In this document: positions 1-64,000 of the stretch, piece by piece
Layout of the letters: every line of letters starts with the position of its first letter
Position numbering within the stretch: position 1 is the stretch's first letter
Notes under the pieces: generated by a model
Databases searched by the model: none
What the model saw: only the letters and a program-made list of their open reading frames with translations
Told to the model about the DNA's origin: nothing
Made by a program: the position numbers and the translations under genes
Assembly (NCBI RefSeq): GCF_963678195.1
Contig: NZ_OY782759.1
Span: 1,612,001 to 1,676,000, forward strand
Direction: 5' to 3'
DNA: 64,000 nt
Source of the DNA: an uncultured Hyphomonas sp.
GTDB taxonomy: Bacteria > Pseudomonadota > Alphaproteobacteria > Caulobacterales > Hyphomonadaceae

Positions 1-1093
1 CATTCGCGACTCTCGACAGAAGGTCCATCGAGGTATCACCGAAGCGGGCGAATGTTCCTTCTACATGGCTGCGACTCGACTCCTGAACGCTTGCAGTCAA
101 CATTGCTCCAGATGTTCCAGCAAGGTCCTTCAGGAACGACCAGTCAATGGTGTCCGGACTGAACATGCTGTTGGCCATTGCTTCAATTGATGGCCGCTTT
201 TTGTCCGCACGTATCGTATCTGTTCGTGATCGGGTTCGCTGAAACAGCGCGTCATGAGCCTGTTTCAGCAGTTCTTCTTTTCCCTTGATGAAATGAGTGA
301 CCGAGGAGAGCGAAACGCCCGCCGATGCGGCCACCGACCTGTGCGTAATCGCCTCGGCGCCGTCTTTCAGGATGATGTCGACTGCGGCATTGATGATTTT
401 GACATGCGTCGGATGCATGCTCTGCGGCGCGGCCGGAGCCATGTTCCATGATGCGGCTGACTGACGAAAGGCGCTGTCGCCATCCGGGTGGAGCGGCCGG
501 CCCTGAAGCCGCGCCGCAAACCTTCCGCACAGGCGGTGTGCCCACGGATCGAACTTCCACTGCTCTCCAGCGACCACATAACCGAACCCCACACCGAGTG
601 AGAAAGCTCTCAAGGAGGCAGCAAGCTGCGTATCGACCCCCGCAGTTTCAAGCAAGTTTTCCCAGAAGATCCTGGCCGCCCCCTGACCGGCATGTGCGGT
701 CATCTGCGCCTTTGCCCGTATTGAACGCAGGAGCGCGTGCCACTGCAGCGCATGCTCGCGGTCCAGCCGGCAGTGAAGGTCACGGATGGCGGCAAACAGG
801 CAGGCCTCGAAGTCACCCTCCCTGGTAGACGTGTCGGAGATCAGCTGCGTCCAGCCTGACCAGGCAGCTTCGATGCGCTGATCAGCAACAATGCACGCTT
901 CTTCGATCAGAAGTGCCTGCGAGCCGAAATGGTAATTTACCAATGCAGGCGAAACGCCAAGTCGCGTGGCGATCTTCCTGACGGTCAGATCACCTAAGCC
1001 ATCCTGCCTGACGGTACTGAGTACGGCCTCAATGATCGCGGCCCGCATGGCTTCCGATTCACGGGCGCCTGATTGATACATTCGTTCAGGCAT
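1..1093 (-). CDS. Tandem double TetR-family regulator (C-terminus off the left edge)
   Basis: This reading frame stays open from the ATG at 1093 to the window edge (about 364 codons, no stop), so the gene is partial. The protein carries two TetR-type helix-turn-helix regions. The first (about residues 15-60) has a recognition helix reading GVSPALVNYHFGSQ. The second (about residues 225-270) reads GVSLSSVTHFIKGKEELL. Each is followed by a helical ligand-domain-like stretch, so it looks like two TetR monomers fused head to tail. TetR proteins normally are about 200 residues and dimerise; a fusion could act as a built-in pseudo-dimer. It is divergent from the TonB receptor starting at 1313, which is its likely target. 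The start is uncertain by four codons, because a second ATG (MYQ) follows. Confidence 0.85.
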   Translation of the reverse strand, partial: MPERMYQSGARESEAMRAAIIEAVLSTVRQDGLGDLTVRKIATRLGVSPALVNYHFGSQALLIEEACIVADQRIEAAWSGWTQLISDTSTREGDFEACLFAAIRDLHCRLDREHALQWHALLRSIRAKAQMTAHAGQGAARIFWENLLETAGVDTQLAASLRAFSLGVGFGYVVAGEQWKFDPWAHRLCGRFAARLQGRPLHPDGDSAFRQSAASWNMAPAAPQSMHPTHVKIINAAVDIILKDGAEAITHRSVAASAGVSLSSVTHFIKGKEELLKQAHDALFQRTRSRTDTIRADKKRPSIEAMANSMFSPDTIDWSFLKDLAGTSGAMLTASVQESSRSHVEGTFARFGDTSMDLLSRVAN

Positions 1094-1268
1094 AACTATT
1101 CCATGCCGATGCTATTGATTGACTTCTCATCAATGGGTTTTCCGTTCCGGGTCAAGGTCCTGGCGTAAATAACGGTAAATTTTGGCATTACAAACGATCT
1201 ACAGCGCTTCGTAGCCTTCTTTGATCGTTCGTGACGTCACAAAAAATTATCTTGGTACATTCGTTCAG
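1077..1268. promoter_or_regulatory. Intergenic control region with a 13-bp direct repeat
   Basis: The 13-mer TACATTCGTTCAG occurs exactly twice, at 1077-1089 (inside the first codons of the double TetR gene) and at 1256-1268 (45 bases before the receptor ATG). Between them lies an inverted repeat ATTGAT-N9-ATCAAT (1114-1134). The placement at both divergent starts suggests operator sites of the adjacent regulator; this is inference. Confidence 0.45.
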
Positions 1269-1312
1269 TTTTGATTAACGCCGCGCACTCCCAGAACGCA
1301 AGGAAAGCTCCC

Positions 1313-3844
1313 ATGTTCAGAACTCGCAAAGCGCTCAACCTCTTGCTCGCGACCTCAGTGCTGGCCTGGCCAGCCGCCTGGGCCCAGGAAGGGACGGATG
1401 CCGAATCCCGCCAGCAGACCGTCGTCGTGACAGGAACGCCAATCCGCGATAGCCAGGTCGCTGCCATCGAAACGAAGCGGAACGCTGAAAACGTCGTCGA
1501 CATTATCGCGGCTGATACAATCGGTCGTTTTCCCGACCAGAACCTCGCAGACTCGCTGGGCCGCTTGCCGGGCCTGGCGATCGAGCGTGACCAGGGCCAG
1601 GCGCGTTACATCAACTTCCGTGGTCTGCCGTTCCGCAACACCAAGATCGCCTTCGATGGTATGGATATTCCCGGTGCTGAAAATGGCCGTACGACGCGCT
1701 TTGATGCCTTCCCCTCGGTGATCACCGCGGCAGTCGAGGCCAACAAGGCGATCACACCGGACATGCCGGGCGAAGCTGTCGCCGGCTTCGTCAATATCCG
1801 GACCTATAGCCCGTTCGACCAGGAAGGTTTCCACGTCTCCGCTGAAGCAGGATACGGAGAGCAGGAACTGGGCGGCGGCCCCGTGAAGAAATACAATGGC
1901 CGGGCATCCTGGTCGAACGATACGCTCGGTCTTGTCGTGTTCGGCTCCCACAATGCGCGTGTTCAAAACACAGACAACCGCGAGTACAGTCTCAGCCTTA
2001 ACGAGACGAATGGGGAGCTTACGCTCAATTCGGTCGATTTCCGCAGCTATTTCGTCGAGCGCGAAGACTCTGCCTATGGTGGTACAATTGAGGTGCGGCC
2101 GCAGTCCGATACCGTTGATCGCCTGTTCTTCTCGACGCTGAACTCGGAGTTCATTGATACCGAACAGCGCAACCAGTACACTTTCGCTACGCAGGATGCG
2201 CCGGAAGGCAGCGAGGCGAACGGTGTCGTCGCGCTGGTGACGCGCGCGCTTGAATACGGCCAATATGACAATTCGACCTTCACCAACACGCTGGGCGCAG
2301 ACTTCGCGCTTTCCGGCTGGGATATGGAGGCTCGCTACAACTACACCAAGACGGAAGACAATCTCTACCTTCCGCTTCCGTACTCTGTGTATGGTGTCGC
2401 TGGCGTCAATTACAACATCTCCAATCTGGAAGACCCGATCCTGACCCTGGTTCAGCCTGGCACTTCCACGCCGATGGCGCTTAGCGACATCAATTACGCG
2501 ACGACGCTCGGCCTGTTCTACACCGGCGCATTCGACATCGATTCCAACAAGCTGAAGCTCGATGCAAGCCGCGACACCGATTTGTTCGGAGACACCGTCG
2601 TCAAGCTCGGGGTCCAGTATGACACCCGAAAGGGCAAGGGGTTCGTTCCGACGGCGTCCTATATCGCAGCGCCGAGCAATATCGGCTCATATGAGACAGA
2701 CACGCTCTGGTACTCGGACTTCACGAACTCCATCAACGGACACTATTACAGGAACGAGCAACTGCGCGCAGACTGGGCCGCAGAAATCGGTGGCTTCCCT
2801 GACGTGACCGCGCCAGAGGACCAGGCCACCAAGATCGAAGAGAAGATCTTGGCGCTTTATGCCATGGGCACCACGACTTTCGGCCGCGGTAGCCTGACAT
2901 ACGGTGCGCGTATGGAATCCACGGACTACACCTCCGATGGCTTCACAGTCACTTCGGGTGTGTCCTCACCGAACAGCTACAGCGACGATTATGTCAACGT
3001 GCTGCCCAGCGTTCACTTCAATTATGATCTGACCGACGAACTGAAGTTCCGCGCGTCGATGTCGACTGGCGTGTCGCGCCCGAACTATACAGAGATGCGC
3101 TCTTCGGTGGGCGTGAACCCGCTCGCCACGCCGCGTCCGCTGGCCAGCGGCGGCAACCCGCGACTGGATCCCGAAGAAAGTATTGGTGGCGACCTTTCGC
3201 TGGAATGGTATCACGGCGACGCCAGCCTGCTGTCTGTCGGGGCTTTCTACCGCTCGATCGACAATGTCATCTACGCACAGACCGGCGAAATCGAAGCCAA
3301 TCTGATCGACCCGGCGCAGGCCGCTGGCGTGGTGTGGGACTATAAGTCATTCTTCAACGGCTCGGATGGTCGGGCGAATGGCTTCGAGGTCAATGCGGTT
3401 GTCGACCTAGCGGATTTCCTGCCGGTAGAGTCACTGTCCGGTGTCGGCTTCAACTTCAACGCCACGCTGCTCGATAGCGAATTCAAGACCCGCGAAGGCG
3501 TAAAATACTCACTGCCGGGCACCTCCGACGCGATCTACAACGCATCCATCTACGTCGAAAAGTGGGGCCTTTCCGCACGCCTGAACTATCAGTATCGCGA
3601 CGACTGGATGTCGACGACCGAGAATGATGGTCTGGACGAGTACTGGGCAGCAGAGACCCGGGTCGACGCCTCGCTCCGCTACACGTTGCCGTTTGAGACA
3701 CGCGGCGCTCAGTTCACAGTGTTCCTCAACGGGAACAACCTGACGAACGAGACGGACGTGCGCTACACCGATACGCCGCGCACGCCAAACCAGGTCGAAG
3801 GCTATGGCCGTTACTGGCTGATGGGCCTGCGCGCCGACTTTTGA
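1313..3844 (+). CDS. TonB-dependent outer-membrane receptor
   Basis: An 843-residue outer-membrane receptor that would import a ligand using TonB energy. The ATG at 1313 is preferred over an upstream in-frame TTG at 1271: it follows AAGGAAAG and begins a good signal peptide (FRTRKALNLLLATSVLAW... ending AWAQ). A TonB-box-like QQTVVVTG follows the signal. The plug domain contains NLADSLGRLPGLAIERDQGQ and YINFRG, the form common in large Caulobacter-type receptors. The C-terminus ends in an aromatic beta-strand (YWLMGLRADF). The ligand is unknown. It stands next to a TetR-like double regulator and is followed by a clear terminator, so it is probably its own transcript. Confidence 0.93.
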   Translation: MFRTRKALNLLLATSVLAWPAAWAQEGTDAESRQQTVVVTGTPIRDSQVAAIETKRNAENVVDIIAADTIGRFPDQNLADSLGRLPGLAIERDQGQARYINFRGLPFRNTKIAFDGMDIPGAENGRTTRFDAFPSVITAAVEANKAITPDMPGEAVAGFVNIRTYSPFDQEGFHVSAEAGYGEQELGGGPVKKYNGRASWSNDTLGLVVFGSHNARVQNTDNREYSLSLNETNGELTLNSVDFRSYFVEREDSAYGGTIEVRPQSDTVDRLFFSTLNSEFIDTEQRNQYTFATQDAPEGSEANGVVALVTRALEYGQYDNSTFTNTLGADFALSGWDMEARYNYTKTEDNLYLPLPYSVYGVAGVNYNISNLEDPILTLVQPGTSTPMALSDINYATTLGLFYTGAFDIDSNKLKLDASRDTDLFGDTVVKLGVQYDTRKGKGFVPTASYIAAPSNIGSYETDTLWYSDFTNSINGHYYRNEQLRADWAAEIGGFPDVTAPEDQATKIEEKILALYAMGTTTFGRGSLTYGARMESTDYTSDGFTVTSGVSSPNSYSDDYVNVLPSVHFNYDLTDELKFRASMSTGVSRPNYTEMRSSVGVNPLATPRPLASGGNPRLDPEESIGGDLSLEWYHGDASLLSVGAFYRSIDNVIYAQTGEIEANLIDPAQAAGVVWDYKSFFNGSDGRANGFEVNAVVDLADFLPVESLSGVGFNFNATLLDSEFKTREGVKYSLPGTSDAIYNASIYVEKWGLSARLNYQYRDDWMSTTENDGLDEYWAAETRVDASLRYTLPFETRGAQFTVFLNGNNLTNETDVRYTDTPRTPNQVEGYGRYWLMGLRADF

Positions 3845-3851
3845 TCAAATC

Positions 3852-3882
3852 AAAGGCGTCCCCGGACAGCGGGGGCGCCTTT
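3852..3882 (+). terminator. Rho-independent terminator after the receptor
   Basis: A 12-bp stem (3852-3863 with 3871-3882, one G-T pair) with a 7-base loop lies 8 bases after the receptor stop. The downstream arm ends in TTT. Confidence 0.75.
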
Positions 3883-3909
3883 CATTCCTCTATCCGAAAG
3901 GCATAAGCC

Positions 3910-5046
3910 ATGACCCGTTCTGTGATCTTGATTTCGACACTCCTCCTGGCCAGTTGCGCAACGGCTGCTGTTACGCCTACGCCCGAGGCTTCTTTACCAG
4001 CGCCTCGCGTCGAGATTTCCGGAGCGGACGTGGTGGTCCGTCCTGATGCAGGCATCTATGACATCACCTGGACGACAAGTGCCGCGGCGGCTCCGGTAGA
4101 TATCTTTGTCACTTCCGACCCTTCAGGCGATGTCGGCGAGGCACGCCAGATCGCCGATGACGACACGGATGGCAAGTTTGAATTGTCCGCTCCTGAATCC
4201 AAGGAGCGGCTCTACTTCCTGCTCGTGCCCGAAAATGGCGAAGCCGTCCGGATTGCGAGTCGGCTGCTGCCATTGGAAGGTGGCCGGAATTTCCGTGACC
4301 TCGGCGGATACGAAACGACAAATGGCCAGCACGTCAAATGGGGCCGCGTGTTTCGGTCGGGCACCATGACGCGCCTGACGGACAAGGACTACAAGTACCT
4401 TTCCAGCCTTGGGATTGCGACAATTGTTGATTTCCGCACCAGTGAGGAGCGTGCCTCTGAGCCAACGAACTGGCGGGCCGGCGACATCAGCTACGAGACG
4501 TTTCCGGATCCGGCGGAAGACGACGCGAACCCGCTGGCGGCTGTCTTTGCATCTCCGGACGTTAAGCCGGAAGACGTTCGGGCGATGATGGCGCAGCTAT
4601 ACTCCGGAATCCTTGAGCAGCAGACGCCGGCCTATCGCGTCCTGTTCCGGGATCTTGCGGATGACAACGCGCCGCTGGCGTTCAACTGTTCCGCCGGTAA
4701 AGACCGGACCGGGGTTGGCGCCGCGCTGATACTCTCGGTGCTGGGCGTTCCGCGTGAAACGGTTGTTGCCGATTATGCTTTGTCGGAAAAGCTTGTGGAC
4801 TACAGCGCCGAGTTCCAGCTTGGAGCGGATGATGAAGCCAGCCAGGACAACGGTCCCTATGCTTATCTTCGCCGCCTGCCGCCGGAACTTGTCGCACCGC
4901 TGATGCGCTCTGATCCGGCCTATATTGAAGCCGTACTCGACCGGATTGATCAGGACTATGGCTCAGTTGAAGCCTTCGTTCGCGAAGAACTCGACGTCAG
5001 CGACGCAGATCTGGCGCGCATCCGCCGGAAACTGCTCGAAGACTGA
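3910..5046 (+). CDS. Tyrosine/serine-phosphatase-family lipoprotein
   Basis: A 378-residue protein of the Y_phosphatase3 type. The signal peptide ends in a lipobox (LLLASC, Cys16), so it is probably anchored to a membrane on the periplasmic side. An N-terminal beta-sandwich-like region precedes the family motif GGRNFRDLGGY at about residue 123. The active-site loop is CSAGKDRTG, with nucleophile Cys260 and Arg266. The residue just before the cysteine is Asn, where this family usually has His, which may lower activity. It is separated from the receptor by a terminator and from the next module by an IS remnant. The true substrate could be a phosphoprotein, a phospholipid or another phosphoester. 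Confidence 0.85.
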   Translation: MTRSVILISTLLLASCATAAVTPTPEASLPAPRVEISGADVVVRPDAGIYDITWTTSAAAAPVDIFVTSDPSGDVGEARQIADDDTDGKFELSAPESKERLYFLLVPENGEAVRIASRLLPLEGGRNFRDLGGYETTNGQHVKWGRVFRSGTMTRLTDKDYKYLSSLGIATIVDFRTSEERASEPTNWRAGDISYETFPDPAEDDANPLAAVFASPDVKPEDVRAMMAQLYSGILEQQTPAYRVLFRDLADDNAPLAFNCSAGKDRTGVGAALILSVLGVPRETVVADYALSEKLVDYSAEFQLGADDEASQDNGPYAYLRRLPPELVAPLMRSDPAYIEAVLDRIDQDYGSVEAFVREELDVSDADLARIRRKLLED

Positions 5047-5097
5047 AAGCGTGGGGATTGTAAGGGCAAATGTTCTGGAGGCGCGGGCAGGGGCGTT

Positions 5098-5868
5098 TAG
5101 CCTCAATTGATGTCGAAAAGCCCCTTGCGTTACTTCAAGACATCGCCAGATTATCCTGCTCGCGGTGATGATGTGTGTCCGGTTCCGCTGTCTTTGCGGA
5201 ACGTCGGAGACCTGCTTCACGATCGCGGTATCGATATTTGCCATGAAACGGTTCGCCACTGGGGCGACCGTTTCGGCACTTACTTCGCGCACAAGGTCCG
5301 CAAGTGCCGGTTGGAGGGCATGCGGCAAAGTCCGCAATGGCAGTGTCACCTTGACGAGGTGTTCGTGAAGATCCGTAGGCAGACTCACTATCTGTGGCGC
5401 GCGGTCGATCATGAAGGCGAGGTTCTCGAATCCTTCGTCACGAAGACGCGCAACAAGGCTTCAGCATTGAAGTTCATGAGAAAAGCCATGAAGTAGTATG
5501 GTAACCCACAAGTTGTGATGACAGATCGTTGTCACTCCTATGGCGCCGCCATAAAGGAGATCGGAAACGCTCGTCGCCAGGAGTGCGAGCGCCATCTGAA
5601 CAATCGGGCGGAAAATTCACACTTGCCGGTCCGAAGACAGGGGCGAACGATTTCGCGTTTCCGGCGTATGCAAATTTTGCAAAAGTGCATTTCAATCCAC
5701 TCGTCTGTGTACAACTACTTCAATCATCAAAGGAATATCGAGAGCAGGGCCAGGTTTAACTCTCTACGAGACGCCGCTCTTCTCGAGTGGCACGAGTTGG
5801 TCACCGCCTAAGGTCTGTTCGTTCGCGAAAAAACGGAGACTGGTTCGAGATTGTCTGACAGCACCTCT
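5098..5868 (+). mobile_element. Decayed IS6-family insertion sequence, remnant a
   Basis: The transposase frame begins at ATG 5110 and reads on to about 5811. It contains the IS6 signatures ICHETVRHW, YLWRAVDHEGE, FMRKAMK and a final NHQRNIESRARF. An in-frame TAG at 5494-5496 splits it, and compensating indels garble residues 15-35 (YPARGDDVCPV, where intact relatives read IIQLAVMMYVRF). It is therefore inactive. The right end (GACTGGTTCGAGATTGTCTG, about 5838) resembles the other remnants and runs to within five bases of the next tetR stop codon. No left inverted repeat or target duplication was recognised. Confidence 0.85.
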
Positions 5869-5872
5869 CCGC

Positions 5873-6517
5873 TCAAGCGAGAAGCCGCGCCGCACTGGCC
5901 GTTGCTAACCTTTCTGCCCGGGTTTCGTCCACGCCGAGGCCGAGCAGCGACATGATCATGATATCCTGCATCCGCGCGGCCGCTTTCGGGCGGCTTAGCT
6001 TGCGCTCAATGACGTTGGCCACCACGAAGTGGCAGGCTCCAAGCCAGAGCAACAGGCCTGCGCTGTCTGCCTCCTTCCGAAGAAGGCCCATGGCGCAGGC
6101 GGCATCGATGTCCTTGCGGAGGCCAGCGTTCAGCGGATGGTCCCTGCCGGTCGCGAGGTTGAACCCGCGCGCCATGATGATGGCCCGCGCTTTCTCGGAG
6201 AGTGCATAGTCCACCGCGACGCGCATGCCGCCGACCAGTCGCTCCAGCGGATCCTCGAGGCCACGGTTTGCTTCTTCGATGCGCGCTTCAACGTCCATAC
6301 GGATTTCGGAGCCGATGGCCGCAGCGAATGCCTGCTTGTCTTCGAAGTGATTGAAGAAGCTGCCTTTCGCAACGCCGGCTGCGGCGACGATGTCATCGAT
6401 CGGAACCGCATCCACTGGGCGCTCTGCAAAAAGCTGGAGTCCGGCCTCCACAAGGGAGAGGCGCGTACGGGTGCTGCGGGGATTGCTGCGCTTTGATGTG
6501 GGGGCTGCTGGCATCAT
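5873..6517 (-). CDS. TetR/AcrR-family transcriptional regulator
   Basis: A 214-residue regulator. The N-terminal helix-turn-helix (about residues 18-64) includes VPIDDIVAAAGVAKGSFFNHFEDK, here quoted as the halves VPIDDIVAAAGVAKG and SFFNHFEDK. The rest is a helical ligand-binding domain. It is divergent from the meta-cleavage operon starting at 6590, and two near-identical palindromes lie between them. It is therefore probably the local repressor of that operon, released by an aromatic intermediate. The gene begins with two consecutive ATG codons. Confidence 0.9.
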   Translation of the reverse strand: MMPAAPTSKRSNPRSTRTRLSLVEAGLQLFAERPVDAVPIDDIVAAAGVAKGSFFNHFEDKQAFAAAIGSEIRMDVEARIEEANRGLEDPLERLVGGMRVAVDYALSEKARAIIMARGFNLATGRDHPLNAGLRKDIDAACAMGLLRKEADSAGLLLWLGACHFVVANVIERKLSRPKAAARMQDIMIMSLLGLGVDETRAERLATASAARLLA

Positions 6518-6526
6518 GGACTCTGC

Positions 6527-6568
6527 TTGACTGAAAAGTCATTTAGCAATATTTGACTAAAAAGTCAA
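6527..6568. promoter_or_regulatory. Two tandem palindromic operators
   Basis: TTGACT-N4-AGTCAT (6527-6542) and TTGACT-N4-AGTCAA (6553-6568) are 16-bp palindromes (the second perfect) whose centres are 26 bp apart. They fill the 72-bp divergent gap between the tetR gene and the dioxygenase gene. This is the classic position and shape for a TetR-family operator pair. Confidence 0.7.
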
Positions 6569-6589
6569 TTAACGAAACGGGAGGTTCAA

Positions 6590-7525
6590 GTGGAAGCTGT
6601 CATCAAGATCGTGGATATCGCTCATGTGCGGTTTGCCGCGCCGGACCTTTCGGAAATGCGCGCCTTTCTTGAGGATTTTGGCCTCGAATGCGCAGAAGAC
6701 AATGGTAAACTATATGGTCGCGGATGTGACGGGCGGTCGTTCCTGCACGCAACCGAGCCGGGCGAGCCAGCCTTCAGGGCGATTGGCCTGCTGGCAGAGA
6801 GTGTTGCCGATCTCGAAAAGCTGGCGGCAGGAGAAGGCGTGACCATCGAGGCCCTCACCGATCCGGGCGGTGGGCACGTGGTGCGCCTGACCGATCCGGA
6901 CGGGTTCCTGGTGGAAGTCGTCGCGGGGCAGGAAGCATCGTCTCCGGAAACGCCTGAGACGGCGCTGCCGCATAACACTGCCGCCGAGAGGCCACGGCTT
7001 CGCAAGACCATTCGCCTCGCGCAGGGGCCCTCGCATATCCTCCGCCTGGGGCATTGCGTGCTCAATGTATCGGACTTCCGTAAGTCGGAGGCCTGGTACA
7101 AGGAGCGGTTTGGCTTCCTGACATCGGACGAAATCGAAATGGCGCCCGGCGTAGCCATGGGAGCCTTCATGCGGTGCGATCGCGGCGACCAGCCGACGGA
7201 CCACCACACCCTGTTCCTTGCCCAGCTGCCTCAGCCGACCGGCTATATGCATGCCGCCTTTGAAGTCGCACATTTCGACGATCTCATGCTCGGGCATGCG
7301 CACCTCAAGTCCAAAGACCGCGATCAGGCATGGGGTGTTGGCCGTCACATCATGGGCAGCCAGATCTTTGATTACTGGCGTGATCCGTGGGGCCACGAAC
7401 TGGAGCACTGGACCGACGGCGACCTGTTCACCGCCGCAGACCCGCCGAACAAGATGCCGTTCACAGATTTGCTTGCCGTCCAATGGGGCGCGCAGCACCC
7501 GATGCTGACGGGCCAGCAGTCATAA
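6590..7525 (+). CDS. Type I extradiol (VOC-fold) ring-cleavage dioxygenase
   Basis: A 311-residue two-domain vicinal-oxygen-chelate protein that should split the ring of a catechol-type substrate next to the hydroxyls. The expected Fe(II) ligands are His155 (RLGHCVLN), His221 (YMHAAFEV) and Glu272 (DPWGHELEHW), with active-site His205/206 (DHHT). The N-terminal half is a degenerate VOC repeat, as usual. The start is GTG at 6590 after GGGAGG. It is the first gene of an operon with an FAH-family hydrolase and a flavin hydroxylase. The closest functional analogy is with 2,3-dihydroxyphenyl-type dioxygenases; the exact substrate is not known. Confidence 0.88.
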   Translation: MEAVIKIVDIAHVRFAAPDLSEMRAFLEDFGLECAEDNGKLYGRGCDGRSFLHATEPGEPAFRAIGLLAESVADLEKLAAGEGVTIEALTDPGGGHVVRLTDPDGFLVEVVAGQEASSPETPETALPHNTAAERPRLRKTIRLAQGPSHILRLGHCVLNVSDFRKSEAWYKERFGFLTSDEIEMAPGVAMGAFMRCDRGDQPTDHHTLFLAQLPQPTGYMHAAFEVAHFDDLMLGHAHLKSKDRDQAWGVGRHIMGSQIFDYWRDPWGHELEHWTDGDLFTAADPPNKMPFTDLLAVQWGAQHPMLTGQQS

Positions 7526-7601
7526 TAAACCTGTGCCAGTGCCGCACCGCACAGCCATTCAGAACCGTCACCTCGGCGGACATATCCCTGGGAGGGGCCC
7601 T

Positions 7602-8447
7602 ATGAAACTTGCAACTTATTCCGAGTCACCGGCAGACCCGGCCAGGATCGGTGTCGTGATTGACGACGAGATCTACGATGCCGGTTTCGCCGGTTCGATG
7701 ATTGAGCTGATTGCTGGCTGGGATGAACAACAAGAGGCTCTGCAGGATGTCGTGCTTGCCGGCGCCGGCAAGCCTTTGTCATCAGTCCGCCTGCAGGCGC
7801 CGGTTACCCGGCCCGGCAAGATCTGGGCGATCGGGCTAAACTATGCCGACCATATTGAAGAGTCGAAGATGGAGATACCGGCCCGGCAGATCTGGTTCAC
7901 CAAGGCGCAGACATCGATCAACGGGCCTTTCGATCCGATCCTGATCACCCACGGCGCGCCTTTTGTCGATTACGAGGTCGAACTGGTTGCCGTGATCGGG
8001 AAGCGCGCAAAGCACGTGCCGGCCGGGAAGGCATCCGAGTACGTCTTCGGATATTGCGTCGGCAATGATGTCACCGAGCGCATGTGGCAGCATTCCGGCC
8101 CGCAATGGTCGCTCGGCAAGAGTTTCGACACGCACGCGCCGATTGGACCCTGGATCACGACGGCCGATGAGGTGGCAGACCCGCATGCGCTCGAGATCAG
8201 CTGCGCCGTCAATGGCGAGACGCGCCAAAACTCAAACACGAAGCACCTTGTCTTCGACATCTGGGCGCAGATCGAGCACCTCTCCGCGGCAATGACGCTG
8301 GAGCCGGGTGACCTGATCTTTACCGGCACGCCGGGCGGCGTTGGAGCTGCGATGGAGCCGAAGCGGTTCCTCAAGCCCGGCGACACCGTTCGGTGCGAGA
8401 TCCAGTCGCTTGGCAGCATTGAAGGCGTGATGGCGCAGGAGGACTAG
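7602..8447 (+). CDS. Fumarylacetoacetate hydrolase-family protein
   Basis: A 281-residue FAH-fold enzyme. The ATG at 7602 is chosen over an upstream GTG because it has a strong GGGAGGGG site and begins with the usual MKLATY. The metal-binding region includes VDYEVELVAVIGK and later GNDVTER, and the C-terminal TGTPGGVG loop is typical. In this operon it probably hydrolyses or hydrates the acidic product of ring cleavage, as FAH-family enzymes do in several meta pathways. Four bases separate its stop from the hydroxylase start. Confidence 0.87.
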   Translation: MKLATYSESPADPARIGVVIDDEIYDAGFAGSMIELIAGWDEQQEALQDVVLAGAGKPLSSVRLQAPVTRPGKIWAIGLNYADHIEESKMEIPARQIWFTKAQTSINGPFDPILITHGAPFVDYEVELVAVIGKRAKHVPAGKASEYVFGYCVGNDVTERMWQHSGPQWSLGKSFDTHAPIGPWITTADEVADPHALEISCAVNGETRQNSNTKHLVFDIWAQIEHLSAAMTLEPGDLIFTGTPGGVGAAMEPKRFLKPGDTVRCEIQSLGSIEGVMAQED

Positions 8448-8450
8448 GCC

Positions 8451-9923
8451 ATGACCGATGCGCACTGCGATGTCGTCATTGTTGGGGGAGGACCGACGGG
8501 CATTGCGCTGGCATTGATCGCCGCTCAGTACGGCGCCTCCGTGATCGTCTGCGAGAAGGAGGCGGACGTGTATCCGCTCCCGAGGGCGGCCCATATCGAC
8601 CATGAAGTGCTCAGGATCTTCCAGTCGGTCGGGGCGGCCGAGGAGATTGCTGCCACCAGCCGCACAACCAGTCATTATGACTTCCTGACGGCGGACGGCC
8701 AGGTCCTGCTGCGCTTCGAGGGGGCCGACAGGATCGCGCCCGGCGGCTGGCCGCGGGCGAACATGATCCACCAGCCCTCGCTGGAACGGGCCTTGCGCAA
8801 GCAGATGCAGGCAGCCGGTAACGTCGCGCTGCACGTGCAGTGGTCCTTTGCGGACTATGAGGAGACAGCTGACGGGGTGATGGCCCGGTTCTCCACACCG
8901 GACGGTCAGCGCACCGTTGCGGCCCGCTATATTGTCGGGGCGGACGGGACCCGCAGCCCGGTGAGAACGGCGGCGGGCATTGAGCTCGACGATCTGAACT
9001 TTGATGAGCTATGGCTGGTCATCGATGCGATTGTTCATGACTTTGACCGTCTGCCGAGGGTGAACCTGCAGATCTGCGACCCGAAGCGGCCGACCACCTG
9101 TGTGTTGATGGGTGAAGGCCGGCACCGCTGGGAATTCATGCTTCTTCCGGGTGAGTCTGCCGCACACGTGATGCGAGATGAGTTCATCGAAGAGCTCTTG
9201 GCGCCATGGGATGTACAGGGTGCTGTGACGCTGGAACGAAAGGCCGTGTACCAATTCAATGCACGTGTCGCGAAAGAATGGCGCCGCGGACGAGTTCTTC
9301 TCGCCGGCGATGCCGCGCACCAGACGCCGCCATTCGCCGGGCAGGGACTGTGCGCAGGGGCCCGCGATGCGGCAAATCTCGGCTGGAAGCTTGGGATGAT
9401 CGCTTCCGGGCAAGCGCCGGTCGCGCTGCTTGAGACCTACCAGGCTGAGCGGGAGCCGCATGCGCGGGCCACGATCCAGATGGCCATGATGATGGGGCGT
9501 ACGGTGTGTATTACCGATCCCGGGGCGGCGACCGAGCGGGACCGGCAGATGCTGGCCGCGAGGGCGGCAGGCATGTCGCCTGATGGGCGCACCGAGTATC
9601 CGGGCATAGCCTCCGGCATCGTGCTGGCCGGCAGCCCTGCTGCAGGTAGCTATTTTCCGCAATGGATCTCGGGTGCAGGGGCGCGCCTCGATGACGAATT
9701 GGGCCCGGGACCATGGCTGATCGGGACCGGAGCGCTGCCGCAACAGGAAGGCGTCAGGACGATGAACCTCAGCGAGAGTGAGGCCATGGATGTCCGAGAG
9801 GGCATTAAGGAATGGCTTGGCACGCACGATGCGAAGGCAGTCCTTGTCCGGCCGGACCGCTATGTGTTCGGGACGGGGGATGCCTCCGGCCTGCTCAGCG
9901 CCTGGAAGGCCGCGCTGGCCTGA
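8451..9923 (+). CDS. FAD-dependent aromatic hydroxylase (MhpA-like)
   Basis: A 490-residue class A flavoprotein monooxygenase that would add a hydroxyl to a phenolic ring to make the diol cleaved by the dioxygenase upstream. It shows the Rossmann motif VVIVGGGPTGIALAL, the ADGTRSPVR motif and the FAD ribityl motif GDAAHQTPPFAGQG. It resembles 3-(3-hydroxyphenyl)propionate hydroxylase, but that substrate is inferred from family and context only. It is the last gene of the three-gene operon. Confidence 0.88.
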   Translation: MTDAHCDVVIVGGGPTGIALALIAAQYGASVIVCEKEADVYPLPRAAHIDHEVLRIFQSVGAAEEIAATSRTTSHYDFLTADGQVLLRFEGADRIAPGGWPRANMIHQPSLERALRKQMQAAGNVALHVQWSFADYEETADGVMARFSTPDGQRTVAARYIVGADGTRSPVRTAAGIELDDLNFDELWLVIDAIVHDFDRLPRVNLQICDPKRPTTCVLMGEGRHRWEFMLLPGESAAHVMRDEFIEELLAPWDVQGAVTLERKAVYQFNARVAKEWRRGRVLLAGDAAHQTPPFAGQGLCAGARDAANLGWKLGMIASGQAPVALLETYQAEREPHARATIQMAMMMGRTVCITDPGAATERDRQMLAARAAGMSPDGRTEYPGIASGIVLAGSPAAGSYFPQWISGAGARLDDELGPGPWLIGTGALPQQEGVRTMNLSESEAMDVREGIKEWLGTHDAKAVLVRPDRYVFGTGDASGLLSAWKAALA

Positions 9924-9963
9924 GGAAGTCGCGCGTTCCCGGCCCCGGCGGTCCCCGCCGCTC

Positions 9964-10215
9964 CTACCGTGCAAACATTGGCACAAAATTCCCAGGGTCC
10001 TCTCCGACTTCAGTGCGGATGAGGGTGTTCGTGCGGGCGTTGAGACGTTCGATCTCTGTCTGGTAAGCCGGTTCATAGGCGAGGTTCGTGCGTTCGGCCG
10101 GATCGGCAGACGTATCGTAGAGCTCCAGGTAGTTGCGCGCCGTCAGCTCGTCCCAGTCTGCGGGGAAGTGGTGGTCAGAGGGCTTGAAGTAGCGGGAAAA
10201 CTTCCAGCGTCTAGT
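9964..10215 (-). pseudogene. C-terminal stump of a sulfatase
   Basis: About 80 codons on the minus strand read RRWKFSRYFK, then YLELYDTSADPAERTNLA, then an ERLNARTNTLI helix. That is the usual C-terminal end of an arylsulfatase-type protein (strands naming residue losses, then a closing helix). The catalytic part is missing. The fragment stops exactly where IS remnant b begins, so the insertion or a linked deletion destroyed the gene. Confidence 0.6.
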
Positions 10216-10940
10216 TTCGGGAAATGACCAAGTCACCGTTTCGCTATTTCAAGACGTGACCGGAAATCATTCAGCTTGCAGTGATGTTGTATGTCAGATC
10301 CCCACTATCACTGCGCAACGTCGAAGACCTGCTCCATGAACGAGGAATTGATATTTGCCACGAGACGGTGAGGCATTGAGTCTATCGGTTCGGCACTTGC
10401 TTCGCGCACAAGATCCGCAAGCGCCGGTCGGAGGGCATGCGGCAGAGCCCACAATGGCGGTGGCACTTGGACGATGTCTTCGTGAGTATCCGAGGGAAGA
10501 CTCACTACCTTTGGCGGGCGGTTGATCATGAGGGGGAGGCGCTGGAGTCATTCGTCACGAAAACTCGCGATAAAGCTTCAGCATTGAAATTTATGAGAAA
10601 AGCCATGAAGCGCTAAGGCAGTCCCAAGGCGATCGGGAACGAGGACTGCCAAGAAACTGGCCGGCATCTCAACAACCGCGCTGAAAATTCACACGTACCA
10701 TTCCGAAGGCGAGAGTGAGCTATGTCTCGATTCCGGTGAATGCAAAGTTTGCAGAAATTCGCTTCAATCCATTCGTCAGTACACAATCACTTTAATTTCG
10801 AAAGGCACATTAACTCCCGAATCCGATTCAAACAGAAACGGGATGCTGTGCTTGGCGAGTGGCACTGCCTTCTCGTTGCTTAGGACCTGCTTGTCCGCTA
10901 ATGACGGAGACTGGTTCGCATTCCCCTGACAGGACTGTTC
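10216..10940 (+). mobile_element. Decayed IS6-family insertion sequence, remnant b
   Basis: A transposase frame begins at ATG 10224 and can be followed to a stop at 10881-10883. It is broken by several in-frame stops: after YFKT, after ETVRH, after AMKR and after PFRRRE. An internal deletion follows AMKR, removing the stretch that reads YGNPSVV in remnant c. Conserved pieces are NVEDLLHERGIDICHETVRH, YLWRAVDHEGE and LNNRAENSH. The right end (GACTGGTTCG, 10910) stops 13-30 bases short of a tetR stop codon. Confidence 0.85.
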
Positions 10941-10952
10941 GCATTGTAAGTC

Positions 10953-11579
10953 TCACCCCGTCAAAGGTTTGGGTGACGTAATCAGTCCTCTGAGATAGGT
11001 CAGAAGTACGTCCGCACGAGATGTCGCCTCATCTCTTGACTGAAACAGAACGAGTCCGGACCACAGGGCGTAAAGGCTGATCGCAAGCTGCCCTGTTGGA
11101 AGCTGATAGCTGAGCTTGAAGCGCGTTTTCAGCGTGTCCAGAACCGAGGCCAGGGCTTCATAGCTAGCGTTGCGCGCGTGAGCGCACTGCGCGGCGAAAT
11201 CGGCGTCCCGCTGCGCCTGTAATTGCAGTTCGATTGCCAACAAGGACCATTGCGTTTTCTCTGCGATCGCCGTGAGATGCTTTGAAAACCCTTCCAGAGC
11301 GTGATCGAGCGTATCGCTCGATGCGGATTTCACAAGAGACTGCAGCAGGACGGCTTCCCGTTCGATATGACGTTGGAGAACCGAGAGCAAAAGGTCCTGT
11401 TTGCTTGCGAAGTTGGAATAGAAAGCCCCCTGCGAGAACCCTGCCTTCTCGCACACGGTCCGAAGCGAGGTCGCATTGACCCCGCCTTCGGCGAACAGGC
11501 TTTCGGCCGCATCCAGAAGGCGCTCGCGTGTACGCTGTTGCTGTTCCTGCCGCGACAGTCGACGGGGCGCATGTGTCAT
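10953..11579 (-). CDS. TetR/AcrR-family regulator downstream of oleate hydratase
   Basis: A 208-residue TetR protein with an N-terminal helix-turn-helix (ATSLRTVCEKAGFSQGAFYS) and a helical ligand domain. It lies 42 bases after the oleate hydratase gene on the same strand, so the two are probably co-transcribed and the regulator would control its own operon, responding to a fatty acid or acyl-CoA. A perfect palindrome upstream of the operon (13676-13689) is a candidate operator. Confidence 0.88.
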   Translation of the reverse strand: MTHAPRRLSRQEQQQRTRERLLDAAESLFAEGGVNATSLRTVCEKAGFSQGAFYSNFASKQDLLLSVLQRHIEREAVLLQSLVKSASSDTLDHALEGFSKHLTAIAEKTQWSLLAIELQLQAQRDADFAAQCAHARNASYEALASVLDTLKTRFKLSYQLPTGQLAISLYALWSGLVLFQSRDEATSRADVLLTYLRGLITSPKPLTG

Positions 11580-11621
11580 GGCGAGGCTCTTCTGGCTGTG
11601 ACCCTGGGTTCAGAGCTCAAT

Positions 11622-13598
11622 TCACTCAAACCCTTTGCGGACGTTGGCAATCCAGCTCCCTAGCGACTTCAGCGCGGCGCCGCCCTTGGCAGCCAGAGTA
11701 TCGACTTCGGCCTCGAAGGCTTCACGACGCTGGGTATCGGGTTCAGGCAAGGGTGGCAGGATGTGCGCATAATAGGTCTTATCCAGCAACCGGTGCAGCA
11801 ATCTCTCGCCCAGGAACGGCTTGCCGCTATTCAGGGCGCGCGCGCCCCTGATCAGATTGCGGATGTCATACTGGGTTGGGCTGATATCAGGCGCCTGCTT
11901 GGGAATATTCAGCAATTTGTAGACCCCGATCCGGGCAGTGCGGATAGAAGCCTCCATGGTGAATATGATGTCGTTGCGGGTTTCGACGAACTGCCCGATC
12001 AGGCCCAGATTCGTGCATCCTTCCGGCACGACCCGGGGACGGTCGCCGGCAGCGCGCTTCATGAATTGTGCCGTGATATAGGGCATCAGCGCGGTGCGCA
12101 CCTTGGTGTTGGCGACCACGTCATCGATCTGGTCTTCGATGCCCAGATGATAGCAGAGTTCGCTGAGAATCTCCCGCCCCGTGCACTCCGGCATCGTCTT
12201 GCCGACATGATTGCCGGGCTGGTCCATCAGCAGGCCATAGACCCACAAGACAAGCGTGTCTTCGGGTTGATCGGGAAAATGGGGCTGCCGGTTGCACGTC
12301 ACGTTCAGCAGCCAGTTCGAATCCGTGAAGGTGATGATGCCGCCTGTCACGGTGCGTCCCGAATACGGATCATTGACGGAAAGCGTCTTGAGCTTGTCGA
12401 CCAGAGGCGAGGGTTTGCAGGTCAGGGTGGCGGACTCCCAGATCGACTGGTCGGTATCGCCATAGAACTTTTCAGGATGGCCGAAGACATCTGACTTTTC
12501 CGCCAGGTTCCGCCAGAGCGTCCAGCCGCTTTGCTCGCCGGGCTCATGCCGTCCGACCGTCAGTTGGGGCACGGACTCCAGATCGCCATAGGCGGTGTTC
12601 TCCGTCATCGAGCCTGTCAGGGCAAAGACGAGATCGGTGTCACTGACCTCCAGGCGTTGCGACTCACCTGCGACAGTGCAGAGAATGCCGGTCACGGTTT
12701 TTCGCGCGCCGGTCTCGCTCAGCTCCAGATCCTGCACGCGCGTGTCGAACTGAAAGCGCACGCCCTTCTGTCGCAGCATGTCCGCCAGCGGTTTGATGAA
12801 GGTATCGTATTGATTGTATTTGGGAAAAACGAGGGCTGACAAATCCCCGAAACCGTCAACGGAATCCAGGAAGCGGTGCATGTACAGCTTGGTTTCCAGA
12901 AGGCTGTGACAGTTCTTGAAAGCAAACATGGAGCGGAACAGCGCCCAGAAATTGCTGCTCAGAAAACCTTTGGAGAAGTATTCCTCAATGGTGACCTCAT
13001 CGAGGTCTTCCTTTCTCTTCAGCATCAGACGGATCATTTCCCATTGCTGGGATTTGGTCAGCCCCATATCCTTGAAGTCAATGATTTCCCCCTGATTGCG
13101 CATCAGGCGCGCCTTGGAATAGTTGGGGTCGTTGTCATTAAGCAGGCGGTATTCATCCAGGACCGAATAGCCTTCAGGCAGTTCGACGGCCGGGACATCC
13201 TGGAACATGTCCCACAGGGTGTCATAGTTCCAGTTCATCTCCCTCCCGCCCCGGATAAGGTAGCCTTCATCGGGGTTGCCAGCGCCATCCATTGAGCCGC
13301 CCTCAACATCCATCTCTTCAAGAACGGTGATATGCGAGGGCGGCATATGGCCGTCCCGGATCAGGTAAAATGCTGCAGCGAGCCCGCCAATGCCGCCCCC
13401 GATAATCCAGGCTTTCCGGTCTTCCACGCCGGGCGTGGGGAGGGGGCGGTGCCGGGCATAGGGGCCAATGAAGTCGGGGGGCGGCAAGGTGTTCTTCGCC
13501 CGGTGGCTCCAATAGCCCGCTGTGGCATCAGGTTCGTGCTCGAAACCATCCGGAGCAGTGGAAGGAGTGAAAGGGCCGAATTGTGTGCCATGGGTCAT
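11622..13598 (-). CDS. ohyA: Oleate hydratase
   Basis: A 658-residue flavoprotein of the myosin-cross-reactive-antigen family, which adds water to the cis-9 double bond of unsaturated fatty acids to give 10-hydroxy acids. The FAD motif AWIIGGGIGGLAAAFYLI is near residue 64. Family blocks such as VEGGSMDGAGNPDEGYLIRG and GGREMNWNYDTLWDMF follow. Length and motifs match intact members. The ATG is preceded by GGAG at good spacing. It heads a two-gene operon with a TetR regulator, flanked on both sides by IS6 remnants, which suggests separate acquisition. Confidence 0.95.
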   Translation of the reverse strand: MTHGTQFGPFTPSTAPDGFEHEPDATAGYWSHRAKNTLPPPDFIGPYARHRPLPTPGVEDRKAWIIGGGIGGLAAAFYLIRDGHMPPSHITVLEEMDVEGGSMDGAGNPDEGYLIRGGREMNWNYDTLWDMFQDVPAVELPEGYSVLDEYRLLNDNDPNYSKARLMRNQGEIIDFKDMGLTKSQQWEMIRLMLKRKEDLDEVTIEEYFSKGFLSSNFWALFRSMFAFKNCHSLLETKLYMHRFLDSVDGFGDLSALVFPKYNQYDTFIKPLADMLRQKGVRFQFDTRVQDLELSETGARKTVTGILCTVAGESQRLEVSDTDLVFALTGSMTENTAYGDLESVPQLTVGRHEPGEQSGWTLWRNLAEKSDVFGHPEKFYGDTDQSIWESATLTCKPSPLVDKLKTLSVNDPYSGRTVTGGIITFTDSNWLLNVTCNRQPHFPDQPEDTLVLWVYGLLMDQPGNHVGKTMPECTGREILSELCYHLGIEDQIDDVVANTKVRTALMPYITAQFMKRAAGDRPRVVPEGCTNLGLIGQFVETRNDIIFTMEASIRTARIGVYKLLNIPKQAPDISPTQYDIRNLIRGARALNSGKPFLGERLLHRLLDKTYYAHILPPLPEPDTQRREAFEAEVDTLAAKGGAALKSLGSWIANVRKGFE

Positions 13599-13675
13599 GT
13601 GAGGCTCCGCTATTTGTCATCTGGCCGTGTTGAACGTTGCGACCTTGTGAAAGATAGATAGTGGGTGAAATTCAG

Positions 13676-13689
13676 ATATCAATTGATAT
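13676..13689. promoter_or_regulatory. 14-bp perfect palindrome upstream of ohyA
   Basis: ATATCAATTGATAT is a perfect palindrome in an AT-rich stretch 78 bases upstream of the oleate hydratase start. It is the best operator candidate for the operon's own TetR protein; inference from position and symmetry. Confidence 0.45.
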
Positions 13690-13795
13690 GTTAAATTTAT
13701 TCCCTTTATATAATGTCGCATCAGAGCAGGCCCGCCGGCTCTTGTTCGGTCATTGTCAGCGGAACTGAGCTTGAGGCAGTCAATCCTGATGCTTA

Positions 13796-14560
13796 AGCTC
13801 AAACAATGAGCCAAAACCTATTTCGATACTTCAAAACATCGCCCGAAAATTATCCAACTTGCTGTAATGATGTAGGTTCGATTTCCGCTATCTTTGCGGA
13901 ATGTAGAAGACCTGCTTCACGAGCGAGGCATCGACATTTGCCATGAAACGGTCAGGCACTGGGTGGATCGCTTTGGCACTTATTTCGCTCACAAAATACA
14001 GAAGCGCCGTTCGGAAAGAATGAGGCAATCGCCGCAATGGCAGTGGCACCTGGACGAAATCTTTGTGAAGATCCGTAAGAAGACGCACGACTTGTGGCAT
14101 GCAGTGGACCACGAAGGTGAGGTCCTGGAGTGCTTTGTCACGAAGAAAAGAGACAAGGCTTCAGCGCTGGAATTCATGAGAAAAGCCATGAAGCGATATG
14201 GCAATCCTTCAGTTGTGGTGAGCGACAGGCTTCTCTCGTATGGTGCTGCAATGCGCGAGATCAGCAATACTCACCGCCGTGAAACCGGTCGCCGCATGAA
14301 CAATTGTGCCGAAAATTCTCACCTTCCTTTCCGCTCACGCGAGCGGGCGATGTCTCATTTCAGGTGCATGCGAAGTTTGCAGAAATTCGCGTAAGTCCAT
14401 TCGTCTGTATACAATCACTTCAATCATCAACGAAACATCGAGAGCAGGGCCAGGTTCAAATCGTTAAATGACTCTGCTCTCCTTGGAGGCGCTTTTCTCG
14501 AAGTCCGAAACCTGCTTGTTCGCAAATGCGGCAATTGCTTTGAATTTGTCTGATAGCAGC
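13796..14560 (+). mobile_element. Decayed IS6-family insertion sequence, remnant c
   Basis: This is the best preserved copy. Its transposase starts at ATG 13806, but a frameshift near 13850-13890 moves it to the frame open from 13894 to 14394. That frame holds VEDLLHERGIDICHETVRHW, WHLDEIFVKIRKKTHDLWHA, FMRKAMKRYGNPSVVVSDR and NNCAENSHLPFRSRERAMSH. It ends early at a TAA (14392), after which the C-terminal coding sequence (NHFNHQRNIESRA) continues out of use. The right end (TTTGTCTGATAGC) is near 14541. Confidence 0.88.
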
Positions 14561-14595
14561 CCTGCAGTGATTGTCGTATCAGCTATCCCAAAGAT

Positions 14596-14609
14596 AAAAA
14601 TTGACATCA
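14596..14609 (+). promoter_or_regulatory. TGACATCA element (weak copy) upstream of a serine hydrolase
   Basis: AAAAATTGACATCA shares the 3-prime core of the TGAA-N2-TGACmTCA element found at 15963, 25462 and 27047. The first half is poorly matched. It lies 131 bases upstream of the hydrolase ATG, just after IS remnant c. Confidence 0.25.
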
Positions 14610-14739
14610 CCTTCAAATAAAGAAAGGAGGGGAGCTAATCGCAGTGTCTGCGGGTCGCTTTAATTTGAGCTGATGCCTTTTGATCAACAGTATCAGCGAG
14701 GTAACCCTCGGCGGCCGATATGAGCCACGGAGTAAGTAT

Positions 14740-15870
14740 ATGCGTGTCATAATCCTGCTGATCTCAATGATGACCATGCAGACCTGCGCCGCGATGGCAG
14801 AGACTTCGGCGGACGTCCGTGAGGCGCTGTCGGGGTTTGCGAAGCAGTTCCAGCTGCCCGGTGTCTCCCTGACGGTCATCGAAGAGGGGGAAATTGTTGA
14901 AGATACGGCTATCGGTTTTGCAGATCTGGAGCAGCAGGTTCCTATGCGGACCGATACGTTGAACCGTATCGGCTCCATCTCGAAGACCATGACCGCGGCT
15001 GCGGCCCTGAAGATGGTGGCAAGCGGTCAGATCGATCTTGGCCGCGAAGTGTCTGCCTATCTGGATGATTTCGACGGCCCTGCGCGAGACGTCACTCTGC
15101 GCCAGCTGATGTCTCATACGGGCTGTGTGAGAGGCTACAGGGACGGCGAAGGGATCTCTTATACGCATTATGAGGATTCCATCGCACCTCTGGAATTGTT
15201 CCGTGAGGACCCGTTGGAATGTGTTCCAGGTGGGCAGTTTATTTATTCCAGCTATGGCTACGCACTGATGGACGCTGTGATGGTGCGGGCGTCGGGCGAG
15301 GACTTCCAGTCACTTATGAAGGAACTGGTTTGGACTCCGCTGGGCTTGGAACAGGTCGCACTTGATGACTTGCGCAAAGTGATCAGTTGGCGTGCCAGGA
15401 ACTACGATCTTGATGCGGAAGGCCTGCTGGTCAACGCCCCCTACAGCGACAGTAGCTACAAATATGCCGGTGCCGGAATGCTTGCGTCGACCCGTGATCT
15501 GGCGCGCTTTGGTGCTGCTCTGATGGATGGCGCCTTCGTGACGGATGAGGCGAGGAGTGAGATGTTCGCGCCCGCATTGCTAAAGGACGGGACTGCGATC
15601 GACTATGGTCTTGGGCTTTATGTCGATTTCGCAAGGTTCATCGAGGCGAGGCGCGCTTATATTCCTGATGCGCTGTATGAGAGCCTCATGGCGCAGGCCT
15701 CACAGCACAAAGTGTACTGGCATTCAGGCACATCAGAGGGCGCGGTGGCAATACTCATGATGGAGCCTGAAACCGGACGGGTGGTTGCTCTTGCAACCAA
15801 CAGGGGCGGCGTCGAGAAGGAGGCGATCGTCTTTACGATGAGCCTGATAACCCTGTTGGGGGAGCAATAG
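14740..15870 (+). CDS. Beta-lactamase-fold serine hydrolase, exported
   Basis: A 376-residue serine hydrolase of the class C beta-lactamase / DD-peptidase / esterase fold. The ATG at 14740 follows GGAG and opens a signal peptide (MRVIILLISMMTMQ... AMA). The catalytic SxxK is Ser79-Ile-Ser-Lys82 (GSISKTM), the second motif is YSSYGY, and a HSG near residue 328 replaces the KTG triad. The fold is used by peptidases, amidases and esterases, including MlrB of microcystin degradation, so the substrate cannot be fixed. It stands upstream of a TonB receptor and D-glutamate genes, which makes a peptide or amide substrate attractive. Confidence 0.85.
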   Translation: MRVIILLISMMTMQTCAAMAETSADVREALSGFAKQFQLPGVSLTVIEEGEIVEDTAIGFADLEQQVPMRTDTLNRIGSISKTMTAAAALKMVASGQIDLGREVSAYLDDFDGPARDVTLRQLMSHTGCVRGYRDGEGISYTHYEDSIAPLELFREDPLECVPGGQFIYSSYGYALMDAVMVRASGEDFQSLMKELVWTPLGLEQVALDDLRKVISWRARNYDLDAEGLLVNAPYSDSSYKYAGAGMLASTRDLARFGAALMDGAFVTDEARSEMFAPALLKDGTAIDYGLGLYVDFARFIEARRAYIPDALYESLMAQASQHKVYWHSGTSEGAVAILMMEPETGRVVALATNRGGVEKEAIVFTMSLITLLGEQ

Positions 15871-15962
15871 CTCCTGGCGCGGGCATGCGCGTCATGCCAG
15901 CATCGAAGTGACCATATTTGAGGCGGTGAGCGCGGGGAGGGGCGCATGAGTCAAAAAAATAT

Positions 15963-15976
15963 TGAAAATGACCTCA
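15963..15976 (+). promoter_or_regulatory. TGAA-N2-TGACCTCA element upstream of the TonB receptor
   Basis: TGAAAATGACCTCA lies in an AT-rich stretch 92 bases before the receptor ATG. It is one of three close matches found before starts in module D. It may be an operator or activator site; inference. Confidence 0.4.
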
Positions 15977-16068
15977 ATTTTTGTAAATGTGGTAAATGAA
16001 GATCAGCGCGGATGCCGACTGAGTGCGGGGGCTGAGCGCATTTGCGTGACCAATATAGGGGTAAGAGA

Positions 16069-18288
16069 ATGAATTTTCCGCTCAAAAGTAATTCCGCCGG
16101 TGTTCCGTCATGGAAGCTCGCACTGTTCGCTGGTGTGGCCGTAGCGGTGTGCCTGCCTGGCGGGGCACACGCACAGGCGGACATGACTTCAGTTGAGGTA
16201 GACGCCTCTGATGAGGCCGTGTTCGACGTTATCACCGTCACGGCGCGCCGCCGGGTCGAAGACATTACCGACACGCCCCTCGCTGTTACAGCCTTTGGAA
16301 AGAACCTGATCGAAACCGGCGCGCTCGAAAGCGTGACGGACATTGTCGCGCTCAGCCCGAACGTGTCTTTCGAACCGGGTGGCGACTTTGTGAGTTCGAA
16401 TATTGCTGTCCGCGGTGTCAGCCGGGAGCGTTCCACCGAAGAGCCGGGCGTCGGCGTTTACCGCGATGGCGTCTATGTCGGTGGCCCGGTGACCAGCCTG
16501 TCGGACCTGTACGATCTGGAGCAGGTGGAAGTCCTCCGGGGACCGCAGGCCGGTCTCTATGGACGCAATGCTGTCGGTGGTGCCGTAAATATCAGAACGG
16601 CCCGTCCTGTGTTCGAAAACGGGGCGAAAATCGACCTGCAGGTCAGCGACATGGACCGGGTGGAGCTGATCGGCATGGGCAACTATGCTTTCAGCGAGAC
16701 GCTTGCTGCCCGCCTCAGCTTCAAGGCGATCAATCAGGACAAGGGCTTTTCCCGGAACGTCTTCCTCAATCAGGAACTCGACCAACAGGAGCGCCTGTCC
16801 GCGCGGGCGCGCGTTCTCTGGCAGCCTTCAGACAGGCTGGAAGTGCTTTTCACGGGTCTGTACCGGGATGATGAAGGGCAAACGCCGGCTGTTTTCCGGG
16901 TAGGGCAGGATCCCCGGAAACTCTCCTACAACACCGAAACGCCTTATAATGCCAAAGAGCAGCAGTTCTCTTCCGAAGTGAACCTTTCCATTGGCACAGG
17001 TACACTCACCAATATCCTCAGCTATCGGTCGATCGACGTCTATCAGCAGGACGATACCGACTTTTCGAGCGCCTATTTGCAGACGTCTACTCGCGATATC
17101 ACACTCGACAATTTCTTCGGTGAGCTTCGCTACGCCTCGGCAGACGATGGCCGCTTCCGTTATCTGGTCGGCGCGACCGTTCTGAAGGAAGAGTCCTTCT
17201 TCAATACGGACTTCCTGATCTCGGTCGGCGTACCCGGTCTTGGTGCCTTTTTCCCGCCGGACAATGGTGGCCTCAGAGGAGATAATCTGGACAGTGTCCT
17301 GTTCGAACTGGACAATGATCAGGATCTGCTCTCCTTTGCGGCATTCGCGGAGCTGACTTTCGATTTGACGGACCGGCTGACGCTGGACACGAGCCTTCGC
17401 TATACAAGGGACGAGCGGGACGTTGCGTTCGATCAGGCGACACCGGGCTGCACTGCCTGTGTCGCCATTGTCGGCCGTTCCCTGAACTATTCGGTCGCCA
17501 CGGATCCGGTCTTCGAGAACTGGTCTCCCGCCGGAACGCTCAGCTTTGATGTCTCGGATTCTGTACTCCTCTACGGCACCGTTTCGACCGGCTTCAAGGC
17601 GGGCGGCATCAATGAAGGCGCGAGCCAGCCGGAGTACCTGCCTTTCGACAGCGAGACGTCCATCAGCTACGAGGCAGGCCTGAAAGCGCAGCTCGGGGAT
17701 AGGGCCCAATTGGCGCTGGCAGCATTCTCGCAGACCCGCAAGGACGCTCTGATCTCTGTCGACGAATCCGTCATTGATCCGACATTCCCGGCCGGTGTGA
17801 ACGGGCTCGGTATCAATGCCGGCAAGATCGAGTCGACCGGTCTGGAGGCAGAGCTTTCGGCGCGCCCGCTCAAGGGACTCGATGTCAATCTGGCCTATGG
17901 GTACCTTGATGCGAGTTATGAAAGTTTCATTGTGCCGCTGCCAGGGGGTGGGGAAGTCGATTATTCCGCAAACCAGGTACCGCGAAGCTTCAAGCAGAGC
18001 TTCAGCATCAACTCGATCTACCGTAAGCCGCTAACCGATGGGATCAGCCTGTTGGCCTATGGCAGCTACAGCAATTCCTGGGACGGCTATCAGGACAATG
18101 CGAACCAGATCGAGTCAGAGTCGCCTGAGCTGATGAACCTTCGCCTTGGTGTCGAGGGCGACAGCTGGAGCTTCACAGGCTTTGTCAACAACCTGCAGGA
18201 TACCCGCTACATCACCTATCAGGTCGGGCCCTACATTCAGCTTGCGCCCGGTCGGACCTGGGGCGTGCGGGTCGAGAAGAGCTTCTGA
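16069..18288 (+). CDS. TonB-dependent outer-membrane receptor
   Basis: A 739-residue receptor. The ATG at 16069 follows GGGGTAAGAG and starts a signal peptide ending GGAHAQA. The TonB box is DVITVTARRR, the plug includes SSNIAVRGVSRERSTEEPGV and VEVLRGPQAGLYGRNAVGGA (19-20 residue blocks), and the last strand is RTWGVRVEKSF. It is the sub-type widespread in sphingomonads and Hyphomonadaceae for hydrophobic or unusual organic ligands. It is 35 bases before dgcN and probably heads the dgcN-dgcA-SDR operon, so a D-glutamate-containing compound is a reasonable ligand guess. Confidence 0.93.
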   Translation: MNFPLKSNSAGVPSWKLALFAGVAVAVCLPGGAHAQADMTSVEVDASDEAVFDVITVTARRRVEDITDTPLAVTAFGKNLIETGALESVTDIVALSPNVSFEPGGDFVSSNIAVRGVSRERSTEEPGVGVYRDGVYVGGPVTSLSDLYDLEQVEVLRGPQAGLYGRNAVGGAVNIRTARPVFENGAKIDLQVSDMDRVELIGMGNYAFSETLAARLSFKAINQDKGFSRNVFLNQELDQQERLSARARVLWQPSDRLEVLFTGLYRDDEGQTPAVFRVGQDPRKLSYNTETPYNAKEQQFSSEVNLSIGTGTLTNILSYRSIDVYQQDDTDFSSAYLQTSTRDITLDNFFGELRYASADDGRFRYLVGATVLKEESFFNTDFLISVGVPGLGAFFPPDNGGLRGDNLDSVLFELDNDQDLLSFAAFAELTFDLTDRLTLDTSLRYTRDERDVAFDQATPGCTACVAIVGRSLNYSVATDPVFENWSPAGTLSFDVSDSVLLYGTVSTGFKAGGINEGASQPEYLPFDSETSISYEAGLKAQLGDRAQLALAAFSQTRKDALISVDESVIDPTFPAGVNGLGINAGKIESTGLEAELSARPLKGLDVNLAYGYLDASYESFIVPLPGGGEVDYSANQVPRSFKQSFSINSIYRKPLTDGISLLAYGSYSNSWDGYQDNANQIESESPELMNLRLGVEGDSWSFTGFVNNLQDTRYITYQVGPYIQLAPGRTWGVRVEKSF

Positions 18289-18323
18289 CCTGGAGCCGGG
18301 AAGCCGCTCACGGAGTAATGGGA

Positions 18324-19352
18324 ATGAGCAGGGTAGAGTCGCCATATCTGGTGTTCCTCGGCGACGAGACACGACCTCTGATGGCCAAAACGGGGATCGG
18401 TATTGTCCAGTGGGCACCTGAAAGCTGTCTCGGCCAGTGCCGACTGTCCGATCAGGCGATCGATCTCGGGCTGCCGGACCTGTCGCCAGCTGAGGCGGCC
18501 GCGAAAGGTGCACGGACGCTGGTTATCGGCGTGGCGAATGTCGGCGGGACGATTCCGTCAACCTGGCGGCAGACGCTGAGCGAGGCGCTGGATGCCGGGC
18601 TGGACGTTGTCGCGGGGATGCATGAGCGACTTCGTTCGGATCCAAAGCTCGCCGCGCTCGCAGACAAGAGATCCCGGAAGCTGGTCGATCTTCGCGATCC
18701 GCCGTCCGAGCTTCCGATCGGTACAGGGAAACCCCGGACCGGCAGGCGCGTGCTGACGGTGGGGACAGATTGTGCCGTCGGCAAGAAATACACGGCGCTG
18801 GCTATCTGGCGCGAATTGCGCGAACGCGGGCAGCAGGCGGACTTTTGCGCGACGGGTCAGACCGGAGTCCTGATTTCGGGCAAGGGGTTCGCAATCGACA
18901 GTGTTGTGAGCGATTTCATTTCAGGCGCAGCGGAGTTTTTGTCTCCCACCAATGCCCCTGACCATTGGGATATTATCGAAGGACAGGGCTCAATCTTTCA
19001 TCCCGCTTATGCCGGTGTGTCACTTGGTCTTCTGCATGGTAGTCAACCCGAAGCCATCGTGCTTTGCCATGAGGCGGGCCGTGAGCGGCTCGGATTTTTT
19101 GAAGATTTCCCGATCCCGGATGTCGGCCTTGCCATCGATCGCTATCTGGAGGCCGCTCGGCTGACCAGTCCCGGCGTGCGGTGTGCAGCGATCAGCTTGA
19201 ACACAAGCCGCCTCGGTGAAGCCGAAGCAGACAGGCTTTGCAAGGAGATGACGGAGGCGTTTGCCTTCCCTGTTACTGACCCCATCAGAATGGGTGCTGG
19301 GCGGATCGTTGATGCGCTTCTCTCGGTTCCGGCACGGATGCCGGCCCCATGA
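18324..19352 (+). CDS. dgcN: DUF1611-family D-glutamate N-acetyltransferase (DgcN-like)
   Basis: A 342-residue DUF1611 protein. In the marine D-glutamate pathway, DgcN acetylates D-glutamate to N-acetyl-D-glutamate. A P-loop (TVGTDCAVGKKYTAL) is at about residues 146-158, and a second conserved block reads IIEGQGSIFHPAYAGVSLGL. Two ATGs lie 6 bases apart; the second (18324) is better spaced from GGAG at 18312. It overlaps the next gene, a DgcA-like epimerase, by 4 bases. That pairing is what supports the functional name; family membership alone would not. Confidence 0.82.
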   Translation: MSRVESPYLVFLGDETRPLMAKTGIGIVQWAPESCLGQCRLSDQAIDLGLPDLSPAEAAAKGARTLVIGVANVGGTIPSTWRQTLSEALDAGLDVVAGMHERLRSDPKLAALADKRSRKLVDLRDPPSELPIGTGKPRTGRRVLTVGTDCAVGKKYTALAIWRELRERGQQADFCATGQTGVLISGKGFAIDSVVSDFISGAAEFLSPTNAPDHWDIIEGQGSIFHPAYAGVSLGLLHGSQPEAIVLCHEAGRERLGFFEDFPIPDVGLAIDRYLEAARLTSPGVRCAAISLNTSRLGEAEADRLCKEMTEAFAFPVTDPIRMGAGRIVDALLSVPARMPAP

Positions 19353-20323
19353 TCCGGATGACGTTCGCTCAGAGTTCCTGGGCCCTGAAGCAGCCCTTGA
19401 AATTTGCATTTGCCGAACTCACTGCCATCGACGTTCTGACCGTCGAGTTGACTTCCGGCGACCTTCGCGGCCGGGGCGAAGGCATCGGCGTCTTCTTCCG
19501 GGGGGATACACCAGAGACAGGTGCAGAGGCGCTCGCCGCTCTTGGGGATGGCTTCGTTGACGTGGAAACGGCAAAAGCTATCTGTGGTCGGCTTGACTCT
19601 TATGCTGCGCGTAATGCCCTCGATTGCGCCCTCTGGGACTTGCAATGTAAGGAAGGCGGGACCTCAATCCGTAGGCTGATCGGTAGTCCGGACGGGCCTG
19701 TGGATACGTTCGAGACGATCAGTTTGGGCCCACCGGACGCCATGGCTGCGGCTGCGCGTGAGGTAGCGGGCAATCGGCTCAAGCTGAAAGTCAACGGCCC
19801 GGGGATCATCGAGCAGGTCCGGGCAGTAAGGGGCGCCCGCGGCGATGCGATCCTTATGGCGGATGCCAACCAGGATCTCAGTTTCGAGCGATTGCAGGAA
19901 GTGGTCCCTTCGCTCGCCGAAATGGGGCTGGTCCTGCTGGAGCAGCCTCTTCCTGCCGGGCAGGATTCCTGTCTGTCGGATTTCCGGTCGCCGGTTCCAC
20001 TTTGCGCGGATGAAAGCTGCTTCTCAGCGGAAGACGTCGCAGGGGTGGCCGGGCGGTACGATGCCGTAAACATAAAGCTCGACAAGGCCGGTGGTCTGAC
20101 CGGAGGACTTGCCGTGCTGGCCGAGGCGCGCCGGCATGGTTTGGGGACGCTGGTGGGCTGTATGGCGGGAACATCGCTTTCGATGGCTCCGGCGCTGGCG
20201 CTCGCTGCCATGTGCGATTTTGCAGATCTCGACGGGCCGCTTCTACTTGCGGACGATTACAACAATGCTGCGCGATACATGAACGGTGTGGTTCATGCGC
20301 CACAGGCAGAATTCTGGGGATGA
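19349..20323 (+). CDS. dgcA: Enolase-superfamily epimerase/racemase (DgcA-like)
   Basis: A 324-residue dipeptide-epimerase-type enolase-superfamily enzyme. DgcA racemises N-acetyl-D-glutamate to the L form; relatives epimerise L-Ala-D/L-Glu from murein. Visible residues are the KxK acid/base motif (LKLKVN, Lys145 and Lys147), metal ligands in MADAN (Asp172), LLEQP (Glu198) and CADES (Asp221), the opposite-face lysines in NIKLDKAGG, and the specificity loop CMAGTS. Its start overlaps the dgcN stop (ATGA). Dipeptide epimerase activity is the main alternative. Confidence 0.85.
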   Translation: MIRMTFAQSSWALKQPLKFAFAELTAIDVLTVELTSGDLRGRGEGIGVFFRGDTPETGAEALAALGDGFVDVETAKAICGRLDSYAARNALDCALWDLQCKEGGTSIRRLIGSPDGPVDTFETISLGPPDAMAAAAREVAGNRLKLKVNGPGIIEQVRAVRGARGDAILMADANQDLSFERLQEVVPSLAEMGLVLLEQPLPAGQDSCLSDFRSPVPLCADESCFSAEDVAGVAGRYDAVNIKLDKAGGLTGGLAVLAEARRHGLGTLVGCMAGTSLSMAPALALAAMCDFADLDGPLLLADDYNNAARYMNGVVHAPQAEFWG

Positions 20324-21099
20324 TGGGCATGTCAGCACTTAAAGGACAGACGGCGCTTGTTACCGGCGGGGCGCGTGGAATCGGTTTTGCCATCGCCGGA
20401 CAACTGGCAGAGCAGGGTGCGAGAATTGCGATTGCCGATCTCGACCAGAGCCAGATGGATGTGGCGCGCCAAGCGCTCGAAGCGATTGGCGCGCAGGTGA
20501 TCTGTATCCCGTTGGATGTGAGTTCCAGTGAACAGTGCAATGTGGCGGTTGAAGCTGCGTCGGAATTCGGCGGTGGTCGGCTGGAGGTAATGGTTCACAG
20601 CGCCGGGATCGGTCTCGAGCGTGGTTTTCTCGAAACAAGTGATGACGATTGGGCGAGGATGATCGATGTCGATCTTTCGGGCGCCTTCTATTGTTGCCGC
20701 GCAGCTGGCCGGAAGATGAAAGCTGCGGGGTATGGCAGGATCGTCAATATCGCTTCGACCGCCGGCATTGCCGGCGGTACAGGCCGCGCAGCTTATGGGA
20801 GTGCAAAGGGTGGAGTAATCATGCTGTCCCGGGTGTTGGCCGTAGAACTCGCGACAAATGGCGTGACGGTAAACGCCCTTGCCCCCGGCGCTATCGAGAC
20901 GGACCTGGTTGCGAAAATGCACAGCGAGACCACGCGGCGGGTGTACCGGCGTGCCATTCCGGCAGACCGGTACGGAACACCGGATGAGGTTGCCGCTGCC
21001 GCCGTGTTCCTGGCCAGCCCGGCAGCGGCCTACATCACCGGTCATGTGCTGGCCGTAGATGGCGGGTTCCTCGCTGCAGGCGTGCTTCACAAGGAGTGA
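20320..21099 (+). CDS. Short-chain dehydrogenase/reductase
   Basis: A 259-residue classical SDR with the NAD(P) motif TGGARGIGFAIAG, the NNAG-equivalent HSAG, and the catalytic YxxxK (AYGSAKGG). An acidic residue after strand 2 (IADLDQ) favours NAD. The C-terminus has the usual ITGHVLAVDGG. Its ATG overlaps the dgcA stop, so it is translationally coupled to the D-glutamate genes. What alcohol or ketone it acts on is unknown. Confidence 0.9.
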   Translation: MMGMSALKGQTALVTGGARGIGFAIAGQLAEQGARIAIADLDQSQMDVARQALEAIGAQVICIPLDVSSSEQCNVAVEAASEFGGGRLEVMVHSAGIGLERGFLETSDDDWARMIDVDLSGAFYCCRAAGRKMKAAGYGRIVNIASTAGIAGGTGRAAYGSAKGGVIMLSRVLAVELATNGVTVNALAPGAIETDLVAKMHSETTRRVYRRAIPADRYGTPDEVAAAAVFLASPAAAYITGHVLAVDGGFLAAGVLHKE

Positions 21100-21165
21100 T
21101 GGCCGATTACGCCGGCAAGGCGATTGAGGTTGTCGCAAGACGGCGTGTATGGTTATACCAGCAAC

Positions 21166-21936
21166 ATGAACGCGACCTCAGTTTCCGATGATTCCCCGCC
21201 GGCTGAACCTTCAAGCTTTGTGGATACGCTGAACCTGCGTCTGCAGGAGGATCCTCCGAGCCGGAAGGGGGAACGTACGCGCAGCCGTATCAAGGTTGCC
21301 ACGGCCCGCATGCTGGAACGTCTTGGCTATCACTCGATGCGTGTGCTGGACATAACGCAGGAAGCCGGCATCGCGGATGGGTCCTTTTATGTCTACTTCA
21401 AGGACAAGAGCGAAGCGGCGCTGGCGGTCCTGTCAGAGTTTGTCGAGTTCATGCCACCCGGAGGCTCTGTTGGAAGCGCCAGCCGGACGGCATTCGAGAC
21501 GATCCGTGAAACGAATTACCGCTTTATCCGGCTGGCTCGCGCCAATGCGGGGCTCATGCGCTGCATGTTGCAGGTTGTAGATGAGCATCCGGACTTCTCT
21601 ACACTGGTGCAGAAGGTCAACCGTGACTGGTACTCGCGTGTGTCCCGGAGTGTCATCCGCCATTATCCCGGCGGTGCCGTCGACGAAGATGCAATGCTGC
21701 TGATGACCTATGCGCTTGGGTCGATGATGGACGAACTTGTACGCAGGCTCGTGATCTATCCCGACCAGAACCTGCTCAAACTGACGGACAAGATAGTTCC
21801 GACTGACAAGGCTCTGGCAGATGCGTTGAGTGTCATCTGGTATCGTGCCCTGTATCCGGCGGCAGAGATTCCGAAAGGCTTGCGCGGCACTGCCGCTAAG
21901 CTGGCCGCGCTTAGCAAGGAATTGCCGCTCGATTAG
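21166..21936 (+). CDS. TetR-family regulator of module D
   Basis: A 256-residue TetR protein with a roughly 35-residue extra N-terminus. The helix-turn-helix is about residues 48-90 (SMRVLDITQEAGIADGSFYV). The ATG at 21166 is taken; an upstream TTG at 21124 is in frame. It sits between the dgc operon and the convergent PhyH/hydrolase/peptidase operon, whose last gene overlaps its end by 4 bases. It is the only regulator in module D, so it is the candidate reader of the TGAA-N2-TGACmTCA elements. Confidence 0.88.
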   Translation: MNATSVSDDSPPAEPSSFVDTLNLRLQEDPPSRKGERTRSRIKVATARMLERLGYHSMRVLDITQEAGIADGSFYVYFKDKSEAALAVLSEFVEFMPPGGSVGSASRTAFETIRETNYRFIRLARANAGLMRCMLQVVDEHPDFSTLVQKVNRDWYSRVSRSVIRHYPGGAVDEDAMLLMTYALGSMMDELVRRLVIYPDQNLLKLTDKIVPTDKALADALSVIWYRALYPAAEIPKGLRGTAAKLAALSKELPLD

Positions 21937-22757
21937 GTTTGCCCAGCCCGCCATACGGTTGGGTATTCCTCGCCTGTGAACGGGGCGCCGTCTGGCAGGT
22001 CAGGCAGGGTGGTCGGAATGGCAACCTCGCCGGTGGGCTGCCGGTATCTTGCATCATCGCCAAGCCAGCGCGTGGACAGGACACGCCGCCGGCCAGCCCT
22101 CGGATTGCCCGGTGCGCCGTGGACAACCATGCCTTGAAAAATGAGGCAGTCGCCCGGTTCAACATCCCAGGCCAGGATGTCGTACTTGTCGCGTTCGGCT
22201 TCAATGTCCGGCAATTCGGGAAGGCCGGTGCCTGTATAGGGGGTGCCATCTGCAAAGTGGGCAGGATTATAGGCGTGGCCCCATTTGTGGCTCCCGGACA
22301 CGAACTGGAGCGCGACATCCTTCGGCGCCTCATCCACCGGCAACCAGATGGAACTGACCTGCCAGCCGCTGACAGCCCAGTAGGGCTGGTCCTGATGCCA
22401 GGGCGTGCGCTCCTGAGAGCCGGGCTCTTTCACAAGCAACTGGTCGTATAGGAAGGTCGCGGTTCTCGATCCCATGATCTCACCGGCCAGCCGGGCAGCA
22501 GGTGATTCCCGGACGAATTTTTCAAAGCGCGGCGAGCGCTTCCACATGTCGAGATCGCCAAAGAACAGCTCCGCTCCGGCCGGACCATATCGCTCGGCAT
22601 TGGGCCCCGGGTTGTTCAGCGCCTCTTCGATCGCTTCCTCGACGAGGTCGAGCCAGACTTTGTCGAACGCGCCGCGCAGTATGCAGACGCCATTCTGTTC
22701 ATAGCTCTGCCGCGCCTGCTCCAGATTCAGGTCATGCATCTCGTGACCGCTCCTCAT
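21933..22757 (-). CDS. Phytanoyl-CoA dioxygenase-family (PhyH) oxygenase
   Basis: A 274-residue Fe(II)/2-oxoglutarate-type oxygenase. The iron triad is visible as His121-Gln-Asp123 (TPWHQDQPYW) and His213 (GMVVHGAPGN), with an arginine-rich stretch just after for the 2-oxoglutarate carboxylate. Family members hydroxylate acyl-CoAs, amino acids and natural products, so the substrate is open. It is third in the minus-strand operon (P1 peptidase, serine hydrolase, PhyH), with its ATG overlapping the preceding stop. Confidence 0.88.
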   Translation of the reverse strand: MRSGHEMHDLNLEQARQSYEQNGVCILRGAFDKVWLDLVEEAIEEALNNPGPNAERYGPAGAELFFGDLDMWKRSPRFEKFVRESPAARLAGEIMGSRTATFLYDQLLVKEPGSQERTPWHQDQPYWAVSGWQVSSIWLPVDEAPKDVALQFVSGSHKWGHAYNPAHFADGTPYTGTGLPELPDIEAERDKYDILAWDVEPGDCLIFQGMVVHGAPGNPRAGRRRVLSTRWLGDDARYRQPTGEVAIPTTLPDLPDGAPFTGEEYPTVWRAGQT

Positions 22758-24175
22758 TCGTTGGATTTGTAAAAGGCAAAGGTGCCGCCAGTGTAATCGA
22801 CAGTCAGGTCTGCTGCGCCTTCACCGATGTCGTTATTGAAGGAAAACACCATCTCGTCGTCATGGGCGGCGTAAAAGGTCATTCCGGATATGCGCACCAG
22901 CGGGATGGCATCTCCCGGTGCGGCCGTTCCGCCAAAACGAAGGGCCAGGCCGCCATCCTGCTCGACGATGCCGACCCGGTCGAGTCCGATCCGCATACGT
23001 CCGATATTGTAATCACCGACAAGCGTGGCGATTTCGTTTTCTGTCAGCGGTGCAGCGGAGCCTTCCGGGCGCGGCGTGCCAAAGATGATACGGGCGATCT
23101 TCTGCTCGATCCCGACAGGTGTGGGTGAGACGTCCCGCGTGTTCGCCAGGACGACGATGGAGACGTCTTCATCCGGATAATACGCCATGTAGGCTGAGAA
23201 GCCGTCAATGTCGCCGGCATGGGCAATCTTGCGGTGGCCTTCCCATTCCCGGATCACCAGTGCGCCGAGGGCATAGGGGTTCGGTTCCCCATCCGGAAAA
23301 GCCTTCTGCGTGTAGAGCGTGTCGCGAACTGCATCACCGAGAGCGTTCTTGCGGTGAACCGTGTCGATATAGTGCTGAATGTCCTGAACCGTAGAGGCGA
23401 GAGCGCCAGCCGAGAAGGGAATGAGCGGTTCCAGAAGGGGAGCGTTTTCATATCCGCTTTCTGTGCCGACATAGCCTTCAGCGCGGTGCGGAATGACACG
23501 CTCAGGCCGGTTATAATAGGTGTGATCCAGATCAAGAGGGGAAAGGATGTTCTCCTGAAGGTAGGTCTCGTAGGTCTGGCCTGAGACAGCCTCCACAATC
23601 AGGCCCAGCAGGTAGGTGCCTGAGTTGGAATAGCTGAACGCGCTGCCGGACGGGAACATCAGGTCTTTGCCTTCAAACATGTTGCGCATTTGCTGGCGCG
23701 TGAGCTTCTGCCGGGTGCCTTGGGGAAAGTCGGGCAGAGCCGTGTAGTTCACCAGGCCGGATGTATGGTTCATCAGGGTCCAGACAGGCGCATCTTTGGC
23801 TGGGCCGGTATAATCGGTAAGATAGGTGTTGACCGGCGCGGAAAGGTCTATTTTGCCAGCAGAGGCCAGTTGCGAGATGGCGATCGAAGTAAAGGACTTG
23901 GTGAGAGAGCCAATGGCGAATACGGACTCTGTCGTTGCGGGTGTTTCCTGCTCAAGGTCGGCAATACCGACGGCGGCCTCGTAGACCACCTCATCGCCCT
24001 TGCGGACCGATACGGCGAGTGCGGGGTAGGGGGCGTTTTTCTGAACCTCGCTGACAAGATCTGCGATTTCAGCAGCGGGAGTTGCCTCCATGATGGCTGG
24101 GCTGGCAGGGGCAGCTGAGGCACAGCTGGTCAGGGTCAGGATTGCAACCGACAGGGCTAACGTACGGATCAACAT
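22754..24175 (-). CDS. Beta-lactamase-fold serine hydrolase, lipoprotein
   Basis: A 473-residue two-domain protein. The signal peptide ends in a lipobox (LTLTSC), placing it on a membrane. The catalytic SLTK and YSN (FSYSNSGTYLLG) motifs are present and HAG stands in for KTG. A C-terminal beta-rich domain of about 100 residues follows. Of two starts six bases apart, the second (24175) is better spaced from CGGAG. It lies 15-21 bases after the P1 peptidase gene. D-aminopeptidase, amidase or esterase activity are all possible; the neighbours favour peptides. Confidence 0.86.
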   Translation of the reverse strand: MLIRTLALSVAILTLTSCASAAPASPAIMEATPAAEIADLVSEVQKNAPYPALAVSVRKGDEVVYEAAVGIADLEQETPATTESVFAIGSLTKSFTSIAISQLASAGKIDLSAPVNTYLTDYTGPAKDAPVWTLMNHTSGLVNYTALPDFPQGTRQKLTRQQMRNMFEGKDLMFPSGSAFSYSNSGTYLLGLIVEAVSGQTYETYLQENILSPLDLDHTYYNRPERVIPHRAEGYVGTESGYENAPLLEPLIPFSAGALASTVQDIQHYIDTVHRKNALGDAVRDTLYTQKAFPDGEPNPYALGALVIREWEGHRKIAHAGDIDGFSAYMAYYPDEDVSIVVLANTRDVSPTPVGIEQKIARIIFGTPRPEGSAAPLTENEIATLVGDYNIGRMRIGLDRVGIVEQDGGLALRFGGTAAPGDAIPLVRISGMTFYAAHDDEMVFSFNNDIGEGAADLTVDYTGGTFAFYKSNE

Positions 24176-24196
24176 GTTCATGCTCCGGGAGGATCG

Positions 24197-25360
24197 TTAT
24201 TGTGGGACTTTGGCGGACTGGACGATTGCGCGGACACGCTCTTCCGGCAGTTCATAGACGAACCCGCCGCGCCCGCCGGGCATGTCCTCTGCGGCCACCA
24301 GTGCATTGAGGATCGCCTCTTCGGTCGCTTCGACAACGGCATCGAACATCGGGTCGAGGGCTTCGTTCGGAAGGCTGACATAGGTCGCCGGTGCGGAGGC
24401 GCCGAGCGTCACCTTGTTTGCGGTCGAAAAGGCGAGGAAGAGGTCGCCTGACAGGCTGTCGCCCTGTCCCCCGGTCCGGCCCATACCGATCGTGGCGCGC
24501 CGTGCGAGCCGCTTCAGTTGGCCCGGCAGCAGCGGTGCGTCCGTGCCGATCAGGATGATGATCGACCCGTCGCGTTCGGCATCGGACTTCGGCGCACGGA
24601 CGGGCTGAAGGTCCGTAATCATTTTCCCGACATCAATGCCGTCAATGACAAGTTGGTCACGCGCGCCATGATTGGCCTGAACGAGCACGCCGACGGTAAA
24701 GGCAGTGTCTTCGCCATAACGGGCAATGCGGGAAGATGTGCCGATGCCGCCCTTGAAGCCATAGGCGACCATACCGGTGCCGCCGCCGACGGAGCCTTCC
24801 TCGACCGGTCCGGGCCGAGCGCTGTTCAGCGCGTCGATGACGTTCTGAGAGGTGAGGGGGAAAGACCAGGCGTCATTCAGGCCGCCATCATAGGTTTCTC
24901 CCACGACAGGCAGGACGCGGCTGAACTTCACGTCATCGTTGCCTTTAAAATGTTCTGCCGTCCATTCGAGCACGCCATCGCGGGCCTCGCCGATGCCAAG
25001 CGTTCCGGTGAGTGTCACCGGGCCGAAAAAGGCCCCGAACTCCTCAATGAAGTGGGCGCCGGTGAGTTCTCCTGTGCCGTTGAAGGCAAAGTAGCCCGCG
25101 CTGACGCCTTCCGCGGCGTCCTTGCCCAGCGGGAAAACGACCGTTGCACCGGTGCGTGCGCGTCCGTCCGTCAGGGTGACCTGACCAACCTCTACGCCCG
25201 GAAGGTCCGTGATGGCGTTCAGCGGGCCGGGCTCGCCGTCAAAGGTGATGCCGATGTCGCGGGCTCTGGGGTGGGTCTGGCAGGCGGCAGTGCTTGTCAG
25301 ACATATGGCTGAAAGCGCGATTGCCAGACCGTATCTGGTAAGTTCAGAGGCAACATGCAT
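24197..25360 (-). CDS. P1-family peptidase (DmpA/BapA-like aminopeptidase), exported
   Basis: A 387-residue self-cleaving N-terminal-nucleophile hydrolase. DmpA releases L- and D-amino acids and BapA cuts beta-peptides. The ATG at 25360 follows AAGGAAA and starts a signal peptide. Family blocks are DLPGVEVGQVTL, GSVGGGTGMVAYGFKGGIG and GVLVQANHGARDQL. The likely autocleavage site is Gly265-Ser266 (ERDGSIIILIGTDAPLLP), 122 residues from the C-terminus, as in DmpA (375 residues, cut before Ser250). It is the first gene of the minus-strand operon and is divergent from an M81 peptidase. Confidence 0.88.
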   Translation of the reverse strand: MHVASELTRYGLAIALSAICLTSTAACQTHPRARDIGITFDGEPGPLNAITDLPGVEVGQVTLTDGRARTGATVVFPLGKDAAEGVSAGYFAFNGTGELTGAHFIEEFGAFFGPVTLTGTLGIGEARDGVLEWTAEHFKGNDDVKFSRVLPVVGETYDGGLNDAWSFPLTSQNVIDALNSARPGPVEEGSVGGGTGMVAYGFKGGIGTSSRIARYGEDTAFTVGVLVQANHGARDQLVIDGIDVGKMITDLQPVRAPKSDAERDGSIIILIGTDAPLLPGQLKRLARRATIGMGRTGGQGDSLSGDLFLAFSTANKVTLGASAPATYVSLPNEALDPMFDAVVEATEEAILNALVAAEDMPGGRGGFVYELPEERVRAIVQSAKVPQ

Positions 25361-25461
25361 GGCATTTCCTTTGCGGCGGGTTTCCGGTTTCCGGACACAG
25401 CGACACCGGAGCGCGGCCATGTCAAATAGCGGGGTTGCGGGATTGCTGTCTCTCGAATAAA

Positions 25462-25475
25462 TGAAGCTGACCTCA
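25462..25475 (+). promoter_or_regulatory. TGAA-N2-TGACCTCA element between divergent peptidase genes
   Basis: TGAAGCTGACCTCA lies in the 154-base gap between the P1 peptidase start (25360, minus) and the M81 peptidase start (25515, plus), so one site could control both. If it is a regulatory site, translation of the M81 gene cannot begin at the upstream ATG (25461), which it overlaps. Confidence 0.4.
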
Positions 25476-25514
25476 AAATCAATAATTTTTCTTATCGGGA
25501 TGACGGCGCAGATC

Positions 25515-27011
25515 ATGAGACTTTTTGTTGGCGGGATCAGAACGGAGACAAACACGTTCGTCGCGAGAAAAACGAGTCTGGCCGATTTTCATGCGGGTGA
25601 TGTCACCCGGGCCGGCGAGCCGTCAGTGGATGCCGGGCTCCATCCCGGCTATGCGGGCATTCTGCAGGTCGCCCATGCTGCGGGCTGGGATGTGGCGCGG
25701 GGCATCGTGGCTTATGCTGTGCCGGGCGGGCCGGTCGAGCAGGTCGTCTATGACGCGCTCCGGACGGAACTCCTGGAAGACCTCCGGAAGGCCCTGCCGG
25801 TGGACATGGTGCTGCTGGATCTTCACGGCGCCATGGTCGCGGAAGGGGAGATCGACTGCGAAGGCGACATTCTGGAAGCTGTGCGGCAGATCGTGGGTCC
25901 CGGGGTTGTGGTGGGAGCATTGCTGGACCCGCACGCCGTTCTGACCCGGAAGATGCTGGCAGGTGCAGACCTTCTCCACGCTTATAAGGAATACCCCCAT
26001 ACGGACGTGATGGAACGGGCGGTAGAGCTCTTCGGTCTTTGTAACGAGGCCCTGAAGACTGGGCGGCGGCCGGTTGCGACCATTGCGGAGTGTGGGCTCA
26101 TCGGTGGCTTCCCCACTGTGGAGCAGCCCATGGCTGGCTTCGTGTCGTGGATGCAGGAGGCTGAACGTAGACCGACAATCCGCTCCGTCTCGCTTATTCA
26201 GAGTTTCCCGTGGTGCGACCATGCGGAGGCGGGGGCAAAGCTGCTGGTTTATGCGGATGATCCGGCAGAGGGCCGCGCTGTTGCCGAAGAGGGGGGCGAA
26301 AGATTCCGCGCCTTGTTCGAGGCAGCGGCGATCCGTGCGCTGGCGCCGGACGAGGCCGCGCGAATTGTGCGCGACAATCCGGAACAGCGTTACATCCTGG
26401 CTGATGTTTCGGACAATCCGGGGGGCGGGGCGAGTGGAGATGCAACGCATGTTCTGCGCGCATTGGTTGAGAGCGGGGTGGACGGAATTGGCGTTGGTAT
26501 CCTGTATGATCCCGGTTCGCTGGAAACCGCGCGTCAGCTGGGGGAGGGGGCGGAATGTGTTTTTACGCTTGGTGGAAAGCAGTCTTCTTTCTCCGGTACG
26601 CCGCTCGTGATCCTGGGGCGGGTATCGGCTCTGGCGGATGACGACGGGGCAGGAGCGCGCGGGGCGGTTGGCGGTCCCTCGTCGGGGCCGCTCGCCCGGA
26701 TCGAGACTGTTTTTGGTGCCGTAGTTGTCGGTCGCGAACGCCGGCAGGCGCTGTCACCTTCTTTCTTTGCCGCTGTCGGGGTAGATCCGCGCGAGTACAG
26801 GTGCATCCTGCTGAAGTCCTCGGCCCATTTCCGTGCGGCCTTTGCGGATTTTGAGCATACGATTCTGGAAGTCGGTTCTCCGACTGCGATGAATACGAAT
26901 CTGGCCGAAATGCCGTTCGCCCGGATCCGGCGCCCGCTCTGGCCATTCGACCCACTGCCTCCGCTTAGGATTTGGGCGTTTGGGCCTGAGTCTGGTGCAG
27001 AAAGCGGCTGA
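25515..27011 (+). CDS. M81-family metallopeptidase (MlrC-like)
   Basis: A 498-residue protein of the MlrC family; MlrC cleaves linearised microcystin fragments, but most members are untested. The start at 25515 gives the family N-terminus MRLFVGGIRTETNTF; ATGs at 25461 and 25500 are in frame. Likely zinc residues are Asp138 and His140 (LLDPHAVLT) and His162 (KEYPHTD), with Glu11 nearby. LDLHGAMVAEGEIDCEGD and the DVSDNPGGGASGD block are family marks. No signal peptide, so cytoplasmic. It is divergent from the P1 peptidase and followed by a TonB receptor. Confidence 0.88.
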   Translation: MRLFVGGIRTETNTFVARKTSLADFHAGDVTRAGEPSVDAGLHPGYAGILQVAHAAGWDVARGIVAYAVPGGPVEQVVYDALRTELLEDLRKALPVDMVLLDLHGAMVAEGEIDCEGDILEAVRQIVGPGVVVGALLDPHAVLTRKMLAGADLLHAYKEYPHTDVMERAVELFGLCNEALKTGRRPVATIAECGLIGGFPTVEQPMAGFVSWMQEAERRPTIRSVSLIQSFPWCDHAEAGAKLLVYADDPAEGRAVAEEGGERFRALFEAAAIRALAPDEAARIVRDNPEQRYILADVSDNPGGGASGDATHVLRALVESGVDGIGVGILYDPGSLETARQLGEGAECVFTLGGKQSSFSGTPLVILGRVSALADDDGAGARGAVGGPSSGPLARIETVFGAVVVGRERRQALSPSFFAAVGVDPREYRCILLKSSAHFRAAFADFEHTILEVGSPTAMNTNLAEMPFARIRRPLWPFDPLPPLRIWAFGPESGAESG

Positions 27012-27046
27012 GCTTGCGCCTGAAGCGACGCTGGAAAAAGAAAAAT

Positions 27047-27060
27047 TGAAGTTGACATCA
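27047..27060 (+). promoter_or_regulatory. TGAA-N2-TGACATCA element upstream of the second receptor
   Basis: TGAAGTTGACATCA lies 74 bases before the TTG start of the receptor, in an AT-rich stretch. Part of it (TTGACA) could also be a -35 box. Confidence 0.4.
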
Positions 27061-27134
27061 TAATTAAATATAAGCTCTATCAGAACGTATGACTGTCCTC
27101 TGAAAATGGAGGCAGGAGCGAGGAGGGATTTGGA

Positions 27135-29315
27135 TTGGGTACTCAGTTGAACAGCAGTGGTCGTGTGCAGAGCATAATCAAGTTCGGGGGCGTCTCGGCT
27201 GTCTCGATCGCGCTTCTCGGTACGGCTCAGGCTGAAGATGTCAGCAAGCTTGATACGATTGTGGTGACCGCCCAGAAGCGGGAACAGTCGATCCTTGAGG
27301 TACCTGTCGCGGTGAGCGCCGTTTCAGCCGCGTCGCTGGAAGCGGCCGGCGTAACGCGCCTGGACGACCTTTCATCCGCTTTCCCGAACGTGTACCTCAA
27401 CACGAACAACTCATTGCGCACGACGTCCATCTCTATTCGGGGTGTCGCCTCCAATCCGAACAATCCGGGTGTCGATCAGGGTGTCGGCGTTTTCGTGGAT
27501 GGCGTCTATCAGAGCCGTCCGACGACCATCAATACGAACCTTTACGATCTTGAGCGTGTTGAAGTCATCCGTGGGCCGCAGGGAGCCCTGTACGGCAAGA
27601 ACACGATTGCTGGTGCCGTGAACCTGATCTCCAAATTGCCGGGAGAGAAGAGCGGCATCGAAGGGGCTGTCAGTATTGGTGACTATGAGGCGCTGACCGT
27701 GTTTGGTGCTGCTGATCTGGTTGTCAGCGACAGCGCGCGGGCGCGCGTCTCGGTTTCCTCCCAGCGCCGTAGTGGCTTCACTGAAAATGCCGTGACTGGC
27801 ACCGACCTGGACGATCTCGACGGGACGTCCCTCCGGTTTGCGGTGGTTCTGGATCCGACTGAAAACTTCAGCGTGATCCTGCGCGGTGACGCGGCAGAGG
27901 ATCGCACCAATATGGGCGCCAGTGAGGTGCTTTCCAACGGTGTTCTGGCTGGTACGCCGCTGGCAGATGCTGCTCCGGAAGACCGCACTGTGTCGAACGA
28001 TTTTGATCCGGTTCAGAACCGTGACCTGTGGGGCACATCCCTGCAGGCGGACTGGACTTTCGATGCTGGCACGTTGACGTCGCTGACCGGCTTTCGTGAG
28101 TATCAGTGGTACAATGCCGCTGATAATGATTTCACGGCACTCAATCAGCTGCGTTCGGGCATTTCCGAGGAACAGAATCAGTTTTCGCAGGAACTGCGGT
28201 TCACTTCCGAGAAGGGCGAGCGCTTCGACTATCTCGTCGGCGCCTATTATCTCAAGGAAAGCCTGTCTGCCGTTTCAAATGCCGTTATCGGACCCGATCT
28301 CGGTGTCTATCCGACCGAGACTCCGATCGATATTTTCGCCGACCTTGAAACGACCAGCTATGCGGCCTTTGGCCAGCTTAATTACTATTTCAATCCGCAG
28401 TTCGGTCTCACGGCCGCCATCCGGGCTTCGAAAGACGAGAAGGATGTCGTGCATTCCTCCATCGGAGATCCCTATGGTGCCGTCCTGCAGACTTCCCCCG
28501 TCAGAAAACTGTCGCGTGAAGACGAGGAGTGGACGCCGTCGGTCAGTCTCAACTGGACTCCTTCCGACAACATGCTGTTCTACGCATCCTATGCGCGCGG
28601 TTACAAATCGGGCGGTTACAACGTGTTCTCGATCAACAGTGGAGACGATGCCGAGTACAAGCCGGAGTTCGTCAACAATTACGAGCTCGGGGCCAAGTCG
28701 ACCCTGGCAGGTGGAGCGGTCTATCTCGCAGCGGCGGCTTTCTTTCTGGACTATACGGACCTCCAGGTGAACCAGCTTGTGAATGTCGGTGGCGTTCCCA
28801 CCTTCACCACGTCCAACGCCGCTGAAGCGGAAAGCTGGGGTATCGAACTGGAAGGCACTTGGGAAGCGACAGAAAACCTGCGGTTCACGGCAGCCTATGG
28901 GTATCTGGATGGCGAATTCTCGGATTTCCAGAACGCAACCTCATCCGGCGCGGATTATTCCGGCAACCGGCTGCCTGAAGCGCCAGAGCACTCGCTGTCC
29001 TTTAATGGCGATTACCGGGCCTCGCTCACTGAGGCACTGGACTTTGTGGCCCATGCCGACACGAGCTATCGCAGCGAGCTCTACTTCTCGCCCGGCAATG
29101 ATCCCGATTACATGCAGGATGCGGTCACACTCGTGAACTCCCGGATCGGTATCGCCGCTTCCGATGACAGCTGGAGTCTAATGTTGTGGGGGCGGAACCT
29201 GACGGATGAGACATATGCCGTCAGCCGTTCGGCAGGCGTGATCATTCCCGGCCAGCAGATCCAGTCACTGGGCGCGCCCCGCACCTGGGGTGTTGAGCTT
29301 CGGGCGCGCTACTGA
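27135..29315 (+). CDS. TonB-dependent outer-membrane receptor
   Basis: A 726-residue receptor. The start is TTG at 27135, chosen because it follows GAGGAGGG at proper spacing; no ATG is better placed. The signal peptide ends TAQA. The TonB box is DTIVVTAQKR, the plug has SIRGVASNPNNPGVDQGVGV and VEVIRGPQGALYGKNTIAGA, and the C-terminus reads RTWGVELRARY. It is 26 bases before the TRAP permease gene and probably the first gene of a long operon, supplying the ligand that the TRAP or BASS transporters then take through the inner membrane. Confidence 0.92.
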   Translation: MGTQLNSSGRVQSIIKFGGVSAVSIALLGTAQAEDVSKLDTIVVTAQKREQSILEVPVAVSAVSAASLEAAGVTRLDDLSSAFPNVYLNTNNSLRTTSISIRGVASNPNNPGVDQGVGVFVDGVYQSRPTTINTNLYDLERVEVIRGPQGALYGKNTIAGAVNLISKLPGEKSGIEGAVSIGDYEALTVFGAADLVVSDSARARVSVSSQRRSGFTENAVTGTDLDDLDGTSLRFAVVLDPTENFSVILRGDAAEDRTNMGASEVLSNGVLAGTPLADAAPEDRTVSNDFDPVQNRDLWGTSLQADWTFDAGTLTSLTGFREYQWYNAADNDFTALNQLRSGISEEQNQFSQELRFTSEKGERFDYLVGAYYLKESLSAVSNAVIGPDLGVYPTETPIDIFADLETTSYAAFGQLNYYFNPQFGLTAAIRASKDEKDVVHSSIGDPYGAVLQTSPVRKLSREDEEWTPSVSLNWTPSDNMLFYASYARGYKSGGYNVFSINSGDDAEYKPEFVNNYELGAKSTLAGGAVYLAAAAFFLDYTDLQVNQLVNVGGVPTFTTSNAAEAESWGIELEGTWEATENLRFTAAYGYLDGEFSDFQNATSSGADYSGNRLPEAPEHSLSFNGDYRASLTEALDFVAHADTSYRSELYFSPGNDPDYMQDAVTLVNSRIGIAASDDSWSLMLWGRNLTDETYAVSRSAGVIIPGQQIQSLGAPRTWGVELRARY

Positions 29316-29341
29316 TCCGGCATCGCTGGACAGGTCAGAAA

Positions 29342-30619
29342 ATGCCGAGGATTGCCGCCTTCATCTCAATGCTGGTTACCGCCCTTCTGGGTGTTGGGCT
29401 GGCATACCTGATGGGAATGGCCGGCATCCTTGGTTTTCTCGCGACAGGGATGGGAGAGTATCTTCAGGCGCTGCCCCGGCGGGCGTTCTCTCAATTGGAC
29501 GTCTTCGCCCTGATGGCGATGCCGCTGTTTGTACTCGTTGGTGAGCTGATGAACCGTGGCGGTATCACGCGCTCATTGGTTGATCTCGCATCATTGGTCG
29601 TTGGGCGCAGCCGGGGCGGACTCGGGCATGTCAATGTTGCCAGCAGTGTCTTCTTTGCAGGTGTCTCCGGCTCGGCGATGGCTGACGCGGCGGCGCTCTC
29701 TTCAACGCTGGTCCCGGCCATGAAGGAAAACGGTTATTCCGGTGTCTATGCCGGAGCTATTACGGCAGCGTCGTCGGTGATTGGGCCGCTTATTCCACCC
29801 AGCATTATTCTGATCTTCTATGGAGCGATCATGAATGTGGATGTGGCGGCCCTGTTCGCTGCGTCCATCGTGCCGGGGCTTGTTCTGAGCCTGGCACTTT
29901 TTGCTGCCAATGCCGTGTTTGCCCGGATTGATGGCCATCCAACGCTCGATAGCCGGCCACCGCTTTTCCGTACCCTTGTAAAGGCGGGCCCGGCTCTTCT
30001 GCTGCCGGCGATCATTATCGCGGGCATCGTCTTTGGTATCGTCACCCCGACGGAGGCAGCCGCGCTGGCGGTTGCGGCATCACTGCTGGTGATCCTGCTG
30101 GGCGGAAAACTGCAATGGAATACGGTCAGGGAAGCGGTCTTCGGTGCGACCGTTTTCACCGGTGCAATCTTCGCCATAATCTTTGCTGCCACCAGCATAA
30201 ATTTCCTCGCCGCGCTTGTCGGCGCGCCGGAAATAATCGCAGACTGGCTGAACGCATACTCGTTGAGTCTCAATACCTATCTTGCGGTATTGACCTGCAT
30301 ATTCGTCCTTGTCGGGATGATACTTGATACGCAGATCGCACTTATCCTGCTCGCGCCAATCCTGGTGCCAGCAGCCTATCAACTGGGCGCTGATCCGGTG
30401 CATCTTGGTGTGCTCGTCTGTTTCACAATCACGCTCGGCCTGATCACGCCCCCGCTGGGCGGAGTTGTTTTGATCGTGTCAGCAGCAACACGTGAGTCCT
30501 ATTGGGCCCTCATGAAAGCGCTGTTGCCTTTCATCCTGATCGAGTTCGCCGTCCTTTTCCTCCTGCTCTACGTTCCTGCAATCGTACTGACACTGCCGCG
30601 CGTTCTGGGTTTGCTATGA
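29342..30619 (+). CDS. dctM: TRAP transporter large permease
   Basis: A 425-residue DctM-type inner-membrane protein with about 12 hydrophobic segments. It has the family blocks FAGVSGSAMADAAALSSTLV and PAMKENGYSGVYAGAITAAS, and GPLIPPSIILIFYGA. TRAP systems import carboxylated solutes using a sodium or proton gradient. Gene order here is M-P-Q, not the common P-Q-M. Its stop overlaps the next start (ATGA), so the three are translationally coupled. Confidence 0.93.
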   Translation: MPRIAAFISMLVTALLGVGLAYLMGMAGILGFLATGMGEYLQALPRRAFSQLDVFALMAMPLFVLVGELMNRGGITRSLVDLASLVVGRSRGGLGHVNVASSVFFAGVSGSAMADAAALSSTLVPAMKENGYSGVYAGAITAASSVIGPLIPPSIILIFYGAIMNVDVAALFAASIVPGLVLSLALFAANAVFARIDGHPTLDSRPPLFRTLVKAGPALLLPAIIIAGIVFGIVTPTEAAALAVAASLLVILLGGKLQWNTVREAVFGATVFTGAIFAIIFAATSINFLAALVGAPEIIADWLNAYSLSLNTYLAVLTCIFVLVGMILDTQIALILLAPILVPAAYQLGADPVHLGVLVCFTITLGLITPPLGGVVLIVSAATRESYWALMKALLPFILIEFAVLFLLLYVPAIVLTLPRVLGLL

Positions 30620-31614
30620 GTACCGTGTTGGATCGGCGTTTCCTCCTGCAGGCGGCAGGGGCTCTGGCTCTGGCAGGGTGTCAGCCGGCACCACCGCAGC
30701 GTCTGAGACTGGCCCTTGCCGGGTCTCCCAACGCGGCATGGAATGGGGTCTGGGTCTGGATGCAGGCCTTCATGGCGGCGATGAAGGCGACTGGTCAGGC
30801 AATGACTCTCAGCACAAATGCATCGCTCGGCCGGGAAGAAGACCGTACGGAGTTGACCGGCATCGGCCTTCTTCAGCTCAATGATGCCAGTATTTCCGAG
30901 GCGACCGCGTTCAGCGAGGCATATGTCGTCACCCAATTGCCGTTCCTGTTCCGGGATCTCAATCAGTTCGATCGCTTGCTGCAGGATCAGACCTTCATGG
31001 AAGAGGTCAACGAAAGGCTGGCGCGTGCCGGTCTCGTTCTGATCGATGCAGCGTTCCTGGGGGGGATGAGCGGGCTCTTCACCACGCAGCGGCCAGTCCG
31101 CAGCATGGAGGACATGAAGGGGCTCCGGTTGCGCGCGATGGACCGGCGCGATCTGGTGCTGATTGAAGCGTTCGGGGCTTCCGGTGTTCAGGTCGCATGG
31201 GAGGAAACGCCTCAGGCGCTCCAGACCGGTATCGCCTCAGGGTATTTCAATCCGCCGTTGGCACCGGTCCTCTTCGGTCATGGTGCTTATCTGAAGTATT
31301 TCACTGATCTGAGGGTCGCGCCGGCGCATCGTCTGATCGTTGCCTCGTCAAAATGGATGAATGCCCTCGACACCGGGGCACGGCAGACGGTGGAGGTGGC
31401 GTTTGCTGCGGGCAGGGCTGCAAACAGGGAATGGTCGCAGAAGCGCCTGCAAAGTGACATGCAGTTGCTGGAAGACAGCGGCATTGAAACCGTTGAGATT
31501 CCGGACGATGCACGCGCTGAATTCCGCGCAAAGGCCCGTGAGGCCTATGGAGCCTATGCGCGCCAGCCGGTGATCGATCATGCCCTTGAGCTTGCGGGCA
31601 GGTATGTTTCATGA
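30616..31614 (+). CDS. dctP: TRAP transporter substrate-binding lipoprotein
   Basis: A 332-residue DctP-family binding protein. The ATG at 30616 overlaps the dctM stop. The N-terminus has a twin-arginine start (DRRFLLQAAGAL) and a lipobox (LALAGC), so it may be a Tat-exported lipoprotein instead of the usual free periplasmic protein. The ligand arginine region reads MKGLRLRAMDRRD, similar to the conserved carboxylate-binding site; ATPQALQTG-type sequence (EETPQALQTGIASGYFNPP) follows. The ligand is probably an organic acid. Confidence 0.88.
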   Translation: MSTVLDRRFLLQAAGALALAGCQPAPPQRLRLALAGSPNAAWNGVWVWMQAFMAAMKATGQAMTLSTNASLGREEDRTELTGIGLLQLNDASISEATAFSEAYVVTQLPFLFRDLNQFDRLLQDQTFMEEVNERLARAGLVLIDAAFLGGMSGLFTTQRPVRSMEDMKGLRLRAMDRRDLVLIEAFGASGVQVAWEETPQALQTGIASGYFNPPLAPVLFGHGAYLKYFTDLRVAPAHRLIVASSKWMNALDTGARQTVEVAFAAGRAANREWSQKRLQSDMQLLEDSGIETVEIPDDARAEFRAKAREAYGAYARQPVIDHALELAGRYVS

Positions 31615-32126
31615 GCCCGCCCCTGACGCTTCTTCGAGCCTTCCTGATCAAGGCCGACCGCCGCCTGAACACTGGCCTGCTCTGGGTGTCGAGCGGGCTT
31701 CTCTGCACCATGGTCCTCCTCGTCCTGATCCAGATCGTGGCGCGCTACCTTTTGAGGGATGCCCCGGCATGGACGGAAGAGGGGGCCCGCTACTGCATGG
31801 TCTGGAGCGCGCTGCTGGCGGCCACCTGTGCATTCTACGAGAAAGCTGATCCAGCTCTGGTCAAGGTGAGCGGAGAGTCTCCTGTGCGCCTGCAGAAGGC
31901 CACATCGCTTATGCGCTTCATATGTGTTCTGGTCTTCTCGGGTGTGCTGCTTGTGTATTCGGGCGGAATGCTCATGCGTTCGGCATTGCGGCAGTCTGAG
32001 GCACTGGACATAAACCTTGCCCTGATCACGGGTGTCGTGCCTGTCTTTGCGTCGGTCATCCTGTTTCATGCCGTTGTGCAGTTCATGACGGTTCAAGCGA
32101 CGGAAAGGCAGGTCACAGAATGCTGA
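31611..32126 (+). CDS. dctQ: TRAP transporter small permease
   Basis: A 171-residue DctQ-type protein with four hydrophobic segments. The typical QIVARYLLRDAPAWTEEGAR stretch is at about residues 41-60. It starts at an ATG that overlaps the dctP stop and overlaps the next gene by 7 bases. It completes a three-part TRAP system. Confidence 0.9.
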   Translation: MSPPLTLLRAFLIKADRRLNTGLLWVSSGLLCTMVLLVLIQIVARYLLRDAPAWTEEGARYCMVWSALLAATCAFYEKADPALVKVSGESPVRLQKATSLMRFICVLVFSGVLLVYSGGMLMRSALRQSEALDINLALITGVVPVFASVILFHAVVQFMTVQATERQVTEC

Positions 32127-33004
32127 TGGAAATCGTGTCAAAGGTCGTTCTGCCGGGGGCGCTGGGGCTTATCATGCTTGGCATGGGCCTTTCCCTGACG
32201 CTTGCGGATTTTCTCAGTTTTCGCCGGCGTATCGCACCCGTACTGGGCGGATTAGCCAGCCTCCTCATCCTGCTGCCGGTTGCGGCGCTGACGATTGCGA
32301 CTGTATTCCACCTACCTCCGATACTGGCAGTGGGGCTCGTGCTGGTAGGCGCCTGTCCCGGAGGGACCTTCTCCAACCTGCTGACCCATTATGCTCGGGG
32401 GGACCTCGCCCTGTCGGTCACCTTGACGGCGATTGCCAGTATCTGTGTGATCTTCACCATGCCGCTCATTGTTGAGTTCGCGCTGGCATTCTTCCTGGGA
32501 GAGCAGCGCGAGATCACCCTGCCGATGCTGGACACGATGCGGCAGATCTTCCTGCTGACGATATGCCCGGTCGTGGCAGGAATGCTGATCCGGCATCGCT
32601 GGACGGGGCTGGCTGAAAAGTTAGCAGATCCGGTGAAGAACGTCGCCGGTGTCCTGATCTTCTCGGTGTTCATCAGTATTATCATTGCCGACCGGGAAAG
32701 CTTCGCGAAAGCCTTCTCCAGTGTTGCTTTTCCCGTCATCCTGCTGAACCTGACATCCGTTTGTCTCGGGACTCTGATCGGCTTCCTCACCACGTCCAGA
32801 TCGCCGGAACGGCGCGCGATCACGCTTGAGCACACAATCAAGCAGGAGGGGCTGGGCATCTTCATTGCCATCAGTCTGCTGCACATGACCGAAATGGCTC
32901 TGCCGCTCATGCTGAACTCTCTTGTGGGGATCGTCGTGGGGAGTCTGATCGTAACGGCTGCACGCCTCAACAAAAAGAACCGTCTTATTCAAAATGAACA
33001 CTGA
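32120..33004 (+). CDS. Bile acid:sodium symporter (BASS) family transporter
   Basis: A 294-residue membrane protein with about nine to ten hydrophobic segments and the BASS signature VLVGACPGGTFSNLLTHYAR, near residue 75. A second conserved block reads IKQEGLGIFIAISLL. Family members carry bile acids, pyruvate, pantoate or other organic anions with sodium. It is coupled to the TRAP genes, giving this operon two different carboxylate uptake systems, which is unusual. It overlaps the following CoA ligase gene by 11 bases. Confidence 0.87.
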   Translation: MLMEIVSKVVLPGALGLIMLGMGLSLTLADFLSFRRRIAPVLGGLASLLILLPVAALTIATVFHLPPILAVGLVLVGACPGGTFSNLLTHYARGDLALSVTLTAIASICVIFTMPLIVEFALAFFLGEQREITLPMLDTMRQIFLLTICPVVAGMLIRHRWTGLAEKLADPVKNVAGVLIFSVFISIIIADRESFAKAFSSVAFPVILLNLTSVCLGTLIGFLTTSRSPERRAITLEHTIKQEGLGIFIAISLLHMTEMALPLMLNSLVGIVVGSLIVTAARLNKKNRLIQNEH

Positions 33005-34571
33005 TACCGAAACGTCATTCCCATACCTGGAGCGCATCAGCGATTATCCGTCCTTCCATGCAGCAAGGACACCTCAGGCTGAGGCGCTGTCCGGCACCGG
33101 CGGAGAGCACACCTATCTAGAATTTTCTGCGGCCGTCGACGCTGTGGCCTCCGAAATGCTGTCCCGGGGCATCCGCAAGGGTGACGTCGTGGCGACGCTC
33201 TCCCCGCCGCGTGCGGAATTTTTCATTCTCTTCCTGGCGACGGCTCGTATCGGGGGCATCTGGCTGGGCCTCAACCCGAAATCGACGCAGCGGGAGCTGG
33301 GCCATATCCTCAGTGATGCGAAACCGGCCCTGGTGTTCAGCGTCGCGGCCTCAGGTGACCGTGTGTTCAGTTCGGAACTTGAGGGGATGGGGGTCGAGCC
33401 AGGCCGGATCATCGGCATCGGCGATGAGGGTGCACTTGAGCGGTTCCTGCTGGCAGATGCTGATACAAATTCGGAGCGCTTCCAGGAAGCGATCAAGGCC
33501 GTATCGCCGGATGACCCCGCCCTGATCATCTATACGTCCGGCACAACCGGCACGCCCAAGGGTGCGCTTCTCTCGCAGGGGGGTATGGTCCAGAGCTTTT
33601 ACACCCAGGCATCTGTCGCCGGTGTTGATAATGTAAGAATACTGAACAATCTCCCGATCAATCATATCGGCAGTGTCGGAGACGTGTCGTGCCATGCGCT
33701 TATATGCGGTGGTCTGATCCACTTCATGGACACTTACAGTCCCGCGGGTTCTCTGGAGGCCATTGAGGCGAAGAGCCTGACGGTGTGGGGGCAGGTGCCG
33801 GTCCAATTGCAGCAATCGTTCGAAAGCGACGCGGCCGACAAGGCGGATATCTCCTCACTGGAGCTGATCTTCTGGAGCGGAGGTGTCGCGCCCGTTCCGC
33901 TGGTAGAGCGCATGCAGCGCATTTGTCCGCGCTTGCTGAATGCCTATGGCATGACGGAGGCGACCAGCAATATCACATACACACCCTTTCAATCCTCCGC
34001 GGCGGAGCTGTCCGGGACGGTGGGCTTGCCCGCGCCTGATTGCGAGATCAAGATTATCGGCGCTGATGGCAAGGCGCTCCCACCGGGGCAGGAGGGAGAA
34101 ATCTGTGTCCGCACTGACCGTCTCATGCTCGGTTATCTGAACCGGGAAGAGGCCACGCGCGAAACGATCGATAGCGAAGGGTGGCTTCGGACAGGCGATG
34201 TCGGCCAGATGGGGGCGGACGGCCTGCTTCGGCTGACAGGACGTAAGAAAGAGATGTTCAAGTCCGGCGGTTACAACATCTATCCGAGAGAGATTGAAGA
34301 GGTGCTGGAAGCGGTGCCGAGTGTCAGCGTCGCGGTCGTGGTGGCTGCACCGCATCCCGTATTTGGGGAGTCCGGCGTCGCCTATATCGCTCCGGCACCA
34401 GGCGCCAGCCTGTCGGAGGAGATGCTCCGCGACTGGTGCCGGGAAAACCTGGCCAACTACAAGATTCCGAAATTGTTCAAGATACAGAATAACCTGCCGA
34501 TGCTGGCAATCGGCAAGATAGACAAAGTTGCATTAAAGCGAGACGCCGAAGCGGCGTTCTCCGGTTCGTAG
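32994..34571 (+). CDS. Acyl-CoA ligase (AMP-forming)
   Basis: A 525-residue class I adenylate-forming enzyme that would activate a carboxylic acid to its CoA thioester. Motifs: P-loop YTSGTTGTPKGALLSQGG (about residue 180), YGMTEATSNITY (A5), GWLRTGDVGQ (A7), GRKKEMFKSGGYNIYPREIE (A8) and the catalytic lysine in AIGKIDK near the C-terminus. Its place after two organic-anion transporters suggests it captures the imported acid. The substrate class is not evident. Confidence 0.92.
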   Translation: MNTDTETSFPYLERISDYPSFHAARTPQAEALSGTGGEHTYLEFSAAVDAVASEMLSRGIRKGDVVATLSPPRAEFFILFLATARIGGIWLGLNPKSTQRELGHILSDAKPALVFSVAASGDRVFSSELEGMGVEPGRIIGIGDEGALERFLLADADTNSERFQEAIKAVSPDDPALIIYTSGTTGTPKGALLSQGGMVQSFYTQASVAGVDNVRILNNLPINHIGSVGDVSCHALICGGLIHFMDTYSPAGSLEAIEAKSLTVWGQVPVQLQQSFESDAADKADISSLELIFWSGGVAPVPLVERMQRICPRLLNAYGMTEATSNITYTPFQSSAAELSGTVGLPAPDCEIKIIGADGKALPPGQEGEICVRTDRLMLGYLNREEATRETIDSEGWLRTGDVGQMGADGLLRLTGRKKEMFKSGGYNIYPREIEEVLEAVPSVSVAVVVAAPHPVFGESGVAYIAPAPGASLSEEMLRDWCRENLANYKIPKLFKIQNNLPMLAIGKIDKVALKRDAEAAFSGS

Positions 34572-34581
34572 AGGTGGCAAG

Positions 34582-35340
34582 ATGAATGCGGTGATTTGCG
34601 AAATCGAGGGGGAAGTTGCGCGTGTTACGCTCAACCGTCCGGAATCCCTAAATGCCATCAACAGCGTACTCCTCCAGGAGCTGGCGGATGCGATGGATCA
34701 TGTCTGTAGCCTGCCTGATGTGCGGCTTGTCGTTCTGACCGGCGCCGGGCGTGCCTTTTGTGTGGGGGATGATCTGAAGGAGATGAACTCAGGCTCGGGA
34801 ATGCAGGCAGAGTCAGGCTACCTTGTTGAGCGCTTGCAGGATATTTCCCGCGCCATGATGTTCAGTGATAAGATATTTGTCACACTCGTAAATGGGTGGG
34901 CAATCGGCGGTGGTTTGTCATGGGTCCTGAATTCCGACTTTGTCGTCTTTGAGGAGGATGCGAAGGGCTTCTTTCCTGAGATTGGGCTTGGTCTCTTCAT
35001 GAGTGGTGGCGCAACGGTGCTCTTGCCACTTCTCGCCGGATACCCGCGTGCAACAGCCTTGTTCGCCAAGGGGGAGCATATCGATGCGGTTGAGGCGAAG
35101 CGCATTGGTCTTGTCTCCGAAATGGCGCCCTCTGGGGGCGGCCGGGCCGCTGTTGATGCATTGTGTCAGGACTTGCTGGCCTTGCCGGATGAATTACTGG
35201 GCGCCCTTAAGCGTGTCCGCAATTTTGCGTCGAGGGACGCGATTGAGGCGGCGCTCCAGGAAGAATGCAAAACCCTGGTGCAGGCAATCGATGTGGTTCG
35301 AAGCAAGCAAGAAAGCCAATGGAGCGTTGCTGAGGACTAA
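34582..35340 (+). CDS. Enoyl-CoA hydratase/isomerase-family protein
   Basis: A 252-residue crotonase-fold protein. The CoA-binding and oxyanion-hole segments are visible (AFCVGDDLKEM and NGWAIGGGLSW), and an acidic residue in FFPEIGLGLFMSGG occupies the usual second glutamate position. The first glutamate site looks changed, so hydratase, isomerase and hydrolase roles are all open. It follows the CoA ligase by 10 bases and probably acts on the same thioester. Confidence 0.88.
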   Translation: MNAVICEIEGEVARVTLNRPESLNAINSVLLQELADAMDHVCSLPDVRLVVLTGAGRAFCVGDDLKEMNSGSGMQAESGYLVERLQDISRAMMFSDKIFVTLVNGWAIGGGLSWVLNSDFVVFEEDAKGFFPEIGLGLFMSGGATVLLPLLAGYPRATALFAKGEHIDAVEAKRIGLVSEMAPSGGGRAAVDALCQDLLALPDELLGALKRVRNFASRDAIEAALQEECKTLVQAIDVVRSKQESQWSVAED

Positions 35341-35375
35341 GCGCTGCCGGGTGACAAAAATTATTGGAGTTGCAA

Positions 35376-36596
35376 ATGTACACTCAGTTTCGAGCGTATC
35401 TGGAAAATGAGCTTGCAGGAATCCGCAATGCCGGCTTTTTCAAGGATGAGCGGGTCATTGCGGGACCGCAGGGCACAGAAGTGTCACTGCCGTCCGGGGG
35501 CAAGTTGCTCAATCTTTGTTCAAACAATTATCTGGGGTTGGCGCAGCACCCGGCGTTGCGGGAGGCGGCGCACAAGGGACTCGATGCCTGGGGCTATGGT
35601 ATGGCGTCGGTACGATTCATCTGCGGAACACAATCGGTCCACAAACAGCTCGAAGATGTTCTGACGCGCTTCCTGCAAACGGAAGACACGATTCTTTTCC
35701 CTTCCTGCTTTGATGCAAATGGCGGGTTGTTCGAAGTTCTGCTGGATGAGAACGACGCCGTCATATCTGACGAACTGAACCATGCCTCCATCATTGATGG
35801 CATCCGGCTCTGCAAAGCGCGCCGTTATCGCTACGGCAACAATGATATGCAGGATTTGGAAGCGCAGTTGCGTGCGGCAGATGAAGCGGGCGCCCGCTTC
35901 AAGCTGATTTCGACAGACGGTGTCTTCTCCATGGATGGCTCCCTGGCAAGACTGGATGAGATCTGCGATCTCGCAGACCGCTATGATGCGATTGTCCATG
36001 TCGATGACAGTCATGCCACCGGTGTGGTCGGTTCGGCCGGCCGGGGCACACCGGCACATTTTGGCTGTACGGAGCGTGTTGATGTTGTGACCGGCACGCT
36101 CGGTAAGGCCTTGGGTGGTGCGAGTGGGGGCTATACGTCAGGCCGGCGGGAAATCGTGGAGTTGCTGCGCCAGCGTTCCAGACCTTACCTTTTCTCGAAC
36201 ACCATCGCACCGCCCCTGGTGGCCGGTGCAATCACGGCAGTCGAGCTGGCAGAACAGGGAGAGGATATGCGAGCGCGCTTACGTGAGAACACCCGGCTGT
36301 TCCGCAGTGGGCTTGAAGCTGCGGGCTATGACCTTCTTCCCGGAGAACACCCGATTGTTCCTGTCATGTTGCGCGACGCACATCTTGCGACGAAGCTCGC
36401 AGAGTACCTTCTCAGACACGGTGTGTATGTGATCCCGTTTTCTTATCCTGTGGTACCAAAAGGCAAGGCGCGAATACGGTGCCAGATTTCTGCTGCCTTC
36501 ACGAAGGACGAGATTTCGCGGGCGGTCGAAACATTTGCTGCCGCGCGGGGGATTGTCAAAGGAACCGGGCTTGAAGCAGCCAATCGTGACGCATAG
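35376..36596 (+). CDS. kbl: 2-amino-3-ketobutyrate CoA ligase / alpha-oxoamine synthase
   Basis: A 406-residue PLP enzyme closely similar to glycine C-acetyltransferase, which splits 2-amino-3-oxobutyrate with CoA into glycine and acetyl-CoA. Motifs: [37 protein letters not shown] and the PLP lysine in [15 protein letters not shown]. The ATG at 35376 follows GGAG. No threonine dehydrogenase is nearby, so its partner reaction is unclear. The stop codon TAG (36594) lies inside a 9-base stretch shared with IS remnant a, so the last residues may come from the insertion. Confidence 0.9.
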
Positions 36597-36765
36597 CCTC
36601 AAATAATGACGAATTCGCTCTTCCGCGATTTCAAGACTTCACCCGAAATAATCCAGCTTGTGGTGATGATGTATGTCAGGTTTCCGCGCGTAGCCGCGCT
36701 TCGCGAATGACGTGACCTTCTCGCCGCCCAGGACCTGCTCGTCCGCGGATAGCGGAACTGGTTCG
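36594..36765 (+). mobile_element. Decayed IS6-family insertion sequence, remnant d (internally deleted)
   Basis: Only both ends survive. The left end keeps the transposase start (ATG 36606, MTNSLFRDFKTSPEIIQL, then VVMMYVRFP) and ends at a stop near 36708. The right end has ACCTGCTCGTCCGC and ACTGGTTCGCAT, matching remnants a and b. The flank TAGCCTCAA (36594-36602) equals 5098-5106 in remnant a. Confidence 0.8.
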
Positions 36766-36856
36766 CATGAGCCTAGCGCCACCTGAATCTCCAAGGGCGT
36801 AAGGCTCGCTTCTGTCGATTAGGTATTTTCCCTGAATTGAAAGCGATACCAAAAAA

Positions 36857-36869
36857 CTAATAGTGTTAG
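36857..36869 (+). promoter_or_regulatory. CTA-N7-TAG operator, site 1
   Basis: CTAATAGTGTTAG, preceded by AAAAAA and followed by ATA, ends 25 bases before the first Rieske oxygenase gene. The half-sites are CTAA and TTAG. It is one of nine copies in module E. Confidence 0.7.
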
Positions 36870-36894
36870 ATATCTTTGAAATGGGAGATGCCTA

Positions 36895-38094
36895 ATGCCA
36901 GACACCGATACTCTTGACCGTCTACGCCCGCGCTATGGGTTGTCTCTGTTGGATCTAAATGAAAGCCAGATTGATGCAATCCACCGTATTCCGGCACATG
37001 GTGAAGCGGTTGCTCCGAAACTGCAGGCTCGACGGCCTGCCTCGATCTTCCTGAGTCAGGAGCGCTACGACCTTGAACAGGATCGAATCTTTCGGAATGA
37101 GCCCGTCGTTCTCGCTCCGTCCGCTGCTATTCCTGACAATGGCTCGCTCCTGGGGCTGGACGGTTACGGTGTTCCAGTCCTGTTGACGCGGGATAAACAA
37201 GGAGAGGTGAGGGCGTTCCTGAATGTCTGCACCCACAAAGGGGCCTTGTTGCATGAAGGCTGCGGGGCTCGCAAAGCAGGATCGGTCACGTGTCCTTATC
37301 ACGCCTGGACATTCGGGCTGGATGGCGCTCTGCGGGGCGTGCCGCGCGAAGACACATATGAGAATTTCAGCAAGTCAGAGCGTCCGCTCACTTCACTTCC
37401 ATGCAAGGAAATTGGTGGGCTGATTTGGGGTATTCTCGATCCTGCTTCGGGCGCCGGCTTCAACTCGGTTGATGAACAAATAGCCAAGGATTTCGAGTGT
37501 CTCGGTCTCCCCACAGCCTACCAGTATGGTTACCGTCGGTTCGACCTTGAGGCCAACTGGAAACTGGTGATGGAACCCTTCCTGGAGGGTTACCACGTGC
37601 AGCGCCTGCATGCGAAATCCATCGGTCCGCAGGGGTTGGATATGTTTGAAGATGTCGTCGGGGTCCAGGAGCGGTTCGGCCGTCATATCCGGCAGACCAA
37701 TGGGCGGGGTAATTTCACGCCAGATGTGCTGCAGAAATCGGGTACAAATATCCGGAAATTTATCACCCACGCCTACAATGTCTTTCCGAATACGGTTGTC
37801 ATCACCAGCCCGTATTATACGAGTGTCATGATCATCATGCCGACATCCGCCAGCACATCGTCGGTTGACTACTACATGCTCACCGATGACGCTCCCGATA
37901 ATGCGAAGGCAGAAGAACTCTACGCCAAGTCCTTTGAAGTGATCCAGGACGTGTTCGGCAATGAAGACTTCAAGGCCTCAGAAACCTGCCAGACCGGACT
38001 TGCTTCCGGGGCCATCCCGGATGTGATCTATTGCGGAATGGAAGCGGCAATTCCAATGTTCTATGAGGGCATCGAGCGCGTCCTGGAGCTCTGA
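36895..38094 (+). CDS. Rieske non-heme iron oxygenase, alpha subunit (1)
   Basis: A 399-residue ring-hydroxylating-type oxygenase. The Rieske cluster ligands are Cys112-Thr-His114 and Cys133-Pro-Tyr-His136. The mononuclear iron histidines are His234 and His239 in FLEGYHVQRLHA. Such enzymes hydroxylate or demethylate aromatic, alicyclic or quaternary-amine substrates. No beta subunit is adjacent, so an alpha-only trimer is likely, and no dedicated reductase is present; the ferredoxin at 57613 may serve. It is paralogous to the gene at 40724 (very roughly half identical), with an operator just upstream and a terminator after it. Confidence 0.92.
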   Translation: MPDTDTLDRLRPRYGLSLLDLNESQIDAIHRIPAHGEAVAPKLQARRPASIFLSQERYDLEQDRIFRNEPVVLAPSAAIPDNGSLLGLDGYGVPVLLTRDKQGEVRAFLNVCTHKGALLHEGCGARKAGSVTCPYHAWTFGLDGALRGVPREDTYENFSKSERPLTSLPCKEIGGLIWGILDPASGAGFNSVDEQIAKDFECLGLPTAYQYGYRRFDLEANWKLVMEPFLEGYHVQRLHAKSIGPQGLDMFEDVVGVQERFGRHIRQTNGRGNFTPDVLQKSGTNIRKFITHAYNVFPNTVVITSPYYTSVMIIMPTSASTSSVDYYMLTDDAPDNAKAEELYAKSFEVIQDVFGNEDFKASETCQTGLASGAIPDVIYCGMEAAIPMFYEGIERVLEL

Positions 38095-38128
38095 GGGCCG
38101 CGGTTCGATACAGTTCATAGAAATGGTC

Positions 38129-38160
38129 AACAGGCATCGCGACATCGCGATGCCTGTTTG
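38129..38160 (+). terminator. Rho-independent terminator after Rieske oxygenase 1
   Basis: A perfect 13-bp stem (38129-38141 with 38146-38158), with loop ACAT, is followed by a T-rich stretch. It ends the single-gene Rieske transcript. Confidence 0.85.
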
Positions 38161-38239
38161 CATTTTCCGGTGATTAGGCCCTCAAGGAAAAAGGAACGCA
38201 AAGTGGTCAGGACGTAATCTTCCCTTTGACAGCCAAAAA

Positions 38240-38252
38240 CTAATACGAATAG
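38240..38252 (+). promoter_or_regulatory. CTA-N7-TAG operator, site 2
   Basis: CTAATACGAATAG ends 23 bases before the sulfatase ATG. It lies between a TTGACA (38226-38231) and a TAGATT (38250-38255) spaced 18 bases apart, which read as -35 and -10 boxes. A protein bound here would block the promoter. Confidence 0.7.
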
Positions 38253-38275
38253 ATTGGCGGAGAGGGAGAAATTAC

Positions 38276-40576
38276 ATGGCATTAAATTCGGGATGGACGG
38301 CTTACATTTGCGGGGTCTGCATGATCGTTGTGACCGCGATTGGGTGCGGACGTAGTGTCGCGCAGACAGATCAACCCCCAGAATTTTTCAGCGAAGCAGA
38401 TCCTTATGAAATTGAAGACGTCAGACCGGCGTCATCTTCACCCAATGTAATTGTCTGGGTCGTGGATGATCTCGGCTTTGGCCAGGTTGGAGCGTTTGGG
38501 GGGGTAATCGAAACACCAACTCTGGATGCGCTCGCCGCAAGCGGGCTCATCTACACCAATTATCACACGACACCGATCTGCTCGGCCAGCCGAGCAGCGC
38601 TTCTGACAGGCCGTAACTCGCACAATGTGGGAATCGGCGGTCATTCTGCGATGTCGATCGGCTTTCCCGGCTATGATGCGCGTGTTCCGCAAGGTGCGGG
38701 CACGGTGGCTGCAAATCTGAAATCAGCGGGCTACCTGACGTACGCCATCGGCAAATGGGATCACTTGCCACCGGAACACAGCTCCAAAGCAGGCCCGTTC
38801 ACATATTGGCCAAGTGGGCAGGGGTTTGACCGCTTTTATGGGTTCCTGACCTATGATGCCGACAATTTTTCGCCCGTGCTCTGGTCTGATCATACACCTG
38901 TCGAACTGCCCGATGATCCGGATTACCACCTATCGGCCGACATGGCGGACAAGGCGATAGAGTGGATTGGTTCAAGGGACTCAGAGCCGGATCTGCGACC
39001 TTTCTTCATGTATTGGGCTACCGGTGCTGTGCATTCCCCGCACCAGGCCCCTGAAGCTGACCGCCTGTATTACCGGGGAAAGTTTGATGCAGGTTGGGAT
39101 GTCATCCGTCAGCAGATCCTGGATAACCAGATCGCGCGAGGTGTCGTTTCAGCCGGAACCGTACTTCCGCCCCGTCCGGACGGAATGCCTGCCTGGGACA
39201 GTCTCGATGAGGCGCAGAAGAAGAGTTATGCGAGGGCGATGGAGGTCTTTGCAGCGCAGCTCACCCATGCCGACCGGGAGTTCGGCCGTATCCTGGAGTC
39301 GCTTCGGGTAAGGGGTGAACTCGACAACACGCTGATCATGGTCGTGGCCGACAATGGCGCCAGCGCCGAGGGAGCCCCAGACGGGCTCTTCAGCGAGTTT
39401 ATGATGGCGAATGGCCGATATCCAGATGTGAGTGAAAATCTCGAGCACTATGAGGATTGGGGCGGACCCAACACCTACCCGCACTATCCCATGGGGTGGG
39501 CCGTCGCGGGGAACACGCCGTTCCAGTATTACAAGCAGACTGCCTATGAGGGCGCTGTGCATGTTCCGATGATCGTGTCCTGGCCGGCGGGAATTGCTCC
39601 CAGCGGGGAGACCCGGCCACAATACATACATGCGATTGATCTCGCCTCGACGATCTTCGAGAGCGCTGGTATTGAACCACCAGCTGAGATCAATGGCACA
39701 GATCAGATGGCATTCGATGGGCAAAGCATGGCCTACACTTTCAGCTCTGCGGATGCGCCGTCCAAGCGCACTGTTCAGTATTACGAAATGTACGGGAACA
39801 GGGCGATCTATGCAGATGGCTGGAAGGCGGTTGTGCCTCACAGGCTAAGGACATGGGATTTTACAACACCGCCGTCATTCGAAGATGACACCTGGCAATT
39901 GTACGACTTGTCCGTGGATATCAATGAGCGACATGATCTGTCTGCAGAGCATCCTGAAAAGTTAAACGAACTTATCGACAAGTTCCGGGAAGAAGCCATC
40001 AGATACAAGGTTTTCCCGCTCACTAATACGGGAGATGCCCAGCGCCTCCGTGCGAGTGTGGCCGCAGAGAAAATGGCCTCGCACGACGATCTCTGGCGCT
40101 ACGCAGGGCCGGTATCGAGAATTCCTGAAGCACTGGCTCCACCGATACAGACCCATTCATTCACCTTGTCGGCATCATTGGACCTTAGCGCTGACAGGAC
40201 GGGCGCGATCATGGCGCTTGGAGGACGTAATGGGGGGATGTCGCTCTTCGTCGTGGACGGGACACTCAAATTCCTCTTTCGCAATATCGATCTGACCGAA
40301 ACACTTCTGGTGGCGTCCGGCCCGCTTGCGGCGAGCGAGCAATCGATACAGCTTGAATTCCAGCGTGGGCCAGATGGGGCTGACGTTCGTATTTCGGCAG
40401 ATGGCGAGACCATTGCGGAAGGCAAGGTGCCGGGGCCTCTGCCTGTCTTCCTGTTCACTTCCAATGAGACATTCGATATCGGCACCGATACCGGGTCGCC
40501 GGTTTCGGCTGAGCTGCGCGACGACCGCCAATGTTCAGATTGTATCAAATCGGTGAGCATTGTCGTCGTCCCCTGA
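38276..40576 (+). CDS. Arylsulfatase-family sulfatase, exported
   Basis: A 766-residue type I sulfatase that should remove sulfate from an ester. The N-terminus has a signal peptide with a possible lipobox (VVTAIGC). The formylglycine motif is Cys102 in TTPICSASRAALLTGR; the third position is Ala, where CxPxR is usual, a known variant. Metal-site residues lie in VVDDLGFGQ and VADNGASAEG. A C-terminal beta-jelly-roll-like domain covers about residues 630-766. It has its own promoter/operator and belongs to the module E regulon, so the natural substrate is probably a sulfated molecule. Confidence 0.9.
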   Translation: MALNSGWTAYICGVCMIVVTAIGCGRSVAQTDQPPEFFSEADPYEIEDVRPASSSPNVIVWVVDDLGFGQVGAFGGVIETPTLDALAASGLIYTNYHTTPICSASRAALLTGRNSHNVGIGGHSAMSIGFPGYDARVPQGAGTVAANLKSAGYLTYAIGKWDHLPPEHSSKAGPFTYWPSGQGFDRFYGFLTYDADNFSPVLWSDHTPVELPDDPDYHLSADMADKAIEWIGSRDSEPDLRPFFMYWATGAVHSPHQAPEADRLYYRGKFDAGWDVIRQQILDNQIARGVVSAGTVLPPRPDGMPAWDSLDEAQKKSYARAMEVFAAQLTHADREFGRILESLRVRGELDNTLIMVVADNGASAEGAPDGLFSEFMMANGRYPDVSENLEHYEDWGGPNTYPHYPMGWAVAGNTPFQYYKQTAYEGAVHVPMIVSWPAGIAPSGETRPQYIHAIDLASTIFESAGIEPPAEINGTDQMAFDGQSMAYTFSSADAPSKRTVQYYEMYGNRAIYADGWKAVVPHRLRTWDFTTPPSFEDDTWQLYDLSVDINERHDLSAEHPEKLNELIDKFREEAIRYKVFPLTNTGDAQRLRASVAAEKMASHDDLWRYAGPVSRIPEALAPPIQTHSFTLSASLDLSADRTGAIMALGGRNGGMSLFVVDGTLKFLFRNIDLTETLLVASGPLAASEQSIQLEFQRGPDGADVRISADGETIAEGKVPGPLPVFLFTSNETFDIGTDTGSPVSAELRDDRQCSDCIKSVSIVVVP

Positions 40577-40665
40577 CGGAATTCAGGTCGATTACCGGCG
40601 ATTTCTCTGACGCAATTGAATTTCACACTCAGAAATAATTGACAAACAGTCGGCAATCATAAAAA

Positions 40666-40678
40666 CTAACGGCAATAG
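40666..40678 (+). promoter_or_regulatory. CTA-N7-TAG operator, site 3
   Basis: CTAACGGCAATAG, preceded by AAAAA and followed by ATA, ends 45 bases before the second Rieske oxygenase gene. A TTGACA is at 40639-40644. Confidence 0.65.
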
Positions 40679-40723
40679 ATAAAAGAAAACGCGCCTGGCG
40701 CGGAACCAATCGGGGAGACCGAC

Positions 40724-41935
40724 ATGAACCTTATCGACACGCAGGCGAATGACCTGGCGGGGAGTGGTGCGCCAGGCAAAACCGGGCTTAAGCGAATCCA
40801 GACCCTCCACGATCTCAGCGAAAGCCAAGTCTCTGCCATTCGCAAAATTCCGCCACACGACCAGGCAAAGCCGAAGGCGATCGAGGCTTCAAGGCCGGTC
40901 TCGAATTTCCTCAGCCAGGAACATTTCGATCTTGAGCAGGAAAAGATTTTTCGGCGTTTTGCTGTTCCGGTGACGGTCTCGGCGCTGCTGCCAAAGCCCG
41001 GCAGTGCGCTGGCCCATGAAGGCTATGGCGTACCGCTGCTGCTGACCCGAGACAAGGAGGGCAAAGTCCACGCCTTTCTGAATGCCTGCATGCACAAAGG
41101 GGCGAAGCTGATCGAGGACTGTGAGCCCCATAAGTCAAACAAGTTGACCTGCCCCTACCATGCCTGGACATTCGCCTTGGATGGCCGCTTGGTTGGTGTC
41201 CCCCGCGAAGAAACGCTGAAGAATTTCGACAAGTCCCGCCGAGGTTTGGCAGAACTCGCTTGCCGCGAAGAGGGGGGGGTGATCTGGGTTATGCTGGACC
41301 GAAATGCAGAGCCGGACTTCTCAAATCTTGATGCGCAACTTGCTGCTGACTTTGAGGCTTTCGACATTCCACGCATGCATGTCTATGGCCGCAAGACTTT
41401 TGAACTGAAAGCAAACTGGAAGCTTGTGCAGGAGCCTTTCCTGGAAGGCTACCATGTCCAACGCCTCCACGCCCAATCGGTGGGGCCGATGTTTGCCGAT
41501 GTGCCCAATGTTACGGACGTCCTTGGTCTGAACATAAGGCAGATTTCCGGCAAGGTTGCCTTTACCCCGGACTGTCTCGACATCGAGGGAGAGAATATCC
41601 ACAAGTCTGTGACGCATGCCTACCTGGTGTTTCCCAACACCGTGATCGTCACCAGTCCTTATTATATCAGCGTGATGTTCATCATGCCGAAGGGGCCTGG
41701 AAAGACGGTTGTGGACTATCTGATGCTTACGCGGAGCGCTCCGGATAACGACAAGGCGAAAGAGCTTTATCAGCGTTCTTACGAGATGGTCTTGGGTGTC
41801 TTTGGCGGCGAGGATTTCCGGGCGGCCGAGATTTCCCAGACCGGTCTCGAAAGCGGTGCACTGGAAGATCTTGTCTATTGCGGTCTCGAAGAGACGATCC
41901 CGCTCTACTACGAGATTCTCGAACGTTACCTGTAG
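40724..41935 (+). CDS. Rieske non-heme iron oxygenase, alpha subunit (2)
   Basis: A 403-residue paralogue of the enzyme at 36895. The Rieske ligands are Cys122-Met-His124 and Cys143-Pro-Tyr-His146; the iron histidines are His244 and His249 in the same FLEGYHVQRLHA block. Differences cluster in the C-terminal substrate domain. The two may oxidise successive intermediates, or related substrates, of one pathway. It has its own operator, and no beta subunit or reductase gene is adjacent. Confidence 0.92.
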   Translation: MNLIDTQANDLAGSGAPGKTGLKRIQTLHDLSESQVSAIRKIPPHDQAKPKAIEASRPVSNFLSQEHFDLEQEKIFRRFAVPVTVSALLPKPGSALAHEGYGVPLLLTRDKEGKVHAFLNACMHKGAKLIEDCEPHKSNKLTCPYHAWTFALDGRLVGVPREETLKNFDKSRRGLAELACREEGGVIWVMLDRNAEPDFSNLDAQLAADFEAFDIPRMHVYGRKTFELKANWKLVQEPFLEGYHVQRLHAQSVGPMFADVPNVTDVLGLNIRQISGKVAFTPDCLDIEGENIHKSVTHAYLVFPNTVIVTSPYYISVMFIMPKGPGKTVVDYLMLTRSAPDNDKAKELYQRSYEMVLGVFGGEDFRAAEISQTGLESGALEDLVYCGLEETIPLYYEILERYL

Positions 41936-42008
41936 AAGTTCAAACTGCCAGGACTGTGTCAGAGTGTGCAGGCCCTTCCTCGGCGGGGGCTGGTGCAATC
42001 CGGAAAAA

Positions 42009-42021
42009 CTATTATCAATAG
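42009..42021 (+). promoter_or_regulatory. CTA-N7-TAG operator, site 4
   Basis: CTATTATCAATAG, preceded by AAAA, ends 45 bases before the CoA ligase start at 42067. The half-sites are CTATT and AATAG, a perfect five-base inverted repeat. Confidence 0.65.
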
Positions 42022-42066
42022 GCAATAGCCGCCGCTCACGAAAGAAGAGGCGCTCGGGAGGAGAGA

Positions 42067-43563
42067 ATGCAAACAATCAGCAGCGCCCTGAATTGGTGGG
42101 CCGAAGACACGCCGGACCTGATGGCTATGGCGTTTGGTGCAGACCGCGTCACTTACCGCCAGTTGCGAGATTGGTCGGAACGCGTTGCTGCGAGCTTGAT
42201 CGATGCGGGGGTGGAACGTGGTGATCGGGTCGGAGTTTGTGCGGCCAATTCCATGGAATATTGTGTCCTCATCCACGGCATCCTCCGTGCCGGTGCGATC
42301 GTTTCGCCGCTGAACATGCGTTATACGCGCCACGAGCTTGTCGAACTCCTTGAGGATACGACGCCGCGCATCGTATTTGCAGACGAGGCGCGGCGCGCCT
42401 TGTTCGAGGGAATGGATTATGAACTCAGAGCTCTTGAAGATGTACGTCGGCATTCTTCCGGCGACAGGATATGTCCGGAGCGAGCCCCTATGCCGGATGA
42501 CCCGGTCGTAATCATTGCCACGAGCGGATCGACAGCAAAGCCTAAAGGAGTTGTGTTCACAAATCGTACAATGACGTCTTATGCGTCCGGCTGGGCATTG
42601 GAAATGCCGCACTGTACCAAGGGGTCGAAAATTATTGTTCCGGCGCCGCTCAGCACATCGGCCGGTTTCGTCCAGTTGATCCACTACACGACACTTGGCT
42701 GCTCGCTCTATTTCGAGACTGTCTTTGATCCTCAGGTGTTCCTGGACATTTTGGTCCGGGAGCAAATCAATGGATTTGGCGGCGTTCCTCTGTTCTTCCA
42801 ACGTATTGCGGACCTGCCGGGATTCGCGGAGGCAGATCTGTCCTCGATCCGCGTTGCGACAACGGGCGGTGCGCCTGTAACGCATGCCTTGCAGGAAAAG
42901 TGGATGGCGAAAGGAATTGTCCTTCAGCAGATTTATGGACAGACCGAATGCGGCGGCAATGCCACGGTCATGCCTCGAGACCTCGCGGCGAAATATCCCG
43001 AAAAATGCGGGCGCGGCGGCATCTTCACAGAACTCGCCATTGCAGACAGTGAAGGCAATTTCCTGCCACCCGGAGAGATCGGCCAGATTCTGATGCGCGG
43101 TCCCGGAACGATGATCGGCTATTGGAACAATCCGGAGGCGACGGCTGAAACGCTTAAGGATGGCTGGCTGCATTCCGGCGATCTCGGCGTCCTGGATGAG
43201 CAGGGGCTTCTGACATTTGTGGACCGGATGAAAGACATCATTATTTCCGGAGGACTCAACATTTCGGCCGCAGAAGTCGAGCGAGCGGTCCTGGCTTATC
43301 CCGGTGTCGAGGAGGTCATGGTGATTGCAGCGAAAGACAAGAAATTCGGCGAAACGCCGATGGCCGTGCTGTATGCGCGGAGCGACATCGATGTTGCTGC
43401 CCTGGTCGCACATTGTAACGACTGGCTCGCCGATTACAAAGTGCCCCGCTATGTCGCAATCGAACGCGAGCCAATGCCAAGAACCGCCACCGGCAAGCTA
43501 GCGAAACCCATGATGCGGGAAAAATACAAGGACGCAGCCGACAGCCTGCCGCGGGTCAGGTAG
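42067..43563 (+). CDS. Acyl-CoA ligase (AMP-forming)
   Basis: A 498-residue adenylate-forming ligase. Motifs: P-loop ATSGSTAKPKGVVFTN (about residue 155), QIYGQTECGGNATV (A5), GWLHSGDLGVLDEQG (A7), VDRMKDIIISGGLNISAAEV (A8) and the catalytic lysine in RTATGKLAKPM. The P-loop has STAKPKG, where the family usually has TTGxPKG. It starts at ATG 42067 after GGAGGAG. It probably primes the module E carboxylic acid for CoA-dependent breakdown. Confidence 0.92.
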   Translation: MQTISSALNWWAEDTPDLMAMAFGADRVTYRQLRDWSERVAASLIDAGVERGDRVGVCAANSMEYCVLIHGILRAGAIVSPLNMRYTRHELVELLEDTTPRIVFADEARRALFEGMDYELRALEDVRRHSSGDRICPERAPMPDDPVVIIATSGSTAKPKGVVFTNRTMTSYASGWALEMPHCTKGSKIIVPAPLSTSAGFVQLIHYTTLGCSLYFETVFDPQVFLDILVREQINGFGGVPLFFQRIADLPGFAEADLSSIRVATTGGAPVTHALQEKWMAKGIVLQQIYGQTECGGNATVMPRDLAAKYPEKCGRGGIFTELAIADSEGNFLPPGEIGQILMRGPGTMIGYWNNPEATAETLKDGWLHSGDLGVLDEQGLLTFVDRMKDIIISGGLNISAAEVERAVLAYPGVEEVMVIAAKDKKFGETPMAVLYARSDIDVAALVAHCNDWLADYKVPRYVAIEREPMPRTATGKLAKPMMREKYKDAADSLPRVR

Positions 43564-43569
43564 ACGGCA

Positions 43570-44445
43570 TCAATCCGGACCTGTCCGCATTGGGAGGTCT
43601 GGATCGGCCGCCCATTCTTCTAGTGAACCATCATAGACCCGGACATCGTTCAAGCCGGAAAGTTCCAGTGCGAAGGCTGCCTGGGTCGCGGCGATTCCAC
43701 CCCCGCAATATGTGATCACGGGCGCGTGGCTCAGGTCTTCGACTATTCTGGCAATGTCTGCCGGCACCCGGAATGTGCCATCCGGGTGCATGAAGAGGTC
43801 CGTGGGCCGGTTATAAGCGCCTGCAATATGTCCGAGCCTTCCATAGCCAAACAGGTCGCCTGCCTCGCCGCGGTAATATTCAGGTGAAAGGACGTCCAGG
43901 ACCCGTACGGGGCTTCCCGGCATGATCGCCTGGAGGACAGTTTCCTTCAGGGCGATCCGGCTGGCGTCGATTCGAGGGGTAAATTTGGCCGGCAAGGGCG
44001 CAGTGATGGCGGACGTCACCGGTCGGTTTTCTGACGTCCACTTTCCAAGCCCACCATCAAGGACAGATACCCGTTCGAAACCGTGATAGCGCAGCAGCCA
44101 CCAGACCCGTGTTGCCCACCAGACACCTGTCGCAGAATAGACAACTACATGAGTGTCATCGCCCACGCCAAGGCTCTCCATGGCGGTGGCAAACCGCTCC
44201 GGTGACGGAATGGTGAATCGGGCTTTACCCGACCGATCCGACAGCGCGTGCAGGACGTCGGCGAATTGCGCGCCGGGTATATGTTCCTCAAGGTAGGTGT
44301 CCTTGCCGGATCGAGCGTCGCTTTTGCCGTCTGGGCGGCGGGTGATATGGACCGTCGCATCCAGTATGCGAAGCTCTGGATCGTCCAGGTGGGCCGCAAG
44401 CCAGTCCGTACTCACGAGCATTGGGGGAGCAGACCCAGTCATCAT
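43570..44445 (-). CDS. Two-domain sulfurtransferase (rhodanese / 3-mercaptopyruvate type)
   Basis: A 291-residue tandem rhodanese protein. The first, inactive domain holds DATVHITRRPDG and LDGGLGKW. The second carries the active-site Cys247 in TYCGGGIAAT. It could move sulfur from thiosulfate or mercaptopyruvate to cyanide or thiols. Its ATG overlaps the end of the GMC oxidoreductase gene, so it is second in that operon. Why a sulfurtransferase belongs here is unclear; handling reduced sulfur is one idea, but the sulfatase releases sulfate, which does not need it. Confidence 0.88.
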   Translation of the reverse strand: MMTGSAPPMLVSTDWLAAHLDDPELRILDATVHITRRPDGKSDARSGKDTYLEEHIPGAQFADVLHALSDRSGKARFTIPSPERFATAMESLGVGDDTHVVVYSATGVWWATRVWWLLRYHGFERVSVLDGGLGKWTSENRPVTSAITAPLPAKFTPRIDASRIALKETVLQAIMPGSPVRVLDVLSPEYYRGEAGDLFGYGRLGHIAGAYNRPTDLFMHPDGTFRVPADIARIVEDLSHAPVITYCGGGIAATQAAFALELSGLNDVRVYDGSLEEWAADPDLPMRTGPD

Positions 44446-46058
44446 GCTGTTTCCTGCAATTGCGTTGCCCTTATGACGTCAGCCGCGCGCCATGCCATTG
44501 CCATGGTCGGACCGTTCGTGTTGCCGGACGGGATGACGGGCATGATGGAGGTATCAATGACCCGGAGGCCCGTGACACCCCGCACGCGTAGGGCGGGATC
44601 GACAACAGAGGTCGCCGGATCATTGCTCATCCGGCAGCTGCCAACTGCGTGGTAGCCGCATGTCCCGAACTTGTCATAGGCTTCGAGGATTTTTTCATCT
44701 GTATCATAATCAGGACCCGGCATGGTTTCTTCCTCGATATATTGAGCCAGTGGGGCCTGCTTTACGTATTCCCGGGCAGCCTTCACCGTCCCAATCATCG
44801 CAGCGCGGTCTTCTTCGGTGTCGCGGTAGTTCGTCACCAATTCCGGCATCTCGTTAGGATCGGTCGAACGGATATGGACATGGCCGCGCGAGGAAGGGCG
44901 CAACGGGTAAGCAGTAATGTGCATGCCAGGGAAACGCTCGACATCCTGGCGCATCTTGTCGAAGTCGAAACTGAAAGGTGCGAACAGGAATTGCGCGTCT
45001 GGCCGGTTCAGCCCGGGGCGGGTCTTGAGCCAGGCGACCTGCTCATAGGCAGCAGCGGCAAGAGGTCCGGACCGGGTCATGTAATATTGCATGCCGGACA
45101 TCAGGACCCGCCAGCCATAGTATTTCTTGTTGTGGGAGATGTCCTTGTTCAGCTTCCACTGAATGATAATACCCCGGTGTTCGATCAGGTTTTCGCCAAC
45201 GTTGGAGTTGGCGACGCGCACCGGGATGCCCAGAGAAGCCAGGCGCTGAGGATCACCAATGCCTGAACGTTCCAGTATCCCTGGGGAGGCCATGGCTCCG
45301 CCGCACAGGATCACCTCGCGTGCCACGTTGAAGCGGCACGTTTCGCCCGCCACGATTGCCTCGACGCCAGTGGCATTCTTTCCTTCAAAGGTCACCTGGT
45401 TGACGGTGGCATTGGTCAGGATCGTCAGGTTGGAGCGATGACGGATGGGGTCGAGGAATGCCGTTGCTGCACTAACCCGGCGTCCTTTATAGACCGTTCT
45501 CGGAGCGTACCCGATCCCCTCAATGTCATTTGGCTCATTTGTATCAGGTTTTTCCGTCCAGCCGAGTGATTTGCCGGCTTCGAGTATGGCCTCGGTCAGC
45601 GTATCACGCGTATCCGGCACGGTGATATTAAGGGGGCCGTCGGCGCCTCTTGTTTCAGCTGGGCCAAGCTCGTGTGCTTCCAGTTGGCGGTATGCTTCAC
45701 CGATATGCTCCCATGCCCAGTCCGGACTGGATATTTCGGCGATCGTGTCAAAATCTGCCGGCTGGCCACGGACATACATCATGCCATTGATTGAGCTGGA
45801 ACCACCAAGAACCCGGCCTCGGACCCAGACTTCCGGCGTATGGGCGTTCGTTTTCTCCGGCTCGCTTGCATAAGCCCAGATATGGGACGGGTCGGCCATC
45901 ACTTTGGCGAGCCCTTTGGGCATGTGAATGAAGGGGTGTTTGTCAGCAGGACCGGCTTCCAATAACGCCACCCGGACATCGGGATCTTCGGAAAGCCGGT
46001 AAGCCAGAACGCAGCCGGCCGCGCCGCCTCCCACGATAATATAGTCGAAATCCGCCAA
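44442..46058 (-). CDS. GMC-family FAD oxidoreductase (choline dehydrogenase-like)
   Basis: A 538-residue GMC enzyme that would oxidise an alcohol. I place the start at TTG 46058, since it follows GGGAGG and gives the compact N-terminus ADFDYIIVGGGAAGCVLAY; an upstream ATG at 46202 would add an unlikely 48-residue leader crossing the operator. Signature 1 is RVLGGSSSINGMMYVRG. The catalytic pair lies in GYHAVGSCRM (His) and PSGNTNGPTMAMAWRAAD (Asn). It is co-transcribed with the sulfurtransferase. Confidence 0.9.
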   Translation of the reverse strand: MADFDYIIVGGGAAGCVLAYRLSEDPDVRVALLEAGPADKHPFIHMPKGLAKVMADPSHIWAYASEPEKTNAHTPEVWVRGRVLGGSSSINGMMYVRGQPADFDTIAEISSPDWAWEHIGEAYRQLEAHELGPAETRGADGPLNITVPDTRDTLTEAILEAGKSLGWTEKPDTNEPNDIEGIGYAPRTVYKGRRVSAATAFLDPIRHRSNLTILTNATVNQVTFEGKNATGVEAIVAGETCRFNVAREVILCGGAMASPGILERSGIGDPQRLASLGIPVRVANSNVGENLIEHRGIIIQWKLNKDISHNKKYYGWRVLMSGMQYYMTRSGPLAAAAYEQVAWLKTRPGLNRPDAQFLFAPFSFDFDKMRQDVERFPGMHITAYPLRPSSRGHVHIRSTDPNEMPELVTNYRDTEEDRAAMIGTVKAAREYVKQAPLAQYIEEETMPGPDYDTDEKILEAYDKFGTCGYHAVGSCRMSNDPATSVVDPALRVRGVTGLRVIDTSIMPVIPSGNTNGPTMAMAWRAADVIRATQLQETA

Positions 46059-46105
46059 GCGGGGCCTCCCATGAATATGCGGCTGCTCTTGGCCGCTTCG
46101 TAAAA

Positions 46106-46118
46106 CTATTTGGCATAG
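46106..46118 (-). promoter_or_regulatory. CTA-N7-TAG operator, site 5
   Basis: Plus-strand CTATTTGGCATAG (AAAA before, ATT after) lies 47 bases upstream of the TTG start of the minus-strand GMC gene. It shares the 223-base divergent gap with site 6. Confidence 0.6.
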
Positions 46119-46229
46119 ATTTAGAGCGTGGCGCAATCGCTTGGAACGCCAATTGGAAAGATATTCGGCTTCGCAGTGCCAAAAAAATTCTCCGCTCCGC
46201 ATTGATCTTTCTCCGAAAGCGCCGGATAA

Positions 46230-46242
46230 CTAACGGTGATAG
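46230..46242 (+). promoter_or_regulatory. CTA-N7-TAG operator, site 6
   Basis: CTAACGGTGATAG, followed by GTA, ends 39 bases before the P450 ATG. The upstream flank is GATA, so the usual AAAA is not conserved here. Confidence 0.6.
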
Positions 46243-46281
46243 GTAAATGAGTGCGGACCCATCCGCACCCCGGAGGACAAG

Positions 46282-47490
46282 ATGGCAGATGATTTCAAAG
46301 GTTTACCGGTTCCGGACCATGTCCCGGTCGACCGCGTGTTCGATTTAGACATTTATGGGGACCCACGCCTGACGGAGGATTTGCACAATTCCTACGCCTC
46401 ACTGCATGAGGATGCGCCGGACATTTTCTACACCCCTCGCAATGGCGGGCACTGGGTGTTTACCCGGTTCGACGATATCCTCCGGGTTGTTCAGGATTAC
46501 GAACACTTTTCTGTTCGCGAAATGCAGATCCCGCGTGTTGAAAATCCTCCGGTCTTCATTCCGCTGAGCCTTGATCCGCCGAAGAGCACGCCCTTCCGCC
46601 ACGCGCTGATGCCGCACTTTACTCAGCGCGCTGTTGATGAGCTTGAGCCGGAGGTGCGCAAGTTCGCCGTCGAGTTCATCGAGAGTGTCAAAAACAAAGG
46701 CAATTGCGACTTTGTTGACGACGTATCCTCCCAGTTCCCTGTGTCCGTCTTCATGGAATTGATGGGCATGCCGCTGGACCGGCTCCGCGAATTCCGGGCA
46801 ATTGCAGAACAATTCTTCAACGCCCGCACGGATGAAGAGATGGGCCCCTTGAGCGTCAAGATCATCGGGCTCATGACTGAGCTCATCGAGATGCGTAAGG
46901 CCGATCCGAAGGACGATCTCATCTCCAAGATGGCGCAGTTCGAAATAGAAGGCCGTCCGATTGCTCTTGAAGAGCTGCAATCCATGCTTTTCATCATGTT
47001 TCTTGGTGGCATGGACACGGTTACGAACGTCTCAAGCTATGCTTATCGCTACCTCGCCAGTGATCAGGCCCTTCAGAAACGGCTTGCAGAGCATCCCGAA
47101 GACATCCCGAAATTTGTTGAGGAAGCGATCCGCAGTTTCGGTGTTGTGAACACACCGCGCATCGTCACCAAGGATTGCGAAAAATTCGGGCTGCAATTCA
47201 AGGAAGGGGACATGGTCCTCTGTGTGCTGCCGCTTGGGAGCCGTGACGAGAAAAAGTTCGATCATCCGAACGAGTTCGACATCGACCGGAAGATGACGAT
47301 GCACCTGACTTTCTCATCCGGACCGCACCTTTGCCTCGGTCACAATCTCGCGCGTCTCGAAATCCGGGTGCTGACGGAAGAGTGGCTGAAACGAATTCCG
47401 AAATTCTCCCGCGAACCGGGTAGTCATACGAAGAGCCGGACCGGCACCGTCATGGCCCTGGAAACGCTGCCGCTCGTCTGGGACGTCTGA
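46282..47490 (+). CDS. Cytochrome P450
   Basis: A 402-residue soluble bacterial P450. The heme thiolate is Cys351 in FSSGPHLCLGHNLARLE, the K-helix ExxR is Glu281-Arg284, and the I-helix reads LGGMDTVTN (residues 241-249). It resembles the CYP101/CYP111-type group of terpenoid hydroxylases in general layout. Electrons could come from the adrenodoxin-type ferredoxin at 57613, though no ferredoxin reductase is visible. It heads a unit with DUF35, thiolase-like and aldehyde dehydrogenase genes; 3 bases separate it from the next gene. Confidence 0.93.
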   Translation: MADDFKGLPVPDHVPVDRVFDLDIYGDPRLTEDLHNSYASLHEDAPDIFYTPRNGGHWVFTRFDDILRVVQDYEHFSVREMQIPRVENPPVFIPLSLDPPKSTPFRHALMPHFTQRAVDELEPEVRKFAVEFIESVKNKGNCDFVDDVSSQFPVSVFMELMGMPLDRLREFRAIAEQFFNARTDEEMGPLSVKIIGLMTELIEMRKADPKDDLISKMAQFEIEGRPIALEELQSMLFIMFLGGMDTVTNVSSYAYRYLASDQALQKRLAEHPEDIPKFVEEAIRSFGVVNTPRIVTKDCEKFGLQFKEGDMVLCVLPLGSRDEKKFDHPNEFDIDRKMTMHLTFSSGPHLCLGHNLARLEIRVLTEEWLKRIPKFSREPGSHTKSRTGTVMALETLPLVWDV

Positions 47491-47493
47491 TCC

Positions 47494-47904
47494 ATGACAG
47501 TCGATGACGCGAAGGCGCTCGCAAGTGGAGCGGAAGCCGACTATTGGGCGGGGCTTGCCGAAGGTGAGCTCCGGCTCCAGAAATGCGCGGCCTGTGGCAC
47601 CTGGCACTGGCCGGCTGTCTTCAGATGCGCGGAATGCGGAAGCTGGGACCATGACTGGGAGCCGGTCGAGTTATCAGGCGCAATTTATAGCTGGACACGA
47701 ACCTGGCATCCGTTCGGCGGATTGGAAGAGATCGAAAAGCCTTTTGTGATTTCTGTGGTGCAGCTGGATGGCGGCGGACAGGCGCGTCTCGTCGGCATCA
47801 TGGATACACCGGATGATGTCCGGATAGGTCAGAAAGTGACCGGGCACATAGCCACAACAATTTATGCGGGGCGTTCGGTTCCGTCGATCAGGTGGACAGC
47901 ATGA
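47494..47904 (+). CDS. DUF35 / OB-fold zinc-ribbon protein
   Basis: A 136-residue protein with a rubredoxin-like zinc ribbon (CAACG at about residue 30, CAECG at about 46) and a C-terminal OB-fold. These DUF35 proteins bind acyl-CoA and partner thiolase-like subunits, as in the steroid side-chain aldolase and the archaeal HMG-CoA synthase complex. Its stop overlaps the start of the thiolase-like gene, supporting a two-subunit complex. Confidence 0.9.
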   Translation: MTVDDAKALASGAEADYWAGLAEGELRLQKCAACGTWHWPAVFRCAECGSWDHDWEPVELSGAIYSWTRTWHPFGGLEEIEKPFVISVVQLDGGGQARLVGIMDTPDDVRIGQKVTGHIATTIYAGRSVPSIRWTA

Positions 47905-49058
47905 AGGGTGTTGCAGCGATCGCCGGCATCGGGCTCCGGCAGCACAAGCGTGGTACTTCGCCACTTCCGGAGCGCGGTGTCCTGGTTCAGGCAATTATGG
48001 ATGCCTGTGAGGACGCAGGGTTTCCACCAGAGGAAATCGACGGCTTTGCGACTTATGGCGACGATCACAATGAGCCGGTCAGGCTCATGCAGGATCTCGG
48101 GACAAAACGGCTGACCTGGTCGAGTCAGGTATTTGGCGGCGGCGGCGGCGGCATTGCCGGGGCGTTCGGTCAGGCTGTTGGTGCCATCGCGACGGGGCAG
48201 GCAAGTGCTGTCATTGTGTTTCGGGCACTGGTCCAGGGAAACAGCGGTCGCTTGTCCGCGGCCGTCATGGCGCACCACCTTAATGCCCATATGATCGGCG
48301 CGGGCCTCGTCGCCCCGGCGCAGGTCTGTGCCATTCGCGCGCAGCGCATGTTCGAATATTTCGGTGTTCCAAGATCTGCGGTGGAGAACTTCGTCAGGGC
48401 GGCGTCCTTCCACGGCGAGAGGAATCCTGCGGCCGTGGCTTATGGCCAACCATTCGATGCTGAAAAGTACCATTCCTCCAGATGGATCAGCGAACCTTTC
48501 CGCTTGTTCGATTGTTCCCGGGAAAATGACGGGGCAGGTGCGCTTCTTGTCGTTTCGGCCGAGCGGGCGAAGGATCTGAAAAAAGCGCCGGTCCACATCG
48601 TCAGTGTGGCGCAAGGTGCCGCTGCTGGCTGGGGGGACCTTCTCGAGAATGACGACGACGACCAGTATGCGACATCCGGATTCAAGGCAGTTACGGAACG
48701 CCTCTGGGAGCAATCCGGGTTGAGCCCCTCGGACATCGATGTTGCGCAGGTTTATGAAAATTTCTCGGCGCAGGGCGTTGCCTCTCTCATCGACCACGGG
48801 TTCTGCGATTATGAATCTGTCGGAGAGTTCTGCAGGTTTGAAAACCTGGTTGCGCCGGGCGGCGGACTCCCGATCAATACGGCCGGCGGTAATTTGTCGG
48901 AAGGGTTCATTCACGGCATCGGCATGCCGATTGAGGCCGTGCGGGTCCTGCGTGGCGAGTCATCCAATAATGTTCCCGATGCGCGCACCTGCCTGCTCGC
49001 TGGCGGCCCTGGTGCGCCGATTGTCAGCTCGGCCATTTTCGCAACGGAGATCCCATGA
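47901..49058 (+). CDS. Thiolase-superfamily protein lacking the catalytic cysteine (Ltp2-like)
   Basis: A 385-residue thiolase-fold protein. The ATG at 47901 overlaps the DUF35 stop. Where thiolases have the nucleophile (FCSSG), this one has FGGGGGGIAGAF, so it cannot form the usual acyl-enzyme. The C-terminal half keeps DIDVAQVYENFS and INTAGGNLSEGF, as in lipid-transfer/Ltp2 proteins. With DUF35, Ltp2 acts as a retro-aldolase that removes a side-chain fragment from a hydroxyacyl-CoA. The same chemistry here would feed the aldehyde dehydrogenase downstream; that is inference. Confidence 0.85.
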   Translation: MKGVAAIAGIGLRQHKRGTSPLPERGVLVQAIMDACEDAGFPPEEIDGFATYGDDHNEPVRLMQDLGTKRLTWSSQVFGGGGGGIAGAFGQAVGAIATGQASAVIVFRALVQGNSGRLSAAVMAHHLNAHMIGAGLVAPAQVCAIRAQRMFEYFGVPRSAVENFVRAASFHGERNPAAVAYGQPFDAEKYHSSRWISEPFRLFDCSRENDGAGALLVVSAERAKDLKKAPVHIVSVAQGAAAGWGDLLENDDDDQYATSGFKAVTERLWEQSGLSPSDIDVAQVYENFSAQGVASLIDHGFCDYESVGEFCRFENLVAPGGGLPINTAGGNLSEGFIHGIGMPIEAVRVLRGESSNNVPDARTCLLAGGPGAPIVSSAIFATEIP

Positions 49059-49244
49059 TGGATGCCGGCACGCCTGCCGCGCGCAGTCCTCCCTGGCGAT
49101 GGCAGGCGGGGGCCGGTCCGGAGACGGGCCGGCCCAGCCTGACCTGGTGGCCATGGGCATCGCAGCCCAGCGAATTACTTGAAAGCAAACTAGGTTTTTC
49201 CGGTGCTTCCGCACGGAATGAATGTACATAAAAGGGAGACGAGC

Positions 49245-50678
49245 ATGACTGATTTCAATTCAGATTACCGGATGCTCATCAATGGTGAGCTGGTTTCTGC
49301 CCAGGAGGCGCTCGACGTTGTGAACCCGGCGACGGGAAAAGCTTTTGCGAGCACGCCGAGGGCTTCTGAAGCAGACCTCGATTTGGCTGTGACCGCGGCG
49401 TCGAATGCATTCGAGACATGGAAAGACGTGCCTGTTGAAGAACGCAAGGCCCTGTTGCGCAAGGCAGGCGATATCGTCATGGCCCATGCCGACCAGCTCG
49501 CCAGCCTCTTTACAAAAGAGCAGGGACGGCCTGTCCATCTCGCCAGGGAAGAGGTCCTTGGTGCGGGGTTCTGGTTCCACGCAACCGCCGATCTCGATCT
49601 TCCGGTGGATGTAACAGAAGATACGGATGTGCGCCGCATTGAGGTCCATCACGTTCCTCTGGGCGTCGTTTGCGGTATTGTGCCTTGGAACTTTCCGATG
49701 CTGCTTGCGAGCTGGAAGATTGCGCCGGCGCTGCTCACTGGCAATACGGTTGTGGTCAAGCCCTCTCCTTATACACCGCTCTGCACACTGAAGCTCGGTG
49801 AGTTGCTGCAGGAAGTATTCCCGCCGGGCGTACTCAATGTGATTTCTGGTGGGGATGAGTTGGGTCCGTGGATGACAGCGCACAAAGGGTTTGCGAAGAT
49901 CTCGTTCACGGGGTCGACGGCGACTGGAAAACGGGTCATGGAGTCGGCTGCACGTGACCTGAAGCGCGTCACACTAGAGCTCGGAGGCAATGATGCTGCG
50001 ATTGTGCTGGGCGATGTCGATCCGGCGAAAGTGGCGGAGCCTCTGTTCTCGGGCGCCTTTTCGAACACGGCGCAAATCTGCGTGGCAACGAAGCGACTTT
50101 ATGTGCATGACGACATTTATGATGAGGTCCGTGACCGGATCGTGTCGTTGGTAAAGTCTGCCTCTGTTGGCGATGGAAGCGAGCAGGGGATCCAATTCGG
50201 GCCGGTCCAGAACAAGGCACAGTATGAGCGGGTTGTGGACCTCCTGCAAAGTGCTCGCGATGCGGGCCTGACACTTCATCAGGCGGATCCGGTCGAAAGC
50301 GATGGCTATTTCATCCCGTTCACAATTGTGGACAATCCGCCCGAAGACGCCCGTGTCGTCAAGGAGGAGGCATTCGGCCCGGTCCTGCCAATGATGCGGT
50401 TCAGTGATATCGACGATGTCGTGAAACGGGCGAATGACTCTGAATACGGATTGGCCGGTGCAGTCTGGTCGTCCGATATCGGAAAAGCAGTAGAAGTCGC
50501 TTCACGCCTTGAAACCGGGACGGTGTGGATCAATCAGAACCTTCAATCGACACCGAGGACACCGCTGTCTGGTCACAAGCATTCCGGGGTTGGCGTCGAG
50601 AACGGGATTTATGGTCTGATGGAGTTCACCCAGCCCAAAGCCATATATATTCCGAAGTCTGCTGGGGACGTTATTTAG
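49245..50678 (+). CDS. NAD(P)-dependent aldehyde dehydrogenase
   Basis: A 477-residue ALDH that oxidises an aldehyde to its acid. The start at 49245 follows AAAAGGGAG; an earlier in-frame start at 49203 lacks a site. Motifs: GIVPWNFPMLLASWK, FTGSTATGKRVM, ELGGNDAAIV (general-base Glu) and the nucleophile in NTAQICVATKR. The 186-base gap before it holds no convincing gene. It probably handles an aldehyde released by the P450/aldolase chemistry. Its end overlaps the convergent tetR gene by 8 bases. Confidence 0.92.
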   Translation: MTDFNSDYRMLINGELVSAQEALDVVNPATGKAFASTPRASEADLDLAVTAASNAFETWKDVPVEERKALLRKAGDIVMAHADQLASLFTKEQGRPVHLAREEVLGAGFWFHATADLDLPVDVTEDTDVRRIEVHHVPLGVVCGIVPWNFPMLLASWKIAPALLTGNTVVVKPSPYTPLCTLKLGELLQEVFPPGVLNVISGGDELGPWMTAHKGFAKISFTGSTATGKRVMESAARDLKRVTLELGGNDAAIVLGDVDPAKVAEPLFSGAFSNTAQICVATKRLYVHDDIYDEVRDRIVSLVKSASVGDGSEQGIQFGPVQNKAQYERVVDLLQSARDAGLTLHQADPVESDGYFIPFTIVDNPPEDARVVKEEAFGPVLPMMRFSDIDDVVKRANDSEYGLAGAVWSSDIGKAVEVASRLETGTVWINQNLQSTPRTPLSGHKHSGVGVENGIYGLMEFTQPKAIYIPKSAGDVI

Positions 50679-51318
50679 AGCGTTGGCTGCGGGCAGGGGA
50701 AGTTGCTTCCTCAGCCTCCGCCGTGGCGCGGACCCCGCTCAAGAGCATTTTCAGTGTGGCGATAAAGAGATTTTCATCGTCATGGCTGTTCGCCCGCACA
50801 GCCTTGGCGAGGGCGGGAAACTGCTTGGGATCAAAATCTGGCATGGGGGTCACCGCATGCGCCCTTGCCGCGGCTGCAAACAAGGCCGAACCGAAAGTAA
50901 GTTTTTCACTGGCTTCGAGAATCGGCAGCAAGAGAGAGTCGGGGTAGGGGCACTGGCCTGTCCAGTAGTCATAAGCCTTCAGGAAGATCTGGCGGGGGAA
51001 GTATTCCAGCAGCAGGGGCGCTGCATTCGGATGAAGCAGGATGGTTCGGCGTGTTTCGACACAGAGGCTGATCAGGGTCTCCTCCCAGCGGTCCGGGTCG
51101 ACGAATGGTGCCTTGACGTCGCGCAGGATCTTTAGAGCCACTTCCGCCAGAAGTTCGTTCTTGTCCTTGAAATGGTAGTAGAGCGACGGAGCCTTTACGC
51201 CGAGCTGTCGCGCCACCAGGGCGAGGCTGAGGGAATCCAATCCCTGAGTGTCGATGACGTCGAGGGCTGCACGAGCGGCGCGCTCACGGGAAATCAAAGG
51301 CTTGTCGGGGCGTCCCAA
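50671..51318 (-). CDS. TetR-family regulator, candidate repressor of the module E regulon
   Basis: A 215-residue TetR protein. The helix-turn-helix covers about residues 12-58 (LALVARQLGVKAPSLYYHFK). The start codon appears to be TTG at 51318 with a weak ribosome site. It is the only regulator between 36.9 and 57.9 kb, and two of the nine CTA-N7-TAG elements lie in the divergent gap between it and the TonB receptor. Control of the regulon by this protein is inference, but strong. Confidence 0.87.
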   Translation of the reverse strand: MGRPDKPLISRERAARAALDVIDTQGLDSLSLALVARQLGVKAPSLYYHFKDKNELLAEVALKILRDVKAPFVDPDRWEETLISLCVETRRTILLHPNAAPLLLEYFPRQIFLKAYDYWTGQCPYPDSLLLPILEASEKLTFGSALFAAAARAHAVTPMPDFDPKQFPALAKAVRANSHDDENLFIATLKMLLSGVRATAEAEEATSPARSQRSK

Positions 51319-51483
51319 TCGTCAATCCAATCCAGTTTCGTTACAAAAAATCACAAGTGTTGCACTAGAGACATAGGGGGCAGCATCCTGCCGAAGCAAG
51401 GCAAAATCGGCCCCGACCGCATCAGGTTCGCAGGCGAGCTGAGCCAGTTTCCTGTAGCATGCCACTGAAATGTTTGCATAAAA

Positions 51484-51496
51484 CTAAGAATGTTAG
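51484..51496. promoter_or_regulatory. CTA-N7-TAG operator, site 7
   Basis: CTAAGAATGTTAG (AAA before, GCA after) lies 165 bases upstream of the tetR start. It could serve autoregulation or act with site 8 (centres 132 bp apart). Confidence 0.65.
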
Positions 51497-51615
51497 GCAT
51501 TTTTACGTGCGCAAGTTCACCGCGTAGTTGACGGAATGAGGGCGCAATTATTTTCATTAGTGACAGCTAGTTGGGCAGTTGACGTGTCCTACGTATTTCT
51601 CCTAATCTCCAAAAC

Positions 51616-51628
51616 TAATGATGTTAGG
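51616..51628 (+). promoter_or_regulatory. CTA-N7-TAG operator, site 8
   Basis: CTAATGATGTTAG (AAAA before, GCT after) ends 35 bases before the TonB receptor ATG. Confidence 0.7.
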
Positions 51629-51663
51629 CTGCTCGATGAAAGTGGTCATTAAGGGAGGAAAAT

Positions 51664-54156
51664 ATGTCATTGGATTGGTCTGCCCCGCTTTGCCGGGACA
51701 AGAAGCGGACACTCGTCCGGTCGCTGATGTTTGGTGCATCCGGTTTTGCCCTGATCGCCACCGCAAATCCTGCATTTGCGGAAGAAGAAATCACGGATGG
51801 GGCGAGTGAGGCCACCACAGCACCGGAGATGTCGGCCGAAGAGCAGGAGCGTCTTCGCCGCCTGGGGATTGTCACCGTCACGGCTCGCCGCAAGGAAGAA
51901 AGCCTGAAAGACGCGCCGGTCGCGATCACCGCCCTCTCGGGCGAAGCGCTCGACGATTATGCGGTCAATGATTTCGTTGACCTCTCCTCCCAAGTCCCAA
52001 CCATGATTGCCGGCCGTGCGGCCTCGGGTTCGTCGGCCAGCATCTTCCTGCGCGGGGTCGGATCGACGGCGCTCAGCGCCGGATTTGATCAGTCCGTGTC
52101 GTTCAATATCGATGGTTTGCCGATGAGCCGCGGCCGTGAAATCTCGATGCCGCAATATGACATTCAGCGGGTCGAAGTCCTTAAAGGCCCTCAGGCCCTG
52201 TTTTATGGCAAGAACACGACGGGTGGTCTCATCTCGGTTGTGTCCAATGATCCGACCGATACGTTCGAAGCATCCGGCAAGGTCGGGTATGGTTTCGAAG
52301 CCCAGGAGCGCTACGGTGAAGGTGTGATCTCCGGTCCGCTCACGGATACGCTGGGCGGACGCTTTGCCTTCCGGGTTTCCGACTACGACGGTGCGTTCGA
52401 TAACAGCGCGGCCGAAACCTATCTGGATCCACTTGGCATGGAGCGTCACCGCCTTGAAGAACACCGGGGCTTTGGCGAGACAGCCAGCGGCCGCCTGACC
52501 CTCGCTTTCGAGCCGTCAGACACGTTCAATCTGAAACTCAAGGTCGGTGCGAGCCAGCAGAAGGATGGCGGGCCGACCGACGTCCTTGAACGCATTTGCG
52601 GGGCAGGCCGAACCGTGCCGATGAGTGCCAATGGGGTTCCGCCAAGCCCGAATGCAGATTGCCGGGTCAATGGCGTTTCGGATTCTTCCAGCCTTCCGCG
52701 TCAGGTGGCTGAGGCGAACTATCGCTACGCCGGTAATGGTGACATGTATGCCGACTTCAGTTCGGCCTATTCGGTCCTGACCGGCAAGCTGAACCTTCCA
52801 GGCGTGGATGTGGAATCTATCACATCTTACTACCGCTTCATTCAGAAAGATCTGAACAATGTTTCGGGTGAAGCCTATCCAGCAAGCTTCTCTCAGAAAG
52901 CCGATTTCAATCAGTTCTCAGAGGAATTGCGGTTCACGACCACAAGTGATGGCCCCTTCAATTCCACCTTTGGTCTGTTTCTTTCCAAGTCGGAATTCGA
53001 GTTCAATACTGACGCCTACATTTTTATTGTTCCGATCGATCCGGCGACAGGTACCTACACATCGTTCAAACGCAACAACGGCTTCGACGGACAGACCGTC
53101 TCGCTGTTCTATGAAGGCAGTTATGCCTTTACCGATCAGTGGGAACTGTCTGCTGGTGCCCGCTGGAGCCGCGAGGAACGCGATTCCTACCAGGACTCGC
53201 TACCGGCATCTTCCTTCTTTGCTGCATTCTTCCCTGGCGGGATACATTTTGACGACAAATTTGAGGACGAGAATGTCTCGCCGCAGGTGACACTGCGATA
53301 CCGGCCTTCGTCCAACGTCTCCTACTATGCAGCGTACAAGGAAGGGTTCAAAGCGGGGGGGTATAACATCTCCCAGGCCATTACACCTGTCTCGACGGCA
53401 GAAGCTGGCAAGTACGGTTCGGAAACTGCGAAAGGCTTTGAGGCTGGTGTTCGGTCCGTTCTGTTTAATGATACGCTCAGCCTGAATGCCACAGTGTTCC
53501 ACTATCTCTATGAAGACCTGCAGGTGCAGGTGTTCGACCCGGCCTCAGTCAGCCTGATTGCAGACAATGCCGGTGAGCTGACGACGCAGGGGATCGAAAT
53601 CGATTTCAACTGGGTGCCGGATGCAGTTGAAGGGCTGAGTGTTCGCGGGGCGTTCGCCTACAATGATGTCGAATATGACAAGTTCATTGGGCAGTGTTTT
53701 AGCGGACAAACTATAGCACAGGGATGTAACCAGGACCTGGTTGGCGGTGTCTATCAGAGCCAGGTTTACTCTGGTCGGACGCCACCTAAAGCCCCCGAAA
53801 CCGCTGGACGGCTCGGCGCAACCTATGAGTTCCCGGTTGGCCAGTACAACGCGTCCCTGTCAGGCGATGTGAGCTATACTGGTGAGTATAACTTCACCGA
53901 TACGCTTCGCCCGGATGCGGTTCAGGATGCTTATACCAAGTTGGACCTCTCCGCGCGGGTAAGCTCACCTGATGACAGCTGGACCCTGTCTCTGATTGGA
54001 CGGAACCTGACGGAAGAGTTCGTTGTGACGAGTGCCAATGACATTCCGTTCACGGGGGGCACCGGGACCGGGACGAATACAGGTGTCGTTTCGGACATGT
54101 CAGCTTTCGTTGAAAATCCGCGTGAGGTTTATCTGGAGTTGGCGTTCAGATTCTGA
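51664..54156 (+). CDS. TonB-dependent outer-membrane receptor of module E
   Basis: An 830-residue receptor starting at an ATG after GGGAGGAAAAT. The signal region ends ANPAFAEE. The TonB box is IVTVTARRKE, the plug contains SIFLRGVGSTALSAGFDQS and VEVLKGPQALFYGKNTTGGL, and the C-terminus reads REVYLELAFRF. It carries an operator just upstream and is closed by a strong terminator, so it is a one-gene unit of the regulon, probably the outer-membrane entry for the sulfated or hydrophobic substrate. Confidence 0.93.
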   Translation: MSLDWSAPLCRDKKRTLVRSLMFGASGFALIATANPAFAEEEITDGASEATTAPEMSAEEQERLRRLGIVTVTARRKEESLKDAPVAITALSGEALDDYAVNDFVDLSSQVPTMIAGRAASGSSASIFLRGVGSTALSAGFDQSVSFNIDGLPMSRGREISMPQYDIQRVEVLKGPQALFYGKNTTGGLISVVSNDPTDTFEASGKVGYGFEAQERYGEGVISGPLTDTLGGRFAFRVSDYDGAFDNSAAETYLDPLGMERHRLEEHRGFGETASGRLTLAFEPSDTFNLKLKVGASQQKDGGPTDVLERICGAGRTVPMSANGVPPSPNADCRVNGVSDSSSLPRQVAEANYRYAGNGDMYADFSSAYSVLTGKLNLPGVDVESITSYYRFIQKDLNNVSGEAYPASFSQKADFNQFSEELRFTTTSDGPFNSTFGLFLSKSEFEFNTDAYIFIVPIDPATGTYTSFKRNNGFDGQTVSLFYEGSYAFTDQWELSAGARWSREERDSYQDSLPASSFFAAFFPGGIHFDDKFEDENVSPQVTLRYRPSSNVSYYAAYKEGFKAGGYNISQAITPVSTAEAGKYGSETAKGFEAGVRSVLFNDTLSLNATVFHYLYEDLQVQVFDPASVSLIADNAGELTTQGIEIDFNWVPDAVEGLSVRGAFAYNDVEYDKFIGQCFSGQTIAQGCNQDLVGGVYQSQVYSGRTPPKAPETAGRLGATYEFPVGQYNASLSGDVSYTGEYNFTDTLRPDAVQDAYTKLDLSARVSSPDDSWTLSLIGRNLTEEFVVTSANDIPFTGGTGTGTNTGVVSDMSAFVENPREVYLELAFRF

Positions 54157-54177
54157 GCCGGATGCAAGGGAGCCATG

Positions 54178-54206
54178 GGGGAGGCTGGAAAGCCTCCCCT
54201 TTTTTT
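54178..54206 (+). terminator. Rho-independent terminator after the receptor
   Basis: A 9-bp stem GGGGAGGCT / AGCCTCCCC with GGAA loop, followed by seven T. Confidence 0.93.
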
Positions 54207-54233
54207 GACCTATAATAACTGAGCGCGGCCGGC

Positions 54234-55076
54234 ATGAAGACAATCCGTAGGACAATGAGTGATGGCGTCAGGATTGTGGGCGACCTTGCCGGGCCGGAGA
54301 AGGGGCCGGGCATCATTCTTGCCCATGGAGGCGGCCAGACCCGGTTTGCCTGGTCGGCGGCAGCGACCTCTCTCGCGGCTGCCGGATACAGGACGCTCAG
54401 CTATGATGCCCGGGGGCATGGTGATAGTGATTGGTCGCACGACAATCGCTATCCGATCGAGCGACGCTGGCAGGACATGGCGGAGATGATCACTGAAGTT
54501 TCAGTGCCCTTTGCCATTGTCGGGGCTTCGATGGGCGCAGGTTCAGTGCTCTACGGACTTCGACAGGGCGCGCGGCCAGCGGCTGTGGTTCTGGTCGATA
54601 TGGTGCCGAACGCTGAACGAGCGGGAATGGAACGGGTGCGCACCTTCATGGCAGGCGGCAAAGGCGGATTCGGCTCACTGGATGAGGCCGCCGATGTGGT
54701 CGCAGCCTATAATCCGGACCGGCCGCGGCCAAAGGACAGTTCCGGTCTCCTGAAGAACCTGCGTCTCGGTTCCGACAACCGGTATTATTGGCACTGGGAT
54801 CCCGGCATGCTCGACCTCGACATCGACGCCGAACGAGCAATGCTTGGTACCACGATGGATGTTCTGAAGACGCTGCCGGATCTTCCCCTTCTGCTTGTCC
54901 GTGGCATGAGCAGCGATGTCGTTCCGGGGGCGGCAGCGGAAACGTTCCAGCGGGAGGTGCCGTGGGCAGAGGTTTGTGAAATCGGACAGGCGGGCCATAT
55001 GGTCGCCGGAGACCGAAATGATGTGTTCCAGGATGCCGTCATGGAATTCCTGGGCCGGCATCTTCCTGTGATCTAG
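54234..55076 (+). CDS. Alpha/beta hydrolase
   Basis: A 280-residue alpha/beta-hydrolase. The HGGG oxyanion segment is at residues 31-34, the nucleophile is Ser99 in GASMGAGS, and the acid and histidine are probably in RGMSSDVVPG and GQAGHMVAGDRND. It has no signal peptide, so it is cytoplasmic. It may open an ester, lactone or ring-cleavage product. It lies after the receptor's terminator without a recognised operator of its own, and its end overlaps the convergent acyl-CoA dehydrogenase by 4 bases. Confidence 0.88.
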   Translation: MKTIRRTMSDGVRIVGDLAGPEKGPGIILAHGGGQTRFAWSAAATSLAAAGYRTLSYDARGHGDSDWSHDNRYPIERRWQDMAEMITEVSVPFAIVGASMGAGSVLYGLRQGARPAAVVLVDMVPNAERAGMERVRTFMAGGKGGFGSLDEAADVVAAYNPDRPRPKDSSGLLKNLRLGSDNRYYWHWDPGMLDLDIDAERAMLGTTMDVLKTLPDLPLLLVRGMSSDVVPGAAAETFQREVPWAEVCEIGQAGHMVAGDRNDVFQDAVMEFLGRHLPVI

Positions 55077-56281
55077 AGCCCTAGTGCCTGCTTGGCCAGG
55101 ATGTTCCGTTGGATCTCATTCGAGCCGGCATAGATTGATCCTGCCCGGTCATTGAAGTACCTGGCGCTGACAGTGGTGAAATCTCCCGGCCCGACCAAAG
55201 GCGTTTCGGCCGGAGGGGCATTCAGTACAGGGCCGCCCGGACATGTATGGTGCGGCTGGAAGGGTAGGGCCCAGGTTCCGGCAACATCCAGGGTTAGTTC
55301 GGTTATCCGCTGGCTGAGTTCTGTTCCGAGAATTTTCATCATCGAAGCCTTGAGTCCAGGAGACCGGCCGTCGGAAAGCTCGGATACAAATTGTAATTCC
55401 GCTGCTTCGAGCGCTGCGCAGGATGTTTCAGTCTCAGACAGAGCGATATTTATTTCCAGGCCCGCATTGCCCATATCTGCCGCGATACGGCGGAGCTGCC
55501 GGATGCGCTGGAGTAGCCGGGGCGCATAGGACGATCCACCGCGTTCGAACTCGAGCAGGTACTTCGCAACGGTCCAGCCCTGGTTGAGCTCTCCGACGAT
55601 GTTTTCCTTTGGAACACGGACATCTGTGAAAAACAGCGTGTTCTGAATATGCTCACCTGATGTCATGATGATTGGATCAACGCGAACGCCTGGTGTGTCC
55701 ATGTCAATCAAGAGGAAGGTAATACCTTCCTGTCGCTTGCCGCTATTATCCGTTCGCACCAGACAGAAACATTTGTTTGCGACGTCGCCATGGGTCGTCC
55801 ATATTTTCTGTCCGTTGCAGATGAGGTCGTCACCATCTTCTGTGGCTGACATGGAAAGTGCAGCAAGGTCCGACCCTGCCTGGGGTTCGGAATAGCCCTG
55901 ACACCAGAAATCTTCACCCGAGAGAATGCGCGGCAGGTAATGTTCCTTCTGGGAGGGCGTTCCGTAACCAATAATGGCGGGGCCACACATTCCAATCCCC
56001 ATAGGGGATAGCGGCGGAGCACCAGCGCGTGCCAGCTCCAGGTCAAATATGTAGTGCTGCGCAACGGTCCAGTCGCAACCTCCAAACTCTACCGGCCATG
56101 ATGGGGCGGCCCAGCCTTGCTTGAGCAGGATGGCCTGCCAGGCGAGGTTGATCTCTTTTTCCGCATAAACGCTGGTCATACGGGCGGCATACGCCCGAAG
56201 GTCAGGGGTCAGATGATCAGCGAGAAAATCGCGGACCTCCTCGCGGAAAGCCAGTTCGGCGGATGAAAGTTCAAGCTGCAT
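55073..56281 (-). CDS. Acyl-CoA dehydrogenase
   Basis: A 402-residue FAD enzyme. The ATG at 56281 follows AAGGACC and gives the normal N-terminus (MQLELSSAELAFREEVR); an upstream frame extension lies inside the neighbour. Blocks: YSEPQAGSDLAAL, NGQKIWTTHGD and the C-terminal SIYAGSNEIQRNILAK. At the place where many members have the catalytic Glu (YEGT), this one has Ala, so the base is elsewhere or another subunit supplies it. It is second in the minus-strand operon after the CoA-transferase gene (22-base gap). Confidence 0.9.
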   Translation of the reverse strand: MQLELSSAELAFREEVRDFLADHLTPDLRAYAARMTSVYAEKEINLAWQAILLKQGWAAPSWPVEFGGCDWTVAQHYIFDLELARAGAPPLSPMGIGMCGPAIIGYGTPSQKEHYLPRILSGEDFWCQGYSEPQAGSDLAALSMSATEDGDDLICNGQKIWTTHGDVANKCFCLVRTDNSGKRQEGITFLLIDMDTPGVRVDPIIMTSGEHIQNTLFFTDVRVPKENIVGELNQGWTVAKYLLEFERGGSSYAPRLLQRIRQLRRIAADMGNAGLEINIALSETETSCAALEAAELQFVSELSDGRSPGLKASMMKILGTELSQRITELTLDVAGTWALPFQPHHTCPGGPVLNAPPAETPLVGPGDFTTVSARYFNDRAGSIYAGSNEIQRNILAKQALGL

Positions 56282-56303
56282 CGGTCGGTCCTTCTGGCTG
56301 TAA

Positions 56304-57503
56304 TCATTCCGGTGGGGCAATGTGGTTGGCAAGGCTTTCCCGTATTGTATCCCCATGCTCTCCGGTATGGGGTGCCGGTTCTGATGGTCCCGGTTGATAA
56401 CGTTCAAAGCGGATAGGGGAAGCTGTTTCGATCACGGTGCCTTCACTGGGATGCTCCCGGCGGCGAAAGAAACCGGTTGCCTGAAGATGCGGGTCGTCAA
56501 GGATCAGCGAAATGTCCCGGACAGCCATGCAGGGAATGCGGGCGGCGCGGAAACGTTCCAGCCAATCCTGGGTCGACCGGGCCGGGGTCAGCTCTGCGGT
56601 GCGTTGGTAGAGCTGGTCCTGGTTTCTGAACTGAAGCGCCGGCGTGTTCCGCTCCGGGTGTTGGAGAAAATCCGGATCGCCCAGTACATCGAAGACAATC
56701 GGCCAGGACGATGGTGTGTATGGCACAATGGATATGTAACCGTCGGCTGTCGGAAAGGGTTGCCTGTCGGGATCGATCTGTCTTGCGTAGCAGGCAGGAG
56801 CGTTCGGCGGATCAAATGTCAGGCCAGCCAGGTGTTCCACCAGCATGAACTGGGTAAATGCTTCGAACATGGGAACCTCGACGAACTGGCTTTCCCCGGT
56901 TCGGAGCTTGTGAATGTAAGCCGCCAGGGCAGCCTGTGCGCCGTGCAGTCCAGCCACCTTGTCGGCTATCAGGGAGGGGAGATAGCGGGCAGCGCCAGAA
57001 CCATCGACCTGTCCGGCGAGCGTTGCGGTTCCGGAAGCTGCCTGGATGACGTCATCATAGGCCTGAAGGTCGCCATAGGGGCCGTCTGAGCCGAAGCCTA
57101 CGCAGTGGATATAAATGATATTCGGATTGATCTTGCGGACGTCTTCCAATCCCAGGCCGAGTCTCTGGATCGCATCCTTACGAACATTGTGGATGAACAT
57201 ATCGCTGGTTGCGACGAGGTCTCGCATGGTCGCGGCATCTTCCGGTTCTTTCAGGTCGAGCGCAATTGACTGCTTTCCGGCATTCAGAGCGTGGTGCCCG
57301 GGGCTCATTCCGGGTGACTTCGCTGGCTTTCCCGAGAGCCGGAACGCGTCGCCCTCTGGCGGCTCCACTTTAATGACTTCAGCGCCGAGGTCGCTGAGAA
57401 TGCGGGTGGCGTAAGGACCAAAAACCACACTGGTCATGTCAAGCACCCGGACTCCCGACAGCATGGCATCCGGGTGATTGGGTGACGTTGTCGGTTGGGT
57501 CAT
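56304..57503 (-). CDS. CaiB/BaiF-family (type III) CoA-transferase
   Basis: A 399-residue family III CoA-transferase that would swap CoA between acids. The ATG at 57503 is used; an earlier in-frame start at 57614 would run through the operator. Family blocks are LDMTSVVFGPYATRILSDLG and AEVIKVEPPEGD, and the catalytic aspartate is Asp150 in QAYDDVIQAASG. It provides a way to form a CoA thioester without ATP, alongside the ligase at 42067. It is divergent from the ferredoxin gene, sharing operator site 9. Confidence 0.92.
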   Translation of the reverse strand: MTQPTTSPNHPDAMLSGVRVLDMTSVVFGPYATRILSDLGAEVIKVEPPEGDAFRLSGKPAKSPGMSPGHHALNAGKQSIALDLKEPEDAATMRDLVATSDMFIHNVRKDAIQRLGLGLEDVRKINPNIIYIHCVGFGSDGPYGDLQAYDDVIQAASGTATLAGQVDGSGAARYLPSLIADKVAGLHGAQAALAAYIHKLRTGESQFVEVPMFEAFTQFMLVEHLAGLTFDPPNAPACYARQIDPDRQPFPTADGYISIVPYTPSSWPIVFDVLGDPDFLQHPERNTPALQFRNQDQLYQRTAELTPARSTQDWLERFRAARIPCMAVRDISLILDDPHLQATGFFRRREHPSEGTVIETASPIRFERYQPGPSEPAPHTGEHGDTIRESLANHIAPPE

Positions 57504-57535
57504 GAAATCGGCCTTTACATGTCGGTGACCAAAAC

Positions 57536-57548
57536 CTAATAGCATTAG
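57536..57548. promoter_or_regulatory. CTA-N7-TAG operator, site 9
   Basis: CTAATAGCATTAG lies within the perfect arms CCTAAT / ATTAGG (57535-57549), preceded by AAAA and followed by GTA. It is 32 bases upstream of the CoA-transferase start and 64 bases upstream of the ferredoxin start, so it can serve both. Confidence 0.72.
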
Positions 57549-57612
57549 GTATCGTGTCAATCGCCTTCCAACGAAGCTCTGCAGCGACAGGTGAGATAAC
57601 CCGGGAGAAATC

Positions 57613-57933
57613 ATGCCAACCCTTATTTTTGTCGATCATGAGGGAGAAGAACGCTCCATCGATGCCACTGTCGGAGAAACTGTCATGGAGGTGGCAGTGA
57701 AGCACTCGGTCCCTGGTATTGTGGCAGAGTGTGGTGGTGCCTGCGCCTGTGCGACTTGCCATGTTTATATCGATGAGGCGTATGCTGATCGGCTTGAACC
57801 TGCAGGCGAGGTGGAACAGTCCATGCTGGAATTTGCGGAAGACGTGCAGGCCAACTCCCGTCTGTCCTGTCAGATCACTGTATCCGAAGGACTGGATGGG
57901 TTGAGAATTACCACACCGGAAAGCCAGCACTGA
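57613..57933 (+). CDS. Adrenodoxin-type [2Fe-2S] ferredoxin
   Basis: A 106-residue ferredoxin. The cluster cysteines follow the C-x5-C-x2-C pattern in ECGGACACATC (about residues 40-49), with the fourth in RLSCQI (about residue 86). This class feeds P450s and some Rieske oxygenases. In module E it could supply the P450 at 46282 and the two Rieske enzymes. No reductase gene is in the window. It is divergent from the CoA-transferase gene and followed by IS remnant e. Confidence 0.93.
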   Translation: MPTLIFVDHEGEERSIDATVGETVMEVAVKHSVPGIVAECGGACACATCHVYIDEAYADRLEPAGEVEQSMLEFAEDVQANSRLSCQITVSEGLDGLRITTPESQH

Positions 57934-58021
57934 TCAGGGATCAGTGTCAGCGGTGCCGCTATTCTGGCATGACTGTTTCGGCGCCTCACTCGGAGAGTGT
58001 CTGAGTAACCAGCCTTGAGGC

Positions 58022-58195
58022 GGTCCATTCGTCAGTGTGCCGTCACTTCGGATTCGAAGGACATAACAACGCCAGAGCCCGGTTCAAAAAGAGGTGAGGT
58101 GCCGCGCTTTTCGAATGGTGTCGTCTCATTGTCGCTTAGTGCCCGCTGGCACGCGTATCGTGGGCACTGGTCCGAACTTATCTGACAGCGCCTCT
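58022..58195 (+). mobile_element. Decayed IS6-family insertion sequence, remnant e (3-prime end only)
   Basis: Only the last part of the element remains: TCCATTCGTCAG, then a frame reading RARFKKR-stop-GAALFEW and LIVA-stop, which matches the transposase C-terminus of remnant a (RARFNSLRDAALLEW). It ends with ACTGGTCCGAACTTATCTG and ACAGCGCC. It stops 7 bases before the stop codon of the next tetR. The 88 bases before it (57934-58021) hold no gene. Confidence 0.75.
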
Positions 58196-58202
58196 AAAGG
58201 TA

Positions 58203-58922
58203 TTATGGATCGGTTTTTCGCGGCCCGCTGCAGACCTCGCGGAAACCTGCCGCCATAAATGTCGCCATACGTTCCTTGATCGATTCGAAGTCATCGGATT
58301 TGCAAACACCGCCTGACAGCTTGTCGATCCTTCCGGTGCGCGCCAGCGTAAGCAGAAGTGCGCCACTCACGAAGTGGTATCCCCAGAAAATGTCTTCTTC
58401 CGAGCACTCCGGCATTGCCTTCTTCAGGAGGTCGATCAGTCGTAGGACAACCGGGTCGAAATGCTCGTCCATCATTTCGGCGCCCCATTCGGGCGTGTTT
58501 GCGATTTGCGCGCTGAGGGCGCCGTAATTTTTCCAGCCTGTACCGCCCTGGCTGTAAAGGTCGAGGTCGGTGTCGAGAAAGGCCCGCAGGGCGCCTTCGA
58601 CGGTCGGCTTCCCGTTCGTGGATCTTTCGTACGCGTCCAGGGCCTCGATCCGGGTCGTGCTCGTGATGACGGCGCGCCGTCCGAAGGCCTTGTCGAGGAG
58701 TTGTTTCTTGTCCTTGAAATAGTAGTGCAGCAGGGTGTGGTGGACGCCTGCGCGCTTGGCCACGTCCTTCAGGGTCACGCCGTGGAAGCCGTTTTTCGAG
58801 AACAGGTATTCGGCTTCGTCGAGGATGAGTTCCATCGTCTCCGCCCGCTGTTCGGCTTTTGACATTCGACGGCGATTGTTCGTTTGCTTGGTCACTACAG
58901 TATTCGCTTGTTTCGGTTCCAT
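58203..58922 (-). CDS. TetR/AcrR-family regulator
   Basis: A 239-residue TetR protein with a basic N-terminal extension. The helix-turn-helix includes LKDVAKRAGVHHTLLHYYFK at about residues 51-70. A second possible start is the Met before SKAEQRAETM. It is divergent from the TonB receptor/carboxylesterase unit and probably controls it. Confidence 0.9.
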   Translation of the reverse strand: MEPKQANTVVTKQTNNRRRMSKAEQRAETMELILDEAEYLFSKNGFHGVTLKDVAKRAGVHHTLLHYYFKDKKQLLDKAFGRRAVITSTTRIEALDAYERSTNGKPTVEGALRAFLDTDLDLYSQGGTGWKNYGALSAQIANTPEWGAEMMDEHFDPVVLRLIDLLKKAMPECSEEDIFWGYHFVSGALLLTLARTGRIDKLSGGVCKSDDFESIKERMATFMAAGFREVCSGPRKTDP

Positions 58923-59276
58923 TTTATCAATGGTGTAACGTGTTTTCAGTCAACCTTCACACTGAGTTGCGTGGACCGGAAGCGTCGCTCGCCTCTTTCT
59001 GGTCAGTCGTGGCGCAGGCGGCTGCATCCAATTTCTGGAAGTACCGCATGCCACTTGAAGGTATTTGACCCCGGCTTTTTAGGGGGGGCGTGCCGCGGGC
59101 TCGTTCGCGACCTGTCTTTCTCCATTTCTTCGCGAGCGGATCGCAAATCCGGAGACAAAGTCACGCCATTTCCTTTTTTCATTCACACGAGAGTGAATTT
59201 TATTGACATGCGGTTCCAACTGGTCTCCAACTGCCTCGCGAAAGGCGACCAAACGTCTTCGCCTAGGGAGGAAAAT
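58923..59276. other. 354-base divergent control region
   Basis: No convincing gene: the receptor frame is open back to 58884, but the extra sequence has no signal peptide or ribosome site. It holds the palindrome at 59181-59198 and presumably both promoters. Confidence 0.6.
59181..59198. promoter_or_regulatory. Palindrome ATTCAC-N6-GTGAAT
   Basis: A perfect 6+6 inverted repeat, 79 bases upstream of the receptor ATG, in the gap shared with a divergent tetR gene. It is a candidate operator for that regulator. Confidence 0.5.
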
Positions 59277-61553
59277 ATGAATCTACGGCTTCTGGCTTCC
59301 GCGTCAGCAATTTCGATTTCTGTTCTGGCCGCTCCGGCATTCGCGCAGGATAATGCGACGGATAACGAGGCTGCGCGTGAAACACCTGAGGGTGAGGCGC
59401 GTCAGGACAAGATCATTGTTACATCAACCCGGCGGGAACAAAGCCTGCAGGATGTGCCGCTCGCCGTCACAGCTTTCCAGCAGGAAGCCATGTCGGAAAA
59501 AGGTATCGTCAGCTATGACGGCCTCGCCCGCGAAACACCCGGCATCGTGCTGAATCAGCCGACGGCCAACTTCAACACAATCACCACGCGCGGCATCGCC
59601 ACCAATGGCTACGGTGCCAACCTGCAGGCCGCCACCGCGATTTACATCAACGAGCTTCCGATCTCCTCGAACGGCAACTCGACCATTCTCGACCCGACCC
59701 TGTTCGATGTGGAACGGGTGGAAGTTCTGCGCGGGCCGCAGGGCACGCTGTTCGGCGCGAACTCGCTGTCCGGCGCTGTGCGCATCCTCACAAAGCAGCC
59801 CAATCCGAACAAATTTGAAGCATCCACTCTGGTGGACTTCGGCGTGACAGATGGCGATGCCGTCCGCCAGCGGTACAATGGCATGGTCAACGTGCCGCTC
59901 ATCGAAGACAAGCTGGCGCTGCGTGTTGTTGGGTTTTACCGCGATGAGGACGGCTGGGTCGATAACCTCGGGACCGGGATTGAAGGTGCGAACTCATTGA
60001 AAGCGGTCGGTGGCCGCGCGCACCTGCTGTGGGAACCGACCGACAAATTCGACATCGGCCTGCTCATCATCCGTGAGGACAACGAGCCTGCGGATTCGAG
60101 TCTCACCAACCCGGACCGGGGTGAGTTCATTCGCTATACGGACCGCCCCGATCTCTTCCAGTCCGATCTGACCAGCTACAACCTGACAGCCAACTGGGAC
60201 ATGGACTTCGCGACGCTTACCAGCTCCTCGAACTATTCCAAGATCGACGGCAAGTTCATCGTCGACCTGGCGGGCACTTTTGGTGGAACCATTCCGTTCG
60301 CACTCGATGCGGTCGGTCATGACGAAAACTTCGTGCAGGAGGTCCGCCTGGCATCCGCAGATGGCGGAGCATGGGACTGGATCGTTGGCGGCTTCTACTT
60401 CAACAAACGCCGCGACATCGACTACGATTACCGTTCCTCGCAGGAATTCCTCGATGAGCGTGGCCTGACCGGTCTGCCGGATGAGTACTACTACCGCTTC
60501 AAGGGCTATTTCGACGCTATCGAATCGGCGGCATTCGGGGAGCTGACCTATCACTTCTCCGACAAGCTGTGGGCGACAGGCGGACTGCGCTACACCGAAA
60601 CCTCGGTGCAGTCTCACACGCTTGCCGGTGGCTATAATTCGAACTACCTGACCGCCGCGCTTTTCGGCCTGACCAATACGGCCCTCACGATTACGCCGGT
60701 TGTCGCGGCAGACGGGCTCAAGGTCGAAGCCGACAATTTGTCGTACAAGGCCAGCCTCTCCTACAAGCCGGTGGATAATGTGACGACCTATGCGTCGATT
60801 GCGACGGGCTTCCGCTCGCCGGTTGCGAACGCCCGCGCTGGCCTCGCCAGCGGTGTGGATCCCAACGACATCATCATCCCGAACGGGGCCGATTCGGACG
60901 AGCTCATCAGCTATGAGGTCGGTATGAAGGGCGCCTTCTTCGACCGCAAGCTGACAGCGAACCTCGCCGCCTACTACATCAATTGGGAAGACATCCAGGT
61001 TCAGGCAAACCGCCTGTCTGACCAGGCACAATTCGCAACCAATATCGGTAAGGCCGTCAGCCAGGGCCTGGAGTTCGAGATCGGTTATTATCCCGGCAAC
61101 GGCTTCAGCCTGTTCGCGAACGGCTCGCTCAGCGACACCGAAATCACGGACCTTACGGACGCGGAAGCTGCGATCTCGGGGGCCGAGGAAGGGCTGCAGC
61201 TCGCCATGCCTGACTTCCAGGGAGCTCTCACGGCGCGCTACGATTTTGATGTCGGCGACAAGGACGCCTTCGTGACCGCCACGGCCGCCTATGTCGGCGA
61301 CTTCCCGGCCATGTTGCCGAACGTGCCGGGCAATCCGGGCACACCGGCTCCGACTTTCGATTACACGGAAGCGTACACGGTCGTGAATGCGCAGGCCGGC
61401 CTCTCGAAGGACGACTGGAAGGTGATCGCCTATGTCGAGAACCTGTTTGACGATAGTTCGATCACCTACGTCCACCCGGAAGGCTTCCTTGACAGCCGCT
61501 ATGCCCGCGTGCGCCCGCAAACGATCGGCGTCCGGTTCAGCTACGAGTACTAG
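59277..61553 (+). CDS. TonB-dependent outer-membrane receptor of module F
   Basis: A 758-residue receptor. The ATG at 59277 follows AGGGAGGAAAAT and starts a signal peptide ending AAPAFAQ. The TonB box is DKIIVTSTRRE, the plug includes VEVLRGPQGTLFGANSLSGA, and the C-terminus is RPQTIGVRFSYEY. It is 20 bases before the carboxylesterase gene, so uptake and hydrolysis of an ester-type ligand are probably co-expressed. Confidence 0.93.
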   Translation: MNLRLLASASAISISVLAAPAFAQDNATDNEAARETPEGEARQDKIIVTSTRREQSLQDVPLAVTAFQQEAMSEKGIVSYDGLARETPGIVLNQPTANFNTITTRGIATNGYGANLQAATAIYINELPISSNGNSTILDPTLFDVERVEVLRGPQGTLFGANSLSGAVRILTKQPNPNKFEASTLVDFGVTDGDAVRQRYNGMVNVPLIEDKLALRVVGFYRDEDGWVDNLGTGIEGANSLKAVGGRAHLLWEPTDKFDIGLLIIREDNEPADSSLTNPDRGEFIRYTDRPDLFQSDLTSYNLTANWDMDFATLTSSSNYSKIDGKFIVDLAGTFGGTIPFALDAVGHDENFVQEVRLASADGGAWDWIVGGFYFNKRRDIDYDYRSSQEFLDERGLTGLPDEYYYRFKGYFDAIESAAFGELTYHFSDKLWATGGLRYTETSVQSHTLAGGYNSNYLTAALFGLTNTALTITPVVAADGLKVEADNLSYKASLSYKPVDNVTTYASIATGFRSPVANARAGLASGVDPNDIIIPNGADSDELISYEVGMKGAFFDRKLTANLAAYYINWEDIQVQANRLSDQAQFATNIGKAVSQGLEFEIGYYPGNGFSLFANGSLSDTEITDLTDAEAAISGAEEGLQLAMPDFQGALTARYDFDVGDKDAFVTATAAYVGDFPAMLPNVPGNPGTPAPTFDYTEAYTVVNAQAGLSKDDWKVIAYVENLFDDSSITYVHPEGFLDSRYARVRPQTIGVRFSYEY

Positions 61554-61573
61554 GCAGGCCGGAGGTGATACCG

Positions 61574-63274
61574 ATGCTGACAAGTTTTCCGGCTGGCAGG
61601 TGGCAGATGATGCCGAAGTCTGGCGTATTTGCCCTGCTGCTTGTTGTGTGCATGCCGCTGCTGGCGGTGGGGTGCGCAACAGAACAGGTCGGAAAGTCGG
61701 TTGGCGAAATCGTGACGGACACGCCCGCGGGCGTGGTTCGGGGGCGGGTCATGGGGGATGTCGCAGTCTATCGCGGCATCCCCTATGCCTTGCCGCCCAC
61801 AGGCGCGCGCCGATGGGCACCGCCGCAAGCGGTTCCAGACTGGGAAGGCGAACGGGACGCTCTGACGTTCGGACCGGCCTGCCCGCAACCGGCTTCCCTG
61901 CCGGGGAACATCTACGCGACCGAACTCGGCGCGACAGATGAAGATTGTCTCAGCCTCAATGTCTGGGTGCCGGAAAATGTGGAAGACGCACCGGTCTTCG
62001 TCTGGATACATGGCGGATCGCTGACCACCGGGGCGGGCAGTCTCGACATGTATGACGGTGCCCGGATGGCGCGCGAGCAGGGGCTGGTGGTGGTCACGAT
62101 CAACTACCGCCTCGGTGTGCTCGGCTATCTCGCTCATTCCGGCCTGAGCGCCGAGTCTGAGCAGGGCATCTCAGGCAATTACGGCCTGATGGACCAGATC
62201 CTGGCACTGGAATGGGTCAAGCGGAACATCTCTGCCTTTGGTGGTGATGCTGACAATGTCACAGTGGCCGGAGAGTCCGCCGGTGCGCTTAGTGTGGTCA
62301 TGCTGATGACTTCCCCCAAAGCTAAAGGCCTGTTCGACAAGGCGATTGCGGAAAGCGCCTATATGGTGACGATGGCATCCCTGAAGGAACAGCGGAACGG
62401 CCTGCCGTCCGCTGAGGCGACCGGTGAAGCGCTGGCGCAGAAAATGGGCGCCGAAGACGTCGACTCCCTCCGCGCGATGTCTGCTGACAAGCTGGTCAAT
62501 CTGTCCCGCAAAGCTGGCTACTTCCCGTTCCCGGTCATCGACGGCGTGTACGAAACCGGCCAGATGGTCGAGATTTTCAACAAGGGCGAGCAAGCGCCTG
62601 TGCCGGTCCTCGCCGGCTTCAATGAAGGGGAAATCCGCTCCCTCCGTTTCCTCCTGCCGCCCATACCGAAGAATGCCGAGGCCTATGAGGCGGCGATCCG
62701 GAAGGGGTATGGCGAACTTTCTGACCGCTACCTGGAACTTTACCCGTCTGATAATCTGGACTCGAGCATGCTGGCCGCGACGCGCGATGCCATGTATGGC
62801 TGGACGGCAGAGCGCCTCGCCGCATCCCAAACCGCATACGGACATCCTTCTTTCTTCTATCTGTTCGACCATAGCTATCCTGCGGCCGACCGGCTTGGCT
62901 TGCGCGCTTTCCATGCCTCGGAGATCCCTTATGTTTTCGGAACTATGAAGAAAGCCGTCGCGCCATGGCCGGAGATTCCGGACACCGAGGAGGAGCGGGC
63001 GCTGTCGGAAGACATGATGCAATACTGGGCCAGCTTTGCGCGGGACGGAAAGCCGGTCGCCGATGGTGCCCCGGACTGGCCCGCTTATGGCAATACGGGC
63101 ACCGGAATGGTTTTCGCCGAACAGCCGAAGACCTGGGACCTGCTCGCCCGTGAACGTTTCGACTTACATGAAGAAGTGGTCTGCCGCCGCCGCGCCGCGG
63201 GTAATGTTCCCTGGAACTGGAATGTCGGCATCCTCTCACCCCCTCTACCACCAAAGGACGCCGCATGCGAATGA
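61574..63274 (+). CDS. Type-B carboxylesterase, lipoprotein
   Basis: A 566-residue carboxylesterase/lipase-family enzyme. I use ATG 61574, 7 bases after GGAGGT; a later start at 61607 would give a tighter signal peptide. A lipobox (LLAVGC) indicates membrane anchoring. Motifs: YRGIPYALPP, EDCLSLNVWVPE, oxyanion WIHGGSLTTGAGS, nucleophile GESAGALSV, and the catalytic His in the region AFHASEIPYVFG. It should split an ester or amide outside the cytoplasm, and the acid may go to the ligase encoded next, whose start overlaps its stop. Confidence 0.91.
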   Translation: MLTSFPAGRWQMMPKSGVFALLLVVCMPLLAVGCATEQVGKSVGEIVTDTPAGVVRGRVMGDVAVYRGIPYALPPTGARRWAPPQAVPDWEGERDALTFGPACPQPASLPGNIYATELGATDEDCLSLNVWVPENVEDAPVFVWIHGGSLTTGAGSLDMYDGARMAREQGLVVVTINYRLGVLGYLAHSGLSAESEQGISGNYGLMDQILALEWVKRNISAFGGDADNVTVAGESAGALSVVMLMTSPKAKGLFDKAIAESAYMVTMASLKEQRNGLPSAEATGEALAQKMGAEDVDSLRAMSADKLVNLSRKAGYFPFPVIDGVYETGQMVEIFNKGEQAPVPVLAGFNEGEIRSLRFLLPPIPKNAEAYEAAIRKGYGELSDRYLELYPSDNLDSSMLAATRDAMYGWTAERLAASQTAYGHPSFFYLFDHSYPAADRLGLRAFHASEIPYVFGTMKKAVAPWPEIPDTEEERALSEDMMQYWASFARDGKPVADGAPDWPAYGNTGTGMVFAEQPKTWDLLARERFDLHEEVVCRRRAAGNVPWNWNVGILSPPLPPKDAACE

Positions 63275-64000
63275 TCGACGGTTCGATACAGGATTATGCG
63301 CTGACCCTCGACAAGCTTCTCGACCATGGTGCCAAATGGCATTCCGGGAAGGAGGTCGTGACGGCACACGCCGATGGCAGCACGAGCCGTATCAATTATG
63401 TGGGGCTTCGGCACCGAGCCAAGCGCGTGACGGCGCTGCTCAGGAAACTTGGCGTGTCGCAGGGCGACCGTGTGGCGACGCTGTCCTGGAACACGCAGGC
63501 GCATATGGAATGCTGGTATGGCATTATGGGCATGGGTGCGGTCTGCCACACGCTCAACCCGCGCCTGACGGCGGAGCAGATCGCCTGGATGCTCGGCCAG
63601 TCGGAAGCGGAAATCCTGATCGTTAGTGCAGACCTTTCGCCTCTTGCCTCGAATGTGGTGGAGCTGGCGAAGGGTATCCGGAAAATTCTGGTGATTGATC
63701 CGGAGCAGGCGGACTCGCCCACCCCGGATGCATTACCGTTGGCGCAGCTCCTGGAAGAGCTGCTCACGGACGACGATGAAGAGCCGCTCTGGGGGGCGTT
63801 TCCGGAAACGACGCCCTGCGGCCTCTGCTTCACGTCGGGCACGACGGGTGACCCCAAGGGCGTCACTTACACGCACCGGGGCAACTTCCTGCATACGTTG
63901 CGCCAGCTTCAGGCGGATGTCTCAGGGATGACATCGCACGATGTCGTGTTGCCCGTTGTTCCCATGTTCCATGCCAGCGCATGGGGGCTTCCATTTTCGG
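63265..64000 (+). CDS. Acyl-CoA ligase (AMP-forming), cut by the right edge
   Basis: The first 245 codons of a medium/long-chain fatty-acid-type CoA ligase. The ATG at 63265 follows AAAGGA and overlaps the esterase stop. Visible are WNTQAHMECWYGIMGMGAVC, HTLNPRLTAEQIAWML and the P-loop FTSGTTGDPKGVTYTHRG. The VVPMFHASAWGLPF stretch at the end is typical of the AlkK-like group. It would activate the acid released by the esterase. The adenylation C-terminal part is outside the window. Confidence 0.9.
   Translation, partial: MRMIDGSIQDYALTLDKLLDHGAKWHSGKEVVTAHADGSTSRINYVGLRHRAKRVTALLRKLGVSQGDRVATLSWNTQAHMECWYGIMGMGAVCHTLNPRLTAEQIAWMLGQSEAEILIVSADLSPLASNVVELAKGIRKILVIDPEQADSPTPDALPLAQLLEELLTDDDEEPLWGAFPETTPCGLCFTSGTTGDPKGVTYTHRGNFLHTLRQLQADVSGMTSHDVVLPVVPMFHASAWGLPFS

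Follow-up and report, generated by a model that had tools for sequence, protein, structure and literature searches.

A predicted TetR-family regulon with nine operators of tetO spacing across a catabolic gene cluster in Hyphomonas

Here, we describe nine copies of a palindromic element, CTA-N7-TAG, within a catabolic gene cluster in a 64,000-nucleotide stretch of Hyphomonas DNA (the window). We consider it highly probable that these elements are the operators of one TetR-family repressor, encoded at 50671-51318 and released by a ligand, which would control the whole cluster. The cluster is well supported, on the evidence of sequence, as a new TetR-controlled regulon of a known type. Together with the adjoining TetR-like gene, the nine near-identical switches appear to form a dedicated control system, conserved in evolution, that turns an uncharacterised catabolic pathway on and off. 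The sites, with scores from a motif matrix described below, are as follows.

36857..36869, unstranded, operator 1, CTAATAGTGTTAG, 25 bp 5′ of RO1; matrix score 27.7
38240..38252, unstranded, operator 2, CTAATACGAATAG, 23 bp 5′ of the sulfatase gene; score 18.9
40666..40678, unstranded, operator 3, CTAACGGCAATAG, 45 bp 5′ of RO2; score 28.6
42009..42021, unstranded, operator 4, CTATTATCAATAG, 45 bp 5′ of the acyl-CoA ligase gene; score 24.4
46106..46118, unstranded, operator 5, CTATTTGGCATAG, 47 bp 5′ of the GMC oxidoreductase gene; score 20.4
46230..46242, unstranded, operator 6, CTAACGGTGATAG, 39 bp 5′ of the predicted P450 operon; score 22.2
51484..51496, unstranded, operator 7, CTAAGAATGTTAG, 165 bp from tetR, in the gap before the TonB receptor gene; score 24.7
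51615..51627, unstranded, operator 8, CTAATGATGTTAG, 36 bp 5′ of the TonB-dependent receptor gene; score 18.5
57536..57548, unstranded, operator 9, CTAATAGCATTAG, common to the CaiB (32 bp) and ferredoxin (64 bp) genes; score 25.2

The genes of the cluster and its border are these.

36895..38094, + strand, RO1, Rieske oxygenase alpha subunit
38276..40576, + strand, sulfatase (best PDB match arylsulfatase 1hdh)
40724..41935, + strand, RO2, Rieske oxygenase alpha subunit
42067..43563, + strand, acyl-CoA ligase
43570..44445, − strand, rhodanese, downstream of the GMC gene in a putative common operon
44442..46058, − strand, GMC oxidoreductase, probable start TTG 46058
46282..47490, + strand, cytochrome P450, CYP101-like
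47494..47904, + strand, ChsH2/DUF35-type partner protein
47892..49058, + strand, thiolase-fold protein; best PDB match the lipid-transfer protein 6ok1 (1.2e-55), which we take to be an Ltp2-type aldolase
49203..50678, + strand, aldehyde dehydrogenase
50671..51318, − strand, TetR-family regulator, candidate repressor of the regulon (215 aa, TTG start)
51664..54156, + strand, TonB-dependent receptor
54234..55076, + strand, alpha/beta hydrolase, downstream of the receptor gene
55073..56281, − strand, acyl-CoA dehydrogenase, downstream of the CaiB gene; probable start around long-ORF residue 43
56304..57503, − strand, CaiB-type CoA-transferase, start ATG 57503
57613..57933, + strand, 2Fe-2S ferredoxin
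58203..58922, second TetR gene (TetR_C_30), bordering the cluster

All nine sites reported in the initial annotation are present, with the eighth starting at 51615 and not at 51616. Every copy is intergenic, as claimed, once gene starts conserved in relatives are used. The sites at 46106 and 57536 fall within the longest mechanical ORFs of the GMC and CaiB genes, and the relatives-supported starts (TTG 46058, after GGGAGG, and ATG 57503) place both sites upstream. Support for the GMC start is uneven, the alignment beginning at residue 49 in two relatives (G022, G071), 18 in G046 and 23 in L064. The reported spacing also holds: seven sites lie 23–47 bases 5′ of a gene (25, 23, 45, 45, 47, 39 and 36 bp), the 57536 site is flanked by two divergent starts at 32 and 64 bp, and operator 7, at 51484, lies between the tetR and receptor genes; operator 7 is also present in the relative G040. 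The description of the sites as mostly CTAA-N5-TTAG was too strong, as this form accounts for 4/9, with CTAA-N5-ATAG at 3/9 and CTAT-N5-ATAG at 2/9; a preceding AAAA, described as usual, is found at seven of the nine. The extended palindrome is A-N-CTA(A/T)-N5-(A/T)TAG-N-T, with A/T-rich flanks. A tenth CTA-N7-TAG in the window, at 61541, lacks the A-tract. All nine window sites have their A-tract on one and the same side. We nevertheless rejected one-sided AAAA as an orientation signal, because relatives carry the A/T tract on either side, often with TTTT opposite; the one-sidedness is a local bias.

The element is far more frequent than expected. CTA-N7-TAG occurs 10 times in the window, compared with a mean of 2.15 in dinucleotide shuffles. 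By our own arithmetic, some 10 per window would be expected from base composition alone; because TAG and CTA are rare in this genome, the dinucleotide shuffle is the fair control. When spacers of 0–19 were compared in the window, only N7 was enriched (10, versus 0–3 for each other length). A strand-neutral, A-flanked pattern has nine matches at 8/9 sites (0.05 in shuffles of the window), the 46106 site matching on both sides and the 46230 site not at all. The genome, of 3,672,159 bases, has 44 CTA-N7-TAG matches; the 20.7 kb cluster accounts for nine, where about 0.2 would be expected. The longer form AAAACTA-N7-TAG occurs seven times in the genome (both strands together), always in the cluster. 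Shuffles, spacer control and whole-genome counts all led us to reject a chance repeat.

A weight matrix trained on relatives' sites only, with the window excluded and G040 left out as too close, ranks the nine sites 1–9 in the window (18.5–28.6). The next-best score is 11.5 and the maximum in the reversed window is 11.3, so that the window has no further match of equal score; many such matches inside coding sequence had been named by the initial annotation as evidence against its reading. Outside the cluster, 10 of the 35 remaining genome matches have the form CTAW-N5-WTAG. These ten were scored: nine reach ≤7.4 and one (1258186) reaches 14.9. On the ten scored matches a wider regulon was rejected, and none of them was counted as a member.

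Conservation in related genomes, whose absence would likewise have counted against the reading, is evident. The 50671-type TetR occurs in 6/105 family genomes, and no orthologue at E ≤ 1e-25 was found in 384 sampled Alphaproteobacteria genomes besides the window's own. In 5/6 TetR-holding genomes, the window's included, the same sites stand before orthologous genes in differing gene orders. The relatives' clusters contain 3 (G040), 7 (G022), 2 + 5 (G046), 9 (G071) and 3 (the MAG L064) exact sites, where shuffle means are 0.17–0.72; the counts for G040, G046 contig 115 and L064 only equal the highest of 200 shuffles, and in G071 spacers other than N7 reach 4. L065 is identical to contig G046a and does not enter the counts. 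Of these exact sites, 26/29 stand before an orthologue of a window gene at a distance of ≤320 bp, in differing gene orders (matches under 40% identity were dropped from the comparison). Where an exact site is missing, sites with one or two mismatches are found before the GMC, tetR, hydratase and receptor genes. Among the matches listed, four lie beyond the regions first read; three of them precede orthologues of RO2, the CoA ligase and RO1, and one motif match in G022 (score 14.7) precedes a TonB receptor gene whose product is 26% like the window's.

The correspondence is not perfect. G048 has the TetR at 61–62% identity and no exact site in its cluster, which is a decayed remnant with truncated CaiB and aldehyde dehydrogenase matches and a one-mismatch site 5′ of the receptor gene. 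The receptor orthologue of G071 (59%, L108) is without a site. G046 has a mismatch site (score 20.3) where the aligned GMC coding region begins and a site (score 15.1) before a Fic-domain gene. Weaker mismatch sites in relatives (12.6, 10.4) are inside genes or unexplained, and in both G046 contig 115 and G071 tetR is preceded by a weak site. In G084, which lacks the TetR, there are six motif matches; four of them are on a contig of 36–38% G+C, and two of these four are in a repeated segment. No relatives of window proteins were found in the stretches read, and we take the matches as chance in A/T-rich DNA. Three further genomes without the TetR (G059, G074, G075) have 6, 11 and 16 matches, listed at widely separated places or on different contigs. 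Aside from G048, with mismatch sites only, and the G071 receptor, what is seen is what a local catabolic regulon under TetR control would show: an in-cluster regulator and conserved promoter operators, in several genomes.

The 50671 protein combines a TetR_N helix-turn-helix (PF00440; 4e-12, 46.2 bits versus a cut-off of 24) with an all-helical C-terminal domain (TetR_C_1, 1.3e-5), the hallmarks of the TetR family. Its model is helical (mean pLDDT 77.5), with TetR(D) and 1qpi as best Foldseek matches; TetR(D) is also among its best PDB sequence matches (1.7e-11). The best NCBIfam model is NF010319 (TetR) at 2.2e-16 and 60.3 bits, short of the equivalog cut-off of 265. Its nearest named family and fold is the tetracycline repressor; neither this kinship nor the tetO geometry of the element was recognised in the initial annotation. 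Plasmid origin was considered for this gene and rejected, the sole plasmid match being 34.6% identical, on a Mycobacterium plasmid. In the tetracycline repressor, R28 and Q38 hydrogen-bond to positions +2 and +3 of tetO, and R28A abolishes binding to tetO. The equivalent residues in 50671-type proteins are A/E and A; those of Pro39, Tyr42 and His44 are invariant in 8/8 aligned proteins. Replacement of R28 and Q38 matches the relaxed operator positions 2 and 3, of which position 3 is A or T and position 2 is weakly conserved in the matrix. Since R28A fails on tetO, the 50671 protein must gain affinity elsewhere, perhaps from A/T at operator position 8. The proposal that this TetR is the likeliest single regulator is supported by the agreement between residue changes and base preference, as it is by the relatives' footprints despite reshuffled gene order, the relatives-only matrix, the co-occurrence of TetR and site clusters, and three of the four prospective matches.

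It is also possible that another DNA-binding protein, or the TetR_C_30 protein of 58203-58922, owns the sites and that the 50671 TetR is a passenger. Binding by the latter is predicted from sequence, the second TetR gene adjoins the cluster, and G048 has a 50671-type TetR without exact sites. Yet the 58203 TetR has no match above 40% identity in the relatives' regions compared. All 37 further ORFs listed for those regions were scanned; regulators (LysR, PadR and another TetR) appear only in G071, at the edges, and none is common to the clusters. The half-sites are of TetR/AmtR type, the 50671 protein is closely related to the tetracycline repressor, and it co-occurs with the site clusters. We therefore regard a different owner as improbable. 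A mobile or structural repeat, such as a transposon end or a methylation or recombination signal, might account for an A-tract that keeps to one side at all nine window sites. Such a repeat fits poorly with sites that share no flanking sequence beyond A/T, vary at inner positions, track genes and not coordinates in relatives, and, in the A-prefixed form, are absent from the genome outside the cluster; its probability is negligible.

As for how the 50671 TetR would act, TTGAC is found 12–38 nt upstream of the operator in 14/43 oriented promoters, compared with a mean of 1.5 (maximum 7) in shuffles and 1 in the reverse complement. These promoters are not independent, as each divergent one enters twice and G040 closely resembles the window. 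Operator 2 had been placed between −35 and −10 boxes: it lies downstream of a clear −35, TTGACA at 38226-38231, and a good −10 was not seen. Operator 3 has TTGACA at 40639, operator 8 has TTGAC at 51579, and operator 9 has a minus-strand TTGAC at 57560-57556. Alignment of the promoters showed no fixed −10 position. A minority of TetR proteins are activators or dual regulators, and the 50671 TetR might be one of these, given that the distance from operator to TTGAC varies between promoters (12 to 38 nt) and that 29/43 promoters are without TTGAC. However, if a 17-base spacer is assumed, the operator falls on the spacer, the −10 or the start point wherever a TTGAC box is present, which favours steric repression, and the nearest named relatives of the protein are repressors. 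An activating or dual role thus seems very unlikely.

Because the operators lie at promoters, ligand-relieved repression is the likely mechanism, with both binding and ligand as predictions. A TetR dimer would bind A-N-CTA(A/T)-N5-(A/T)TAG-N-T at the promoter of every transcription unit of the cluster (36857-57933), where it would block RNA polymerase. A pathway substrate or intermediate would bind the C-terminal domain and release the repressor, and uptake (through the TonB receptor) and catabolism would be switched on together. Operator 7 and the receptor operator may provide an autoregulatory input to tetR. The CYP101-like P450, the Ltp2/ChsH2-type pair and the sulfatase point to a possible substrate that bears a side chain and is sulfated, isoprenoid-like or steroid-like. 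More tentatively, the cluster may encode a new degradation pathway, possibly for sulfated isoprenoid- or sterol-like compounds of marine algae, with an operator for each single-gene or small unit, reshuffled under one TetR-derived repressor in which A/T-reading at position 8 replaces the Arg28/Gln38 reading of tetO; we regard this as a possibility rather than an expectation. With its own operator on each unit, the pathway could be reshuffled between genomes under one repressor, and operators that follow their genes through rearrangement show how a catabolic cluster reshuffles without losing control. For experimenters, the regulon is testable, as it comprises one protein, an operator of 17–25 bp, nine sites at promoters and a delimited set of genes. 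Its inducer would point to the pathway substrate.

Finally, the system can be compared with known ones. KstR and KstR2 of mycobacteria are TetR-type repressors of a cholesterol catabolic gene set that includes a P450, a ligase and Ltp/ChsH2-type enzymes. The likeness, drawn at the level of the systems, lies in TetR-type repression of a catabolic gene set; the KstR/KstR2 operators differ from CTA-N7-TAG sites, and the host group is distant. No such regulon was found in literature searches on TetR-type catabolic regulons, Hyphomonas or Hyphomonadaceae operators and tetO-like sites; PheR (PMC13273656) is an IclR protein. AmtR, of the Corynebacterium glutamicum nitrogen regulon, is likewise of TetR type, with half-sites CTAT and a regulon of multiple genes. 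It has His at the R28 position and no conservation of the corresponding base, which parallels the 50671 case, whereas AmtR retains the Gln38 equivalent (Gln53) and has six bases between CTAT halves instead of the five seen here. The AmtR-type CTAT-N6-ATAG arrangement is absent, CTA-N8-TAG occurring 0 times in the window versus 10 for N7, and AmtR serves nitrogen control, as opposed to a substrate-specific catabolic cluster. Tn10-type TetR/tetO has the same CTA half-site and the same N7 spacing (tetO, CTATCAGTGATAG; tetO2, TCCCTATCAGTGATAGAGA), gives the best NCBIfam and fold match, is among the best PDB sequences, and has two operators between a divergent regulator and transport gene. Unlike Tn10-type TetR, the 50671 protein stays, at 60.3 bits, below the equivalog cut-off (265), adjoins aldehyde dehydrogenase and TonB receptor genes and no tetA, and would serve nine operators spread over catabolic genes. 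The sites are not of the tetO type CTAT-N5-ATAG with C/G at position 2, as the inner base pairs are not conserved and A/T occupies position 8. The best-studied repressor-operator pair gains here a natural counterpart for comparison: the CTA half-site and spacing are kept, while the two residues that hydrogen-bond to tetO bases, R28 and Q38, are lost.

Nine CTA-N7-TAG palindromes in the window were originally read as one regulon, most likely under the TetR encoded at 50671–51318. Our analysis supports this one-regulator reading computationally, through footprinting, a position weight matrix, prospective matches and the lack of another shared regulator. The features concerned are:

36857, 38240, 40666, 42009, 46106, 46230, 51484, 51615 and 57536: the nine sites
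36857–57933: the catabolic cluster
50671–51318, minus strand: the TetR, candidate repressor

The nine-site cluster is confirmed as an observation: all the elements are present, the eighth starting at 51615. When spacers of 0 to 19 bases are compared in the window, only 7 is enriched, with 10 matches versus 0–3 for the others, and dinucleotide shuffles contain 2.15 matches on average (0.05 for the A-flanked form, which eight of the nine sites match). The whole 3,672,159-base genome holds 44 matches, nine of them within 20.7 kb, where about 0.2 would be expected by arithmetic from the 35 outside; all seven genomic copies of AAAACTA-N7-TAG lie in the cluster. The window's tenth match, at 61541, has no A/T flank.

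At E ≤ 1e-20 the TetR protein turns up in 6 of 105 genomes of the family (Hyphomonadaceae), that of the window (G000) among them. Identity is 94% in G040, 69% in G022, and 57–62% in G046 (two copies), G048 and G071, which belong to another genus. Among 384 sampled genomes of the class, none besides the window's own encodes it at E ≤ 1e-25. Named genomes gave two close matches, a Hyphomicrobiales MAG (L064, 60%) and Henriciella aquimarina (L065), the latter with the content of a G046 contig. The tetR start codon is TTG in the window, G040 and G022, and ATG in five other orthologues; the TTG start may keep repressor levels low.

Sites 46106 and 57536 fall within the longest mechanical ORFs of the GMC oxidoreductase and the CoA-transferase CaiB. 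Alignments of GMC start at residue 49 (G022, G071) or at 18 and 23 (G046, L064), and those of CaiB with relatives at residues 37 to 50; candidate window starts are, for GMC, the TTG at 46058, which has a GGGAGG box, and, for CaiB, an ATG at 57503. Taking these starts places every one of the nine sites between genes, as the initial annotation had it, and its site-to-gene distances are reproduced. A putative operator then stands before every inferred transcription unit from 36895 to 57933, with the genes for rhodanese, ChsH2, thiolase, aldehyde dehydrogenase, hydrolase and acyl-CoA dehydrogenase lying downstream within units.

Orthologues of window genes surround the TetR in relatives, in differing order. 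Exact sites number 3 in G040, 7 in G022, 2 and 5 on two G046 contigs, 9 in G071, 3 in L064 and 0 in G048, against shuffle means of 0.17–0.72; the count merely ties with the top value among 200 shuffles for G040, for the smaller G046 contig and for L064, and in G071 spacers of other lengths give up to 4 matches. Conservation in related genomes is evident in position, since for 26 of these 29 a window-gene orthologue follows at no more than 320 bp despite the reshuffling (two of them also overlap the acyl-CoA dehydrogenase alignment, which is too long, in the part ahead of residue 43). The remaining three belong to G071 and stand before genes for an old yellow enzyme, an MFS protein and a hydratase. 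The G040 comparison is partial: its single 3.58-Mb contig stops within the thiolase gene (L087) and the first 19.9 kb of G040:C1 hold no continuation, so the rest of that cluster falls outside the comparison. The G048 cluster (L094–L095) is a remnant with truncated, overlapping CaiB and aldehyde dehydrogenase matches alongside TetR, receptor and hydrolase. Beside it are genes for an HMGL/DmpG-type aldolase and for a BphC-type extradiol dioxygenase, a pairing known from the ring cleavage of aromatics or steroids.

A symmetric 25-bp matrix trained on the 26 relatives' sites, with the window and G040 left out, ranks the nine window sites 1–9 (scores 28.6 to 18.5); the tenth-ranked place scores 11.5 and the reversed window reaches 11.3. 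Leave-one-genome-out scans found mismatch sites where exact ones are missing: before the receptor in G048 (21.6), GMC in G071 (17.1) and L064 (17.2), a hydratase with inferred start in G046 (18.7), and tetR in G071 (14.8) and G046 (10.9). The same scans gave ill-fitting hits: one where the aligned GMC coding region of G046 begins (20.3), one inside ferredoxin in G071 (12.6), one further up in G048 (15.3), and another in G046 (10.4). Outside the window's cluster, two CTAA-N5-TTAG palindromes lie 712 bp apart at G000:C1:1258186 (score 14.9) and 1258898 (L098).

A prospective family-wide scan with A-N-CTAW-N5-WTAG-N-T gave 6 matches in G000 (all among the nine sites), 6 in G022, 7 each in G046 and G071, 1 in G040 and 0 in G048. 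Of the 99 that lack the TetR, 95 stay at 0 to 3; higher counts come from G059 (6), G074 (11), G075 (16) and G084 (6). Within the genus, an A-prefixed form gave 0 to 3 in genomes without the TetR, on separate contigs or far apart. Four matches, in G022, G046 and G071, fall outside regions read earlier. Three of them stand directly before genes orthologous to cluster members, namely RO2 and CoA ligase (G046 contig 118) and RO1 (G071, 75%). The fourth, G022:C14:228661 (L117 9662; score 14.7), is 81 bp ahead of a TonB receptor only 26% like the window's, possibly an extra regulon member; its neighbourhood differs from the cluster and has CoA ligases and acyl-CoA dehydrogenases. Counting against the regulon, no site precedes the receptor orthologue of G071 (59%). 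The six G084 matches have no relative of window genes nearby, and four lie in DNA of 36–38% G+C. Neither this off-target G022 match nor the G084 sites nor the receptor lacking a site in G071 changes the odds for the regulon.

Could another regulator be responsible? Relatives' regions contain 37 further listed ORFs of 110 residues or more, and a Pfam scan of every one found no regulator common to the regions besides the orthologues of the 50671 TetR; LysR, PadR and another TetR-type gene occur in G071 only, at region edges. Just outside the regulon, a second TetR gene (58203–58922, TetR_C_30) is divergent from another TonB receptor (58884–61553), and the best matrix score near it is 6.5, at 58200.

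In 43 oriented promoters, chosen by hand and aligned on the operator, we found no fixed −10. TTGAC occurs 14 times within 40 bases upstream (shuffles: mean 1.5, maximum 7; reverse complement: 1). All five RO2 promoters scored have it at −26 to −28, and four of five receptor promoters at −35 to −38; two ChsH2 promoters have it at −32, and the window sulfatase promoter and two CaiB promoters at −12 to −14. Assuming a 17-base spacer, the putative operators would cover the spacer, −10 or start point. Repression by steric block fits this arrangement, and a pathway ligand, judging from the family, would relieve it.

Best matches are CYP101 for the P450, an arylsulfatase for the sulfatase, 6ok1 for the thiolase-like protein (its partner is ChsH2-type), and betaine/carnitine-monooxygenase-type proteins for the oxygenases. 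From these we would guess at a sulfated isoprenoid-like or sterol-like substrate. A sulfatase-modifying-factor (FGE) gene a few kb from the G071 cluster (L092 7276–8322) is consistent with a sulfated one. The window cluster has a ferredoxin and no ferredoxin reductase; the G022 and G046 clusters include a Pyr_redox_2/Reductase_C reductase. Elsewhere in the window (21933–27011), PhyH, a beta-lactamase-family hydrolase, peptidase S58 and an M81/MlrC-type metallopeptidase adjoin, and a TonB receptor and a TRAP transporter come next; we take this group to resemble the mlrB/mlrC part of microcystin-degradation clusters.

Taken as a whole, the sequence evidence supports a putative TetR regulon that is a clean case of a known kind, though the literature searched yielded no description of this one. 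Its unusual point is the tetO-type operators. The nearest NCBIfam model for the protein is the tetracycline repressor (60.3 bits, under the 265 cut-off), its closest sequence relatives in the PDB are Rha04620, ActR and TetR(D) (the last at 1.7e-11), and Foldseek with the predicted model (mean pLDDT 77.5) gives TetR(D) and the TetR-operator complex 1qpi as best matches. In tetracycline TetR, according to published work, Arg28 and Gln38 hydrogen-bond bases +2 and +3, and Pro39, Thr40, Tyr42 and Trp43 touch bases by van der Waals contacts only. In all eight orthologues Arg28 is replaced by Ala or Glu and Gln38 by Ala, while Pro39, Ser (for Thr40), Leu41, Tyr42 and His44 are invariant. These replacements agree with the relatives' matrix, in which CTA is fixed by the search definition, position 2 is weak, position 3 takes A (67%) or T (31%), and position 8 has a new preference for A (84%). 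Published accounts also report that R28A abolishes tetO binding, which speaks against a simple residue-base reading, and that AmtR, with His in place of Arg28, shows no conservation at the matching base, a parallel to our case. Half-site CTA and 7-base spacing are the same in Tn10-type tetO as in the putative window operators: tetO2, published as TCCCTATCAGTGATAGAGA, is itself a CTA-N7-TAG.
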